Part shown: positions 1 to 64,000 of the stretch, piece by piece
Numbering within the stretch: the first letter of the stretch is position 1
Layout: the number at the start of each line of letters is the position of its first letter
NCBI GenBank assembly: GCA_006384855.1
Contig: VCJN01000981.1
Span: forward strand, 33,513 to 97,512
Origin: Tetraselmis striata
Lineage: Eukaryota; Chlorophyta; Chlorodendrophyceae; Chlorodendrales; Chlorodendraceae
Length of the DNA stretch: 64,000 nt
Direction: 5' to 3'
Made by a program: the position numbers and the translations under genes
The notes under the pieces: generated by a model
The model's input: the letters and a program-made list of their open reading frames with translations, nothing else
Database searches by the model: none
What the model was told of the DNA's origin: nothing

Positions 1-206
1 ACCTCAGGTGCCAATGATATATCGGCAGCAGTAACTTCGCAATCATGCGACTCGACAGTTACTGGACAGCATGATGCAACACAAACATCATTTACATCCC
101 TATCCACTGAGCTGTCATCAGTAGAATACGGGCACTCCTATTTCATCTTAGGGCAGTCTTCCAGAAGGTGAGCCTCACCACATTTAAAGCATGTTTTGGC
201 AGCCAT
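1..206 (-). pseudogene. Gag-like zinc-knuckle remnant, minus strand
   Basis: Reading the minus strand from 206 downwards gives a short frame that starts MAAKTCFKCGEAHLLEDC, a CX2CX3HX4C zinc-knuckle-like motif typical of retroelement Gag proteins (one residue shorter than the usual CX2CX4HX4C). An in-frame TAG follows a few codons later, after which the frame is open again to the window edge and acidic. An in-frame stop also lies just upstream of the ATG. I read it as the decayed 3' part of a gag gene running off the left edge. Its element family cannot be told. Confidence 0.4.
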
Positions 207-496
207 GTTTTAGCATACTTCTCTGGCTCATGCAGTTCGTGCCGAGGCGACTTACCGAGAGAACGGGCGCCACTAAAAGACCATAACAAAGGTCGTCGAA
301 CAGCGTGTCGACTCGTCGACTCCTCGTGCTTCTCCTCAGATAGCAAGCGATTGATACGCCGAGCTTCGCAGCTCCTCCTGACGAAGGTTCGCCGCACACT
401 CGACGGTCGTCGGCTCGTTGCTCATCTCCTGTCGAGATATCGCCAGTATGTCGACATATTCTTGGCGCGTACTCAGCAGAAGTTGCCGGCGCTCCA

Positions 497-1141
497 TCAG
501 CACGTCCTGCTGTCATCTGTAGTAAAAAACCAATCTGCATGCACGCTATAGATGCAGATGCAGGTGCATATGATATTATAGATGCATATGCATATGCGGC
601 TATAGATGCAAGCTTCTCGTTGAAGATCTTGTACTTGAGCCGACATACGAACGGCCTTGAGGAACTCGGTCGCAGTAGCAGGTCGTTGATCAGCATCTAA
701 TTCCTCACCAGCAGCTACTGCTAGTGCAACTAATTGCGACATGACTATAGCGTGCGACCTTTCTGGCGTGCGCATTTCACTGGCTATCTGCTTGGATGAT
801 AGCTTAGATGCATATAAGAAACATTTCATACCATCTATGATGAGAACGTCAAACAGTTCTAAGTCGTCCTCAGAGACAAGCAGACCAGTTTCCTCGCGGA
901 GTTTCCGCACAGCCGTGCCGCGCACAGTAATGTCAGATGCTGTCGACTTTCCGCCTGGTATGAAAAGAGTCGACATAGCATTTGGCTCAGCCGTTAAGAT
1001 CACTTGACGTTCGACAGAGTGACCTTTACCATAAGTGACCAGTACGGCAGCACAAACCTTCGTAGTCGACAGGTCGACTGAACTTTGCTCGTTGAGCAGT
1101 TGCTCTCGGCTTTTGCCAGCAGAATTCATCGACTCAGACAT
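497..1141 (-). CDS. Nudix-like domain protein (214 aa ORF)
   Basis: The N-terminal two thirds looks like a Nudix hydrolase fold. A beta-rich stretch (VCAAVLVTYGKG, about residues 30-42) is followed by FIPGGKS and then RKLREETGLLVSEDDLELF (about 80-120), which carries the RxLxEETG core with the two metal-binding glutamates. The Nudix box is not canonical: the glutamate expected six residues after the glycine is an aspartate, and one extra residue precedes the arginine, so catalysis is uncertain. Nudix enzymes hydrolyse nucleoside diphosphates linked to another moiety. The last ~35 residues are low-complexity Cys/Ile/Tyr encoded by an 'atgcatatagatgca'-type simple repeat, so the natural stop may have been lost. 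A zinc-knuckle gag remnant lies downstream on the same strand, so this could be part of a retroelement rather than a host gene. Confidence 0.5.
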   Translation of the reverse strand: MSESMNSAGKSREQLLNEQSSVDLSTTKVCAAVLVTYGKGHSVERQVILTAEPNAMSTLFIPGGKSTASDITVRGTAVRKLREETGLLVSEDDLELFDVLIIDGMKCFLYASKLSSKQIASEMRTPERSHAIVMSQLVALAVAAGEELDADQRPATATEFLKAVRMSAQVQDLQREACIYSRICICIYNIICTCICIYSVHADWFFTTDDSRTC

Positions 1142-1694
1142 GTCGAACTAATAGTATTCAGTCGAGGTATCGCAGGTTGAGCAGTGGAAGCTAAAATAAG
1201 GAGCGCAACAGCAGCTCCGGAACCACTGCGGCAGTGTCGCCCCTCACACACGCAAAAGGCAAGACTGGCGTGAAAACACAGACGGCAGAGGGAGAAAGAA
1301 ACAATGGTTACAACGTTGTCACCACCCGCCGCTATTTATGCGTCTGGCTAACTCGCAGCTAGCCACCACCAAGCGGCACGCGCACTGCTAAGCGCGTCAC
1401 TGTGGAGAGTCGTGCCTTGAAGTGTCGAACACGAGGTCGTCGCTTAGAGACCTCCGCACAAGTAGTTGACACATCAGTTTATGCACAAGTATACAACTAA
1501 TGCTACAGAGGCAGGGACATTGTACATATATATGCCCGCTACGGGTACGCACATGCGTATTATCCCGTACCTACTGCTGAACAGTGTACCGGTACCAGTA
1601 GGACTCATCTCATGATTCATCATCCACCAGTACTCGTATTGTGGCGCGTGACACACGCTCGCACACATACGATACAACAGGTACTCGTACATGA
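1142..1694. other. No recognisable gene; GTAC/TACG-rich intergenic DNA
   Basis: No ORF with protein-like composition is seen. The second half is rich in short gtac, acgtac and tactcgta motifs, like the copia LTRs and other intergenic parts of this window. Confidence 0.5.
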
Positions 1695-1934
1695 ATGATG
1701 CTACGATCATACAGTACCCGTACAAAATATGCCATTATTGTCACAGCCGCGTACGTGATCGGCGTGACGATGCAAAAGATCAAGTACTTCGGCGGCTGGG
1801 CGATGGAGTCCAGCGTGGTGCTCGACTACATCGGCCCAACAGTGCTGCCGTGTCCGGCAGCATGGCACCTCTTTGGCTGGATGACCCCCTGGGGCGGTCA
1901 ACCAGCCAGGCTGCCACGCCAAATGGCGACATGA
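1695..1934 (+). pseudogene. Fragment of a tyrosine recombinase C-terminus
   Basis: The translation contains GVTMQKIKYFGGWAMESS followed by VVLDYIGPT. This matches the C-terminal pattern of eukaryotic tyrosine recombinases (Crypton/DIRS/Ngaro type), in which a GGW motif precedes a serine-rich helix and the YI containing the catalytic tyrosine. No other recombinase boxes are present upstream, so this is an isolated fragment. It differs from the recombinase at 8.2-9.4 kb and probably comes from another element. Confidence 0.42.
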
Positions 1935-2274
1935 TGGCAAAACTGCGAGCCCCCTGCTTTGCTAATGGTCAGATTGAGAATTATAGAGGTTTGAATTGCA
2001 CGGGGCTAAGTACGACGGGTGTTACCCGACGTTACAATTCCGCCATACGCGGCTAGTACGCTACTGCCGTGTGCCCACGTCCATCCCTCACCCCGATATG
2101 ACGCCCCGCGACGCGGCGGTGTCTCCACCTTCTGCCTTTGCGCCAGCTTCCAGCTAGCGCAACCCACCCTTCCCAACCCTGTCATGCGTGCTTTGGGGCC
2201 TGAGCCCCTGTGCCAAACGTTGTAGGAGATCTGACACCTTTTTGTAAAAATAGCGAGCCCCGTGCTTTGCTAAA
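1935..2274. other. No recognisable gene
   Basis: Short open frames only, without recognisable motifs. A palindromic or LTR-like structure was not found. Confidence 0.4.
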
Positions 2275-2940
2275 AAAAAGCTTTGGGTTTCTGAGATGGA
2301 AGCATGGCTCGATCGACAGTTCAAGCCCGATTCTATCGCGGCTCATACTCACCAATTGGTGCTCGACAGCCATGAGCTTAAGGTTCACATTGTCATGGGC
2401 TGCGAGGTCCTGACTCACTTCGTCAACTATCAAGACTGGAAACAAGCTTTCTTCAAGGCCGCTTTCACCAACGGCATTTAGACAACCGTCGCAGACTACG
2501 CGCGTGACATCTGCGTCAAGCCGAGCGACCCCAAGATGGCGACTTGCTGGGTCGACTTGCAGCGCAAGCTACAAGCTGCATTTGCTTTGCTGCATGAACC
2601 TTTCGCTGCGCCTGAGTACTTGCAAGTGCAGCGTATCTGGCAGGCGATTCCCAAGCACGAGAGAGCCGAGGTGCAAAAGATGGCTAATCACGCCAACGAG
2701 ACGGTCTCGACTCACGAAGTGCTTTTCAGACATCTCTCGGCTATCGACGAGGAGCACCGCCTCGCTGTCGAGACCGCCAAGAAGAGGCAAGCCAAAATCA
2801 ACAACCACAAGCGTCACTACGATGAGTATTCAGGTCGTCGTCACATGCCGACCTTCACAAACCCGTGGTCGCGCAACAACGGAGCGTCGACCAGCTCTGC
2901 CCCGAGTCGCCCTACTGCTCATGACAGCTTGCCCAGTCGC
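2275..2940 (+). pseudogene. Ty3/gypsy gag fragment (broken)
   Basis: This segment is closely similar to the gag gene at 14,121-15,170 (from its 'ctttgggtt..gagacggaggcatgg' part on), covering about two thirds of it. It has an in-frame TAG at 2479-2481 (CAG in the other copy) that splits the reading frame. It stops exactly where the copia LTR begins at 2941, shortly before the zinc knuckle would be encoded. It is therefore a gag copy truncated by the copia insertion; nothing gypsy-like follows on the far side of the copia element, so the locus has also been rearranged. Confidence 0.8.
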
Positions 2941-3435
2941 TGTTGAAAGATAGGCGTGAGGGAAAATAACGACTGTCTGTTACAACGGGTCGCGCCCTGC
3001 CTTTATACTCGCGCACGCCATGGTGCGCGCGCCAGCCACTAGCGCATCCGCCACCTTGCGCCATCGCGTGGTGACTGTATTCTCCAGTACTTAACGCATA
3101 TGTGCGAGCCTGAGTATTGGCATTATCTATGTCTGTACAATACAGTATCCACTGCTGCATCGGCCGATATCCTGCAGTATATTCTAGTACTGCATGGTGC
3201 CCACCATTGATACTCAGCAGTACCGGAATCTTGATTGTGCTCGCACGGGCGTCCTCGTACTCGTAGATGTACAGCCGCTCCGCGATGTACGTCTGCTGCC
3301 GGAGATGTACTCGCGTCCTCGTACTCGTAGCCGTACGATCGCTCCGCCGTCTACAGATACTGCTGAGAGTGTGCAGGCGTCAAGGCCCCAAACAGCCGGT
3401 CAAACGCCTGCAAGACTGGTATTTTGATAACAACA
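2941..3435 (-). repeat. Copia LTR (3' LTR of the minus-strand deletion derivative)
   Basis: It starts TGTTGAAA and ends CAACA, the same 5 bp inverted ends as the intact copia LTRs at 33,930 and 40,038. It is 495 bp long, with scattered differences from its partner at 5565-6068, including an altered end (gataacaaca instead of caaacaaca). The polypurine tract 'gagtggggg' (minus strand) abuts it at 3436. Confidence 0.88.
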
Positions 3436-5544
3436 CCCCCACTCGCCATGCAGTCATCACGCGCCCAACATCTGCATGGCGAACTCCGCGTGCTTCAGCC
3501 TTCCCAGAGCCTTGGTGTGCATCCGCAACCATCTGTGCAGTCGGGCAGTACTCAATTGCCACCTCCCCGCTGAGCACCTTCTCCCGTGTGAAGTGGTACT
3601 TGATGACGATGTGCTTGCTGCGACCATGGGTCATGGGGTTGCGCGTCAGCGCATTGCAGCTCTGGTTGTCCTCGAAGATCACTGTGGCCTCGGACTGAGC
3701 ACAACACAGCTCGCGCAGCAGCTCGCGCAAGAACAGCGCCTCGCACACAGCAGCACACAACGCCATGTACTCCGCCTCCGCCGTTGACAGCGCCACAGTG
3801 GCCTGCAGCTGCGACTTCCAACTCACTGCAGCTCCACAAAGCATGAAGACGAAGCCAGTGGTGGAGCGTCGTGACACCACGTCTCCAGCCCAGTCGGCGT
3901 CGCAGTACCCGTGCAGTAGACCGTCAACCTTGCCCCCACTGAAGGTCAGCCCCAGGGTTTTGGTACCCTTCAGGTATCGCAGGACTCGCTTGGCAGCCTG
4001 CCAGTGGCGCTCTTCAGGCTTGGCCATCACCCTGCACAACTAATCACAGCTTCAGCAATGTCGGGGCGGGTAGCCACCATCGCGTACAACAGGCTGCCCA
4101 CAAGGGCCTGATATGGCATCTCAGCAGCCAACGGCTTGTTGCTACCGGGGACATCGGCACCAACCTCCGCCGGGGTGCTCACAGCGTAAGCGTCAGCAAG
4201 GTTGAACTTGTGCAGCATGTCATCAATGTACTTGGCCTGATGCACCTTCAGCGTCGCATTGTCCCAGTCTCGCTCCACCGCCATGCCTAGCGCCCAGGCA
4301 CAGACGCCCAAGTCCTTGATGTCAAAGCGGGCGCCTAATGCCGTCTTGAAATCCGCGGCCCATACTGCGTTCTTGAAGGCAAAGATCATGTCGTCCACGT
4401 AAACCACCAGGATGCAGATCAACTGCCCACCCTGCCAGTAGACGTACGCGCCAGGGTCGGACTTGAGCTGCTGAAACCCGTAGCACACCAAGAACTTATG
4501 CAAGGTGTTGTGCCAATTTCGGGGTGATTGCTTCAGCCCGTACAGGCTCTTCAACAAGCGCAAGACCATGGGCCGCCCTCTTGCATCGTACTGCTCATAG
4601 CCAGGCGGCGGCCTCATGTAGATCTCCTCCTCTAGTGGAGCATACAGGAACGCCGTGTCGACATCAACCTGATGGATATTCCAACCGTATTTGTACTGCA
4701 ATCGCAAACAGCACTCGGATAGTGGTGAACTTCACGGTCGGTGCAAAAGTCTCTGCATAGTCGATGCCATGTCATTGACGGCAGCCTTGGACAACCAGTC
4801 GGGCCTTGAAGTGCGCGATACTGCCATCAGCGTTGTATTTGACCTTGAATACCCATTTGCTGGGAATGGCTGTTCGCTCCTCTGGTAACTCGCACACCAC
4901 CCACGTGCCCTGCTTCTCCAACGAGTTGAATTCTGACTCTACGGCTTGCGCCCATTGCTCCTTGAACGGTCCGGACAGGGCCTGCTTGAGCGTGATGGGC
5001 TCATCGACACCCTGTGTCACTGCCGCGAATGCGGTGGCCATCATAGCTGCAGCGTCGTCGTTGGGGTTTTCCGGATGGGGTAAACCCGGATGGTCGTGAC
5101 CCACCATTGCCCAGGAGCTCGGCGAGAACGAGCAGGGTAGGGGTCCCTCTCAGCACGCTGGACTATAGGTTCCTCTTGCCCGCCATCGTCGGTTCCCTCG
5201 TTCGTCTCCAACTGGGCCAGCTCCAGCGTGGGTCGCTGCGGTCCAAGTTCTAGTTCCTCCGCAGTCAGTGGCTCCTCCTCAATCTCAAGCTCCTCCTCAA
5301 CGTCGTCCGTTTCATCCACGACACGCCGGTGAGCCTCGGTTATCTCTTGCAGCCGTGATGCGTCGGACGTGCTGCCAACTCCGCCGTTATCGAGAAGTGC
5401 CTGGTATTGGGGGAACATCTCAAGGCTTGCAGCAGCATCGCCCCCACTGCCCCCCTTGCTGCTGGAAGCCGCATCACGCCAACCCTCATCGAAAATCACA
5501 TTCCGACTTGCAACCACGCGGCGAGTAGCTGGGTTCGCAGTGGA
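3436..5544 (-). pseudogene. Copia pol remnant: reverse transcriptase and RNase H only
   Basis: Minus-strand coding similar to the C-terminal part of the intact copia polyprotein. It covers the linker after the integrase core, the RT (QVDVDTAFLYAP, SLYGLKQSPRNW, YVDDM) and RNase H (YCDADWAGD). Frameshifts near 4040, 4700 and 5090 split it into pieces. Sequence equivalent to gag, protease, integrase and most of the leader, about 3.5 kb, is missing: the frame runs from the 'ctgggtt' site directly into the primer-binding region at 5540. It is a non-autonomous deletion derivative that could only move using enzymes from an intact copy. Confidence 0.88.
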
Positions 5545-5564
5545 AGCGTCGAGGGCCCATAACC
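5542..5564 (-). promoter_or_regulatory. Copia primer-binding region resembling initiator tRNA-Met
   Basis: Immediately inside the 5' LTR, the + strand reads ggaagcgtcgagggcccataacc. Apart from three or so bases this equals the D-stem/anticodon part of eukaryotic initiator tRNA-Met (GGAAGCG..GGGCCCAUAACC). Drosophila copia is known to prime reverse transcription from the 5' half of this tRNA cut in the anticodon loop, and the location is right for that mechanism. The intact copies carry a slightly different version with 'cccaactaacc'. Confidence 0.65.
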
Positions 5565-6068
5565 TGTTGAAATATAGGCGTGAGGGAAAAGAACGACTGT
5601 CTGTTACAACGGGTCGCGCCCTGCAAATAATCGCGCAAATACTCGCGCACGCCATGGTGCGCGCGCCAGCCATTAGCGCATCCGCCACCTTGCGCCATCG
5701 CGCGCTGACTGTATTCTCCAGTACTTAACGCATATGTGCGAGCCTGAGTATTGGCATTAACTATGTCCGTACAATACAGTATCCGCTGCTGCATCGGCCG
5801 ATATCCTGCAGTATATTCTAGTACTGCATGGCGCCCACCATTGATACTCAGCAGTACCGGAATCTTGATTGTGCTCGCACGGGCGTCATCGTACTCGTAG
5901 ATGTACAGCCGCTCCGCGATGTACGTCTGCTGCCGGAGATGTACTCGCGTCCTCGTACTCGTAGCCGTACGATCGCTCCGCCGTCTACAGATACTGCTGA
6001 GAGTGTGCAGGCGTCGTCAAGGCTCCAAACAGCCGGTCAAACGCCTGCAAGACTGGTATCAAACAACA
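5565..6068 (-). repeat. Copia LTR (5' LTR of the deletion derivative)
   Basis: TGTTGAAA...CAACA, 504 bp. It contains a short extra 'aaataatcgcgcaaat' segment relative to the other LTRs. The flanking bases (gtcgc left of 2941, gtgtg right of 6068) do not form a target-site duplication, so the element ends have been rearranged or the insertion is chimeric. Confidence 0.85.
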
Positions 6069-6160
6069 GTGTGCCCTGCTCCATCTCAACTCTGTCTAGA
6101 GGCTCTCTGAGAGCCCAGTGAAACTCGTCATCAGGATGATTAATATGAGGACCAGAAGAA

Positions 6161-6196
6161 ACAGTCGTTCTTTTCCCTCACGCCCATATTTCAACA
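6161..6196 (+). repeat. 36 bp copia LTR tip, opposite orientation
   Basis: The sequence acagtcgttcttttccctca..tttcaaca equals the terminal 36 bp of the copia LTR in plus orientation. It lies just beyond the minus-strand LTR that ends at 6068. It is a leftover of a second copia insertion at the border with the DIRS-like element. Confidence 0.75.
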
Positions 6197-8050
6197 ACTT
6201 TGTTCAGAGTTGGTATGAAGAGGTCACCCCGTTCTGGCGTTCTATATGCCGCCCTCGCTCATGGGTCCTGCGATGGATCGAGGATGGCTTTTCTCTTCGT
6301 TGGAAGAGTGCCCCCGCACCAGCTGAGTTCCCCAAGCTTAAAACGGCCCACCATAATTCAGAGTTTGTGGATGAGTGTGTTGCTGAAATGGTGGCTGCTG
6401 GCCATGTATATGAGACATCTGATAAACCTACTGTGGTTAGTCCTATAGGCGCTGTGCCTAACCCCCGCTCTGATTAGCTCCGGCTCATCATTGATATGCG
6501 TTATGTCAATGAGGCTTGATTGCCCTAAGTTCAAATTTGAGGGTCTCTTAGACCTCAAACATATTATGATGAAAGGTGATCACATGATCGCTTTCGACTT
6601 GAAATCTGGTTTCAGTCACGTCGATTTTCATTCCTCTGCAAAACCTTATGTCGTCTTCCAGTGGAAGGGCAAGTATTACATGTTCAATAGCTTAGATTGC
6701 AAGTGGCTCCTTATGCCTTTGCAGAGACCATGTCTGAGCTGGTCAAATATTGGCGCAGAGAGGGTATTCCTGTCCTACCCTATCTGGATGATTTTCTATT
6801 TTGTGCCCCCAAAGCTGCTGATGCATCAGTGCTCAACAGAAGAATTATTTCTGACTTTGGTAAGTCAGGTTTGTGTCTTAATATGGAGAAGAGCACCCCA
6901 GCTCCCGGTCAATTGCTCAGGCATTTGGGCTTTATGGTTGACTCTGCCACCGGTACTTTTTCTGTGCCAGAAGACCGGTGGGATAGGTTACAGCAAGGCA
7001 TCGCTGAATTGTTGTATGCCCGCAGAGGCAGAGTGCCTTTCCGCTAGTTGGCTAGTATTATCGGCCAAGCTACCTCCATGAGGCTGGCTCTGGGCTCTCT
7101 TGCTAAGCTTTATACCCGGCATTATGTATGCCGTTCAAAACTCAGCAGTGTGGACCTGGTCCTACTGGGTTTCTCTCAAACCTGAAGCTAGGAATGAACT
7201 GTCGTTCTGGGAAGGATTAGACAAAAGTTCCTGTGTGGGCAGAATCTGGCCTCGTCAGCATGTGGTGGCTATTAATATGGAAACTGATGCCAGTGATGTT
7301 GGTTGGGGCGGTCTTCTGATAAATGGCCTGTCAGATTCCCATCAACTTATCGCTCATGAGTTCTTCACTCTGTGGGAGAGAGCCCAGTCCTCTACCTTTA
7401 GAGAGCTGGCGGGAGTTATCAAATGCATAATGTCTTTTATTACATTTTGTGTTGGCGCACTGGTAGTCATCCAGACTGATAACCAGAACCTCCTATGGAT
7501 TGTGGGGAAGGGTAGCAGATCTATCCCTATTAATGATCTGGCTAGTGAATTACACCTTCTGTGTGTAAAGTATGATATCACCCCGGATTTACATTGGGTT
7601 TCCAGAGAATGGAGTGTCCGTGCTGACGCTATCAGCAAATATGAGGACACTAGTGATTGTTATTACACAGTTATTATTTTCAGATGCTGGATGCCCGATG
7701 GGATCCTCACAATGCTGACCTCTTTGCGAGCAGCAGAAATGCACAATGTAGTGTGTTCTTTTCTCAGTTTTGGTGCCCTGGCACTCATGGTGTTAACTCT
7801 TTGCACCATGACTGGTCTCAGTTCAATTGCTGGATTAGCCCCCCTTTCAGAATGGTGGGTGATGTGCTCAGGCACATGCACACTTGTGTTGCTACGGGCA
7901 CTTTGATTATCCAATTTTGGGATTCCTCCTCTTGGTGGCATGTCCTTGCAACTGACGGTGCTCACTTCATTGACGCTGTCATGGACTGGCTGTGGCTCCC
8001 CAGGGAGGACCCTGCCCTTTTTCTCCCGGGCCAGAACAGCGGCAACCAGA
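6197..8050 (+). pseudogene. DIRS/Ngaro-like reverse transcriptase-RNase H (decayed)
   Basis: Three-frame reading gives RT blocks in order: VSPIGAVPNPRSD, then RLIIDMRYVN, FDLKSGFSHVDFHS, and the catalytic PYLDDFLFC at about 6778-6804 (YLDD instead of YVDD). RNase H follows (METDASDVGWGG at ~7278, IQTDNQNL at ~7474, RADAIS at ~7621). Downstream comes the region conserved after RNase H in DIRS-like elements (DARWDPHNADLFAS, WCPGTHGVNS, WISPPF at ~7686-7850). In-frame stops near 6476 and 6519 and several frame changes show it is dead. The order RT, RNase H, tyrosine recombinase with no DDE integrase identifies the DIRS/Ngaro order of LTR-like elements, which integrate through a circular DNA. Confidence 0.82.
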
Positions 8051-8199
8051 AATCACATCGACCGCCGTCCTGGGACATTCTGGCCATCCGGATCGACTTT
8101 TCACGGTCAGGCCCTCCAGTTCTCTCGCTTGCGGACCGCTGCGTCCACGGCGGCTGCCCACGCTGCTCCCCCTCCCGGTGGTTCTGTGTTGCCAGCGAC

Positions 8200-9440
8200 C
8201 CCTTGGGATGAGTTCGGTATTAATAGAGATGACCCCGTTGAGTGTTCCCTTCTGAATGACCTTCGTAATTCTGCTCGTAATAATGTCGCCGAGAGCACTG
8301 GCTCCGGCTATGCCTACGCATGGCGCCGCTTCCTGAAGTGGTTCCAGTGCCTCTTTCTCAGTTCCCAGGAACAACCTGCCAGCCTCGGATGAGACGGTGG
8401 CTCTCTATTTACAGTTCATTGCTAATGCGGCCGAGTCGTACTCGGTGATAAAAAACAACTTCCGCTGCGTTTGCGTTCCACCAACGTATTAATCTTTACA
8501 ATCATCCGACCCTCTCTCCGTGGGCCGCTATGGTGAGAGGCGGCTAAGCGCTCTATCGGCCTCTAGGTTTCCAATCGCAAAGAACCTTTCCTTTGGCAGG
8601 ATGTTGTCGCGTTTGCGTCTGCGTATACGCATGAGAGTGCTTCATACTGCCACTTGGTAGTCGCAGTCCCATGCGTCCTGTGTTTTGGCGCAATGGGCCG
8701 GTTCGACTGCGCGTCGGGCTTGAGACACACCGATGCCGCTTTCACCCCGGGCGATAAATTTGTGACGATTACATTCGTACAAATAAAAGCGGATCAGTAC
8801 CGTCAAGGGACACAGGTTGTTATATCTGAGATTCCCGGCCCGATTTGCCCTGTCCGGCTGCTGCAGCGGTTGATGAATCTGACTCGGCCTACTGGTAGGC
8901 AAGCTCCTGTTCGTCCTATTTTCCAGGGCTTTGTTGGCAAATTTGTCCGCAAATTTGTTGGCTTCCCCAGGCGATACTGCTCCCAATGGCAAAATTATTA
9001 CATTTGCCCAGTACTCACGGTACTTGTCACGGTGGATGGGCTCCATTATGGGCGTTACTGCTAAAGAGTTCCTGGCTACTTATTACGGATCACACTCTTG
9101 CCTTAGTGGTGGTGCTTCGGCCGCTGCCAATGCCGGGATTGCCCGAGAGGATTGGGGTCAACATATGGGTTCCAGTAGTGTTTCGTGCCAAGTCAGATAT
9201 ATGAAGAGTAGTGAGGAAAGACTGCTCTCCGTATCTCGCGCAATCATGCCCGCCCCAACGGGTTCCACTGTTGTGGACGAGCAGCCGGTCGCTCCTGAAA
9301 TGCCGACTACACCCGTGCCTTGCGAGGCCCCCATGCCGGAATCTGAACCGGACGAGTGCAAAGTTCCTGAGGTGGACGGTCGCCCAGAGAATATTTTTAC
9401 TTGGTCTGTTCCAGATCAGGCTGATGAAGACGAGTCCTGA
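8200..9440 (+). pseudogene. Tyrosine recombinase of the DIRS/Ngaro-like element
   Basis: The N-terminal helical domain is visible at about 8255-8345 (ESTGSGYAYAWRRFLKWF). A frame change follows, then the catalytic domain at 8654-9440: a helix with the first conserved arginine region (GLRHTDAAF at ~8718), a basic strand, IAREDWGQHMGSSSV (~9136) and VRYMKSSEERLLSVS (~9194) with the tyrosine of the active-site helix. Frame shifts near 8392 and 8950 break the gene. It would recombine a circular cDNA into the genome without a transposase. An acidic Pro/Glu-rich tail ends at 9440. Confidence 0.72.
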
Positions 9441-9487
9441 GTTTGACTGACAACTCTACAATGGCTCCGCCGATCCTGCTTACACTC

Positions 9488-9564
9488 GGTTGCACACTGA
9501 GGCTACGTACGAGTGTTGTCTCAGTGCCTGACGCTCAATTGCGAGCGGGCACGGCTCGGAAAAC
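9488..9564 (+). repeat. Split direct repeat copy 1 (77 bp) of the DIRS/Ngaro-like element
   Basis: The 77 bp segment starting ggttgcacactgaggctac and ending cggaaaac recurs at 9919-9995 with only a few changes. Repeats of this kind beyond the recombinase gene are the hallmark of Ngaro/PAT-type elements (split direct repeats). The matching 5' copy was not found, consistent with 5' truncation of this element. Confidence 0.7.
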
Positions 9565-9626
9565 TGAGCGTTTTCAATTGCCGTGGATGTAGGTAGCTAT
9601 ACGCAGCTTGCGAAGTACAACTGGAG

Positions 9627-9648
9627 ACCGGCATTTGAAAATGCCGGT
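9627..9648. other. Perfect hairpin downstream of the recombinase gene
   Basis: accggcattt/aaatgccggt forms a 10 bp stem with a 2-base centre. It is followed by a second hairpin at 9664-9684. Confidence 0.55.
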
Positions 9649-9663
9649 TTTCCGTGCCGTAGC

Positions 9664-9684
9664 CCGCCGCATATAATGCGGCGG
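9664..9684. other. Second perfect hairpin
   Basis: ccgccgcat-ata-atgcggcgg, a 9 bp stem with a 3-base loop. Together with the hairpin at 9627 it sits between the two split direct repeats, where the recombination or 3' end of the element would lie. Confidence 0.55.
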
Positions 9685-9918
9685 CTGTCAGTATGATTGC
9701 TCATTCTCTCGTCGTGCTTACCGGCGCTCTGGTTTCCCACCCGCCCTCCCTTTGGATTCTCATTTTCTATTTTGCGTACTTTGGTACCTTGTTTCTGCGT
9801 TGTGTTTTGTGCACTGTGGTGCGAGTACTGTGGTACTAGTTATGGGATTTGATGTGTTGCTCTGTTACCCGGCTTTTTCATTTCCTGTAACGAGCACCCC
9901 TGTGCCACCGACTTCACC

Positions 9919-9995
9919 GGTTGCACGCTGAGGCTACGTACTAGTGTTGTCTCAGCGCCTGCCGCTCAATTGCGAGCGGGCACGGCTCGGAAAAC
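9919..9995 (+). repeat. Split direct repeat copy 2 (77 bp)
   Basis: Near-identical to 9488-9564 at a distance of 431 bp. Between the copies are the two hairpins and AT/GT-rich DNA without an ORF. Confidence 0.7.
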
Positions 9996-11687
9996 CTGGC
10001 TGAGCCCCGTTTTCTCCAGGATTTGCGATTCTCGGAAAGAATATGCGTGCTACACATCAAATTGCAGCTCTCGCGGAGCAAAGCTCAAATCCGAGGAGTT
10101 TTCCCGGAATCCATCAATTTTTCATAGCCCCGAAAATCTGGCGGGGCCTCCGCTCTGTATGTAGTACTTAATCAGTCATGTGTTACACCGGGTTTGAAGA
10201 GCGACATGATGATAAGCGACAAATATGGTGATAAGCGACAAACATTTGCTAGATGCAACATTCAAAAATCCGTACAGAAATCCAGAAAGAAGGAAATCAA
10301 GAGGGAAGTCCAGCTATGGGCCACCAGAGGCGGGAACCGCCATGGCAGCCACCGACCAGGCATCGCCACCCGCTAGCCGCCGCTCCACGCAGTATGGATG
10401 CTCCCCCCAGCACACAATCCCGGGCCACTCCAATAGCGGCACTAGGCCGAATGTGAGGTGGAGGCGCCGACAGGAAAGGGGCTTCGAAGAGGTCTCGCAG
10501 CAAAGAGCGGAAGTGGGAGGGGGGGGGGGTTCAGCCGACAAAGCGACAAATATCATTCAGGCCTGCAGGGCTTGGGCCGCCGACGATTACTCGTATAGTA
10601 TAGCGCTACATACACACATAAGTGCATAATAATTAAATAATCGCAATTATGAGGGAACACAGATACCCAAAAGTTAAGTTCTTTCAATAATCAAATTTAT
10701 AATAACATCCCGTGGTTGGCTAGTGCATACAGTATGCACAAATATACGCACTAGCACCCGGCGGCTTGGTTCGCTGGATAGAGTGTGATTACATATGCTA
10801 GCTGCAACATTCAAGAATTCCATTCAGAAATCCAGGCCTGCTGGATATAGTGGGATGGCTAGGTAGTGTTGGATGGCAAATGAGTTGGTGCTGGCTGATT
10901 GGCTACCCGCGTCGCTTGAGTTTGCTGCACCTGCATCTCTAGCACCACTGCTAACTGTTGCTACGCTGATGTCGTATATCCTGATATTTTCGGTCAGAAT
11001 GCTGATCAAAGTAGTTTGGTTTGTCGACGCGGCCGGCAGCTGCTCGCCAGCACACCATACAGAATGCAGCATCGCTTGCAAAGACATTTTCTTTAGTTTC
11101 TTTAGTACCGCAATCGCTTTGTGAAAGTGAGCCTTGTATGCCAAGCGGACTTGTTGCTGGCGTCCAGTCTGTTAATGTGCAAGGGGTGCGCTAGCTCGCG
11201 ATGTCGATGCATGTTGATCGTCCGTCACTGCAGAGTTTGTACACATGGCAGCGGGGCCAGCCCCTCCTCCCTCTCCGTTGGAATTCACTCACATCGGCAG
11301 TCTCTGCCTGGATTGCCCACATCTTGACATCAGACACTGTCGCTGTCGCATACGAGGCCAGCCACTTCACAAGGTCCTCCCGGTTTCCCGCCGCGGCCTC
11401 GCCAACAATCTGTGGCGGTGCGTAGTAGCCAGCTTGTGAGGCAATCCAGCGCACTTGGCAAGATACCGCCACCAATTAGCAATGAATATACAATTGTATG
11501 AAGTAACTTGACAGTTGAATCAGCGATGCGTCGATTTTTCAGAAAATTTTAAAGGAAGGGGTTCTATATCACTGGCCTACAGTTCCATGAATTGCATTGC
11601 CAGCGCTTTGAAGTAGCGACTAGGAACTCGCGTGTGGCTTGCATAGAAGTCATCTGGCGCAGCGTTTCGAGCGGCGGCTCGACCGGA
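9996..11687. other. Gene-poor region with short direct repeats
   Basis: No protein-like ORF. A ~40 bp segment with the core 'gcaacattca' and 'cagaaatccag' occurs at about 10,250 and again at about 10,797, and other short matches flank it, so part of this stretch is a duplicated, unrecognised repeat. A run of ten G lies near 10,520. Small frames at 10,824-11,475 on both strands look like chance. Confidence 0.45.
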
Positions 11688-11788
11688 TTATAGTACTTAG
11701 TAGTACATGTCAGTATATAAGCGCTTGTGACGACTAGCGAGTACCATTTTTTTCCATTACAGTACCAGCAGCGAGTAGCGAGTAATCC
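11688..11788 (+). repeat. ~100 bp direct repeat, copy 1
   Basis: It carries ttatagtacttagtagtaca, a tatataagcgcttgtgacga stretch and ends in tandem 'gcgagta' units. Copies recur at 12,747-12,850 and, in part, at 12,957-13,000. The MITE at 11,792 is inserted at its 3' edge. Confidence 0.6.
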
Positions 11789-11791
11789 TTA
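11789..11791. repeat. TTA target-site duplication (left)
   Basis: TTA directly precedes the terminal inverted repeat of the MITE and is repeated directly after it at 12,703-12,705. Confidence 0.75.
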
Positions 11792-12702
11792 GGCCAGTCA
11801 GAATTGTTAGTGTGTTTTAGGTACCCCCCCTCTAATCTGACCCGCCCCTCAAAAAGTTTTGTAGCTGGCTGATGTACTGTGTTAAGTACTATCAACATCA
11901 GTGTTCATTGGAAAGGTGCTGCAATTGTCCATAAATATATGGTGTAGGGAGCAACTGCCACACACGTAGGTGTGCATATCAATGCATGAGGGCAGCATTG
12001 AGAGCACAAAGCACACGATTATACAGCGGTAGTGTTCTATGGCTGCTCCTCCCCCCTCTGGCGTGTGCCCACCAGGCTAACTCGAAGTGAGACCGAGTGG
12101 GCACCTCTTCCATCGAATCCCACAGGTTAGGTTGTCTTGGAGCATGCGGCTGCCACCGGACTTGCCGGTCACATGCCGCCTCTTATTGCCAGAGGATGGC
12201 GAGCTGAACAGCTCATACTCCACGACGACCACTACAATGTGTTCAACGAGCTCAAAGGATAGGCTAGGGTCCAGGTCGCTCACTGCATGGCTTGCTGCGC
12301 ACGATACGGGCCTCTAGCCAATCCTGCTCTAGGCGGTAGAGCACGGGCTTATCGGAAAACCCGAAAACTCCCTACCGTCCCACTTCACCTCCCCCTTCAC
12401 GGTGTGCCTGGTGGATACCAACATGGTGTCAGCTACCCAAGCCGAAGGCTGGCGACGTGAGGTAGCAGTGGTTGTGGACTGATAGGTATTTGCGCTTGGG
12501 GCAACAGCAGCATGCCGGCCTAGCGCCGCGGCGGCAGTGTTGGCGCGAGGGTTGTGCGGTGCGTACGGTACGGCGGTTAGTTGGAGCCGGTAAACAAAGC
12601 GGACAGTACTAGCTACCAAACTTAGCCCAGCTGCAAAACCCCCCCCCCTTCTGTTTTGAGCGACATATAACACCTAAAACACACTAACAATTCTTTCTGG
12701 CC
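11792..12702. mobile_element. PIF/Harbinger-like MITE, 911 bp
   Basis: Terminal inverted repeats of 31 bp begin GGCCAG and read gaattgttagtgtgttttag inside; the left copy (11,792-11,822) and the right copy (12,672-12,702) differ at about two positions. A 3 bp TTA duplication flanks it. A GGCC-start TIR plus TTA/TWA duplication is characteristic of the PIF/Harbinger superfamily. There is no transposase: the interior holds only small chance frames, C-rich tracts and a segment resembling a tRNA D-arm near 12,330. It is therefore a non-autonomous element. Confidence 0.78.
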
Positions 12703-12705
12703 TTA
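12703..12705. repeat. TTA target-site duplication (right)
   Basis: Matches the TTA at 11,789-11,791; together they delimit the MITE. Confidence 0.75.
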
Positions 12706-12746
12706 CCAGTGGCGAGTAGGGAGTACCAGTAGCGGGCTCCACCAGA

Positions 12747-12850
12747 TTATAGTACTAAGTAGTACATGTCAGCAGATAAGCGCTTGTGACGACTAGCGAG
12801 TACCTTTTTTTCCCATTACAGTACCGAGCAGCGAGTAGCGAGTACCAGTA
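12747..12850 (+). repeat. ~100 bp direct repeat, copy 2
   Basis: Same sequence as 11,688-11,788 (ttatagtact..taagcgcttgtgacgactag..gcgagtagcgagta) with small changes; a shorter third copy follows at about 12,957. Confidence 0.6.
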
Positions 12851-13015
12851 CCAGTACCTCCTTTTTGTAATTCACACCAGTACCTCCCAACCGTGAGATC
12901 GTAATCGGACGGCTGTGTAATTAAGAACCGTGGGCGGGCGGGCGGGCGGGAGGGTGGATTATAGTACTTAGTAGTACATTCCAGTAGATAAGCGCTTTAG
13001 TCATGCACCTATAGC

Positions 13016-13184
13016 CTGACACTACCTCTATAGTGAATACTCGCCCCCCCCCTCCCCCTCGTTCACTATAGAGGTAGGCTGTAGGCTCACTATGGAGGTA
13101 TTCACTGTAGCCTTCCGGCAGCCTACCTCTGCAGTGAATGTGCTCACTATAGGGGTAGGGTTTTCACTATAGGGGTAGTGTCAG
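13016..13184. mobile_element. Small foldback/MITE-like element, 169 bp
   Basis: Ends are inverted: ctgacactacctctatagtg at the left, cactataggggtagtgtcag at the right, with further internal inverted copies of 'cactatagaggtag' (13,065, 13,090, 13,122, 13,145). The whole element can fold on itself. No target duplication is clear. It contains a run of C and no ORF. Confidence 0.55.
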
Positions 13185-13616
13185 ACGGTTATCGTGGTGG
13201 CGGGGCAAGCGATTGACCTTCAGACAGGTGGGAATCGTTTCTTGCATTGTAATGAGAGGGATGGGGGTTGTCGTCTGCGGGCTGCACCCTTTCTACAGCG
13301 GTGAAATAAGAGCCATTGGCACGTCACTGTATTTCTCGGGAAACTTGGCCTCGTAATTCCCCCTGGCACACGTGGTGCAACAGTGCGGTGCAACCCGCTA
13401 CTCCACACTCTTTCAGCTCTGGCCCGCCGGGCTCTCCCATGGCGGCAACTACGCAGTGCATGCCATAGCAGCAGCGCTGAGCGGGTTCCGCCATGGCGGC
13501 GAGGCTTTGCGTTGCTGTGATTGCAGCACCGATTGTGCATGCAACGAATATACAGTATATGCCGCCAATAATACTGTCAGTGCAGTACATACACTATAGA
13601 GCCGCCGCGCACGCCT
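13185..13616. other. No recognisable gene
   Basis: Small frames on both strands lack motifs. This is the left flank of the gypsy element; it shows no match to the right flank beyond 50,119, so the gypsy insertion site has been rearranged. Confidence 0.4.
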
Positions 13617-13966
13617 TGTTAGGGTTGCGCCTAGCGACTACCCTAATACCACCTGCGACGTTTTATGGCCAAGTAATCTTACTGTTGTACTGCTGATATT
13701 CAGCACGCGTATTATGTACTGGTACGGCCACAACCAGGCGCCAGTAATAAATATTCCTTGTAACATAAACACAGTACGCGCTACAACTCCTAAATCATCA
13801 GGATAGCGCTACTAGCTGCCTGTCCGCGGTGCCCAGTTGGACCGCTATAGGATATATCCAACTGCCACCAGCATGTTGTAAGAGATTACATTCAGCAACC
13901 AACTCAATTCGCCAAACGCTACGAGTACGAGCCCTGTTTCACTAAGTACTGCCACGAGTACTTACA
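13617..13966 (+). repeat. Ty3/gypsy 5' LTR, 350 bp
   Basis: Begins TGTTAGGGTTGCGCC and ends with CTTACA. The same sequence, about 97% identical by eye with a few small indels, occurs at 49,774-50,119. The two bracket gag, protease, RT, RNase H, integrase and chromodomain in the correct order, so they are the LTR pair of one element despite being 36 kb apart. Confidence 0.88.
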
Positions 13967-13967
13967 C

Positions 13968-13985
13968 TGGTTTCGGCTTCCTGTT
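13968..13985 (+). promoter_or_regulatory. Gypsy primer-binding site
   Basis: tggtttcggcttcctgtt starts with TGG one base after the LTR, as expected for a site pairing with the CCA end of a tRNA. The tRNA species was not identified. Confidence 0.55.
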
Positions 13986-14120
13986 ACGATCCATCTCCAC
14001 CTGCCGACCCACCGCGACCTGCTCTCGCACGCAAGACGATACATTCGCGATTTCGCAGGTCCTATCGACCCTTGGTAACGATTCTGTACCCTTACACCTT
14101 TATCCGAGTCGCCTGTCGCC

Positions 14121-15170
14121 ATGGCATCGCACCGGAGCGCCCGTCAAGCCGGTTACCCTCCCGGTGGTCCACCCGCCGAGCAGTCTATGCGTCAAATTGT
14201 CGAGAAGAAGATGCTGGAAGCCCGCGTTGTGGCGCCAACCCAGAACATCTCTCACAAGCTCGCCGACGTTCATGACTTCCCAGCAGTAAAGGCCTTTCTG
14301 GAGAATGTCGACATGGAGATTTCCGACCGCAACAAGCTTTGGGTTCCTGAGACGGAGGCATGGCTCGGTCGCCAGTTCAAGACCGATTCTATCGCGGCTC
14401 ACACCCACCAACTTGTACTCAACAGCCATGAGCTTCAAGTTCACATTGTTATGGGTTGCGAGGTCCTGACTCACTTTGTCAACTATCAAGACTGGAAACA
14501 AGCTTTTTTCAAGGCCGCTTTCCCCAACGGCATTCAGACAACTGTCGGAGACTATGCGCGTAACATCTGCATCAAGCCGAGCGACCCCAAGATGGCTACT
14601 TGCTGCGTCGACTTGCAACGCAAGCTACAAGCTGCATTTGCTTTGCTGCATGAACCTTTCGTTGTGCCTGAGTACTTGCAAGTGCAGCGTATTTTGCAGG
14701 CGATTCCCAAGCACGAGAGAGCCGAGGTGCAAAAGATGGCTAACCACAACAACGAGACGGTCTCGACTCATGAAGTACTTTTCAGACATCTCTCGGCCAT
14801 CGACGAGGAGCACCGCGTCGCTGTCGAGATTGCCCAAAGGAGGCAGGCCAACATCAAGAAACACAAGCGTCGCTACGAGGAGTATTCAGGTCGTTGTCAC
14901 ATGCCGACCTCCACAAACCCGTGGTCACGCAACAACGGAGCATCAACCAGCTCTGCCCCAAGTCGTCCTGCTGCTCACAGCAGCTTCCCCAGTCGTCAAC
15001 CAAAAAAGAGTCGCTTCTCTGGTGAGTGCGCCAAATGCGGCAAAAAAGGCCACTCAATTTATGAATGCCGCCATGCGTCTGAACATGACAAAGAACAGTT
15101 CAAAGCCAAAGTGGCAGCTAACAAGCTAGCCAAGCAAGTCGACAAGATCGACTTACATAAAAACAAATGA
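14121..15170 (+). CDS. gag: Ty3/gypsy Gag (capsid-nucleocapsid), 349 aa
   Basis: Open frame beginning at the first ATG after the LTR leader. The central alpha-helical part (about residues 60-250: VKAFLENVDMEISD, CEVLTHFVNYQDWKQAF, QRILQAIPKHERAEVQKM) has the composition of a retrotransposon capsid that packages element RNA into virus-like particles. Near residue 304 a zinc knuckle, CAKCGKKGHSIYEC (CX2CX4HX4C), binds RNA. The C-terminus is lysine-rich. The frame is intact, unlike most of the rest of this element. A truncated paralogue lies at 2275-2940. Confidence 0.85.
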   Translation: MASHRSARQAGYPPGGPPAEQSMRQIVEKKMLEARVVAPTQNISHKLADVHDFPAVKAFLENVDMEISDRNKLWVPETEAWLGRQFKTDSIAAHTHQLVLNSHELQVHIVMGCEVLTHFVNYQDWKQAFFKAAFPNGIQTTVGDYARNICIKPSDPKMATCCVDLQRKLQAAFALLHEPFVVPEYLQVQRILQAIPKHERAEVQKMANHNNETVSTHEVLFRHLSAIDEEHRVAVEIAQRRQANIKKHKRRYEEYSGRCHMPTSTNPWSRNNGASTSSAPSRPAAHSSFPSRQPKKSRFSGECAKCGKKGHSIYECRHASEHDKEQFKAKVAANKLAKQVDKIDLHKNK

Positions 15171-15194
15171 CGGTGTTGGGCGACATGCCAACCT

Positions 15195-15680
15195 GTGCCT
15201 CTCAATGTAATTGAGACAATTGACACTGACATGTCGCCGAGTCCATGCAAACATGCATGCACTGCTAAACTGCCTGCTCAGCCCATGCATGAGATCGAGG
15301 ATACATATGTCGATATGGTCGAGCATTGCGCTCCCGCGGCACTGAACCCCTCCGACTCACAACCTGAGCATGAAGCTCATGGGTGTTCCTGTGCTCATTC
15401 ACACCTCGTTGCCGACATCGAGGACGAGACAGGGTGCAGAGAAAATGTCGACAAAAATGTCAAAGACAAAAAGACGCATGCTAAACTGCATGCCAAACTG
15501 ACTATCATGCAAAAGAGATCTCGAGTGCGCAAAATGCGTACCAAAAACAATAATCAAAAGAATGACACTGAAATTGACAAATATGCAAAACCAAATGCAT
15601 GTCCAACTGACTCTGTTGTGTTTGACCAAGCAGAATTCAAGAGACTGAATTATGCCTATGGTCCAGTCACTTGCTTTTGA
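15195..15680 (+). CDS. Gypsy ORF between gag and protease (161 aa), function unknown
   Basis: Open frame directly after gag; polar, with a lysine-rich middle (KDKKTHAKLHAKLTIMQKRS) and acidic flanks. It recalls spacer regions of gypsy polyproteins, but no domain is recognised. Its frame is the same as gag's, separated from it by a stop and 24 bases. Confidence 0.45.
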   Translation: MPLNVIETIDTDMSPSPCKHACTAKLPAQPMHEIEDTYVDMVEHCAPAALNPSDSQPEHEAHGCSCAHSHLVADIEDETGCRENVDKNVKDKKTHAKLHAKLTIMQKRSRVRKMRTKNNNQKNDTEIDKYAKPNACPTDSVVFDQAEFKRLNYAYGPVTCF

Positions 15681-15741
15681 TGCCTGTGCCTCAGCATATG
15701 ATGCTGTCTGTTCAGATTATTGCAGTGCTTAAAAACCATTT

Positions 15742-16706
15742 TTGCAACAAAATATCAAAGGTAAAACTGTGTTCATCAATCCAGTGTATGATGACACAGC
15801 CCTGCCTATCTTGCAGCATTTTGAGATGCAAAGACAAGAGTCACCTTTTGACACAAGAGGTATTATTGTTATGCCCAGATGGTTCTCACAATTAGGACAA
15901 TCCTGGAAACCACTGCTTTCAAAATATAAGAAAATTCATAGCTACCCGCCTGGAACATATCTGTTTCACACATCCAGTTCAGCGATTGATACTGAACCTA
16001 TGGGACCCACTGAGTGGTATGTTGATGTCTACCTGGCTGACTACACTGTTGAGGAACGTTCAGCCCAGGCAATTAATGACGTCGTTACCACTGAGGAACT
16101 CAAAACTATGCTGGCTGAACAGCAAGGTAAGGAATATAAACCAAAAGCCACAAAGTCCCACCAGTCACGTATGATGACAGAAAAATGTTTTGTTACCAGC
16201 AAGTCTGATCATGACTTATTGCTATTACACCCAACATGTGCTGAATTTAATATAACACCTTCAGTATTGGTTGACAGCGGTGCTACTTTGAACTTTGCCA
16301 GCACCAAGTATGTCAAAGAAAATAAAATACCAACTACACCACTTCAAAACAAAGTAAGAGTTATTCTTGCTGATGGTAGAATGGTTCTCGCCTCAAAAAA
16401 ATCACCCTTGAATTAAATATCAACAATTACACAATACCCATTGACTTCACAGTCACACCGTTACAGCATAATTTCAATCTGGTTTTAGGGATGCAATTCC
16501 TGAAACAACACAACCCACATGTTGATTGGGAATCTGGTCTGATGACATTTTCCACAGGACTAAAAGTCCAATGCCAAACAGAGCCCCGCCAGGCTAATGT
16601 CAGAATGGTTCATGCTAATGCCATGGCCAGAGAAATTGCCAAGCATGATCCTGACACAGTTTATTTCTGCGCCATTGTTAAACAATACAATGCCACCAGA
16701 GAGTGA
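15742..16706 (+). pseudogene. pol: Gypsy aspartic protease region
   Basis: The frame 15,742-16,416 ends with the retropepsin active site: ITPSVLVDSGATLNFAS (DSGA at ~16,270) followed by VRVILADGRMV. A frame change near 16,410 separates it from the next conserved piece, LGMQFLKQHNPHVDW at ~16,485, the C-terminal protease motif common in gypsy elements. The N-terminal ~150 residues (MPRWFSQLGQSW, GPTEWYVDVYLADY) are unassigned. The break means no functional pol polyprotein can come from this copy. Confidence 0.75.
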
Positions 16707-16902
16707 TGAGCTCGATATTGATGCTGAGATAAATACAATTGACACTGACCAGTCTGCAGCTTTTACCGCTCAGATCAGAGACTTATTGCGAAAGCATAAA
16801 CCAATATGCTCTCTGCTTGACAACCTTCCACAATTACGCCCTGGTCTTGATCATGAGATCCCTCTTGTCCCTCTGTTCTTGTTCCTCAAGTTCCTGCAGG
16901 AA

Positions 16903-17308
16903 AAATATACAGATTATCACCTGCAGAATTAGAGGAACTAAGAACACAACTGAATTCTTTTCTTGAGAAACAGTTTATACAGGAGTCCTTCTCTCCATAT
17001 GCAGCTCCTGTTCTCTTCGCCCGCAAGGCCAATGGCGGTCTGCGCATGTGCATTGACTACCGTCAATTGAATAAGTACACCAAAAAGGTCGAGTTCCCTG
17101 TTCCACCTGCTGATGCATTACTTGATATGCTAACTGGTGCTACTGTCTATTCAGCTCTTGATGTCGCCTTAGGTTATCACCAACTCCGGATTAATCCACC
17201 TGATGTTCCTAAGACAGCGTTCCGAACAGTCTATGGCCAATTCGAGTGGCTAGTAATGCCATTTGGACTCACCAGTGCTCCCTCCTCTTTTCAACGCCTG
17301 ATGACATC
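16903..17308 (+). pseudogene. pol: Gypsy reverse transcriptase, N-terminal half
   Basis: Reads [76 protein letters not shown] (motif A), [24 protein letters not shown] motif B, then FQRLM. Here the coding abruptly gives way to unrelated DNA at about 17,309. The YVDD catalytic motif and the RT thumb/connection (about 130 residues) are absent, because coding resumes at 21,516 only in the RNase H domain. The insertion was therefore accompanied by a deletion. Confidence 0.85.
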
Positions 17309-20300
17309 GGGAAAAGCGCAATATTATAGCGTAAACGGTAGAGGCCACTATACTTCACTTTTGACTCACTGAAAATGGGACAATTTACTAGCTCACGCGC
17401 CAAACAATGTACTACAGACATACATATACAGCGCAAAGTACTGTACTCGCCGTCGCCGCCGCCATCCCTTATCCCGCCCACTCGAGTGGAGGGGGGGCTG
17501 CGCAGTACTACTAGTCGCTACTAGTATACCTTTCCACCACCGCCAAGGCTGCCCAGAACCCAAACCGGGCCGTGGCAGACAGTTTGCGACTATTCATAGG
17601 AAAGGATCCCACGCGACACAGGCATGCAGGGTCTTAACTTACACAAAAAGGCGCGAACGCCCGGATCCGTGACATGAATGGACTCCGCCTACCTTCGGCG
17701 TAGGTCTGCACGGCTGGTGAGTAGGCAGCTATAGAGACTTGCAGCTCACGCTATCGGTTACTGCCATGCAGGCTGGGGTAGGTCCCATCGCGATGGGGGT
17801 GCCTAGCAACCCCCCCACCCGCTTCCCCCCCGCACGCGGCCACCCTCTCGAGAGTCTGCCAGCCGGTCCGCCCGACCCGCTCGACCAAGGGCTGCGTCCG
17901 CTCGACGTGCCCCCACCCAACGCTCTCGTCGCGTGGCGGCCCTTGCCGTTGGACCTAGCCGGGCCGATACGCAGTCAGTGGCGGGTCAAGGGCAGGGCCC
18001 GCCAGCGGCAGACATGTCGCCGAGCTTGGCTGTCGCTGGCGATGCGGGCGAGGGCTGGCCTACGCATAGCGATAGCCAGGCTGGGGAGAGCGGCGGGCAG
18101 GGAGCCGGCGCGTCGGCAGCCACACCCTGTGGACTTGCGCTCGCATTTGGCGGGGGTGGGGGCGTGCCGGATGCCAGCGGTTCGGAGGCTGGTAAAGGCG
18201 CGACAACCACCATGCTCACGGTAAGAGCTGTGGAATAGGCGGGATGGAGGGCGGGGGCCGGGGGGGGGGGCGGGGGGGGGGGGGGGAGGTTGTGGCCGTG
18301 CTGTGATGTAATGCTGTGGTAGTGTGGTGCACCTTTGCATTTTTATACGGCTTGCTAATTATGTCGCCATTACACGTTCGACTGACAGCCCCCGACTCCA
18401 AAAACTAGCACGAGCAACGCACTCCCTGCCCCCGCTGCCGACGAGTTGCAGCCGGCCTCAAAAGACGCAACGCCAGTCGCCGAGGTGGGCGGCCTTGCCG
18501 CGATGTAAAGTTGCTGTCCTGGGCTTCTGTTGTTTTCGGCTTGCTAATTATGTCGCCATCGCGCGTTCGACCCACAGCCCCCGATTGCAAAGCACGAGCG
18601 ACGCACCCCCTTGCCTTGCTGCCGACGAGTCGCAGCCGGCCTCAAATGAAGCGACGCCAGTCGCCACGGTGGGCGGCCTTGCTTCGATGTAAGGCTATGC
18701 TAGGCTGTTTAGTTTTCGACTGGCTAATTATGTCGCCATCGCACGTTCCACCCACAGCCCCCGAGTGCAAAACGTGGCACAAGCGACGCACCCCCTTCGC
18801 CTTGCTGCCGACGAGTCGCCGCCGGGTCGCATGCGCCACCAGTCGCAAGGGTGGGCGGCTTTGCTGCGATGTAAGGTTAAGCTAGGCTTTTGCAGTTTCC
18901 GGCTTGCTAATTATTATGCCGCCATCGCACGTTCCACCGATAGCCCCGGAGTCCCAAACCTTGCACGAGCGACGCATCCCCTCGCCCGATGCTGACGAGT
19001 CGCAGCCGGCTTCAACCGAGGCGACGCACGTCGCCAAGGCGGGCGGCCTTGCTGCGACATAATGATGTTATCCACCTTTGCATTTTTATGGCTTGCTAAA
19101 TATGTCGCCATTGCGCGTTCGACCCCCCCCCCCCCCCCCGACTGCTAGCTGCACGAGCGACGCACCCCCTCGCCTTGCTGTCGGCGAGTCGCAACCGGCC
19201 TCAAAAGAAGCGACGCCAGTCTCAAGGTGGGCGGCCTTGCTGCGATGTAAGGCTATGCTGGGTTTTTTTAGTTTCCGACTTGCTGATTATGTAGACGCCA
19301 TCGCACCTTCGACCCATACCTCCCGACTGCAAAATCTGGCACGAGCGACGCACCCGCTGCCCCCGCTGCAAAAGGCCCGAACGACCCTCACAGTTTGCTC
19401 ACAGTTGCGGCAATCCTTTGGTGACGCCTGTGCAGGCCGGGAGAAGCAAAAAGGGGGAAAAGGCAAGGGCAAACGCGGCCAGGGTGGTGCTGGCTCCCAG
19501 CGCGGCCGTGAGGAGCGATCCCGCCGCCGATTATTGCCACTCCCGTCACTTCCTCTTCACCCACCTCCCCCGGAGCACCGCACAAGTCCGTCCCATCCGC
19601 TGCAGTCAAGCCGCCGCGGTCCTGGTCCATCGTTCCCCAAGACGTGAGGAAGAGGGCGGAGCGCAGGATCGCCAGCTCTACTATGGGGTGGGCACCGCTA
19701 AAGTGGTGCCGGGCGCAGCAGAGCCTGAGACCCTGGTGATGTATGCAAAAGTGCCCGCCATAGATAAAGGTGGCTGCACTGCCGGCACGTTCTGGACTCG
19801 TCGCAGTCGCAGGAAACCCCATTGTCGCCCGCAGAAACGCACATCAGTCGACAACAAACTCTGTGGACGGCTTGCAAGAAGCGACAAGGTTGGGGCAGCA
19901 ATCCTCGCCTACTGTTGGTATACGCGACAATGCGCGCCTGGGTGACCTGGTACTCGGAGTGGCAGTCGTGTTGTATGGCAGTCGTGTTGACGCACCCCCT
20001 CGCGTGACTGCTGCCGAGCCGCAGCCGGCCTCGACAAGGGCGACGCGAGTCGTCAAGGTGGGTTGGCCCCGTTGCACGTGTTGCCATTGCGCACCTATTA
20101 CTTTTACGGCTCGCTAATAGAGTCGAAATCGCACGTTGGCCCCGCATACCCCGAGCGCAGAGGCTTGCCCGAGCGACGCACCCCCTCGAAGCGCTGCTCC
20201 CGAGTCGCAGCCGGCCTCGACAGGGGCGCCTCATGTCGCCAAGGTGGGTTGGACCCGCTGCACCTTTGTTGCCGTTGCGCACTTGTTACTTTTACGGCAT

Positions 20301-21515
20301 GCTAATTGAGTCGCCATCGCACGTTGGCCCCCGCAGACCCCAAGCGTAAAAGCTGGCCCGAGCGACGAACCCACTCGCGGCGCTGCTCCTAACCCGCATG
20401 CCAAACGCTCTCGTCGCGTGGCGGCCCTGGCCATTGGACCTAGCTGGGCCGATACGCAGTAAGTGGCGGGTCAAGGGCAGGGCCCGCCAGCGGCAGACAT
20501 GTCGCCGAGTTTGGCGGCTGCCGCTGGCGATGCGGCCGAGGGCTTGCCTACGCCTAGCGATAGCCACGCGGGGGAGAGCGGCGGGCAGGGAGCCGGCGCG
20601 TCGGCAGCCACACTCTCTGGACTGACGCTAGCATTAGGCGGTGGTGAGGGCGTGCCGGATGCCAGCGGCTCGGAGGCTAAAGGCGCGACAACCACCATGC
20701 CCATTGTAAGAGATGCGGAAAAGGCGGGATGGAAGGCAGGGTGGAGAGGGGGGGGGGTGGCCGTGCTGCGATATAATGTTGTGGTGCACCTTTGCATTTT
20801 TATACGGCTTGCTAATTATGTCGCCATTACACGTTCGACTGACAGCCCCCGACTCCAAAAACTATCACGAGCAACGCACTCCCTGCCCCCGCTGCCGACG
20901 AGTTGCAGCCGGCCTTAATAGAATTGTTTTAGGGAAATTAATAGGTTGTTTTAGTTAGTTTCCGACTTGCTAATTATGTCGCCATCGCACGTTCGTCTGA
21001 CAGCCCCCGAGTGCAACAGCTGGCACGAGCGACGCACCACCTCGCCTTGCTACCGACGAGTCGCAACCGGCTTGCAAGAGGCGCCGCGAGTCGCCAAGGT
21101 GGGCGGCCTTTCTGCGAGGTAAGGCTATGCTGGGCTGTTTCAGTTTTCGGCTTGCTAATGATAATGTCGCCATCGCACATTCGACCCACAGCCCCCGAGT
21201 GCAAAAGCTTGCACAAGCGACGCATCTCCTCGCCCGCCGCCAACGAGTCGCAGCCGCCCTCAAAAGAAGCGACACACGTCGCCAAGGTGGTCGGCCTTGC
21301 TGCGACATAATGTTGTTGTCCACCTTTGCATTTTTATGGCTTGCTACTTATGTCGCCATCGCGCGTTCAACCTACCCACATCCCCCCGACTGCTAGCTGC
21401 ACGAGCGACGTACCCCCTCGCCTTGCTGCCGCATAGTCGCAACCGGCCTCAAAAGAAGCGACGCCAGTCGCAAGGTGGGCGACCTTGCTGCAATGTATCA
21501 TATTTGGTAGGATAA
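17309..21515. repeat. ~185 bp satellite-like array inserted in the gypsy RT
   Basis: A unit with the core 'cttgctaattatgtcgccat' recurs at about 18,351, 18,541, 18,721, 18,903, 19,091, 19,279, 20,109, 20,299, 20,809, 20,968, 21,152 and 21,339, mostly 180-190 bp apart. Each unit continues with acgttcgac, cagcccccgag, gagcgacgcaccccctcgcc, gccgacgagtcgcagccgg and gtgggcggccttgctgcgat. A ~0.5 kb block (17,919-18,440) is duplicated at 20,404-20,915. A 0.8 kb part around 19,360-20,000 is not repetitive. Open frames on both strands here follow the repeat and carry no domain. No target duplication or terminal repeat marks the ends of the insertion. Confidence 0.7.
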
Positions 21516-23180
21516 CATATTTGATTGGACAGTTGAATGCCAAGCTGCATTTGTAAAACTGAAGCAAGCCTTGTGCCAGTCCCCAGTGCTGGCAAGCCCT
21601 GTCACCGGCAAAGATGCTGAGTTTGTAGTGGCTACTGACGCCAGCAAATATGCCTTAGGTGCAGTTCTGCTCCAGGCTAATGCTGATGGCCACTTACACC
21701 CTTGCAACTATTATGCAAAGACATTGCAGGCTGCACAAACAAATTATCCCACCTATGACCAAGAGCTCTTGGGTGTGGTATGTGCTCTGAAAGAATGGCG
21801 CTGCTACTTGGAAGGCAGTCGCCGTATTACAGTTATAACTGACCATGCCACATTGAGGCATTTGCCTACACAGGAAGGACTAGGCAGACGCCATGCCCTA
21901 TGGTTACATGAAATCTCACCATACATGGCAGTCAACCCACAGACTAATGAGCCTGTGTTGCAGATATTATATCGCAAAGGCGCTGACAATGAGGCTGATG
22001 CTCTCTCTCGCCGCCCTGACTTGCATTATGCGTTGACTGAATATGAAAACCAGCTGGTCGAAGCTGACCTTGAACAAATGCAGGACTATTTGTCAGCAAT
22101 GTCCGCCTTGCAGATTGACAGCAAGCTAATAAACAAGATCAAAGCTGCCTACATCACTGATGTTGCCTACAGTCATGGACGCACCCCCAACGGTGTGCGA
22201 CAAGATGAGACTGATGGTCTCTACTACATGGCAGATAAGTTCTGTATACCCAATGATTCTGAACTGAGAAAACTCATCATTGAGGAGTATCATGTTGGTA
22301 ATGGACACCCCAACCATACCCGCACTCTTGCCAACATACTGCGTATGTTTTGGTGGCCACGCATGAATACCACAGTCAAGCATTACTGCAAACACTGTGA
22401 TACTTGCGTTAGAATCAAAGCAGCTACCACCAAGCCTCATGGTTCTTTATTTCCCTTGCCAAAGGCAACCAAGCCTTGGGAGATAATCTCAATGGATTTT
22501 ATAACCAACTTACCTGAGGTGGATGGCTATGATGCTATTGCTACGTTTGTTGATACATTCACCAAACAGTCACATTTTGTGCCATGCAATATTAAGATTG
22601 ATGCGACACAGCTGGCCATATTATATTTGGGCAATATTTACAGACACCATGGTCTCAGCAGATGTATCATCTCTGACAGAGATCCCAGGTTCACTTCAGT
22701 GTTCTGGAAATAATTGTTTACAGCTCTGCAAACTAAGCTAAATATTTCCAGCGCTTATCACCCGCAAACTAACGGTCAAACTGAACGCACCCACAGAACT
22801 ATTGAGCAAATATTACGTGCGTTTGTTCACAAGCAACATGACTCTTGGTTAAGTCATTTGGCTCTTGCTGAGTTTTCTTACAACAATTCAGTCCATTCAG
22901 CAACACATTATGCCCCTTTTGAGGCAATTTATGGCATGATGCCACTGACACCACCTGATCTGATTGCTACTGCCAACCAAGATGCACGCAACACAGTTGC
23001 AAATATTCAAGATATTCACATGTTGATTACTGAGCAACTGAAGCTTGCTGATGAATATCAAAAGGTCTATGCCGACCGCAAAACCAGCCCTGTTGAGTTC
23101 GCAGAAGGAGACAAAGTCTGGCTCTCAACGGAGCACTTGCTCATACGCAACCAGCCGGCGCGCAAGTTCCGGCAGCGTGT
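21516..23180 (+). pseudogene. pol: Gypsy RNase H and integrase
   Basis: RNase H: FVVATDASKYALGAVL (catalytic D), YPTYDQELLGVV, VITDHATLRHL, DNEADALSRR. Integrase: zinc-binding HHCC part (EYHVGNGHPNHTRTLANIL, then HYCKHCDTCVRIKA), catalytic core WEIISMDFITNLP (first D), CIISDRDPRFTS (second D), SSAYHPQTNGQTERTHRTIEQ (E). A stop codon at 22,711-22,713 lies just after the second D. Coding reaches KVWLSTEHLLIRNQPARKF near 23,170 and is then cut by the inserted virus; the missing end resumes at 49,208. A diverged piece of the same region is at 54,869-55,131. Confidence 0.88.
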
Positions 23181-23190
23181 TTAGGGTTTA
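23179..23190 (+). other. Telomere-like motif at the left virus junction
   Basis: gtttagggttta lies between the end of the gypsy integrase coding and the first base of the viral terminal repeat. It belongs to neither. A similar but longer stretch is at the right junction. Confidence 0.5.
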
Positions 23191-23195
23191 GTGTG

Positions 23196-24851
23196 TTAAG
23201 AAAAAGGGTGTTACGGAGACATTTTTGCCCGGGCCCTCTCGGCCCTGCCGCCGACGTCGGCCAGCGAGGTGAAATCGCGTTTTCTCTTATGTAGGCGAAT
23301 TTCCGCGGCTCGCCATAATGTCTCCGTGGATTTCTCCGGTTTGCACGTCGAATGTACATTATCCCTCGTGTCGGTACTCGCTGTGGTACCGCTCCGTACC
23401 TTGTCGGAGGATGTCGGCCCCAAAATGGGGCCGTGGGGCTGGCATCCTCCGATGGGGGTGGGGCGGAGCCATTAAGAAAAAGGGTGTTACGGAGACATTT
23501 TTGCCCGGGCCCTCGCGGCCCTGCCGCCGACGTCGGCCCGCGAGGTGAAATCGCGTTTTCTCTTATGTAGGCGAATTTCCGCGGCTCGCCATAATGTCTC
23601 CGTGGATTTCTCCGGTTTGCACGTCGAATGTACATTATCCCTCGTGTCGGTACTCGCTGTGGTACCGCTCCGTACCTTGTCGGAGGATGTCGGCCCCAAA
23701 ATGGGGCCGTGGGGCTGGCATCCTCCGATGGGGGTGGGGCGGAGCCATTAAGAAAAAGGGTGTTACGGAGACATTTTTGCCCGGGCCCTCTCGGCCCTGC
23801 CGCCGACGTCGGCCAGCGAGGTGAAATCGCGTTTTCTCTTATGTAGGCGAATTTCCGCGGCTCGCCATAATGTCTCCGTGGATTTCTCCGGTTTGCACGT
23901 CGAATGTACATTATCCCTCGTGTCGGTACTCGCTGTGGTACCGCTCCGTACCTTGTCGGAGGATGTCGGCCCCAAAATGGGGCCGTGGGGCTGGCATCCT
24001 CCGATGGGGGTGGGGCGGAGCCATTAAGAAAAAGGGTGTTACGGAGACATTTTTGCCCGGGCCCTCGCGGCCCTGCCGCCGACGTCGGCCCGCGAGGTGA
24101 AATCGCGTTTTCTCTTATGTAGGCGAATTTCCGCGGCTCGCCATAATGTCTCCGTGGATTTCTCCGGTTTGCACGTCGAATGTACATTATCCCTCGTGTC
24201 GGTACTCGCTGTGGTACCGCTCCGTACCTTGTCGGAGGATGTCGGCCCCAAAATGGGGCCGTGGGGCTGGCATCCTCCGATGGGGGTGGGGCGGAGCCAT
24301 TAAGAAAAAGGGTGTTACGGAGACATTTTTGCCCGGGCCCTCTCGGCCCTGCCGCCGACGTCGGCCAGCGAGGTGAAATCGCGTTTTCTCTTATGTAGGC
24401 GAATTTCCGCGGCTCGCCATAATGTCTCCGTGGATTTCTCCGGTTTGCACGTCGAATGTACATTATCCCTCGTGTCGGTACTCGCTGTGGTACCGCTCCG
24501 TACCTTGTCGGAGGATGTCGGCCCCAAAATGGGGCCGTGGGGCTGGCATCCTCCGATGGGGGTGGGGCGGAACCATTAAGAAAAAGGGTGTTACGGAGAC
24601 ATTTTTGCCCGGGCCCTCGCGGCCCTGCCGCCGACGTCGGCCCGCGAGGTGAAATCGCGTTTTCCCTTATGTAGGCGATATTCCGCGGCTCGCCAAAATG
24701 TCTCCGTGGATTTCTCCGGTTTGCACGTCCACTGTACATTATCCCTCATGTTGGTACTCGCTGTGGTACCGCTCCGTACCGTGTCGGAGGATGTCGGCCC
24801 CAAAATGGGGCCGTGGGGCTGGCATCCTCCGATGGGGGTGGGGCGGAGCCA
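23196..24851 (+). repeat. Six tandem 276 bp units (552 bp higher-order period)
   Basis: Units start at 23,196, 23,472, 23,748, 24,024, 24,300 and 24,576 with ttaagaaaaagggtgttacg. Copies 1, 3 and 5 read ctctcggccc..ggccagcgagg; copies 2, 4 and 6 read ctcgcggccc..ggcccgcgagg, so the real period is a dimer of 552 bp repeated three times. Copy 6 has extra differences (ttcccttatgtaggcgatatt) shared with the single unit of the right end. The period is a multiple of three, which leaves a 532-codon frame open on the minus strand; this is not evidence of a gene. Confidence 0.92.
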
Positions 24852-24882
24852 TTACGAAAAAGGGTGTTACGGAGACATTTTT

Positions 24883-25330
24883 GGTCCGTCGGCACGGCGG
24901 GTTCCTCATCGGCGTCGGCACGGCGCGTTCCTCATCGGCGTCGGCGCGTCCCCTGTCGGCACGGCGCGTCCCCTGTCGGCACGGTGCGTCCCCGGGCGGT
25001 GCGTCGGCGCGTTCTTCATCGGCGTCCCCGGGCGTTGCGTCGGCGCGTCCCCTGTCGGCACGGTGCGTCCCCCATCGGCACGGCGCGTCCCCTGTCGGCA
25101 CGGCGGGTTCCTCATCGGCGTCGGCGCGTCCCCTGTGAGTTGGCACGGTGCGTCCCCTGTCGGTACGGCGCGTCCCCTGTCGGCACGGCGGGTTCCTCAT
25201 CGGCGTCGGCGCGTCCCCCATCGGCACGGCGCGTCCCCTGTCGGCACGGCGGGTTCCTCATCGGCGTCGGCGCGTCCCCTGTCGGCACGGCGCGTCCCGC
25301 ATCGGCACGGCGCGTCCCCTGTCGGGTGAC
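24883..25330 (+). repeat. GC-rich minisatellite inside the left terminal repeat
   Basis: Irregular tandem array of ~20 bp words, mainly 'gtcggcacggcgcgtcccct' and 'gttcctcatcggcgtcggc'. The inverse array is at 48,424-48,870 with only a few differences. Open frames on both strands are by-products of the repeat. Confidence 0.85.
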
Positions 25331-25462
25331 GCCCCGGAACGACGTCTATGAGCCCGTATGACGCCCCGGAACGACGCATCGCCCAATGGCGGCACGGCGC
25401 GTCCCATGCGCATGTCGGCACGGCATAGCCCCTGTCGGATGACACCCCGGAACGCTGAGGCA

Positions 25463-26719
25463 TCACACGAGCAGAACCAGCTCACTCAACCTAGGGGAGG
25501 ACCCCTTGTTAACGGGCATAAGGATCCGGTAGTTTGTATACGAACCGGGGCTGGTGACTCCCCCCTCAAAAAGGTAAGAGGCTTCAACCGCCAGGTCATC
25601 TACATCGAAATCGGTTTGAAAAAAGGTATTTGTCGCCTTGTCCACGGCGGGGATCATCGTGTACGTCATATCCGTGTACACGGCAAGGTCTGTCCAGTTT
25701 GTGCCATCGTTACTTCCCTGAAAATTGCAAAACCTGATTAGCCTGGTAGACCAGCTTTCAGTATTCCAAATCCTTATGGCGTTGACCGTGGCGGCGGTAG
25801 GAAGCCGAATGGCGAGGAAGTGAGGTGCTGACTCGGCAGGATCGGCAACCCACGCCTCAAACGAGGCACCGCTTATCCGGTCGAAGGCTCGCCAACCTTG
25901 ATAGTTCACAGCGGCACTGCTCGACTCGGTCACGGTGTATCCTTGGTCGGTGTATCCAGTAAGGGCTGGGACGGGGATGACCCGGAGAGTCTCGTAAAGA
26001 ACCAGCTCGACGATGCTAATGATCGCGCTCGAGTTCGCGCTCAGCGGCATACAAAATATTGAATAATTGGTTGCCTCTTGCGGGTTGGTAAAATATAGAT
26101 CGACGTAGTCGTTGCGTAGGCTAGCCGCACCGGGATTGGTTGTCCCCGCCCGGTAGTCGCTGGCCTGCAACGACTTGCTCGCGAGCACCGTACCATCCCG
26201 AGAGAAGGATATCAATCCGGGGAAGCTGTGCGGCAGGCCGTCCACAACCTTTGCGGCGGAATACAAACGAAATCCTACTATCCGTTTTGGCGAACTCAGC
26301 GTAAAATTGATCGTAACCGGAGGGGTGTTTGCCGGGCTCGCGAAAACATCTCCGATCCATCCGTATTGGCCGTCGAAGATATAGCTTGCGCTGAAATCCG
26401 GGGAAAACACGGGATTGCTGGATGTTACGGTTGCAAGCGCGCCATCGATTGCGACTACGGGGTTGGTGTTATGGCTGCCGAGGCTGATAATCCCGGATGT
26501 GTTCCCGGCGGTATCAATGAGCTCGATCCACAGCCAATACTGCGTCCCCGGTTGGAGGCCCGTTACGGTGACCTCCCCATTGTCGTAGTCGTAAATCACG
26601 TTGGGGGTGACGCTAGCCGTCGCGGAACCTAAAATCTGCTCGGTGACATCCGTAAACTCCCCGACGGGGATCGAATTGGTGGTGTTGGAATAGAGGCGGA
26701 TCTGACTGAACCCGCTCAT
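25463..26719 (-). CDS. Discoidin (F5/8C)-like and FN3-like spike protein, 418 aa
   Basis: Residues ~45-75 read VTVTGLQPGTQYWLWIEL followed by DTAGNTSG, the end of a fibronectin-III-like domain. The rest is beta-rich with two stretches resembling F5/8-type C (discoidin) carbohydrate-binding domains: about 85-240 (FDGQYGWIGDVFASP, RIVGFRLYSA) and about 255-410 (WRAFDRISGASFEAWV, AIRIWNTESWSTR, NFQGSNDGTNWTDL). Such proteins usually form surface spikes that bind host glycans. It is the last gene of the leftward block, ending 70 bp from the terminal repeat; 6 bp separate it from the gene upstream. The family assignment rests on motif impression. Confidence 0.6.
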   Translation of the reverse strand: MSGFSQIRLYSNTTNSIPVGEFTDVTEQILGSATASVTPNVIYDYDNGEVTVTGLQPGTQYWLWIELIDTAGNTSGIISLGSHNTNPVVAIDGALATVTSSNPVFSPDFSASYIFDGQYGWIGDVFASPANTPPVTINFTLSSPKRIVGFRLYSAAKVVDGLPHSFPGLISFSRDGTVLASKSLQASDYRAGTTNPGAASLRNDYVDLYFTNPQEATNYSIFCMPLSANSSAIISIVELVLYETLRVIPVPALTGYTDQGYTVTESSSAAVNYQGWRAFDRISGASFEAWVADPAESAPHFLAIRLPTAATVNAIRIWNTESWSTRLIRFCNFQGSNDGTNWTDLAVYTDMTYTMIPAVDKATNTFFQTDFDVDDLAVEASYLFEGGVTSPGSYTNYRILMPVNKGSSPRLSELVLLV

Positions 26720-26725
26720 TGTTTA

Positions 26726-27250
26726 CTATCCTACGCTAGAGGTGTTTTTTCGTTTGCTCGCACGCTCGACCACGCCCGGGATTGTTGGCGCGTTTTCCTC
26801 GATCCGATCCAGCTGGGCCGATATGTGCTTGATAAATTCCGCCTCGGACGCGAATGTCCCATCGTCCATTCGCTTCAGCATCGCCTCCGTGTTGATGTCC
26901 CGACTGATCTCGCCGTACCGGGCAGCATAATGGTTATGCTGCGCCGACTTTTCGGCCCAACCCAATGAGTTGGCCACGCCGACAATGCTACCGGCACAAA
27001 GGGACAGGCACCCGCTCACGACCGAGGCCGATTCGGCTTCCGTTGGTCCCGCGATACCGTAGGCGAGGTTGAAACAGCCGACCAGCAGACTTATCGAGAC
27101 ACTTACGACGGCTGTCGCATCAGCCAACCGCTTAAAGTACGAGTAGCTCCGGGAATGAAAGGTTTTTTGCACATTGGCGTTGTAACGCCATTTCGTAAGG
27201 AGCGCGTTATCCAGCTCGACGACCACCGACTCGAGACTATCGCGGGCCAT
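26726..27250 (-). CDS. Two-transmembrane SLATT-like protein, 174 aa
   Basis: An N-terminal helix (VELDNALLTKWRYNANVQKTF) is followed by two hydrophobic segments, about residues 45-70 (ATAVVSVSISLLVGCFNLAYG) split by a short loop from 78-100 (VVSGCLSLCAGSIVGVANSL). A charged helix follows (AEKSAQHNHYAARYGEISRD) and then a C-terminal helix. This order, with the HxxxAxxYxxI helix after the second membrane span, resembles the SLATT family, 2-TM proteins linked in bacteria to nucleotide-activated defence and also seen in large DNA viruses. An ordinary virion or host-membrane protein is the alternative. The neighbours are virion genes, 6-7 bp away on either side. Confidence 0.5.
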   Translation of the reverse strand: MARDSLESVVVELDNALLTKWRYNANVQKTFHSRSYSYFKRLADATAVVSVSISLLVGCFNLAYGIAGPTEAESASVVSGCLSLCAGSIVGVANSLGWAEKSAQHNHYAARYGEISRDINTEAMLKRMDDGTFASEAEFIKHISAQLDRIEENAPTIPGVVERASKRKNTSSVG

Positions 27251-27256
27251 TTACAC

Positions 27257-27487
27257 TTAAGGTGACAAAATTATATGCCCGACACCCTCCTCAGCCTCGT
27301 TGGCGGGTGGCATCCCTCGAAGAGCCACATCGATCTCCGATCGGGGGTCCGCGATGCGATTCCCGATGGAGTCGCGCCGCACGCTTGACGTGAAGCCGAG
27401 GAGGGTATTACCGCCATAATACGCGAACACCTTCGGCGCGTTGGTTTCCCGTTGGTTGAAGTTGATGCCCACGATCCCGCTAGACAT
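27257..27487 (-). CDS. Small unknown virion-cluster protein, 76 aa
   Basis: A short frame packed between its neighbours: its ATG abuts the stop of the upstream gene at 27,488 and its stop is 6 bp before the next ATG. Composition is globular (GIVGINFNQRETNAPKVFAY..). No family is recognised. Position suggests a minor structural or attachment-related product. Confidence 0.6.
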   Translation of the reverse strand: MSSGIVGINFNQRETNAPKVFAYYGGNTLLGFTSSVRRDSIGNRIADPRSEIDVALRGMPPANEAEEGVGHIILSP

Positions 27488-28327
27488 TTAGGTGCTGTCG
27501 GAGATATTAACCACAATCGTGAGCGAGGACTCCTCAGCGCCCGGCGTAGGTGTCACGGAGGCTGGGCCGTCTAGCTGCGGCGGGGTGGTGTCCGATACCG
27601 TGGCTAGAGTGGCGGGTGTCGACGCAACCACCGCCGACTCGTTGCCGACTTGGTCCCGGGCGAGCACCCACCCGTAGAAGGTGGTACCCGGGGCTAGGCC
27701 GGTGAAGGTGTGCGCCGTCGTTACCCCCGGGAGTGCGAGGCCGGCGTTTTTGATCTCGCTCGGGGTGGGGGGTGTCGTTACGGTGCTGCTCAGGAGGAGG
27801 TAGAGCGTGGCCACGGCGTCGTTGTCGCTGGCTGCTAGCGTCACGCTCACGGAGCTCGTGGGGGTGGGGCCGGTGGTCAGCGTGAAGGAGTCGACGGTCG
27901 GGGCCGTGAGGTCCGCCGTGGTCCCCGGGCCTAGGTAGCTGATGCTCTCGTTCCCCGAGGTGTCGACGAGACGCAGCCAGAAATACCTTGTTTGGTTGGG
28001 GGCGCCAACCGCGTAGTCATACGAGATCGTAGTCCCCCCGCTGATGCTAGATGTGACATCGGTCTCCGTGCGCCCGCCGATGTCGTTCGTGGTGTTCACC
28101 CCGAGGAAGGCCGAGGAGACGCCCATGTTTTCTTCTAGCGTCACGAAAAATGTTTCGGAGGTCTCGTCGGGATGAGCCGACAATGAATATGCGGATATGT
28201 ATGTTCTGACCGCCACATAAAGCTCGAGAAAGCACTCGCGGTACGAGCGTTCCAGCCTATTGCCCGGAAAGGGGCTTCGCCCCACAACACCCCCGGGGTT
28301 GAGGGAAGGGAACACGTGCCTCTTCAT
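27488..28327 (-). CDS. FN3-like beta-sandwich protein, 279 aa
   Basis: Contains three segments of the type found in the discoidin-like protein: APNQTRYFWLRLVDTSGNES (~115), a Thr/Ser-rich VDSFTLTTGPTPTSSVSVT linker (~145) and TFTGLAPGTTFYGWVLARD followed by QVGNES (~215), each the F-G end of a fibronectin-III-like fold. The Pro/Thr-rich tail ends SLTIVVNISDST. The start codon overlaps the stop of the gene upstream (ATGA, 28,324-28,327), typical of compact viral gene blocks. The likely role is a stalk or adhesin acting with the neighbouring spike. Confidence 0.6.
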   Translation of the reverse strand: MKRHVFPSLNPGGVVGRSPFPGNRLERSYRECFLELYVAVRTYISAYSLSAHPDETSETFFVTLEENMGVSSAFLGVNTTNDIGGRTETDVTSSISGGTTISYDYAVGAPNQTRYFWLRLVDTSGNESISYLGPGTTADLTAPTVDSFTLTTGPTPTSSVSVTLAASDNDAVATLYLLLSSTVTTPPTPSEIKNAGLALPGVTTAHTFTGLAPGTTFYGWVLARDQVGNESAVVASTPATLATVSDTTPPQLDGPASVTPTPGAEESSLTIVVNISDST

Positions 28328-29283
28328 ATTTTATAGAACGTCAAGCAAAAAATGAACTGGCTCGCGTTTGGGCGCATCGCGTAGGTCACGGCGTCCCTCA
28401 CCTCGATGTTGAGATAGGCTTGGTCGTCGAGTGGGAGCTGGCGCACCGGCACGCCTACCGTGTCCTCGCACACGGGCTTGACAGTGCGTTTCACGCCGAA
28501 AAAGGACCCACCCGCGCCGGGCAGGTAGGCGAGCACGCGCCGGCGGTTGTCCGTGTCGCTCTGGATGAGGTCGGTTGTGAGGAGCAGTCCCGCCGGCGCG
28601 GGGGTCGGAACATGGACGGGGCTGCAGTAGGACACCGCCATCTGCCACCCGCCCGGATCGCGGGCTAGCGCCGGCATGCGGAACGGTATCCCGTATGCGG
28701 CGGCGCCGACGATAACATCCGCCGCGCCGGTGCTGAACCACATGTTGTAGAACGCAGGAGAGACGGCGCGCTCCGGCTCCTCCTCCCAAAACACGAGCGA
28801 CATATCGAAGTCCTCGGCGAAAGTCGGCTCCCACTCGTACGCGCCGGTGCTCACCCGCGTCGGCGCCTCGCGAAAGCGAAACTCGAGCTCACTGAGCGTA
28901 GCAAGCTGGTCGCCCAAGCACATCCCGCCGCAAGCCGTTCGCTGCACGTACGGGGTGTCGGCGGTGGCGCCGTATAAGGCTTTTCCCGATGGGTCGCCTT
29001 GGAGGAGCCCCAACACCGCGTCGGAGTTCCTCTCGAAATTTTTGTATTGGTTGAGCTGCGTGAAGGAGGGGCATATGAGGAGGACGGCGAGAGGGTGGAA
29101 GTCGTTGGACGCGAAATCGCTTTCGAGGCCGCTTCCGCGCACCGGTGTGATCCACTCGAGGGCAAAACGCGTCGTTTGCCCCGCGAACACATTGAGGTGC
29201 TGCTCCTTAAGGGGGGAGGCGAAATTGTACGGTGCCCCGCGGGAGCGCTCCGCGGAGCTTACGACGACGCGGCGGATTTTCAT
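28324..29283 (-). CDS. MCP-adjacent virion protein, candidate minor capsid protein, 319 aa
   Basis: I place the start at the internal ATG 29,283 (MKIRRVVVSSAERS) because it is 17 bp after the capsid gene and preceded by an A/T-rich stretch; the longer open frame upstream would overlap the capsid gene and is Arg/Ser/Pro-rich. The protein is beta-rich (HLNVFAGQTTRFALEWI, AVLLICPSFTQLNQY, FDMSLVFWEEEPE, SQFIFCLTFYKI at the end). In polinton-like viruses the gene next to the major capsid gene commonly encodes a penton or other minor capsid protein, hence the suggestion. The gene at 32,823 is a competing penton candidate. Confidence 0.5.
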   Translation of the reverse strand: MKIRRVVVSSAERSRGAPYNFASPLKEQHLNVFAGQTTRFALEWITPVRGSGLESDFASNDFHPLAVLLICPSFTQLNQYKNFERNSDAVLGLLQGDPSGKALYGATADTPYVQRTACGGMCLGDQLATLSELEFRFREAPTRVSTGAYEWEPTFAEDFDMSLVFWEEEPERAVSPAFYNMWFSTGAADVIVGAAAYGIPFRMPALARDPGGWQMAVSYCSPVHVPTPAPAGLLLTTDLIQSDTDNRRRVLAYLPGAGGSFFGVKRTVKPVCEDTVGVPVRQLPLDDQAYLNIEVRDAVTYAMRPNASQFIFCLTFYKI

Positions 29284-29299
29284 TTTACACCTATGGGTG

Positions 29300-30541
29300 C
29301 TAAAAAACTGTCTGCGCCATGCCGCTGGGATCGACGAATAGCACCGCGTCCTGGTGGGTGAAGGTGTCGATGCGGAGCGCGCCGCCACTCGCAAGTGCCG
29401 CCGCGAACTCTGCCTTGAGGTGGATGGTGGCACTCGACACATCCACACCGGACTCGGACAGCATGGACTTATGCGACTGCGATTCCAAATCTTGTGCGAC
29501 CACATAGGTCCCCTCGGCGGCCCCCCACGTGCTGTTTTTGATGATCCCATGATGGTCAAGCGTGCCGTAGGCGTGAAACGCCTTCTGCAATTCCGCGAAT
29601 GCCTCCGCGTTGGTGTCGACGGGCTTTTGGGGGATAAGCTGGCCCGCGACATCATACTGCCATCGACCGCCGTCGCCGAACGGGTTGGTGCGATCCGTGA
29701 GGAAACCCACCGTGGCCGTCGAGGCGTTGCTCTGCTTGCGGAAGATCGTGAGCAGGGTCTTAAGCGAACGGTAGTTACCGCTAATGAGCGTGTTGATGAC
29801 CTTGGAGCCGGCCTCTACACTAGCGGCGTGGTTTCTGAAAGTGGTCATGGGGATGCGGTACCCGTCGGCGTTCGCCGCGGAGATGGCTTGTGCCGCGCCG
29901 CCGTCTAGCTTGACGATTTCCGCCACGTACTCCACGTCGGTGATCTCCCAATCGCGGCTCGCGGTGGACTTCTGAGCATCATCCTTGCCCGCAAGGGTGA
30001 TGTTCAACCTCATGTGGTTTCGCACCATGTCACCAATGGGCAAGTACTTGTGCTGCATGCTTCCTAGCACGCCCGACATGAGAGGAAGGCACACTGTGAT
30101 TGACGCGGAGCCGCCAATGGATGCGCCGACCCGAGCGGTAACGTTGCTCATGCCCTCGGTGACCGAGCCGCCGTACACCATCTGCGAGCCGTCGCCGCTA
30201 GAATCGAGGATCGTCTGATAAAGTGCCCCATACTGATCAATGTACTCGAGCACGTTGCTGCCGTACACACACTCGAGCAAGCGGATGACGGCATGCGCCG
30301 AGCCGTCGAGCACCATGGCATTGGCCGCCGTAGTATCCTTGTTGGTGAGCTTGAACTTTAGGTAGGACTGGCGGGTGTTAAGGAACTCGCCCTTGTTGCC
30401 GCATGGGATGACAAGCTGCACGGTATCGCCCGGGCTAAACGTCCGGCCGTTGAGCGGCGGGATGTTTGAGCGGTACTTATGCGCCGCCACCGCTCGCGGC
30501 TTCGGGGCAAACACGAGGGCTTCGCTCAGGCCTAGGGACAT
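29300..30541 (-). CDS. MCP: Major capsid protein (double jelly-roll), 413 aa
   Basis: Residues ~20-70 hold a basic stretch, PPLNGRTFSPGDTVQLVIP and then FLNTRQSYLKFKLTNKD, the first strands characteristic of the polinton/adintovirus-type major capsid. Further beta-strand blocks are LLECVYGSNVLEYIDQYGAL (~90), SITVCLPLMSGVLGS (~145), RLNITLAGKDDA (~180) and ITDVEYVAEIVKLD (~200). The C-terminal half (FRNHAASVEAGSKVINTLI on) would be the second jelly roll. Trimers of this fold make pseudo-hexagonal capsomers. At 413 residues it is at the short end for the family. An AT-rich motif (tataaaccc) precedes the ATG. The frame is intact. Confidence 0.82.
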   Translation of the reverse strand: MSLGLSEALVFAPKPRAVAAHKYRSNIPPLNGRTFSPGDTVQLVIPCGNKGEFLNTRQSYLKFKLTNKDTTAANAMVLDGSAHAVIRLLECVYGSNVLEYIDQYGALYQTILDSSGDGSQMVYGGSVTEGMSNVTARVGASIGGSASITVCLPLMSGVLGSMQHKYLPIGDMVRNHMRLNITLAGKDDAQKSTASRDWEITDVEYVAEIVKLDGGAAQAISAANADGYRIPMTTFRNHAASVEAGSKVINTLISGNYRSLKTLLTIFRKQSNASTATVGFLTDRTNPFGDGGRWQYDVAGQLIPQKPVDTNAEAFAELQKAFHAYGTLDHHGIIKNSTWGAAEGTYVVAQDLESQSHKSMLSESGVDVSSATIHLKAEFAAALASGGALRIDTFTHQDAVLFVDPSGMAQTVF

Positions 30542-30578
30542 GTTGGTTGGGGTTTATACCCTGTCCCCAGATATAAAT

Positions 30579-30923
30579 TTAGCGTTCAAGGCTCGAGCGG
30601 TTCCGCAAGCCGCCGTAGGCGTCTCGAACGGCCTTGGCGCTGCCCTTGACGTCCGTGTACCCCTGCTTGATCGCCCCGACATCCACTCCGCGGCCCGCGA
30701 TGGCGTCATGCGCCGCGCCGGCCAGTCCCGCGACCCCCAACGCTGCCCCGCCTACGGAGGCGCTAAGAGTGGCGGCCGGCGCGCCGAGGCCGGGGATGGT
30801 CGCGAGCACCGGGGACGCGCCGAGGAGAACCCCGCCCACCTTGCTCCCCACGGTGCGTATCCCCGCCGTTAGCTTCTCTCCGAACCCACGCAGCTTGCGC
30901 CCGAACTTGCCGAGGAAGCCCAT
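30579..30923 (-). CDS. Small amphipathic Gly/Ala-rich protein, pVI/pX-like, 114 aa
   Basis: The N-terminus MGFLGKFGRKLRGFGEKL is an amphipathic basic helix, followed by a Gly/Ala/Val-rich hydrophobic middle (VGGVLLGASPVLATIPGLG, SVGGAALGVAGLAGAA). Such small proteins beside the capsid gene of adeno-like and polinton-like viruses act in membrane disruption during entry (adenovirus pVI or pX type). It lies 37 bp upstream of the capsid gene. Identification rests on composition and position only. Confidence 0.55.
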   Translation of the reverse strand: MGFLGKFGRKLRGFGEKLTAGIRTVGSKVGGVLLGASPVLATIPGLGAPAATLSASVGGAALGVAGLAGAAHDAIAGRGVDVGAIKQGYTDVKGSAKAVRDAYGGLRNRSSLER

Positions 30924-30951
30924 GTTGATATTTTACTATGACGCTACAAAT

Positions 30952-31521
30952 TTAATCGCGGCGGGGGATATTTCGCGATAGGTACTCGACCAGTCCGGCC
31001 TTGTTCTTCTTGCGAACGCTCCGCGGGATCGGTATGCCCTCGAGGCGTGCCATCTCCTCTAGCTGTCTAACCGTCATCGCCGAGAGATCGTCGGGCGAGA
31101 AATCCCCCGACTCCTCGAAGAGCTCGGTGCCCCCTCGGGCTAGGGGTGACTCCGCATCACTCCGCTGTGGCGGTGTTCGAGCGACCGAGGCCGCCTCGGC
31201 GTCCCCGCCGAATGTGTGTCCGCCCACTTTGTGGCTCAGCGGCTCGCCCGTGTTCCTCGCGGGCACGTGTGCCGGCAGCATTGGTCGGACGATGTCGTAG
31301 GTGCTCCAACCCTTTTGAAAGGGAGGCTGCGGGGGAGGCTCGCTCGCGCCGACAGTTTGAACGACATTGACGCGGACTGACTGAGAGCTGCGGCGGCCTA
31401 CGGGTCGGGTCGAGGGCTTCCGGCGGCCTACGGGTCGGGTGGAGGGCTTCCGGCTGCTTACGGGTCGGGTCGAGGGCTTCCCGCGCCGCGGGGCTTCCGC
31501 CGTCTTAGATCGGCGCGGCAT
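30952..31521 (-). CDS. Basic protein with RKPSTRPVGR repeats and a SAP-like C-terminal domain, 189 aa
   Basis: Residues ~12-45 are three copies of a ten-residue basic repeat (RKPSTRPVGR), encoded by a 30 bp tandem repeat. A Pro-rich middle follows, then a C-terminal helix-turn-helix-like segment, DDLSAMTVRQLEEMARLEG..KAGLVEYLSRN, that fits SAP/Rho-N-type nucleic-acid-binding motifs. Together these suggest a DNA-condensing core protein of the virion. Its start overlaps the 3' end of the ATPase gene by 17 bp, so the two are probably co-transcribed. Confidence 0.55.
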   Translation of the reverse strand: MPRRSKTAEAPRRGKPSTRPVSSRKPSTRPVGRRKPSTRPVGRRSSQSVRVNVVQTVGASEPPPQPPFQKGWSTYDIVRPMLPAHVPARNTGEPLSHKVGGHTFGGDAEAASVARTPPQRSDAESPLARGGTELFEESGDFSPDDLSAMTVRQLEEMARLEGIPIPRSVRKKNKAGLVEYLSRNIPRRD

Positions 31522-32233
31522 CGCTTGATTTTATCCTATCAAAGCCGGAATAAATTTGGCCGCTGGCCGTCTCCGCGAACATGAATGTGTACGGCGCGTC
31601 AAATATGAACCGCTGCAGCTGGTCGGCCTCGTCACGGTCCATGAAAATTAACTCATCAAAAATTCCGGAAAACTCTTTCTTGTTGCGAGGCTTGTATGCG
31701 ATGAAGTGCGAGAGCGTCTTCCGGATGGCGAGCGGCATGGCGTTGTAGGACTGAACGAGCACCATGATGCTTAGGCGGTAGTGGCGCCGGTTGTATATCA
31801 TGTCCTTCAGTTCATGTTGGATGTCGGCGTCCTTTAGGGAGGCCGTTACATCGTCCATAACTAGCAAGGAACTCTCACCCTTCGCCGCCGATGTTTTCAC
31901 CGATTCCGCGATGCCCACGAGGGCCGACAGAGTAAGCTCGTCGTGCATTTTATCGTGCCCCTTAAAACAATTTTGTTTGAGCGAGGCGACGCTGTGGCTC
32001 GGCATGATGACGTGGACGTGGTGAAACGCCTTCTTATAGGCCTGGCGGGAGGTTAGGAGGTTGATTAGCATCGATGTCTTCCCCGATCCCGCCGACCCGA
32101 TGATGGCCATGAAGAAGGGGGTTTGCGGGAGGGGATCCACGATTTGATCGTGGATCGGCTTATCACATAGGAAGCCCGGCGGCTTTAGCCGGAACTCCGA
32201 GCGTTTTTCGATGACGAAGGCCTGTCGCGGCAT
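31505..32233 (-). CDS. Genome-packaging ATPase (A32/FtsK-HerA type), 242 aa
   Basis: Walker A is IIGSAGSGKTSML (about residues 42-54) and Walker B is SSLLVMDDV (about 119-127), followed by YNRRHYRLSIMVLVQSYNAM (about 145-165) with the sensor glutamine. This is the pattern of the poxvirus A32-like ATPase shared by polintons, virophages and NCLDVs, which pumps the genome into the capsid. Length is normal. It heads the leftward virion block after one small ORF. A TAAAA-type stretch lies just before its ATG. The gene is intact. Confidence 0.87.
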   Translation of the reverse strand: MPRQAFVIEKRSEFRLKPPGFLCDKPIHDQIVDPLPQTPFFMAIIGSAGSGKTSMLINLLTSRQAYKKAFHHVHVIMPSHSVASLKQNCFKGHDKMHDELTLSALVGIAESVKTSAAKGESSLLVMDDVTASLKDADIQHELKDMIYNRRHYRLSIMVLVQSYNAMPLAIRKTLSHFIAYKPRNKKEFSGIFDELIFMDRDEADQLQRFIFDAPYTFMFAETASGQIYSGFDRIKSSDAAPI

Positions 32234-32406
32234 AGCTTGCTTTTAGTTACGGCGCGTTTTATTTCTTTCGGTCCGGCACCCCACGTATAGGCCTCGAGGC
32301 ACTCGCATTGCTCCGGAGTGAATCCGGGGTAATTTTCGGCCCACCACCGGGCCCGCCCATAATCGGGGTCAATAGCTTGCAAAAACTCTGCGTTGTCTAT
32401 TGACAT
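32185..32406 (-). CDS. Small unknown ORF at the head of the leftward block, 73 aa
   Basis: Reads MSIDNAEFLQAIDPDYGRAR then WWAENYPGFTPEQCECLEAY, globular in character, and becomes basic and disordered where it overlaps the ATPase start by 49 bp. An AT-rich box (gaaaataaaatag) directly precedes the ATG. The frame seems more protein-like than chance, but no family is recognised. Confidence 0.5.
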   Translation of the reverse strand: MSIDNAEFLQAIDPDYGRARWWAENYPGFTPEQCECLEAYTWGAGPKEIKRAVTKSKLCRDRPSSSKNARSSG

Positions 32407-32444
32407 TCTATTTTATTTTCTATCGCCTAGATAAAAATGGCGGT
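32407..32444. promoter_or_regulatory. Divergent AT-rich promoter region between the two viral gene blocks
   Basis: In GC-rich surroundings this 38 bp stretch (tattttattttctatcg..tagataaaaatgg) is AT-rich on both sides and separates the leftward block (ATG at 32,406) from the rightward block (ATG at 32,445). It probably holds back-to-back promoters. Confidence 0.45.
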
Positions 32445-32816
32445 ATGGGTGGCCGAAGCGATCTCGAGCGGGAACGCGATGATGTCAAAAACGTGGATGC
32501 AACCGTTGATTTGGCTCGGGATGGCGATGTGGCTGGTGGGCCCCCGGGGCCGCCGGGGGCCATCGGTGGGCCCCCGGCGGCCCACGAGCCGGTACGAGGG
32601 CCCCCGGCGGCTCACGAGCCGGTACGAGGGCCCCCGGCGGCCCACGAGCCGGCTGCCGAGCCTCCCCGAGTCAAGCGAGTAGCCAGCGAGAAGCAGCGGG
32701 CGGCGCTGGCACGGGCTCGCGCCGCCAAGGCCGAAAAGCGGGTCTCTCGGCCCCCTCTCGTGATGCACGAGGACCGATCGAGCGCGCCGGCTCCGATTAT
32801 GTACACCATATTCTAA
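32445..32816 (+). CDS. Pro/Gly-rich basic protein, 124 aa
   Basis: I choose the ATG at 32,445 because the upstream frame is AT-rich promoter-like sequence. An acidic/basic start is followed by GGPPGPP and three tandem copies of 'GPPAAHEPVR' (30 bp DNA repeat, ~32,560-32,650). A lysine/arginine helix, VKRVASEKQRAALARARA.., follows; such helices are common in viral DNA-binding or assembly proteins. It ends IMYTIF, only 6 bp before the next ATG. An alternative frame (32,437-32,682) is open but would give no recognisable protein. Confidence 0.5.
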   Translation: MGGRSDLERERDDVKNVDATVDLARDGDVAGGPPGPPGAIGGPPAAHEPVRGPPAAHEPVRGPPAAHEPAAEPPRVKRVASEKQRAALARARAAKAEKRVSRPPLVMHEDRSSAPAPIMYTIF

Positions 32817-32822
32817 ACGAAA

Positions 32823-33671
32823 ATGCTACAGCAGCTTTTCATCGACAGCCAGTTCAGCGACATCGTATTGGGCGATGGCTCGCACGTGTTTTGGCTCGGC
32901 GGCGCGATCGACGTACCCGAGCGACACAGTCTGCAAGTCAAGGTGCTCAACGCTTGGATACCGCACACGTTCTATTCCGTGTTTTCGGCCAACGACACCC
33001 TCGTGGTACGGTATTCCCCCGCGGGGACCGGCGGAACCATCCGCATTCCCCACGGCAATCGGAGCATCGATGAGATCCTCGACATAATCAACCCGCAGCT
33101 AGACCACGGGTACGAAAGCTCATATGATGTGGCGACGAACCGAATAAACCTCTCCAGCCCAAACGCCGCGGCGTTGACGATCAAGGCGGGTACGACGTGC
33201 ACGGAGCTGCTAGGACTCTCCATCGGCGACCAATCCGCCGCGGGGGTGCTCGCGGCGCGGCGCGGCGTCGACCTCACCCGCACCTCGAGTATTTTTATTC
33301 GGAGCAACCTCCACACCGACAACCGGGACCCCGTGACGCGCCGCACCAGCGATATTCTCGCAAAAATCCCGCTGACGAGCCAATTCAACGAGCTAGAGCA
33401 TTTCAGCGCCCAAGCGTGGGTGGACTGCAAAAATAAGCAGCTTAGCTACGTGGTCATAAAACTCGTTGACGACTCCGGGAGGCTCCTCGACTTGAACGGC
33501 GCCCGGTTTACTCTCACGATTAAATCCAGACTAGTTAGAGACGATGGACCGATCCCGGATAGCGTCAGCTCCTTTGCAAGTGAACGGGCGGCGCTTGCTT
33601 CAGGTAGACAACTCCGCGATCCAGCTTCAGATCGACACGCTGGTGACGGCGACGTCGGACGTGGCAGCTGA
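32823..33671 (+). CDS. Penton/minor capsid-like protein, 282 aa
   Basis: Beta-rich, with blocks HSLQVKVLNAWIPHTFYSVF (~35), LVVRYSPAGTGGTIRIPHG (~60), TSSIFIRSNLHTDNRD (~155), DILAKIPLTSQFNELEHF (~175) and LLDLNGARFTLTIKSRL (~222). The 'IRSNL..ILAKIP..LDLNG..FTL' succession recurs in penton-like or minor capsid proteins of polintons and polinton-like viruses. The C-terminal ~50 residues overlap the start of the fibre gene (33,544) in another frame, so fibre and base are adjacent, as in adenovirus-like capsids. The frame is intact. Confidence 0.6.
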   Translation: MLQQLFIDSQFSDIVLGDGSHVFWLGGAIDVPERHSLQVKVLNAWIPHTFYSVFSANDTLVVRYSPAGTGGTIRIPHGNRSIDEILDIINPQLDHGYESSYDVATNRINLSSPNAAALTIKAGTTCTELLGLSIGDQSAAGVLAARRGVDLTRTSSIFIRSNLHTDNRDPVTRRTSDILAKIPLTSQFNELEHFSAQAWVDCKNKQLSYVVIKLVDDSGRLLDLNGARFTLTIKSRLVRDDGPIPDSVSSFASERAALASGRQLRDPASDRHAGDGDVGRGS

Positions 33672-33929
33672 TGTCCTCGACGTGCAAAACGACCAAGCCC
33701 GGCAGGACGGCGCGCTCGATTTGGTTAACGGTGGTCTCGCGGCACTAAGGAAGGACATCGACCTCGACCAAGCCCGGCAAGACGACGCTCACGATTCCTT
33801 GGCCGCCGATGTGGCCGCCATCGACCTCGCGGCGTACATCCCGCATACCGAAAAGCAGGATTTTCGGGTCGGCATACTGCGCGCCGATGAAATCACCCCG
33901 GTGGGAGTCGATCCTAGCGTGGTTGTGTC
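33544..33929 (+). pseudogene. Fibre gene, 5' part (split by copia)
   Basis: N-terminal domain: residues ~1-60 are a short tail, and residues ~25-100 contain heptad-like repeats (two 'DLDQARQD/DVQNDQARQD' copies) expected to form a trimeric coiled coil. A segment FRVGILRADEITP follows. The frame is cut at 33,929 by the copia LTR. Coding resumes in the same frame at 40,534 when the 5 bp duplication is counted once, so this is one gene interrupted by a transposon. Confidence 0.82.
33925..33929. repeat. Target-site duplication gtgtc (left)
   Basis: gtgtc precedes the copia LTR and recurs at 40,529-40,533 directly after the other LTR. Confidence 0.9.
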
Positions 33930-34420
33930 TGTTGAAATATGGGCGTGAGGGAAAAGAACGACTGTCTCTTACAACGGGTCGCGCCCTGCCTTTATACTCG
34001 CGCACGCCATGGTACGCGCGCCACCCATTAGCGCATCCGCCACCTTGCGCCATCGCGCGCTGACTGTATTCTCCAGTACTTGATGCATATGTGCGAGCCT
34101 GAGTATTGGCATTATCTATGTCCGTACAATACAGTATCCGCTGCTGCATCGGCCGATATCCTGCAGTATATTCTAGTACTGCATGGCGCCCATCATTGAT
34201 ACTCAGCAGTACCGGAATCTTGATTGTGCTCGCACGGGCGTCCTCGTACTCGTTTATGTACAGCCGCTCCGCGATGTACGTCTGCTGCCGGAGATGTACT
34301 CGCGTCCTCGTACTCGTAGCCGTACGATCGCTCCGCCGTCTACAGATACTGCTGAGAGTGTGCAGGCGTCAAGGCTCCAGACAGCCGGTCAAACGCCTGC
34401 AATACTGGTATCAAACAACA
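33930..34420 (-). repeat. 3' LTR of the intact copia
   Basis: 491 bp, TGTTGAAATATGG..TATCAAACAACA on the + strand; no difference to 40,038-40,528 was seen. Confidence 0.93.
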
Positions 34421-34435
34421 CCCCCACTCGCCATG
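34421..34435 (-). promoter_or_regulatory. Copia polypurine tract
   Basis: Minus strand catggcgagtggggg directly before the 3' LTR, the plus-strand primer position. The same tract is next to the 3' LTRs at 52,525 and 63,767. Confidence 0.7.
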
Positions 34436-34441
34436 CAGTCA

Positions 34442-37400
34442 TCACGCGCCCAACATCTGCATGGCGAACTCCGCGTGCTTCAGCCTTCCCAGAGCCTTGG
34501 TGAGTGCATCCGCAACCATCTGTGCAGTCGGGCAGTACTCAATTGCCACCTCCCCGCTGAGCACCTTCTCCCGTGTGAAGTGGTACTTGATGGCGATGTG
34601 CTTGCTGCGACCATGGGTCATGGGGTTGCGCGTCAGCGCAATGCAGCTCTGGTTGTCCTCGAAGATCACTGTGGCCTCGGACTGAGCACAACACAGCTCG
34701 CGCAGCAGCTCGCGCAAGAACAGCGCCTCGCACACAGCAGCACACAACGCCATGTACTCCGCCTCCGCCGTTGACAGCGCCACAGTGGCCTGCAGCTGCG
34801 ACTTCCAACTCACTGCAGCTCCACAAAGCATGAAGACGAAGCCAGTGGTGGAGCGTCGTGACACCACGTCTCCAGCCCAGTCGGCGTCGCAGTACCCGTG
34901 CAGTAGGCCGTCAGCCTTGCCCCCACTGAAGGTCAGCCCCAGGGTTTTGGTACCCTTCAGGTATCGCAGGACTCGCTTGGCAGCCTGCCAGTGGCGCTCT
35001 TCAGGCTTGGCCATCACCCTGCACAACTTGCTCACAGCTTCGGCAATGTCGGGGCGGGTAGCCACCATCGCGTACAGCAGGCTGCCCACAAGGGCCTGAT
35101 ATGGCATCTCAGCAGCCAACGGCTTGTTGCTACCGGGGACATCGGCACCAACCTCCGCTGGGGTGCTCACAGCGTAAGCGTCAGCAAGGTTGAACTTGTG
35201 CACCATGTCATCAATGTACTTGGCCTGATGCACCTTCAGCGTCGCATTGTCCCAGTCTCGCTCCACCGCCATGCCTAGCGCCCAGGCACAGACGCCCAAG
35301 TCCTTGATGTCAAAGCGGGCGCCTAATGCCGTCTTGAAATCCGCGGCCCATACTGCGTTCTTGAAGGCAAAGATCATGTCGTCCACGTAAACCACCAGGA
35401 TGCAGATCAACTGCCCACCCTGCCAGTAGACGTACGCGCCAGGGTCGGACTTGAGCTGCTGAAACCCGTAGCACACCAAGAACTTATGCAAGGTGTTGTG
35501 CCAATTTCGGGGTGATTGCTTCAGCCCGTACAGGCTCTTCAACAAGCGCAAGACCATGGGCCGCCCTCTTGCATCGTACTGCTCATAGCCAGGCGGCGGC
35601 CTCATGTAGATCTCCTCCTCCACTGGAGCATACAGGAACGCCGTGTCGACATCAACCTGATGGATATTCCAACCGTATTGTACTGCAATCGCAAACAGCA
35701 CTCGGATAGTGGTGAACTTCACGGTCGGTGCAAAAGTCTCTGCATAGTCGATGCCATGTCGTTGACGGCAGCCTTGGACAACCAGTCGGGCCTTGAAGCG
35801 CGCGATACTGCCATCAGCGTTGTATTTGACCTTGAATACCCATTTGCTGGGAATGGCTGTTCGCTCCTCTGGTAACTCGCACACCACCCACGTGCCCTGC
35901 TTCTCCAACGAGTTGAATTCTGACTCTACGGCTTGCGCCCATTGCTCCTTGAACGGTCCGGACAGGGCCTGCTTGAGCGTGATGGGCTCATCGACACCCT
36001 GTGTCACTGCCGCGAATGCGGCGGCCATCATAGCTGCAGCGTCGTCGTTGGGATTTTCCGGATGCACGACCCACCACTGCCCAGGAGCTCGGCGAGAACG
36101 AGCAGGGTAGGGGTCCCTCTCAGCACGCTGGACTATAGGTTCCTCTTGCCCGCCATCGTCGATTCCCTCGTTCGTCTCCAACTGGGTCAGCTCCAGCGTG
36201 GGTTGCTGCGGTCCAAGTTCCAGTTCCTCCGCAGTCAGTGGCTCCTCCTCAATCTCAAGCTCCTCCTCAACGTCGTCCGTTTCATCCACGACACGCCGGT
36301 GAGCCTCGGTTATCTCTTGCAGCCGTGATGCGTCGGACGTGCTGCCAACCCCGCTGTTATCGAGAAGTGCCTGGTATTGGGGGAACATCTCAAGGCTTGC
36401 AGCAGCATCGCCCCCACTGCCCCCCTTGCTGCTGGAAGCCGCATCACGCCAACCCTCATCGAAAATAACATTCCGACTTGCAACCACGCGGCGAGTAGCT
36501 GGGTTCCACACCAAGTAGGTGTGAGATTCCTGCCCATAACCAACGAAGACCCCGCGAAAGGCCTTGGCGTCAAGCTTCCGCCTATTCCCGGCATCCACGT
36601 GCACATACGCTGGACAGCCGAACACCCGCAACCCAGCCACATCTGGGGTCTTGCCAGTGTGACGCCGGTAGGGAACAGAACCGACACCCCGACTGTAGAC
36701 ATTGTTGCGGATGTGCATCGCGGCACAGAAGGCCAGCGCCCAGAACTCACGACCCAGGCCAGCATGTAGAAGCATAGCCACCGTCATCTCGGACAGAGTA
36801 AGCCACATACGCTCCTGCAGACCATTCTGCCATTGGCAGTATGGCGCAGAAAACTCAGGAACGAAGTGCAGGCCATCGCATGCAGATCGAAAATCCGCAC
36901 TCTGGAAGACTGAGTCGTTGTCCAATCTCAGGCGAGCTGTACTCTTGTCGTATCCGAATCGGGGATGCACGCGCCTGATAGCGCGCACCACCAACAGCAG
37001 AGCCCTCGGAGCCTCATCCTTGGACTTCATAAACACCACCCAGCCATATGCCGAGTAGTAGTCAGTCATCCCAAACACGTAACGGAACCCGCCAATGGAC
37101 GTCACACCCACTGGCCCCCAGATGTCAGCTCCAAACTTCTGCAGTGGCCCAGTAGGACGCTTTGACGCAATGCGCGACCGCGGCTGTTCGTGAGAATTCG
37201 CCAACGCGCAACAGTCACAAAACGGCAGTATCTCATCCTTCGCGAACGTGATCCCCGAGACGCTCTCCGCAAGCAAACGATCCATGCCTGCAGCATGCAG
37301 ATGGCCAAGACGTCTGTGCCACAGCAACTTTGACAACTTCCCACAAGCTTGCAGCGCAACAACATCCGCAGGGCTGGGCGCAGGCCCGCTCCGTAGTATT

Positions 37401-39103
37401 CTGCTGCGGAAAGCGTACAAGTTGCTTCCCGGAGCGCGCCCGATAGGGACCGTCATATCACGGCCAGCAGAGCGCAAGACCATGGAGTCCCCGTTGGCCG
37501 TGTAATGAAACGAAGCGCCACGCTCCTGCGCCAACCGCTGGCTAAACAACCTGCGGTAGCCATGCTTTGTTTTGCCCGGCAAGTCCGGGACATGCAGAAC
37601 CCCACGAAGCACACTGCGTACTTCGCCGCCATCGGCTCGAACAACCATCCAGACCGTCCCCCGGCCCACCGCCAGACAGCAAATACCCCCCACCTCAACC
37701 GGTGGTGCAAGCTGCTCATACTCCACGAAGCTGTCAGAGTCAGCCACCATATGCGGATATGCCCCACTGTCCTTCACCCACATGTCCGGGTAGCTTCCGA
37801 GATCATCATTCAGCCCCAGCATGCACGCCCCTCGTGCATCGACAACAACACTCGCTAGAGCAACCGCATCAAGCAAGTAAGCGGAATCAGACTTGGTTAC
37901 AACACGGGCAGAGCCGCCCATGCCACCAGAGGCACTACCCGCCTCATCATCAGACATGCCTAAGCAGTCAGACAGCCCAGACAGCGATATGATCTCATCC
38001 ATGTTGTGGCTGTCCAGGTCATGCTCGCGCTCATTCGCCTGAGCAACAGCACCAGCAGCCTCAGCCGGCCGCACATCCTCCTCGGACTCATACTCCCCTC
38101 CGAAGAGGTCATACAGCAGGGTGCCCGGTTCCGGCGCCCAATCATCCCACTCGTCATCCAGCAGGGACAGCGCAACGCGCTTTGCAGGTGGGGTGTTACC
38201 GGCATTCTCAGCCATGAAACCAACATGCTCCTCCTCCTCATCAGCAACAAAGGCCGCCGGTGCCGGGTCCGCAGCAGCTTGACGCCTGTTGCCTCTTGGG
38301 CGCTGCGGGCAGTCCCGCTTGAAGTGAGGCCCACCGCACTGCCAGCATCCACCGCGCAGAGGGGCACCAAGGCGGCGAGGTCCAGATCCATCGCCTGTGG
38401 CCAGATGGGCGGAGCGCTTGGTGCCACCACTGGCTATGTAGCCCTCCGCAGATGGCTCCGATGCACGGTTCTTCTCAATACGCTTGGAGTAGTTCTGCGC
38501 CAGCTTGAGGCAGTCACCCTCCCAGGTGATGGCGCGGCCCTCATGCTCCGCGGTCACCTGCAGGATACCGATGATGGGCTCGTTATCGGGACGGAGGCCA
38601 GCCAGGAACTGAGTCACAACTTGGTTATGTGATGGAGCTTCAACATCCTCATGCTCCTCAGCCTCAGCCACCAAGTCCAAGAAGGCGTTGTCCAGGCGAT
38701 GGTAGTATGCCTCCGCAGTCTCGGTGCGCTGTTGACCGGATTGGAGCACCGCATACATGTCGGAGATCCTGCCGAGATGGCCTCCCTCAAAGCGGGTGCG
38801 CAGAGCTGCCCAGGCTTGGCCTCCAGAGGTAGCATTGTCATTCAGGTGCCGACGGATGACATCCAGGAGCTCCTCGGGGAGCAGCGCAGTCAGGGTTGCA
38901 TACAGCTTGAAGTGCTGATCAGATGAGGCATGCTCACTCATCATCATGGCCTGCTTCATGCCAGTGGCGTTGCAATAGGCCTCCATCTGGTGCCTCCAGC
39001 GGCGCCACCCCTTGGTCTGACCAGAGAAAACGGGCGGCAACGGAATGCGCGGCGCGCGGGCGGACACTCCTTCCGGCATGATGATCACAGTGATGGAAAT
39101 CAA
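34442..39103 (-). CDS. gag-pol: Copia Gag-Pol polyprotein, 1,553 aa, intact
   Basis: Domain order is that of Ty1/copia. Gag: ~1-245. Zinc knuckle: CWQCGGPHFKRDC at ~253. Protease: VKDSGAYPHM at ~443. GAG-pre-integrase HHCC: LWHRRLGHLHAAGMDRLL..CDCCALA at ~594-630. Integrase core: GADIWGPVG at ~659, LRLDNDSVF and then NGLQERM for the DDE triad. Reverse transcriptase: WVFKVKYNADGS, QVDVDTAFLYAP, SLYGLKQSPRNWH, and catalytic VVYVDDMIF at ~1235. RNase H: YCDADWAGD at ~1400, STAEAEYMAL, EDNQSCIAL. Gag and Pol are in a single frame with no stop or frameshift, so this copy may be active. Other copies in the window: 3.4-5.5, 50.1-52.5 and 59.5-63.7 kb. Confidence 0.95.
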   Translation of the reverse strand: MISITVIIMPEGVSARAPRIPLPPVFSGQTKGWRRWRHQMEAYCNATGMKQAMMMSEHASSDQHFKLYATLTALLPEELLDVIRRHLNDNATSGGQAWAALRTRFEGGHLGRISDMYAVLQSGQQRTETAEAYYHRLDNAFLDLVAEAEEHEDVEAPSHNQVVTQFLAGLRPDNEPIIGILQVTAEHEGRAITWEGDCLKLAQNYSKRIEKNRASEPSAEGYIASGGTKRSAHLATGDGSGPRRLGAPLRGGCWQCGGPHFKRDCPQRPRGNRRQAAADPAPAAFVADEEEEHVGFMAENAGNTPPAKRVALSLLDDEWDDWAPEPGTLLYDLFGGEYESEEDVRPAEAAGAVAQANEREHDLDSHNMDEIISLSGLSDCLGMSDDEAGSASGGMGGSARVVTKSDSAYLLDAVALASVVVDARGACMLGLNDDLGSYPDMWVKDSGAYPHMVADSDSFVEYEQLAPPVEVGGICCLAVGRGTVWMVVRADGGEVRSVLRGVLHVPDLPGKTKHGYRRLFSQRLAQERGASFHYTANGDSMVLRSAGRDMTVPIGRAPGSNLYAFRSRILRSGPAPSPADVVALQACGKLSKLLWHRRLGHLHAAGMDRLLAESVSGITFAKDEILPFCDCCALANSHEQPRSRIASKRPTGPLQKFGADIWGPVGVTSIGGFRYVFGMTDYYSAYGWVVFMKSKDEAPRALLLVVRAIRRVHPRFGYDKSTARLRLDNDSVFQSADFRSACDGLHFVPEFSAPYCQWQNGLQERMWLTLSEMTVAMLLHAGLGREFWALAFCAAMHIRNNVYSRGVGSVPYRRHTGKTPDVAGLRVFGCPAYVHVDAGNRRKLDAKAFRGVFVGYGQESHTYLVWNPATRRVVASRNVIFDEGWRDAASSSKGGSGGDAAASLEMFPQYQALLDNSGVGSTSDASRLQEITEAHRRVVDETDDVEEELEIEEEPLTAEELELGPQQPTLELTQLETNEGIDDGGQEEPIVQRAERDPYPARSRRAPGQWWVVHPENPNDDAAAMMAAAFAAVTQGVDEPITLKQALSGPFKEQWAQAVESEFNSLEKQGTWVVCELPEERTAIPSKWVFKVKYNADGSIARFKARLVVQGCRQRHGIDYAETFAPTVKFTTIRVLFAIAVQYGWNIHQVDVDTAFLYAPVEEEIYMRPPPGYEQYDARGRPMVLRLLKSLYGLKQSPRNWHNTLHKFLVCYGFQQLKSDPGAYVYWQGGQLICILVVYVDDMIFAFKNAVWAADFKTALGARFDIKDLGVCAWALGMAVERDWDNATLKVHQAKYIDDMVHKFNLADAYAVSTPAEVGADVPGSNKPLAAEMPYQALVGSLLYAMVATRPDIAEAVSKLCRVMAKPEERHWQAAKRVLRYLKGTKTLGLTFSGGKADGLLHGYCDADWAGDVVSRRSTTGFVFMLCGAAVSWKSQLQATVALSTAEAEYMALCAAVCEALFLRELLRELCCAQSEATVIFEDNQSCIALTRNPMTHGRSKHIAIKYHFTREKVLSGEVAIEYCPTAQMVADALTKALGRLKHAEFAMQMLGA

Positions 39104-40037
39104 CTGCAGAGCGGGACAGAGGCCAAGTCAGCGGTCTGGTCCTCACAGGGCCAAAAGCCCCCACCACTGCTTGCCGCAGTGGCAACTTTCTCCCACCAGA
39201 GATGGTCAACAGGGAGAAACTCGGTCAAAATTTCGAAATTGAGGAGAGAAAACAACCGGAGCCGCACAAACTTTTAATTACCGGCCGCGATTAATCAACA
39301 AACAACCGCGGCCCCGCGGAAATCAAATTACCGGCTACGATAAATCGGAAAACCACCGGGGAATCCGGCTACTTTTTGATTCTCGTAGATTCGCCTATAA
39401 CACGGCGGAAACTACGTCGTTCTCCGGTCGCAGACTGCTGCTAACTCGGCAACCTGCCTGCCTCGTGACGAGGGTCGATACCACTGGCACAAGACCACGA
39501 CAGAGCGCTCGACGAGGCCGTCTGCCCCCCCTGTGGCCGGCGAGGCAGCTCGACACACTCTAACTGGACGAGCGACAAGCGCACACGAGTCGACACGACT
39601 CGAAGCCGGCCCGAGTCGTCGAGAGACTGAAAGGGGCGTCGGAACGCGGCCCCAGGCGTCGAGAGGCACAGCCGAAACGAGAGAGGTCGACAGCAGCGTC
39701 GAGCTGCACAGGCAAACAGCCCCTACGCCCCTACAGGACGCCCACTGCCTAGGGAGGCCAGTGTCGAGCAGCGACCTCGCGTCGCACAGGCAAACGAGCC
39801 CCACGCCCCGTCCCAGGGCGCCCACTGACTGCCACCGTCAGTGCACCGCTTCTCGCGGCCACGCTCGGCTCCCAGCGAGCGAAAACGAGTCGTTCGAGTC
39901 CCCAGCCCAACAGCGCAGGTCCCCTCCCAAGAATCAGCAGCAAGGGGCGGCGGAAGAACCTGGTTGTGATGCTCCTGTGGTTGGCAGAGGCCGCTCCTTG
40001 GCTTGGGAGATGAAGGGAAGCGAGGGCCCAACTAACC
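39104..40037 (-). other. Copia 5' leader (no certain gene)
   Basis: 934 bp between the primer region and the gag start. It is repeated almost unchanged at 58,572-59,504. It contains Ser/Arg-rich open frames on both strands (137 codons sense, 39,412-39,825; 212 codons antisense, partly in the LTR). With copies this young, conservation does not show coding. A long leader probably holds the packaging signal. Confidence 0.5.
40016..40037 (-). promoter_or_regulatory. Copia primer-binding region
   Basis: + strand gggaagcgagggcccaactaacc next to the LTR. It is a variant of the initiator-tRNA-Met-like site at 5542-5564, with 'act' replacing 't' in the anticodon part. Confidence 0.5.
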
Positions 40038-40528
40038 TGTTGAAATATGGGCGTGAGGGAAAAGAACGACTGTCTCTTACAACGGGTCGCGCCCTGCCTT
40101 TATACTCGCGCACGCCATGGTACGCGCGCCACCCATTAGCGCATCCGCCACCTTGCGCCATCGCGCGCTGACTGTATTCTCCAGTACTTGATGCATATGT
40201 GCGAGCCTGAGTATTGGCATTATCTATGTCCGTACAATACAGTATCCGCTGCTGCATCGGCCGATATCCTGCAGTATATTCTAGTACTGCATGGCGCCCA
40301 TCATTGATACTCAGCAGTACCGGAATCTTGATTGTGCTCGCACGGGCGTCCTCGTACTCGTTTATGTACAGCCGCTCCGCGATGTACGTCTGCTGCCGGA
40401 GATGTACTCGCGTCCTCGTACTCGTAGCCGTACGATCGCTCCGCCGTCTACAGATACTGCTGAGAGTGTGCAGGCGTCAAGGCTCCAGACAGCCGGTCAA
40501 ACGCCTGCAATACTGGTATCAAACAACA
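40038..40528 (-). repeat. 5' LTR of the intact copia
   Basis: 491 bp, indistinguishable by eye from 33,930-34,420. Read on the + strand its frame happens to be open into the fibre fragment downstream. Confidence 0.93.
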
Positions 40529-40533
40529 GTGTC
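40529..40533. repeat. Target-site duplication gtgtc (right)
   Basis: Identical to 33,925-33,929. Confidence 0.9.
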
Positions 40534-41948
40534 GGGCAACCTCGTCCCCCGCGACACCGCATTCGGGATACTGAGCGACCTCGGCGCGCCGGATGCCCCG
40601 TGGCGGCGCGTCTACGCCGACGGTCTGACCGTACCCAATGCCGAAACGTTGGTTTTCAAGGAATTTCAAGGCACGCCTGGCGAATATTCGTTAGCGGATG
40701 TCGTTGAGTACGCCGTGTCAATCGTGCCCCATCCGACAACGGTGTCGCTAGAGCGGATCGATGAGCACGTTATAAACGGGGGCATCACGGTGGACGGCGA
40801 CCTGCTCCCTCCCGCGCCGCTAAACAATTTGAGGGTCGGCGCGCCGACGTTGGAGTGGAACGAGGGGCATTTTCAAAATATGTACGCACGGAATCTGTAC
40901 TCCATCGATGGCGGCGGACAGCCTCGGCGCGTGCTGCTGGAGGGGGACGTGGTAGACCCCATCATGCCTTTGTGGGTCACCGATGCTCAGTCGGCGGTGA
41001 GCTTATCGGGCTTCAATCAGGATCTTGATCTCACCGGCGCGCAAGGGCCTCCGGGCCCGAAAGGTGACGTCGGCGCACCGGGGCCGGTGGGGCCGCAGGG
41101 CCCGCAAGGCGACGTCGGCCTGGCGGGGCAGCTCGGAAACACCGGCGCGACTGGGCCACAAGGGCCCGCGGGTCCGCCTGGCAACACCGGCGCGACTGGG
41201 CCACAAGGGCCCGCGGGTCCGCCTGGCAACACCGGCGCGACTGGGCCACAAGGCATCACCGGCGCGACTGGGCCACAAGGCATCACCGGCGCGACAGGGC
41301 CACAAGGCCCGAAAGGCGACGTCGGCCCGGCGGGGCCACAAGGCAACACCGGCGCGCCGGGGACTACGCTGTGGTCCGGCATCACCGACCCGCCGGATTG
41401 GGTGTCGAAAATCACCTACGAGGACCAACTCGCGTTCACCTACTACCAATACCCCGCGGACGCGCCGCCCGCGAATCTCGACATCACCACCTCGGACAGC
41501 ATCACCCCCACGAGCGACTCGACCTACAACCTAGGGCAGGCCGGAAAGCGGTGGCTTTTCGCGTATGTGCACCGCCCGCTGCAACGATGGCTTGGAGATC
41601 GGGACCACCACAAATTTTGGGCGGCTTGCCTTTAACGCCACGGAACAGAACCTAACAATAAACAGGCCCCTTCAAACCCTTCAAATCGGCACACTCGCCG
41701 CCCATGCGACGCTGACGTACGACCCTCAGCTAGCCAGCGTACAATCGGATGCCGAGCTGAGGGTGCCGATTCTCGTGGCCTCGACGGGGGCCTATATTGG
41801 AAGTCTAGAGACGCCGCTCCTCAATGTCACCGGCACCATGAGCCTCAACGGGAACCGCATCACCCAAGTCGGCGCGCCGAGCTCGGGGACCGATGTGGTC
41901 AACAAGTCGTATGTGGATGCGGCCATTTCCGCCGCGCTCGGCAGCTAG
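40534..41948 (+). pseudogene. Collagen-like viral fibre, 3' part (split and frameshifted)
   Basis: Continues the frame of 33,544-33,929. After ~165 residues of beta-type sequence comes a collagen-like stretch at about 41,035-41,365 made of Gly-X-Y triplets ([32 protein letters not shown]), encoded by 36-45 bp tandem repeats. Then follows a phage-tail-fibre-like C-terminus: SDSTYNLGQAGKRWLFAY and, in another frame from about 41,590, NDGLEIGTTTNFG and TGTMSLNGNRITQVGA..TDVVNKSYVDAAIS. The frame change at about 41,565-41,590 is a second lesion independent of the copia insertion. The intact protein would be a trimeric receptor-binding fibre. Confidence 0.78.
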
Positions 41949-42002
41949 TACATTCCGTCATGCCAGCATGACAAATGTAGTACCGTAGGGTATCACGCAA
42001 AC

Positions 42003-43049
42003 ATGCAAGCCTCTAGCCAAGCGATCCGCCTCGCCCGCGTGCGGGCTCACATCGAGGCCGCCGAGGACCCCGTCCGGGTTTTCGCCCACGAGTACGACCA
42101 GGGGGACGCCGACACCCAGGATGCCTTGTACGCCGTGTGGGAATCTAAGTTCATGAGCCGCGCCGAGGACCCCTCGCTTGCAGAGCGCCGCTTTGAGCAA
42201 TACCTCTCACTCGGCCGCCGCTCCAAGCCTCGCCGCACCGCGAAGGCGATACGGGATGCCGTGGGGCTGGCGAACGGCGCGCGGACGAAAATTCAGTTTT
42301 TGCTCGGAAAGACTGCGTCCTTTCGGATGCCGGAGTGGATGTGGGTCGTGGTGTACAAAACGCGGGTGCGTTTGGTGTCGCCCGCGGCTCAAGCGGCGGT
42401 CGCCGCCGACCCCGCCATGACCTTGCTCGCCCCCATGGTGTACATCGGGCATCGGCGCGACTCCGTGGCGGTGCGGGACCGCGTCCGCTTGTCCGACGCG
42501 CGGCGGCGCGCGCGGTCCGCCAACGGGCTGGTGGAGCTCACCCGTCTCCTTTTGGGAGCGGGGCTTAGCCACGGCGCGGGGAGCGATTTTGTGTTTGACG
42601 AGTTCTACCAAGAGGAGGTGCTAGGCCGCGTAGACCACGGGCATGGGCTGGAGGCGAGCAACGCCATCGACGCGAGCGTGCGCGAGGACCAAGTGCGTTT
42701 GGATGTGATCGAAGACTTCCTCAATGGGAACGGCCCGCGCCCATTCAACGCAAAAATCGATAACAGCCTGCTCGGGGTAACCAACGTGTCGGGGCTGCTC
42801 AGCGCGCACAACCGGCCGCTATCACAGCTCGATGTGCCGGCGCTGAGGCGGAAGCTTGCTGAGGCTCGCGCCGTGCTGGGCCGCAAACGTGGCGCCTACA
42901 CACGCAAATTCATGAGGGACGAGGTCGGCCGGCGCGTTCTGCCGGAGCCGGGGGTTACAGAGGACGGGTTAGGCCAAACGCGCGCGGCCCAGCTCACGCA
43001 GCCGCAGCGCGCCGCACGACTGCGGGCGATGAACGCAGCTGCCGTCTAG
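42003..43049 (+). CDS. Unknown viral protein, 348 aa
   Basis: Arg/Ala-rich, mostly helical (QAIRLARVRAHIEAAEDPVR, LSDARRRARSANGLVELTRL, LDVPALRRKLAEARAVLGRK). A central part includes FRMPEWMWVVVYKTRVRLVS. No catalytic motif of an integrase, protease or primase was found. It converges on the DNA polymerase gene, overlapping its 3' end by 4 bp. The frame is clean and uses the same GC-rich codons as its viral neighbours, so it is very probably real; it could be a replication or virion protein. Confidence 0.65.
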   Translation: MQASSQAIRLARVRAHIEAAEDPVRVFAHEYDQGDADTQDALYAVWESKFMSRAEDPSLAERRFEQYLSLGRRSKPRRTAKAIRDAVGLANGARTKIQFLLGKTASFRMPEWMWVVVYKTRVRLVSPAAQAAVAADPAMTLLAPMVYIGHRRDSVAVRDRVRLSDARRRARSANGLVELTRLLLGAGLSHGAGSDFVFDEFYQEEVLGRVDHGHGLEASNAIDASVREDQVRLDVIEDFLNGNGPRPFNAKIDNSLLGVTNVSGLLSAHNRPLSQLDVPALRRKLAEARAVLGRKRGAYTRKFMRDEVGRRVLPEPGVTEDGLGQTRAAQLTQPQRAARLRAMNAAAV

Positions 43050-46000
43050 CACGCGCCGGCTCGATGGCCCCCGGCGGCCATCGAGCCGGGGGCCATCGAG
43101 CCGGCATCTGCGTTGCGGAAGTGACCATGGGGCCGTGTGGTCACTCCGTCGGCGCAGATCCAGCGCTTGTCGTCGTAGGGGCTGAGGGCGGCCTTTGTGG
43201 CCTCCACGGTGCATAGGCGGTGCCCGCGGGATTGGATCATCCGCTGCGTCACCGTGCAAGCCGCGCCGCCGAGCGAAGCCTTGTAAGCGGGCATATCGAG
43301 CTTTTGCTTGGCCACCGCCTTCTTTATGCCCTTAGCGGTCCGCTTGGTGGTTATGACGTCGTCCGCAAGCGTGAAGCAATACATTTTGCTTTTCAGCCCC
43401 ACGAACTCGCCGATGGGCACGCCATCCGTCTCGTCCTTGAACTTGCCTACAACCTTCTTGTTGGCAGCGGAGTATAGCGGGTGCTCCTTGGGGTAGCCGC
43501 TCGTGTCGAAGTGCTCTGCCATCTGCCCCATGTCCGCGTACACGTCGTCCGTCTCGATGTGGTAGCATAGGGAGTCCGTATCGGTGAAGAGCAGCCGCGC
43601 CGCGGCGCCGTACCGGGCCTTGATCACATCGTAGTGAAAGCGAAACATGAGGAGCTTGGAAAGGTCGAGGATGGCCGCCCCCATGTAGATCGGCTTGTCG
43701 AGGACCACGGAGTCTTTCACGCGGTCCACGCCCGCGATGTTGCCTAGCACGTCGCACCGGCGAAAGCGGGGGTCGGCGGCCTTCTTTTGGAGTTGGGCGT
43801 CTCTCGTCACGAAGGTATAGTCGCTTTGGGCTCGGACATTCTGCATCGTTTTTCCAAAAACCGCGTTGTTGCACAATTTGAACAAATCCTTCTCGAAGTC
43901 GTTCGTGGAGGCGGCGCGTAGCTTGGTGTTCTTCTCGATCCACGGCGCGAGCACTTGCGCTTGCTGGCACACCATCGCCTTGTGCAGTTTGGTGACGCGT
44001 AGTCCCTTGCCCACGTAGAATTGGAGGAGGCGGGCGTCGCAGACGTAGTTGCGGCGCGGGCGGAAGTGAGAGACCAACTTCTCGTGCGGCGCGCAGCCAT
44101 CGGGCTTGAACGCCCGCGCCGTGGGGCTCGCGTCCTCCCACCCTAGCTTGAGCTTCTCCGGCGCGAGCGGTAGGTCGCTGTGGGCGTCGTGTAGATCGGC
44201 CGGGTACTCGAGGTCCACCTCGACGCTACAACCGCGCGCGCCGTCCCAATCACCCGCGAGTACCTCCTCGAGGGTCATCTGCGGTGCCCAAGTGAAGCCC
44301 GAGCATGGTAGGTATTGCATCATCGCCCACCCGTAGAGGTTGTTTGCATCTAGGTAGGTGATGAAGCTCGTGGGCTTGGTCCGATCGTAGTCGGGGCACA
44401 TCGGGTTGTTGGCCTTCGCGTGGCGGCGCGTGACCATGCTCACACCGCCGCGGATAGCCCGCTCGAAGTGGAGGTACTTGGAGATGTCGTCCGTGATGAG
44501 CTCCGGCGCGTCCTTCGTGGTCCTCATCGCGCCGTCCCAGCACATGCCGGGCAGCGTGACGTAGTTGCACGGATCGAGATTGTACTGCCTCATGCACGTG
44601 TCCCGAAATGACTCGAATACGTCGGCGAGGAGGAGCACATCGGCCTTGAGGTAGAGGTCGTGGTAGTCGCGGAAGGTGGTGCAGCCAAAGCGCCGCCACA
44701 CCCACTCCGCGTGCCGGTAGTCCGCGTCGCTGCACTCCTCGCCCGTGATGTCGTTGCGAAACTCGGCTTGAGAGGGGAGAGCGGGATGCTCTAGCTTGCT
44801 CGTTCCGTCGAACCACGCATAGGGGAACACCCCCTTGCGGCTAATCGCCTCCATCTCCTCGGCCGACAGCCCACGGGCTGCGAAAGCCCGGTGGAAGCGC
44901 GCCGCGTTCCTAGGGTCACCCCCGATGAGATTCTTCGAGAGCGCGCCGAGCCCCGCGGCCATGAAGCCCATCGTGTCGGTATACCGGAAACCACGGAACT
45001 CCGCTTCCTTGTACCGCTCGCTGTTGTCCGGGATCACCTCGAGCTTGGCCCCGTCGATGCTTTCAATTCGCCCGATGGCGTTGAGGATAAAGTGAATGTC
45101 GTAGCCCTTGCCGTTGTGGAAGTAGACGGGGACGCTGACCTTGCGCAGCTGCATCTTGAAGTTGCACAACGAGTGACACGCGCCGATGTACTTCCCCGTT
45201 TTGTGGTCGTGGTGCGCCACCTTGCGGGTGTTGATGCAGCGGCCAAACTCCTTCTTGCACTCGCAGCACGTGCTGGCACTTGCGTGAGCCTCCTTGTCGG
45301 CCCTCGTCATCACCATCGGTATGTTCCTCGTCGTCTCTCTCACGAGCTCGGGCCGCATGCTGTTGAGCTTCGCGACGAATTGGTCCGCCGCGTCCGCGCC
45401 GGTACGCTGAAACTCGTGGCTCGCGTAGCCAGTCACGCGGCTCTCCACACGAGCGCGGATGGAGATGCACCGGTGCTCCGACGTGCGCGCCGTCTTGCCC
45501 GACGGGCTCCTCTCATCGATCGGCGCGTTGATGGCCTCGCTGTCCGCGTATATGACGATGGGGACCGCCATGCTCTTGTGGAGAGCCTTGAATCCGCAGC
45601 TCGCCTTGTCGGGTGGGGGGAGGCTGGTCAACATGGGCTTGTGGGCGGCGCAATGGGTGTTGTGGGCGGCGCGAGTCTCGGGGGTCTTGAACCCGTGTAG
45701 GCAGCGCTCGCAGTACCACCGTTGGTCTCCGCGTGAGTTGAAGAGGCGATCCATGCTGGAGATGAGCACCCAATGCTTCTTGTAGAGGAGCATGTTGATC
45801 ACGCGCCGATCACCCTCCGCCGTTGTGATGCTTAACGGTGTCACGCGGTTCGTCTCCTCGTTAAGCATGAAGCAGTTGAGGGCGAGCTCCGGATTGTTGG
45901 CTTCGAAGCGGCGCACGTCCTTCACCGCCGTGGGGAACTTGACCCCGGTCCAATCGTACGCGTCGTATAGGCGTTGGTTCTTGCGGGCGACATAGTAGTC

Positions 46001-47011
46001 GATCCGGGTCGGTTTGGTCGCCGGGGGGTGGAGCGCCGCGATGATGCAGTACTTGAAGCACAAATCGTCGTCATTTTGGATGTTGATGAGTCCGCTCCTG
46101 GAGTTATCGTAGGGCTTTGGGAGGGGGACATGGCCCGCGCCGGTGCGCACGCGGAAGCCGTTGGCGTTCACTTGGAGCCCTCGTATACCCGCGAATGCCC
46201 ACCCGCTGCCGACGCCGATCGGGTACTTTTCGGGGTCTGCGGCCGCCTCGCCCACGGCACGCGCGAAATCCAAAATGTCCTCCTCGCCGTGGATGGTCCG
46301 GTTCATGTTGAGGTGCGCCAGGGTCTCCTCCGCACCCTTGGTGAAGGCCGCCTCGATGTTGACCCAAACTTTGTGGCTCCGGCGCTCTCCACCGTATAGC
46401 ACGCGATACAGCTCGGCGCGCACCGAGTTGGCCACTTGCGCAGCCGTATCCGCCGTGAACGCCGCGGCGCGCACGCTGGGGAAGCGCGGAGGGACAAAGC
46501 GGCGCACGAGCACCCCCCTTGCCCGCTGGGCGATCGATAGGTTGCGCGCCGCCCGCGCCGCCGCAATCCGTCTTCCAATCGCGGCCGCGGCGCGCCGGCG
46601 CGAGCGATCTTGGTCCGTGAGTACACGCCTCGGCTCGGGGTCCGCGATGTCGAAAGACAGTGGGAAGCCACGAGAAGCTGCGACGTTGGCCGCGAGCACG
46701 CGCCGGCGTTTTGCGGCTCGCTCGTCGGTCGTCAGCATCGCGCGGGATTTGCGACCCGAGGGGGTGAATCTCACGCCGGCGGCCTGAAGGGCGCGCCGAC
46801 GCTCGGCGGCCGCGGCTCTCCGCTGGAAATTCGCGCGCCGCAGCGCCGCCTCTCTGTTGCTCAGCGGGAGGGGTGCCATGCCCGCCGCTTGACGCAGTGT
46901 GGCGTCGCGGGCGGCCTCGACAAACTGGCTCCGCAGGAAAGCGGCCTCCTCCGCCGCAGACCTGCCGCGGGGCAGCGGGAGCACATCGATGATTGGGCGG
47001 CGCGAGCTCAT
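43046..47011 (-). CDS. polB: Protein-primed family B DNA polymerase, 1,321 aa
   Basis: Replicates the viral genome from the terminal repeats. The N-terminal ~180 residues are Arg/Ala-rich. A C2H2-like finger (YCERCLHGFKTPETRAAH, ~432-455) precedes the exonuclease. Exo I is VIYADSEA (~485), Exo II is FHNGKGYDIHF (~635), Exo III is YLKADVLLLADV (~787). Between Exo I and II sits a Cys/His cluster (CCECKKEFGRC..HHDHKTGKYIGACH, ~582-615) like endonuclease VII zinc sites. Polymerase motif A is YLDANNLYGWAM (~888), motif B KLCNNAVFGK (~1047), motif C FTDTDSLCYHI (~1143), and the KxKxY-like site is LKSKMYCF (~1200). All catalytic aspartates are present and the frame is intact. Most similar in layout to polinton/adintovirus pPolB. 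Confidence 0.9.
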   Translation of the reverse strand: MSSRRPIIDVLPLPRGRSAAEEAAFLRSQFVEAARDATLRQAAGMAPLPLSNREAALRRANFQRRAAAAERRRALQAAGVRFTPSGRKSRAMLTTDERAAKRRRVLAANVAASRGFPLSFDIADPEPRRVLTDQDRSRRRAAAAIGRRIAAARAARNLSIAQRARGVLVRRFVPPRFPSVRAAAFTADTAAQVANSVRAELYRVLYGGERRSHKVWVNIEAAFTKGAEETLAHLNMNRTIHGEEDILDFARAVGEAAADPEKYPIGVGSGWAFAGIRGLQVNANGFRVRTGAGHVPLPKPYDNSRSGLINIQNDDDLCFKYCIIAALHPPATKPTRIDYYVARKNQRLYDAYDWTGVKFPTAVKDVRRFEANNPELALNCFMLNEETNRVTPLSITTAEGDRRVINMLLYKKHWVLISSMDRLFNSRGDQRWYCERCLHGFKTPETRAAHNTHCAAHKPMLTSLPPPDKASCGFKALHKSMAVPIVIYADSEAINAPIDERSPSGKTARTSEHRCISIRARVESRVTGYASHEFQRTGADAADQFVAKLNSMRPELVRETTRNIPMVMTRADKEAHASASTCCECKKEFGRCINTRKVAHHDHKTGKYIGACHSLCNFKMQLRKVSVPVYFHNGKGYDIHFILNAIGRIESIDGAKLEVIPDNSERYKEAEFRGFRYTDTMGFMAAGLGALSKNLIGGDPRNAARFHRAFAARGLSAEEMEAISRKGVFPYAWFDGTSKLEHPALPSQAEFRNDITGEECSDADYRHAEWVWRRFGCTTFRDYHDLYLKADVLLLADVFESFRDTCMRQYNLDPCNYVTLPGMCWDGAMRTTKDAPELITDDISKYLHFERAIRGGVSMVTRRHAKANNPMCPDYDRTKPTSFITYLDANNLYGWAMMQYLPCSGFTWAPQMTLEEVLAGDWDGARGCSVEVDLEYPADLHDAHSDLPLAPEKLKLGWEDASPTARAFKPDGCAPHEKLVSHFRPRRNYVCDARLLQFYVGKGLRVTKLHKAMVCQQAQVLAPWIEKNTKLRAASTNDFEKDLFKLCNNAVFGKTMQNVRAQSDYTFVTRDAQLQKKAADPRFRRCDVLGNIAGVDRVKDSVVLDKPIYMGAAILDLSKLLMFRFHYDVIKARYGAAARLLFTDTDSLCYHIETDDVYADMGQMAEHFDTSGYPKEHPLYSAANKKVVGKFKDETDGVPIGEFVGLKSKMYCFTLADDVITTKRTAKGIKKAVAKQKLDMPAYKASLGGAACTVTQRMIQSRGHRLCTVEATKAALSPYDDKRWICADGVTTRPHGHFRNADAGSMAPGSMAAGGHRAGAC
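43055..43105. terminator. Perfect 21 bp inverted repeat at the convergence of two viral genes
   Basis: Arms at 43,055-43,075 and 43,085-43,105 (gccggctcgatggcccccggc and its exact complement) with a 9-base centre. It lies in the last codons of the polymerase gene just beyond the stop of the 348 aa gene. A transcription-end or mRNA-3'-end hairpin is the likeliest role. Confidence 0.55.
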
Positions 47012-47082
47012 CTTCGGATGATAGAATAAAAGTGAGAGAGATGGTGAGAGCGCCCCGGGGGTTTTTGTTTAGGCCCCGGAGA

Positions 47083-47373
47083 TTATTTTTCCCCGCTCAG
47101 ACGCACCTCGTTGGCTCGCTCCTCCTTGGCTCGCTCAAACCGCGACTCTTGCTCCGGGGTGTACACGTGCTTGCGAGGTCGGCCCACGGGCTTTACGTCC
47201 AGGCTGCGTGTGCGGTAGTACTTTTCCAACGCCCGGACCCTCTCGCTTTCCTGAAACGCGGGATCCTTCATCTTCTCGGCATATCGTTCGCGGGTCCTCT
47301 CGCGGTTTTTCTCGCGGTACTTCGCAGCATATGCGCGGTTGCGGGCTCGCTTCTCCTCGAGCGTGAGCGCCAT
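47083..47373 (-). CDS. Small basic AT-hook protein, 96 aa
   Basis: I start at 47,373 (MALTLEEKRARNRAYAAKY); an upstream extension would overlap the methyltransferase start. The protein is a single charged helix (REKNRERTRERYAEKMKDP) followed by an AT-hook-like GRPRKHVYTPE. Similar Arg/Glu-rich small proteins occur in large algal viruses and may bind DNA. It is divergent from the methyltransferase gene, with 63 bp between them, and lies 72 bp upstream of the polymerase gene in the same direction. Confidence 0.6.
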   Translation of the reverse strand: MALTLEEKRARNRAYAAKYREKNRERTRERYAEKMKDPAFQESERVRALEKYYRTRSLDVKPVGRPRKHVYTPEQESRFERAKEERANEVRLSGEK

Positions 47374-47436
47374 CGTGGTAGTGACTCGCGTTTGCAACCC
47401 CGCGGGGATTTTATTTCCTAAGGATAAACGCGCCAT

Positions 47437-48405
47437 ATGAAGTTTGTGGATTTGTTTTGCGGAATCGGGGGATGGAGCGAGGGGCTTCGCAGCCTCGGCA
47501 TGGAGCCCGTCTGCGGGGTGGATTGCCACGCTCCGTCGCTAGAGGCCTACGCTCGCAATCATCCCGGCGCGCAGACCGTGTGCGGTGATGTGCGTACAGC
47601 CGCTGTAGGCGTTGCCCTTGAGGAAAAGTTTCGCGACCGTATTGACCTCGTTGTCGGCGGGCCGCCGTGTGTGGGGCTGAGCAACGCGAACTTTCGACGA
47701 CGCGCCGCCGACAACGAGGTCAACACGCTAGCTTTCGATTTTGTACGCTTGGCGACGCGAATGCGTCCACGGTGGATTATCATGGAGCAGAGCGCCAACC
47801 TACACCTCCTGCGCGGCGCGGACGGCGAGACGATGTCGGCGCGCGTGCTGGCTCTGCTCGCGGAGTTGGGGTACCTCGGTCGCGCCGCTATCTTAGATGC
47901 CGCCGACTTCGGGGTCCCGCAGCACCGCAAGCGGACCATCATTTTCGCGCACCGAGGTGATGAGGCCCCGCAGCAATTCCCGCCCATCCCAACACACACC
48001 CAACCCGTGCGCGCCGGGGCTGTGCTCGCGCCGCCGTTTGCCGGACCTGTGCTCGCCGGCACGGTACTCGCCCGGGTGCGCGCCGCCGTTAACATGACCG
48101 CAGCCGAGGTGAGGCAACGCCGGTTTTACCCGCACAACGCCTATCGCGTTATGGACATGACCCGACCCTCGGCCACACTCAAAACGAACGTGCATGCCGC
48201 CGCGGGGCCGTACACACTGAGAGACGGCGAGGCGTTCCACACCATGACCCCGCAGGACATGCTGGCTCTACAGAGCTTCCCTCGGGCATACATTTTGCCC
48301 GCCGGTGTGACCAACGCTCGCGCCGGTGTCGGAAACGCCGTGCCACCCCTACTCGCCGCCGCCATTGGGCGATGCGTCGTTCCGGGGCGTCATACGGGCT
48401 CATAG
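47437..48405 (+). CDS. C5-cytosine DNA methyltransferase, 322 aa
   Basis: Transfers a methyl group from S-adenosylmethionine to C5 of cytosine. Motif I is FVDLFCGIGGWSEG (residues 3-16), motif IV VVGGPPCVGLSNANF with the catalytic Cys (~78), motif VI IIMEQSANL (~113; the usual ENV is EQS), motif VIII FGVPQHRKRTIIF (~158), motif IX RPSATLK (~243) and motif X AGVGNAVPPLLAAAIG (~298). The last 47 bp of the gene, with the stop, lie inside the right terminal repeat. No restriction endonuclease gene is adjacent, so it may modify the viral genome or counter host silencing. An AT-rich ttttatttcctaaggataaa stretch precedes the ATG. Confidence 0.9.
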   Translation: MKFVDLFCGIGGWSEGLRSLGMEPVCGVDCHAPSLEAYARNHPGAQTVCGDVRTAAVGVALEEKFRDRIDLVVGGPPCVGLSNANFRRRAADNEVNTLAFDFVRLATRMRPRWIIMEQSANLHLLRGADGETMSARVLALLAELGYLGRAAILDAADFGVPQHRKRTIIFAHRGDEAPQQFPPIPTHTQPVRAGAVLAPPFAGPVLAGTVLARVRAAVNMTAAEVRQRRFYPHNAYRVMDMTRPSATLKTNVHAAAGPYTLRDGEAFHTMTPQDMLALQSFPRAYILPAGVTNARAGVGNAVPPLLAAAIGRCVVPGRHTGS

Positions 48406-49180
48406 ACGTCGTTCCGGGGCGTCACCCGACAGGGGACGCGCCGTGCCGATGGGGGACGCGCCGTGCCGACAGGGGACGCGCCGACGCCGATGAGGAACCC
48501 GCCGTGCCGACAGGGGACGCGCCGTGCCGATGGGGGACGCGCCGACGCCGATGAGGAACCCGCCGTGCCGACAGGGGACGCGCCGTACCGACAGGGGACG
48601 CACCGTGCCGACTCACAGGGGACGCGCCGACGCCGATGAGGAACCCGCCGTGCCGACAGGGGACGCGCCGTGCCGATGGGGGACGCACCGTGCCGACAGG
48701 GGACGCGCCGACGCAACGCCCGGGGACGCCGATGAGGAACGCGCCGACGCACCGCCCGGGGACGCACCGTGCCGACAGGGGACGCGCCGTGCCGACAGGG
48801 GACGCGCCGACGCCGATGAGGAATGCGCCGTGCCGACGCCGATGAGGAACCCGCCGTGCCGACGGACCAAAAATGTCTCCGTAACACCCTTTTTCGTAAT
48901 GGCTCCGCCCCACCCCCATCGGAGGATGCCAGCCCCACGGCCCCATTTTGGGGCCGACATCCGCCGACACGGTACGGAGCGGTACCACAGCGAGTACCGA
49001 TATGAGGGATAATGTACATTCGACGTGCAAACCGGAGAAATCCACGGAGACATTTTGGCGAGCCGCGGAATATCGCCTACATAAGGGAAAACGCGATTTC
49101 ACCTCGCGGGCCGACGTCGGCGGCAGGGCCGCGAGGGCCCGGGCAAAAATGTCTCCGTAACACCCTTTTTCTTAACACAC
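48359..49180 (-). repeat. Right terminal inverted repeat, 0.82 kb
   Basis: Inverse of the left repeat from the inner border (gcccaatggcgg) to the tip (gtgtgttaag), with one 276 bp unit instead of six. That unit corresponds to left copy 6, the innermost. Confidence 0.9.
48424..48870 (-). repeat. GC-rich minisatellite in the right terminal repeat
   Basis: Inverse of 24,883-25,330, differing at few positions. Confidence 0.85.
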
Positions 49181-49186
49181 ACGTCG

Positions 49187-49204
49187 GTTTTAGGGTTTTT
49201 AGGG
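49187..49204 (+). other. Telomere-like motifs at the right virus junction
   Basis: gttttagggtttttaggg sits between the viral tip (49,180) and the resumption of gypsy coding at 49,208. The G-rich strand is the same as at the left junction, so these motifs are not part of the inverted repeat. Confidence 0.5.
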
Positions 49205-49207
49205 TAG

Positions 49208-49654
49208 GGCTACATCGGCCCCTACCCGGTCACAGCTAAGATCTCCAGCCAGGCGTATCGTCTGCGCCTGCCACCAACGTTCGACTGCCACAATGTGTTT
49301 CACATCAGTCGACTGCGCCAGTGCGTCAACCCAGATGCACAGCCCGATACAATACCGTCCAGTGTGGAGCCCCCTGTCGACGAGTTCGTCGTTGAACGCG
49401 TGCTCGATTTCTCTATCGAGCGCCGCGAGGATCTGTTCAAGCGAGGACTCTGTTTCGTCTTTCTGGTGCGTTGGCTGAACTACGACTCAGGTCATGACAG
49501 CTGGGATCCATACAGCGCGCTGCGACGTGTCGAGGCGCTACACGATTTCGCGAGGACGAGCCGACATCTGCAAGACACGCTACGCTCAAAGGAATACGCC
49601 AACCTGCGAGCGCGCCACCCGTCGCGTTTTCCAGAGTCCATCCCGGAGCGTTGA
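49208..49654 (+). pseudogene. pol: Gypsy integrase C-terminus with chromodomain
   Basis: Starts GYIGPYPVTAKISSQAYRL, the conserved integrase segment that should directly follow the coding broken at 23,180. Later it has VFHISRLRQC, and a chromodomain-like end: VERVLDFSIERREDL, FLVRWLNYDSGHDSWDP. Chromodomains of this class direct insertion to chromatin with particular histone marks. Continuity with 21,516-23,180 proves that the virus sits inside this gypsy copy. Confidence 0.85.
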
Positions 49655-49773
49655 CACGTACTGTTGCTGAGACACTGCTATATCACGCTTCCACCGCCAA
49701 CCGACATCTGCGCCAGGCCTTCGGCGACGCGAAAAGACACTTTCCAGTTCGTCATTTATCAGAGGGGTGGGAA

Positions 49774-50119
49774 TGTTAGGGTTGCGCCTAGCGACTACCC
49801 TAATACCACCTGCGACGTTTTATGGCCAAGTAATCTTACTGTTGTACTGCTGTATTTCAGCACGCGTATTATGTACTGGTACGGCCACAACCAGGCGCCA
49901 GTAATAAATATTCCTTGTAACATACAGTACGCGCTACAACTCCTAATCATCAGGATAGCGCTACTAGCTGCCTGTCCGCGGTGCCCAGTTGGACCGCTAA
50001 GGGATAAATATCCAATGCCACCAGCATGTTGTAAGAGATTACATTCTGCAACCAACTCAATTCGCCAAACGCTACGAGTAAGAGCCCTGTTTCACTAAGT
50101 ACTGCCACGAGTACTTACA
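49774..50119 (+). repeat. Gypsy 3' LTR, 346 bp
   Basis: Partner of 13,617-13,966 with a handful of substitutions and small indels. It is preceded by a polypurine tract (agaggggtgggaa, 49,761-49,773). The first bases after it (tactactcggcatac) match copia integrase sequence, so the gypsy element had inserted into, or recombined with, a copia copy. Confidence 0.88.
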
Positions 50120-50120
50120 C

Positions 50121-52504
50121 TACTACTCGGCATACATGCCAATGGCAGAATGGTCTGCAGGAGCGTATGTGGGTTACTCTGTCCGAGATGACGGTGGCTA
50201 TGCTGCTAAATGCTGGCCTGGGTCGTGAGTTCTGGGCGCTGGCCTTCTGTGCCGCGATGCACATCCGCAACAATGTCTACAGTCGGGGTGTCGGTTCTGT
50301 TCCCTACCGGCGTCACACTGGCAAGACCCCAGATGTGGCTGGGTTGCGGGTGTTCGGCTGTCCACCGTATGTGCACGTGGATGCCGGGAATAGGCGGAAG
50401 CTTGACGCCAAAAGGCTTTCGCGGGGTCTTCGTTGGTTATGGGCAGGAATCTCACACCTACTTGGTGTGTAACCCGGCTACTCGCCGCGTGGTTGCAAGT
50501 CGGAATGTGATTTTCGATTAGGGTTGGCGTGATGCGGCTTCCAGCAGCAAGGGGGGCGGTGGGGGCGATGCTGCTGCAAGCCTTGAGATGTTCCCCCAAT
50601 ACCAGGCACTTCTCGATAACAGCGGGGTTGGCAGCACGTCCGACGCATCACGGCTGCAAGAGATAACCGAGGCTCACCGGCGTGTCGTGGATGAAACGGA
50701 CGACGTTGAGGAGGAGCTTGAGATTGATGAGGAGCCACTGACTGCAGAGGAACTGGAACTTAGACCGCAGCGACCCACGCTGGAGCTGACCCAGTTGGAG
50801 ACGAACGAGGGAACCGACGATGGCGGGCAAGAGGAACCTATAGTCCAGCGTGCTGAGAGGGACCCCTACCCTGCTCGTTCTCGCCGAGCTCCTGGGCAAT
50901 GGTGGGTCGTGCATCCGGAAAACCCCAACGACGACGCTGCAGCTATGATGGCCGCCGCATTCGCGGCAGTGACACATGGTGTCGATGAGCCCATCACGCT
51001 CAAGCAGGCCCTGTCCGGACCGTTCAAGGAGCAATGGGCGCAAGCCGTAGAGTCAGAATTCAACTCGTTGGAGAAGCAGGGCACGTGGGTGGTGTGCGAG
51101 TTACCAGAGGAGCGAACAGCCATTCCCAGCAAATGGGTATTCAAGGTCAAATACAACGCTGATGGCAGTATCGCACGCTTCAAGGCCCGACTGGTTGTCC
51201 AAGGCTGCCGTCAACGACATGGCATCGACTATGCAGAGACTTTTGCACCGACCGTGAAGTTCACCACTATCCGAGTGCTGTTTGCGATTGCAGTACAATA
51301 CGGTTGGAATATCCATCAGGTTGATGTCGACACGGCGTTCCTGTATGCTCCAGTGGAGGAGGAGATCTACATGAGGCCGCCGCCTGGCTATGAGCAGTAC
51401 GATGCAAGAGGGCGGCCCATGGTCATGCGCTTGTTGAAGAGCCTGTACGGGCTGAAGCAATCACCCCGAAATTGGCACAACACCTTGCATAAGTTCTTGG
51501 TGTGCTACGGGTTTCAGCAGCTGAAGTCCGACCCTGGCGCGTACGTCTACTGGCAGGGTGGGCAGTTGATCTGCATCCTGGTGGTTTACGTGGACGACAT
51601 GATCTTTGCCTTCAAGAACGCAGTATGGGGCGCGGATTTCAAGACGGCATTAGGCGCCCGCTTTGACATCAAGGACTTGGGCGTCTGTGCCTGGGCGCTA
51701 GGCATGGCGGTGGAGCGAGACTGGGACAATGCGACGCTGAAGGTGCATCAGGCCAAGTACATTGATGACATGGTGCACAAGTTCAACCTTGCTGACGCTT
51801 ACGCTGTGAGCACCCCAGCGGAGGTTGGTGCCGATGTCCCCGGTAGCCACAAGCCGTTGGCTGCTGAGATGCCATATCAGGCCCTTGTGGGCAGCCTGTT
51901 GTACGCGATGGTGGCTACCCGCCCCGATATTGCCGAAGCTGTGAGCAAGTTGTGCAGGGTGATGGCCAAGCCTGAAGAGCGCCACTGGCAGGCTGCCAAG
52001 CGAGTCCTGCGATACCTGAAGGGTACCAAAACCCTGGGGCTGACCTTCAGTGGGGGCAAGGCTGACGGCCTACTGCACGGGTACTGCGACGCCGACTGGG
52101 CTGGAGACGTGGTGTCACGACGCTCCACCACTGGCTTCGTCTTCATGCTTTGTGGAGTTGCAGTGAGTTGGAAGTCGCAGCTGCAGGCCACATGGCGTTG
52201 TGTGCTGCTGTGTGCGAGGCGCTGTTCTTGCCCGAGCTGCTGCGCGAGCTGTGTTGTCCTCAGTCCGAGGCCACAGTGATCTTCGAGGACAACCAGAGCT
52301 GCATTGCGCTGACGCGCAACCCCATGACCCATGGTCGCAGCAAGCACATCGCCATCAAGTACCACTTCACACGGGAGAAGGTGCTCAGCGGGGAGGTGGC
52401 AATTGAGTACTGCCCGACTGCACAGATGGTTGCGGATGCACTCACCGAGGCTCTGGGAAGGCTGAAGCACGCGGAGTTCGCCCTGAAGATGTTTGGCGCG
52501 TGAT
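50121..52504 (+). pseudogene. Copia integrase-RT-RNase H fragment
   Basis: Colinear with the intact copia from the end of the integrase (NGLQERMWVTLSEMTVAMLL) to the stop at 52,501-52,503. Lesions: an internal deletion at ~50,136 joining two integrase parts, a frame change near 50,413, a TAG at 50,519, and a 31 bp deletion in RNase H at ~52,193. RT with YVDDM is open (50,588-52,279). The 5' half is missing because the gypsy LTR abuts it. Confidence 0.88.
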
Positions 52505-52524
52505 GACTGCATGGCGAGTGGGGG

Positions 52525-53014
52525 TGTTGTTTGCTACCAGTCTTGCAGGCGTTTGACCGGCTGTTTGGAGCCTTGACGCCTGCACACTCTCAGCAGTATC
52601 TGTAGACGGCGGAGCGATCGTACGGCTACGAGTACGAGGACGCGAGTACATCTCCGGCAGCAGACGTACATCGGGGAGCGGCTGTACATCTACGAATACG
52701 AGGACGCCCGTGCGAGCACAATCAAGATTCCGGTACTGCTGAATATCAATGGTGGGCGCCATGCAGTACTAGAATATACTGCAGGATATCGGCCGATGCA
52801 GCAGCGGATACTGTATTGTACGGACATAGATAATGCCAATACTCAGGCTCGCGCATATGCGTTAAGTACTGGCGACTACAGTCAGCGCGCGATGGCGCAA
52901 GGTGGCGGATGCGCTAATGGCTGGCGCGCGCACCATGGCGTGCGCGAGTATAAAGGCAGGGCGCGACCCGTTGTAACAGACAGTCGTTCTTTTCCCTCAC
53001 GCCCATATTCCAAA
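52525..53014 (+). repeat. Copia 3' LTR of the preceding fragment
   Basis: Starts tgttgtttgctacc after a polypurine tract and ends near 53,014 with a degenerated tip (cccatattccaaaa). Confidence 0.82.
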
Positions 53015-53017
53015 ACT

Positions 53018-53631
53018 TGGGTGGGGGTATCGGGCGCGCGAAGCGTAGCCAGAGCTGTTTTAGCCGCCGCGTTAGCGGCGGCGCGGTAGACGACATAGCA
53101 CAGCAGGTGGCGGTACTCGTCGCGCGACGCAGTCTTGTTGGCCTCAGTGAGATAGCGGTCGGCCTCGTCGTATCGGGGCCGCCAGAGGCTCGGGCGTGTG
53201 GCGCCCGACGGGGGGGGGGGGGGGGGGCAGTCTTGGTACGCCCGGGGCAAGAGGTCTTCCCAATCCCGAGGGTCGATGAACACGGCCGCGGCGTCGCGCG
53301 CGCCCCCCGTAGCAGCGGTTGTCCGGGCGTCGTGCTCCGGCTCCTTGCCACCCTCGCCGTCGTCCGAGGGAATGTCGCGCTGCTCCTTGTGCTTGTTGTT
53401 GTCCTGTTCGTCCAAGCGGGTCGATAAAGCGTCCACCTTCAACGCCAGCGCTTGCAGTAACGCAAGCGTTGTCGTGTCCCGTGTCGTCTCTGTCGGCTCC
53501 GCGGGCGTTTGGCCAAACTGTCGGCTGGCGTTGCCTTCGTTGGGTCTGCCGCCTTCTTGCCGCCTGCCATCGTAGCGTGCGCAAGTGTCGTGGTGGAAGA
53601 CTAGTCGTCGAGACCGTCCACTCGTAGACAT
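53018..53631 (-). CDS. Unrecognised ORF truncated by a copia LTR (about 204 codons)
   Basis: Starts MSTSGRSRRLVFHH; a coiled-coil-like stretch (LALLQALALKVDALSTRL), a polar acidic region, a poly-proline run (encoded by a 16-base G run at ~53,212) and a helical end (ANKTASRDEYRHLLCYVVYR). After codon ~204 the frame enters the LTR. Composition suggests a retroelement ORF1/Gag-like protein, but no motif confirms it. Confidence 0.45.
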
Positions 53632-54868
53632 ATTCACACCTTGCACACCTACGAGAGGTGCGACGCCGTTGCGCTAGCTGGTGAGCTGGCGCAAAGGCAG
53701 AAGGTGGACTCCCCTCGTGGTGCTGGTGCGTCATGTAGCAGGGCTGTTGCATGCTGTCGCTAGCGCCGCTGGACATCGGGAAGTCCAAGCGGTACGCGTA
53801 CTGCGAGTACAGGTACTGGTCGCTAGCATTCAAACTACTGTAGAATCTTGACGTTACCAGTACCGTTAACAGAATAGCCCGGTGTAATCAAACCTCTATA
53901 TTACCAATATGACCATAAAACCGGTACTTTTTCGGAAATATAACAGGCGCATTTAAGGAAATAGGTGCAGATAAAGGCCGAATTACACGTCAAAGCACCT
54001 AAGAGTAAAAAACAGAAAATAACATGAAATACTAAAAGCCGGAGCGAGTATCGGTACCGTATAATGGCGGCGGGGCGGCGGCGGGGCGGCATCGCGGCGC
54101 GGGTGGCGGGCGGGGGCCCGGAGAGGGGGCCTGAGCACACGGTCCGCTACGCGAGTAAACACAGGCGGGCCCTTACCGAGATATTAGGGACAGGGTCTGG
54201 GCTTGAAGCAGCCCACAGCAAAAACACGTGCCTCTGGCACGCGCGATGGTCGCGCTGGCAGGATGTGCCGCAGCGAGACCTCCCTAGCGAGATACTCGGC
54301 CTACCGCCACATGTACCCGGTACGCGCGGACACACGTTCCACTGTCGCGCGCCCGCCATATCAGCGCCGACCGAACAGCGCCCAGCATACCAGTACTCGT
54401 AGGGGTACGAATATCGGCAGTGAGGCAGTGACTACACGGGTGCTGACTGGTAGGGTACCGTAGTTATATAGCGTCTCTGTATATATAGCGACTACTAGTC
54501 TACACGATTTTAGGGCATATATTAATAGTACGTTCCGTGTCCGCGGTAGTACCAAAGTACCGTGACTACAAGTACCCGTACTTATTTCCGAGAAAGATAC
54601 CGTATCAACTTTACGGGAACGAAAAAGGTGTTATCCTGGAGATAGGTACGGATAACTCCAGGAATGTAACCTTTTTAATACATATTTCGGGAACGGAATA
54701 TAAACTCCAAGTTCGTCACATTTTACTTCCCACCTACTTTTTCTTCCAGGATAGCACCTGTTTTATTTCCACACATTTTCTATTTCCAAGAAAGTGCCGG
54801 TCCATTTTTTTTCCATACATGCCTATTTCCTGGATTTGCCAAATTTATTTCCAAAAACAATACTTACC
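53632..54868. other. No recognisable gene
   Basis: Mixed DNA: GC-rich at 54,064-54,130, then AT-rich from 54,560 to 54,860 with recurrent 'atttcc' words. Frames here are repeat- or composition-driven. Confidence 0.4.
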
Positions 54869-55131
54869 AGCAATGTCCGCCTTGCAGATTGACAGCAAGG
54901 TGATCAACAAGATCAAAGCTGCCTACATCACTGATGTTGCCTACAGCCATAGACGTACCCCTAACGGTGTGCGCCAAGATGAGACTGATGGTCTCTACTA
55001 CATGGCAGATAAGGTCTGTATACTCAAGAATTCTGAACTGAGAAAAATCATTGAGGAGTATCATGTTGGTAATGGACACCCCAACCATACCCGCACTCTT
55101 GCCAACATACTGCGTATGTTTTGGTGGAAAA
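54869..55131 (+). pseudogene. Gypsy integrase fragment
   Basis: Nearly identical to 22,097-22,358 (AMSALQIDSK..RTPNGVRQDETDGLYYM..EYHVGNGHPNHTRTL), with a one-codon deletion and substitutions. It ends in unrelated DNA on both sides. Confidence 0.85.
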
Positions 55132-57350
55132 AGGGCGATTATTGAGTCAAAATGGTGCACAAAAGCATGGCAGACCGTCCTCGCAGAGCAAAACGCACAT
55201 CTGCCCGCTTTCAGAGTCCTGTGCGTGGCGGGGACATCTGCGGCCGCACTTGGCTTTGACCCAACGAGCAGGGCTCTCGACACACTGCTAGTGACCCCCA
55301 TGGCGCAAGATTGTCCGCAGATGCACTTGCGTTCCGGCAGGAGGGCTTCTCAGGCGCCAATGCCCACGACTCAGCCCATGAGGCCCATGCAGCCGGGCGG
55401 TGGGCAACATGGAAGCGGACCGCTATGGCCCGGGGCCGGAGATTCGCAGCCTTCGCCTCACGGCGAGCCTCAGCCTCACCCCCCAAACCTCAAGGTGTGC
55501 CACCTTTGGACCCTCTCCCAGGAGCGACTCCAACGGTACGCGGACTCGCATTTTCGCTCGCATCTCTCATCAGGGCGCCGTGGGTTGCGTTAAGCGCACC
55601 TCGCCATCGCGCATCTCGACATGAGTGGTGACGCCCGCCCCGTTTCCCACCCGTTTCGTGTTTTCGTCCTTGTCTGCCAACGACCTCTAACACTTCATGC
55701 ACGATCCGCAGTACCCGATGACCTCAGACTGCAAGGGAGGGGCAGGGACGAGAGCACGGTGAACATGCGGGCCTTCTTGGCCTCTGAGGACCATCGGCTT
55801 GTGTACAACGAGCTGCGGGGGATTTGCAACGAGTATGTCCAAGAAGCTCACCGGCAGATGCGAATCTCGTCCCCTGGTAAAATGGCCCGGCAAAAGCCCA
55901 TGTCATGGCAGACCCGGACTGCGGCTCGGGTCCTGCCAATGTCGACGGCGTGGCGGGGGGGGGGGGGTTGCTCCTCATCATCTTTCTCAATTGCTGCGCG
56001 CCACTCACTGCCGTCAGGAGGGGGCGAGATGTGACAATTGTCGACGCCTTGAAGTTGGTCGTCGGACGAGATTCGGCGACTTTAAGGGCGCATCTCGCAT
56101 CTCTCATCTCGGAGCACCTCGGCAACCAACGTGGGCTCGTGTATGCGAGACAGCGAGAACCATGGCGGCGGCTAGAGATGCGGCACTGGAACCCGGAGGC
56201 CCACATTGGGGACGACGGGTACGTCCTGGCGAACGTCAAAGCAGCGGTGGCTGAGGCCACCGCTGGCACGACTGACGAGCAAGAGATGCGGAGGATGGAG
56301 AGAATTTAAAGGTAGAGGGTGGGATTACCCGCATCTCCGCAGTGGGGGCATATGAGCGCTCGCATCTCTCGCGTACAAACCCGTGTACTGTCGCTCCTAG
56401 CTCTTGTAACGCTGCCATGTGCAAGGATCCCTTTGTCGTTGTCACGTCGCCTTGGTTCACTCACCTGAATTTGCTCCTACCGCTGCTGGCGACCTACAAG
56501 GCGGAAATCTATCGCGTGCAGATTCCGAGCACCTATTTGACGCAAGGGCCCCGCCCGCAAATGAACTACCTCCACAGTATGTTGAAAGCGGGTCGTGTAC
56601 TTCTCATCGCGTCAAAGCACCCAAGAAACCCCGAAACCAACAGATGCGCCTTGTGGTTGGTCGTCGGAAGAGATTCGGCGACTTTAAGGGCGCATCTCTC
56701 GGAGCACCTCGGCAAGCAACGTGGGTTCGTGTATGCGAGACGGCGAGAACCATGACGGCGGCGAAAGAGATGCGGCACTGGAACCCGGAGGCCCACATTG
56801 GGGACGACGGGTACGTCCTCGCGGACGTCAAAGCAGCGGTGGCTGAGGCCACCGCTGGCACGACTGACGAGCAAGAGATGCGGAGGGTGGAGAGATCGAA
56901 TAGACCGTAAAGGGTGGGATTACCCGCATCTCCGCAGTGGGGGCAGGTGAACGCCGGCATCTCTCGTGTACAAACCCGTGTACTGTCGCTCCTAGCTCTT
57001 GTAACGCTGCCCTTGGCAAGGAGCCCTTTGTCGTTGTCATGTCGCCTAGTAAACTCACCTGAATTTGCTCCTATAGCTGCTGGCGGCCTCCAAGGCGGTA
57101 ATCTATCGCGTGCATATTCCGAGCACCTACTTGACGCAAGGGCCCCTCCCGCGAATGGTCTACCTCGACAGCCTGTTGACAGCGGGTCGTGTACTTCTCA
57201 TCGCGTCAAAGCACCCAAGAAACCCCGAAACCAACGGACGCGCCTTGTGGTTGGTCGTCGGAAGAGATTCGGCGACTTTAAGGGCGCATCTCTCGGAGCA
57301 CCTCGGCAAGCAACGTGGGTTCGTGTCTGGTCCGTGACAAGGGATTCATG
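55132..57350. repeat. Degenerate ~600 bp tandem repeats
   Basis: A block with 'ttggtcgtcgga.gagattcggcgactttaagggcgcatctc' occurs at about 56,055, 56,659 and 57,253 (spacing ~600 bp). It is joined to shared segments 'gcactggaacccggaggccc' (56,182 and 56,776) and 'gtacaaacccgtgtactgtcgctcctagctcttgtaacgctgcc' (56,373 and 56,969). ORFs across it (e.g. WNPEAHIGDDGYVLA.VKAAVAEATAGTTDEQEM) are conserved between copies only because the DNA is. The part before 55,600 is non-repetitive. Confidence 0.55.
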
Positions 57351-57495
57351 CAGCTTGAAATTCGCTGCCATAGCTCCCTGGACAATACCTCATTAATCAT
57401 AGCCAACGATCATAACAAATCATTCTCAACCGCAGATAAGAGTTGAATCGACTCCTGTCCGTCGATTTCACAAACCGCACTTCTTTTGCTGGCGC

Positions 57496-57650
57496 GGCCG
57501 GGGCAGCGGGGCGCCAACGCGCCGCGGCCGGCGCAGCGAGGCGCCAACGCGCGGCGGCCGGCGCAGCGGGGCGCCAACGCGCGGCGGCCGGCGCAGCGGG
57601 GCGCCATCGCGCGGCGGGCAGCGCGGCGCCAACGCGCGGCGGCCGGCGCA
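57496..57650. repeat. 30 bp GC-rich minisatellite, about 5 copies
   Basis: Unit gcggccggcgcagcggggcg ccaacgcgcg (30 bp), last copy shortened. Being a multiple of 3 it leaves Ala/Gly/Arg-rich frames open on both strands. Confidence 0.8.
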
Positions 57651-58081
57651 TGTCGGTGATTCATGCAGCCCCGCATACTAAATGGTTTGCAGCCATATAT
57701 GCAATCAAAGCATGCTTAAAGGCAGCATCTGCGGTGCAGCGCTGCAGCAATCTGCGGCGTGCCGCCAGCAAATATCAAGTATTAGCCCTACTGCCTTGCA
57801 GTCTGTATAGTATAGATAACACATGTGTCCTCATTTGACACAGACGTGCTCCAGGGTCATACTTCGCGTAATTACCCCTTAACGGGGAAGGGTCCCGAAA
57901 TGAGCTTGCAATTCGACGGTACGCGGCTGCACAAGCCCAAACAGTAATGAGACAAGCGACTGACTATCCCAATACAACGGGGCTGCCAAACGGCTTCACT
58001 GTGAGATTCAGATGTGACGCAAGTGTGCCCTACTGGTGACGAACGACGACATACGGGGACGATACGGGACGGACGAGGGAC
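57651..58081. other. No recognisable gene
   Basis: Left flank of the next copia element; the five bases before the LTR are gggac. Its partner lies outside the window. Confidence 0.4.
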
Positions 58082-58571
58082 TGTTGTTTGATACCAGTCT
58101 TGCAGGCGTTTGACCGGCTGTCTGGAGCCTGACGCCTGCACACTCTCAGCAGTATCTGTAGACGGCGGAGCGATCGTACGGCTACGAGTACGAGGACGCG
58201 AGTACATCTCCGGCAGCAGACGTACATCGCGGAGCGGCTGTACATCTACGAGTACGAGGACGCCCGTGCGAGCACAATCAAGATTCCGGTACTGCTGAGT
58301 ATCAATGATGGGCGCCATGCAGTACTAGAATATACTGCAGGATATCGGCCGATGCACCAGCGGATACTGTATTGTACGGACATAGATAATGCCAATACTC
58401 AGGCTCGCACATATGCATTAAGTACTGGAGAATACAGTCAGCGCGCGATGGCGCAAGGTGGCGGATGCGCTAATGGGTGGCGCGCGTACCATGGCGTGCG
58501 CGAGTATAAAGGCAGGGCGCGACCCGTTGTAAGAGACAGTCGTTCTTTTCCCTCACGCCCATATTTCAACA
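58082..58571 (+). repeat. Copia 5' LTR, 490 bp
   Basis: tgttgtttgatacc..catatttcaaca, in the orientation opposite to 33,930. It differs from the intact LTR by a 1 bp deletion and a few substitutions. Confidence 0.92.
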
Positions 58572-58594
58572 GGTTAGTTGGGCCCTCGCTTCCC
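58572..58594 (+). promoter_or_regulatory. Copia primer-binding region
   Basis: ggttagttgggccctcgcttccc directly after the LTR, identical to the intact copy at 40,016-40,037 in reverse. Confidence 0.5.
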
Positions 58595-59504
58595 TTCATC
58601 TCCCAAGCCCAGGAGCGGCCTCTGCCAACCACAGGAGCATCACAACCAGGTTCTTCCGCCGCCCCTTGCTGCTGATTCTTGGGAGGGGACCTGCGCTGTT
58701 GGGCTGGGGACTCGAACGACTCGTTTTCGCTCGCTGAGAGCCGAGCATGGCCGCGAGAAGCGGTGCACTGACGGTGGCAGTCAGTGGGCGCCCTGGGACG
58801 GGGCGTGGGGCTCGTTTGCCTGTGCGACGCGAGGTCGCTGCTCGACACTGGCCTCCCTAGGCAGTGGGCGTCCTGTAGGGGCGTAGGGGCTGTTTGCCTG
58901 TGCAGCTCGACGCTGCTGTCGACCTCTCTCGTTTCGGCTGTGCCTCTCGACGCCTGGGGCCGCGTTCCGACGCCCCTTTCAGTCTCTCGACGACTCGGGC
59001 CGGCTTCGAGTCGTGTCGACTCGTGTGCGCTTGTCGCTCGCCCCGTTAGAGTGTGTCGAGCTGCCTCGCCGGCCACAGGGGGGGCAGACGGCCTCGTCGA
59101 GCGCTCTGTCGTGGCCTTGTGCCAGTGGTATCGACCCTCGTCACGAGGCAGGCAGGTTGCCGAGTTAGCAGCAGTCTGCGACCGGAGAACGACGTAGTTT
59201 CCGCCGTGTTATAGGCGAATCTACGAGAATCAAAATTTGCCGGATTTCCCGGTGGTTTTCCGATTTATCGTAGCCGGTAATTTGATTTCCGCGGGGCCGC
59301 GGTTGTTTGTTGATTAATCGCGGCCGGTAATTAAAAGTTTGTGCGGCTCCGGTTGTTTTCTCTCCCCAATTTCGAAATTTTGACCGAGTTTCTCCCTGTT
59401 GACCATCTCTGGTGGGAGAAAGTTGCCACTGCGGCAAGCAGTGGTGGGGGCTTTTGGCCCTGTGAGGACCAGACCGCTGACTTGGCCTCTGTCCCGCTCT
59501 GCAG

Positions 59505-62500
59505 TTGATTTCCATCACTGTGATCATCATGCCGGAAGGAGTGTCCGCCCGCGCGCCGCGCATTCCGTTGCCGCCCGTTTTCTCTGGTCAGACCAAGGGG
59601 TGGCGCCGCTGGAGGCACCAGATGGAGGCCTATTGCAACGCCACTGGCATGAAGCAGGCCATGATGATGAGTGAGCATGCCTCATCTGATCAGCACTTCA
59701 AGCTGTATGCAACCCTGACTGCGCTGCTCCCCGAGGAGCTCCTGGATGTCATCCGTCGGCACCTGAATGACAATGCTACCTCTGGAGGCCAAGCCTGGGC
59801 AGCTCTGCGCACCCGCTTTGAGGGAGGCCATCTTGGCAGGATCTCCGACATGTATGCGGTGCTCCAATCCGGTCAACAGCGCACCGAGACTGCGGAGGCA
59901 TACTACCATCGCCTGGACAACGCCTTCTTGGACTTGGTGGCTGAGGCTGAGGAGCATGAGGATGTTGAAGCTCCATCACATAACCAAGTTGTGACTCAGT
60001 TCCTGGCTGGCCTCCGTCCCGAGTAGGAGCCCATCATCGGTATCCTGCAGGTGACCGCGGAGCATGAGGGCCGCGCCATCACCTGGGAGGGTGACTGCCT
60101 CAAGCTGGCGCAGAACTACTCCAAGCGTATTGAGAAGAACCATGCATCGGAGCCATCTGCGGAGGGCTACATAGCCAGTGGTGGCACCAAGCGCTCCGCC
60201 CATCTGGCCACAGGCGATGGATCTGGACCTCGCCGCCTTGGTGCCCCTCTGCGCGGTGGATGCTGGCAGTGCGGTGGGCCTCACTTCAAGCGGGACTGCC
60301 CGCAGCGCCCAAGAGGCAACAGGCGTCAAGCTGCTGCGGACCCGGCACCGGCGGCCTTTGTTGAACCCTGGGGCTGAATGATGATCTCGGAAGCTACCCG
60401 GACATGTGGGTGAAGGACAGTGGGGCATATCCGCATATGGTGGCTGACTCTGACAGCTTCGTGGAGTATGAGCAGCTTGCACCACCGGTTGAGGTGGGGG
60501 GTATTTGCTGTCTGGCGGTGGGCCGGGGGACGGTCTGGATGGTTGTTCGAGCCGATGGCGGCGAAGTACGCAGTGTGCTGCGTGGGGTTCTGCATGTCCC
60601 GGACTTGCCGGGCAAAACAAAGCATGGCTACCGCAGGTTGTTTAGCCAGCGGTTGGCGCAGGAGCGTGGCGCTTCGTTTCATTACACGGCCAACGGGGAC
60701 TCCATGGTCTTGCGCTCTGCTGGCCGTGATATGACGGTCCCTATCGGGCGCGCTCCGGGAAGCAACTTGTACGCTTTCCGCAGCAGAATACTAAAGAGCG
60801 GGCGTGCGCCCAGCCCTGCGGATGTTGTTGCGCTGCAAGCTTGTGGGAAGTTGTCAAAGTTGCTGTGGCACAGACGTCTTGGCCATCTGCATGCTGCAGG
60901 CATGGATCGTTTGCTTGCGGAGAGCGTCTCGGGGATCACGTTCGCGAAGGATGAGATACTGCCGTTTTGTGACTGTTGCGCGTTGGCGAAGTCTCACGAA
61001 CAGCCGCGGTCGCGCATTGCGTCAAAGCGTCCTACTGGGCCACTGCAGAAATTTGGAGCTGATATCTGGGGGCCAGTGGGTGTGACGTCCATTGGCGGGT
61101 TCCGTTACGTGTTTGGGATGACTGACTACTACTCGGCATACGGCTGGGTGGTGTTCATGAAGTCCAAGGATGAGGCTCCGAGGGCTCTGCTGTTGGTGGT
61201 GCGCGCTATCAGGCGCGTGCATCCCCGATTCGGATACGACAAGAGTACAGCTCGCCTGAGATTGGACAACGACTCAGTCTTCCAGAGTGCGGATTTTCGA
61301 TCTGCATGCGATGGCCTGCACTTCGTTCCTGAGTTTTCTGCGCCATACTGCCAATGGCAGAATGGTCTGCAGGAGCGTATGTGGCTTACTCTGTCCGAGA
61401 TGACGGTGGCTATGCTTCTACATGCTGGCCTGGGTCGTGAGTTCTGGGCGCTGGCCTTCTGTACCGCGATGCACATCCGCAACAATGTCTACAGTCGGGG
61501 TGTCGGTTCTGTTCCCTACCGGCGTCACACTGGCAAGACCCCAGATGTGGCTGGGTTGCGGGTGTTCGGCTGTCCAGCGTATGTGCACGTGGATGCCGGG
61601 AATAGGCGGAAGCTTGACGCCAAGGCCTTTCGCGGGGTCTTCGTTGGTTATGGGCAGGAATCTCACACCTACTTGGTGTGGAACCCAGCTACTCGCCGCG
61701 TGGTTGCAAGTCGGAATGTGATTTTCGATGAGGGTTGGCGTGATGCGGCTTCCAGCAGCAAGGGGGGCAGCGGGGGCGATGCTGCTGCAAGCCTTGAGAT
61801 GTTCCCCCAATACCAGGCACTTCTCGATAACAGCGGGGTTGGCAGCACGTCCGACGCATCACGGCTGCAAGAGATAACCGAGGCTCACCGGCGTGTCGTG
61901 GATGAAACGGACGACGTTGAGGAGGAGCTTGAGATTGAGGAGGAGCCACTGACTGCGGAGGAACTGGAACTTGGACCGCAGCAACCCACGCTGGAGCTGA
62001 CCCAGTTGGAGACGAACGAGGGAATCGACGATGGCGGGCAAGAGGAACCTATAGTCCAGCGTGCTGAGAGGGACCCCTACCCTGCTCGTTCTCGCCGAGC
62101 TCCTGGGCAATGGTGGGTCGTGCATCCGGAAAACCCCAACGACGACGCTGCAGCTATGATGGCCGCCGCATTCGCGGCAGTGACACAGGGTGTCGATGAG
62201 CCCATCACGCTCAAGCAGGCCCTGTCCGGACCGTTCAAGGAGCAATGGGCGCAAGCCGTAGAGTCAGAATTCAACTCGTTGGAGAAGCAGGGCACGTGGG
62301 TGGTGTGCGAGTTACCAGAGGAGCGAACAGCCATTCCCAGCAAATGGGTATTCAAGGTCAAATACAACGCTGATGGCAGTATCGCGCGCTTCAAGGCCCG
62401 ACTGGTTGTCCAAGGCTGCCGTCAACGACATGGCATCGACTATGCAGAGACTTTTGCACCGACCGTGAAGTTCACCACTATCCGAGTGCTGTTTGCGATT

Positions 62501-63745
62501 GCAGTACAATACGGTTGGAATATCCATCAGGTTGATGTCGACACGGCGTTCCTGTATGCTCCAGTGGAGGAGGAGATCTACATGAGGCCGCCGCCTGGCT
62601 ATGAGCAGTACGATGCAAGAGGGCGGCCCATGGTCTTGCGCTTGTTGAAGAGCCTGTACGGGCTGAAGCAATCACCCCGAAATTGGCACAACACCTTGCA
62701 TAAGTTCTTGGTGTGCTACGGGTTTCAGCAGCTCAAGTCCGACCCTGGCGCGTACGTCTACTGGCAGGGTGGGCAGTTGATCTGCATCCTGGTGGTGTAC
62801 GTGGACGACATGATCTTTGCCTTCAAGGACGCAGTGTGGGCCGCGGATTTCAAGACGGCATTAGGCGCCCGCTTTGACATCAAGGACTTGGGCGTCTGTG
62901 CCTGGGCGCTAGGCATGGCGGTGGAGCGAGACTGGGACAATGCGACGCTGAAGGTGCATCAGGCCAAGTACATTGATGACATGGTGCACAAGTTCAACCT
63001 TGCTGACGCTTACGCTGTGAGCACCCCAGCGGAGGTTGGTGCCGATGTCCCCGGTAGCAACAAGCCGTTGGCTGCTGAGATGCCCTATCAGGCCCTTGTG
63101 GGCAGCCTGCTGTACGCGATGGTGGCTACCCGCCCCGACATTGCCGAAGCTGTGAGCAAGTTGTGCAGGGTCATGGCCAAGCCTGAAGAGCGCCACTGGC
63201 AGGCTGCCAAGCGAGTCCTGCGATACCTGAAGGGTACCAAAACCCTGGGGCTGACCTTCAGTGGGGGCAAGGCTGACGGCCTACTGCACGGGTACTGCGA
63301 CGCCGACTGGGCTGGAGACGTGGTGTCACGACGCTCCACCACTGGCTTCGTCTTCATGCTTTGTGGAGCTGCAGTGAGTTGGAAGTCGCAGCTGCAGGCC
63401 ACTGTGGCGCTGTCAACGGCGGAGGCGGAGTACATGGCGTTGTGTGCTGCTGTGTGCGAGGCGCTGTTCTTGCGCGAGCTGCTGCGCGAGCTGTGTTGTG
63501 CTCAGTCCGAGGCCACAGTGATCTTCGAGGACAACCAGAGCTGCATTGCGCTGACGCGCAACCCCATGACCCATGGTCGCAGCAAGCACATCGCCATCAA
63601 GTACCACTTCACACGGGAGAAGGTGCTCAGCGGGGAGGTGGCAATTGAGTACTGCCCGACTGCACAGATGGTTGCGGATGCACTCACCAAGGCTCTGGGA
63701 AGGCTGAAGCACGCGGAGTTCGCCATGCAGATGTTGGGCGCGTGA
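59505..63745 (+). pseudogene. gag-pol: Copia Gag-Pol, mutated copy
   Basis: Nearly identical to the intact polyprotein, but with a TAG in Gag (60,024-60,026, where the intact copy has GAT AAC) and a ~0.5 kb deletion at about 60,363. That deletion removes the region between the zinc knuckle and the protease and shifts the frame. From 60,404 a 1,113-codon frame runs through protease (VKDSGAYPHM), integrase, RT (YVDDM) and RNase H to the stop at 63,743-63,745. The enzymatic half is open but cannot be made as a Gag-Pol fusion. Confidence 0.92.
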
Positions 63746-63766
63746 TGACTGCATGGCGAGTGGGGG

Positions 63767-64000
63767 TGTTGTTTGATACCAGTCTTGCAGGCGTTTGACC
63801 GGCTGTCTGGAGCCTTGACGCCTGCACACTCTCAGCAGTATCTGTAGACGGCGGAGCGATCGTACGGCTACGAGTACGAGGACGCGAGTACATCTCCGGC
63901 AGCAGACTGTACATGCGGAGCGGCTGTACATCTACGAGTACGAGGACGCCCGTGCGAGCACAATCAAGATTCCGGTACTGCTGAGTATCAATGATGGCGC
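63767..64000 (+). repeat. Copia 3' LTR, cut by the window edge
   Basis: Begins tgttgtttgatacc after the polypurine tract (gagtggggg). Only the first 234 bp are inside the window. Confidence 0.92.

What the first reader, a model, noticed from the sequence alone, without database searches (positions are those of the whole stretch)
23191..49180. Near-complete endogenous polinton-like virus with intact replication, packaging and capsid genes
Inverted terminal repeats, double-jelly-roll capsid, A32-type ATPase and protein-primed polymerase are all open; only the fibre is broken. No integrase or adenain-type protease was found, so it differs from classical Polintons and fits the polinton-like virus group. 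Gene content (discoidin spike, SLATT-like protein, C5-methyltransferase in the terminal repeat) looks distinctive.
Basis: partly seen in the sequence, partly recalled or inferred. Interest (0 to 1): 0.9.

Follow-up and report, generated by a model that had tools for sequence, protein, structure and literature searches.

The report
Endogenous alga virus with preferred insertion site
This stretch is a viral genome built into the DNA of a green alga very close to Tetraselmis striata, a kind of integrated virus already known, but comparing its relatives shows that, although no integration enzyme was recognised in it, they tend to insert at one short palindromic DNA site.

Summary
Window 23191-49182 is a polinton-like virus (PLV) provirus of about 18 kb, enlarged by a 6.6-kb copia retroelement inside the fibre gene and five extra 276-bp terminal units. 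The host is Tetraselmis striata or a very near relative. Capsid (double jelly roll by model), A32-type ATPase and polinton-type PolB frames are open; no integrase or Ulp1/adenain protease was found. The cytosine methyltransferase lies beside, not in, the terminal repeat. Integrated Tetraselmis PLVs are already published, so the element is a member of a known kind.

What looks new is how it sits in the host. Of 36 distinct ends from three related lineages, 17 abut TAGC (0.2 expected; none of 119 other offsets exceeds 2). Three of four empty sites read GCGCTA. The implied target is the palindrome TAGC/GCTA. Junctions also show telomere-like filler (this copy), a templated inverted filler and a truncated end, which fits capture at a cut DNA end rather than concerted transposition. 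The best candidate for the cutter is the conserved 348-aa protein next to PolB; it resembles a GIY-YIG nuclease in motif order only, and profile and fold searches did not confirm that.

The parts
23191..49182 (.). Whole integrated PLV element with nested copia; termini GTGTG-TTAAG (left) and CTTAA-CACACAC (right)
23178..23190 (+). Left junction filler TGTTTAGGGTTTA, telomere-like, absent from the 11 empty sites fetched
49183..49209 (+). Right junction filler with TTTTAGGG/TTTTTAGGG, telomere-like
23196..24851 (+). Six tandem 276-bp terminal units, mostly alternating in two near-identical types; innermost unit most diverged
24576..25393 (+). Left ITR arm (818 bp); the terminal 32-bp motif recurs 276 bp inside with one difference
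48358..49175 (-). Right ITR arm
25463..26719 (-). F5/8 type C (discoidin) domain protein, likely surface/spike
   Evidence: Pfam PF00754 E 1.4e-9; two stretches 45% and 65% identical in lineage 2
26726..27250 (-).
   Evidence: phrog_36926 E 1.4e-10, unknown function; 40% identical homologue in lineage 2
27488..28327 (-). fn3-like protein
   Evidence: PF00041 E 4.5e-4, below cut-off; conserved in lineages 2 and 3
28324..29274 (-). Conserved protein next to MCP, candidate minor capsid protein (start inferred from homologues)
   Evidence: 44% and 24% identity in lineages 2 and 3
29300..30541 (-). Major capsid protein, double jelly roll
30952..31521 (-). Basic protein with a C-terminal SAP/LEM-like stretch (label by eye)
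   Evidence: weak PHROG hits; no Pfam hit
31505..32233 (-). A32-type packaging ATPase
   Evidence: PF04665 E 1.7e-15
32823..33671 (+). Candidate penton/spike base
   Evidence: weak DUF5901; 41% identical in lineage 3 loci
33544..33929 (+). N-terminal part of the fibre gene, cut by copia
33930..40528 (-). Nested copia retroelement, identical 491-bp LTRs, target duplication GTGTC; pol at 34442-39103
40529..41948 (+). Collagen-like and C-terminal parts of the fibre, in more than one frame
   Evidence: PF01391 E 2e-17
42003..43049 (+). Conserved 348-aa protein; candidate target-cutting nuclease (GIY-YIG-like motif order, unconfirmed)
   Evidence: against: 90, 100, 101
43046..47011 (-). Polinton/adintovirus-type family B DNA polymerase
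47437..48405 (+). C5 cytosine DNA methyltransferase
   Evidence: PF00145 E 2.9e-45; DNMT1 and HhaI matches

Best explanation
The feature is a provirus of a polinton-like virus of a Tetraselmis alga, one of several related copies. Shown: capsid, ATPase and polymerase frames open; no recognised integrase; strong preference of this element and two related lineages for TAGC/GCTA; irregular fillers at some junctions. Inferred: a sequence-specific endonuclease, most likely the conserved 348-aa protein beside PolB, cuts the palindrome (probably leaving 2-nt CG 3' ends, which would give the CG seen on both sides of clean copies), and the linear viral DNA with GTGTG-type ends is joined into the break by host end-joining. 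When repair is delayed, ends are trimmed, templated inserts are copied, or telomerase adds TTTAGGG-like repeats, as in the window copy. The fibre was later broken by a very young copia insertion, so this copy is probably defective on its own.
Confidence: 0.5

Rival explanations
1. Ordinary integrated PLV whose insertion uses an integrase supplied in trans by another PLV family in the same genome; the TAGC preference belongs to that enzyme.
For: The genome holds several other MCP families, and no integrase was found here.
Against: No uniform target duplication of the 4-7 bp kind reported for rve PLVs; irregular fillers at junctions; the same target in three lineages, members of which share the 348-aa protein. 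No integrase domain in the seven lineage-3 ORFs scanned, but these cover only about 8 kb.
Confidence: 0.2
2. PolB, its presumed terminal protein, or the ITR ends themselves choose the site by annealing or microhomology with GCG/GTG, without a dedicated cutter.
For: Termini start G(TG)n, so GC-G junctions offer 1-2 bp of microhomology.
Against: Lineage 2b ends in GAGAGAG, not GTGTG, yet shows TAGC at 3 of 7 ends; 1-2 bp of homology cannot select TAGC over other NNGC sites.
Confidence: 0.15
3. The methyltransferase and an unseen partner form a restriction-modification pair that cuts the host at a GCGC-type site.
For: C5 methyltransferase with HhaI among its matches; target core is GCGC; RGCGCY is depleted in the element (27 seen, 46.8 expected, sd 6.7) but not in the rest of the window (69 seen, 67.8 expected), and so is GGCGCC (8 seen, 19.5 expected, sd 4.9).
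Against: The target itself, AGCGCT, is not clearly avoided (3 seen, 5.0 expected, sd 2.4) and GCGC only mildly (221 seen, 246.6 expected, sd 16.4). No methyltransferase detected in 18 loci of lineages 2 and 3, among them four lineage-2 loci that span from PolB to the ITR.
Confidence: 0.08
4. TAGC is part of the viral end, not host sequence, so there is no target preference.
For: TAGC precedes the terminus in three lineages.
Against: Three empty sites already contain GCGCTA, and several intact ends lack TA (C1230, C510, C2337, C1290).
Confidence: 0.03

Closest known systems
Tetraselmis PLVs: Tetraselmis viridis virus S1 / TsV-N1 and integrated relatives in Tetraselmis genomes
   Same: Same host genus; double-jelly-roll MCP, with TVS1 as third structural match (22% identity); integrated forms reported (PMC10120064 passages, citing Chase et al. 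2022, which is not held and was not read).
   Different: TsV-N1 is about 31 kb (passage) against about 18 kb here. Whether published copies include this lineage or note its target site could not be checked.
Polintons / adintoviruses
   Same: Polymerase about 35-40% identical over the polymerase region to named animal homologues, including one adintovirus at 37%; A32-type ATPase, double-jelly-roll MCP, ITRs.
   Different: No rve integrase and no Ulp1/adenain protease found; no uniform 5-6 bp target duplication.
Cryptophyte PLVs (PMC12220804)
   Same: Large families of copies with long ITRs, collagen-type fibre domains, SLATT and stand-alone GIY-YIG genes (section 10 and passages).
   Different: Many of those carry rve or tyrosine recombinase integrases; the section and passages seen mention no preferred palindrome and no telomere-like filler (partial symmetry of some duplications is mentioned).
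GIY-YIG endonucleases (I-TevI, Slx1, Eco29kI type; names recalled except Slx1)
   Same: Order of motifs and secondary structure in the 348-aa protein.
   Different: No profile or Foldseek support.

Membership tests
Polinton-like viruses | Double-jelly-roll MCP | tested here: met
Polinton-like viruses | A32/FtsK-type packaging ATPase | tested here: met
[quoted passage not shown]
   two candidates (28324-29274, 32823-33671); no fold predicted
Polinton-like viruses | Terminal inverted repeats | tested here: met
Polinton-like viruses | MCP falls in a PLV clade | tested here: inconclusive
   TVS1 is third by structure; no tree built
Polintons (Mavericks) | rve integrase | tested here: not met
   only in the nested copia pol, 21 element ORFs scanned
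Polintons (Mavericks) | Ulp1/adenain maturation protease | tested here: not met
   no hit in the 21 element ORFs scanned
Polintons (Mavericks) | Protein-primed PolB | tested here: met
   polinton/adintovirus-type homologues; protein priming itself inferred
GIY-YIG endonucleases | Family profile match | tested here: inconclusive
   none found; weak Slx1-Slx4 match
GIY-YIG endonucleases | Tyr/YIG/Arg/Glu/Asn motif in b-b-a-a-b-a order | tested here: inconclusive
   present by eye in alignment and model; family pattern recalled
GIY-YIG endonucleases | DNA cleavage | not testable with these tools
   needs a bench assay

The most novel reading that the evidence does not exclude
A lineage of polinton-like viruses has replaced integrases by a 'cut and be captured' route: a virus-encoded endonuclease of a divergent or new family cuts host DNA at the palindrome TAGC/GCTA, and host end-joining, sometimes with telomerase, inserts the linear viral genome into the break.
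Probability: 0.35. Interest if true: 0.78.

Novelty: new variant of a known kind. Interest (0 to 1): 0.55.

Why it matters
Many PLVs lack a detectable integrase yet occur integrated, and how they enter genomes is open. A shared, sequence-specific target with break-repair scars in three lineages makes that question testable with one protein and one oligonucleotide. It would also link viral endogenisation to double-strand-break repair and telomerase in a green alga.

Tried and rejected
Restriction-modification coupling was tested: AGCGCT is not clearly avoided, but RGCGCY is depleted in the element, and the methyltransferase is missing from the lineage-2 loci that span PolB to ITR, so it was lowered, not excluded. 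A palindromic host site as sole cause at C1455 was rejected: its left side proved to be an inverted filler. Relatives among IMG/VR contigs: 130 pattern matches, none confirmed (records near the window's genome may be left out). Phage records: no match. Solved structures by sequence: none for the MCP or 348-aa profiles, and only two chance-level rows for PolB (E 0.34 and 0.81). GIY-YIG by Pfam, NCBIfam, PHROGs, Foldseek and hhalign: not confirmed; the MCP-profile control in hhalign gave a similar non-match. TTTAGGGx4 has 3 matches in the genome (control 1), TTTTAGGGx3 has 31 (control 0), so 'telomere-like' rests on motif resemblance; the host telomere sequence was not established. TAGCGCTA itself has 2938 sites in the genome (reversed control 3012), so it is not rare. 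Ends dropped before the count of 36: internal units of the window (L009, L027, L028), L014 (replaced by the window itself), the second end in L015, loci without a recognised terminus (L075, L077, L079, L080), secondary ITR matches in loci already used (L081-L084), and 8 of 44 as duplicates by flank.
Full report
Location and host. The window is part of contig C776 of an unnamed 224-Mb assembly. The best protein matches for capsid, 348-aa protein and polymerase carry the label jgi/Tetstr1 at 98, 96 and 99% identity, which I read (recalled) as Tetraselmis striata; the organism is that alga or a very near relative.

The element. By comparison with other copies the element runs from 23191 to 49182. 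The inner ITR arms are 818 bp with 9 mismatches. The left end carries six copies of a 276-bp unit, mostly alternating in two near-identical types, and the right end one. The first 32 bp of the terminus recur 276 bp inside with one difference, so slippage or recombination between the two could create the array (inference). Without the 6.6-kb copia element and the five extra units the element is about 18 kb. The copia has identical 491-bp LTRs and a GTGTC duplication and lies in the fibre gene, so the break is recent; the fibre remains also lie in more than one frame.

Genes. MCP (413 aa) models as a double jelly roll, pTM 0.84. Its nearest structural matches are giant-virus-type capsids, Tetraselmis viridis virus S1 at 22% identity, mavirus, Sputnik and PRD1. 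The ATPase is A32-type. PolB is open over 1321 aa and belongs with polinton and adintovirus polymerases: 4617 homologues among 7994 candidates scored, of which 120 were listed. F5/8-C, fn3-like, collagen-fibre and C5-methyltransferase genes accompany them. In the 21 element ORFs scanned (10, 7 of 8, 4 new ones of 6) the only integrase domain is in the copia pol, and no Ulp1 or adenain protease was found. The gaps between the genes named are at most about 600 bp, too small for a typical integrase (inference).

Copies. The same genome gives 103 MCP matches: a group at 95-99% identity, one near 71%, one near 60% and one near 40%, with some in between. The terminal unit gives 55 matches, PolB 45 and the 348-aa protein 50. 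These counts are lower bounds by the tool's own note. I call the window's group W, the 71% group lineage 2 (2a: C520, C436; 2b: C1772, C527, C1052, C2605/C531, C655, C2669) and the 40% group lineage 3.

Target site. I collected 44 ends, 36 with distinct flanks. Directly outside the terminus 17 of 36 read TAGC, against 0.20 expected from the same flanks (P 3e-29): W 11 of 26, 2a 3 of 3, 2b 3 of 7. At the 119 neighbouring offsets the count never exceeds 2. GC directly outside the terminus holds for 22 of 36. Lineages W/2a and 2b have different terminal sequences (GTGTG... and GAGAG...), so the shared TAGC is unlikely to be shared viral sequence. TAGCGCTA itself is not rare in the genome: 2938 sites, reversed control 3012.

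Empty sites. The window copy sits in a gypsy-type pol gene. Of 39 other matches of its flank 11 were fetched, and all 11 read CAGCGCTACATCGG there (one has CGG and ten have CGA in front). The C1230 copy sits in a copia whose uninterrupted copy in this window reads GTGCGCGCTATC. The C1455 copy sits in a host repeat; the three copies fetched read GTTGCGCTA, the closest one GTTGCGCTAATAG. These three sites contain GCGCTA. A fourth site (C1303/C1435, truncated viral end) reads CAGCGATAT in the window's copia and does not. Clean copies keep CG on both sides, which fits a 2-bp duplication or, equally, no duplication with a cut between GC and GC; the data do not separate these fully.

Junction scars. 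The window copy has TGTTTAGGGTTTA on the left and GTCGGTTTTAGGGTTTTTAGGGTAGGG on the right, absent from the 11 empty sites fetched. The orientation fits addition to the 3' end of the host on the left and of the virus on the right (inference). C1455 has an inverted copy of about 32 bp of its own right flank on the left. C2605 and C531, which share one flank, carry a stretch resembling an inverted copy of their own terminus outside the right end. C1303/C1435 lost the first bases of the terminus. Such scars are typical of end-joining, not of concerted integrase action (established knowledge).

Literature. Integrated Tetraselmis PLVs and TsV-N1 are published (passages of PMC10120064, PMC7805220 and PMC4642659). 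For PMC12220804 I read section 10 and saw passages; PMC11071308 and PMC11633385 were seen as passages. Chase et al. 2022 was not held. Searches for polinton with telomere (15 of 24 papers listed), polinton-like with GIY-YIG and target site, T. striata virus with target site, and telomere repeats with break and alga virus listed no paper whose title or abstract start reports this target or scar pattern. Absence from print is therefore not established.

Verdict. A confirmed PLV provirus of a known kind; the new content is a sequence-specific insertion pattern without a recognised integrase, with a testable candidate enzyme.

Noticed in passing
L059 (contig C206:4000-13900); also contigs C266 and C335: Tandem arrays of a 6,988-bp unit on C206 (C266 spacing about 6,961) made of the fibre, PolB and 348-aa gene segment of this PLV, with the 348-aa frame open and PolB broken; C335 holds related pieces.
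   Followed up: partly
L061 (contig C1496:62500-69100): A deletion derivative of about 5.9 kb that keeps both ITRs and TAGC at both ends; no MCP, ATPase or PolB frame of 120 aa or more was listed. Resembles a non-autonomous element.
   Followed up: partly
Contig C2337, ITR hits at 99253 and 118263: Two left ends and two MCPs each 19,010 bp apart, with the same flank at both left ends, suggesting a head-to-tail duplication of PLV plus flank, or an assembly effect.
   Followed up: no
L069, L070 and lineage-2b ITRs: As in the window element, the terminal motif of the ITR is repeated inside the ITR (about 440 bp in), so a double terminus may be a wider feature of these PLVs.
   Followed up: partly
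window 2940-6018, 50137-53013, 58130-63907: Further copies or fragments of the copia family that interrupts the fibre, 80-99% alike in the repeat families listed, most of them 95% or more.
   Followed up: no
31 matches on 25 contigs of the genome: Short TTTTAGGG repeats (control 0), possibly telomeric or scars of break repair by telomerase.
   Followed up: no
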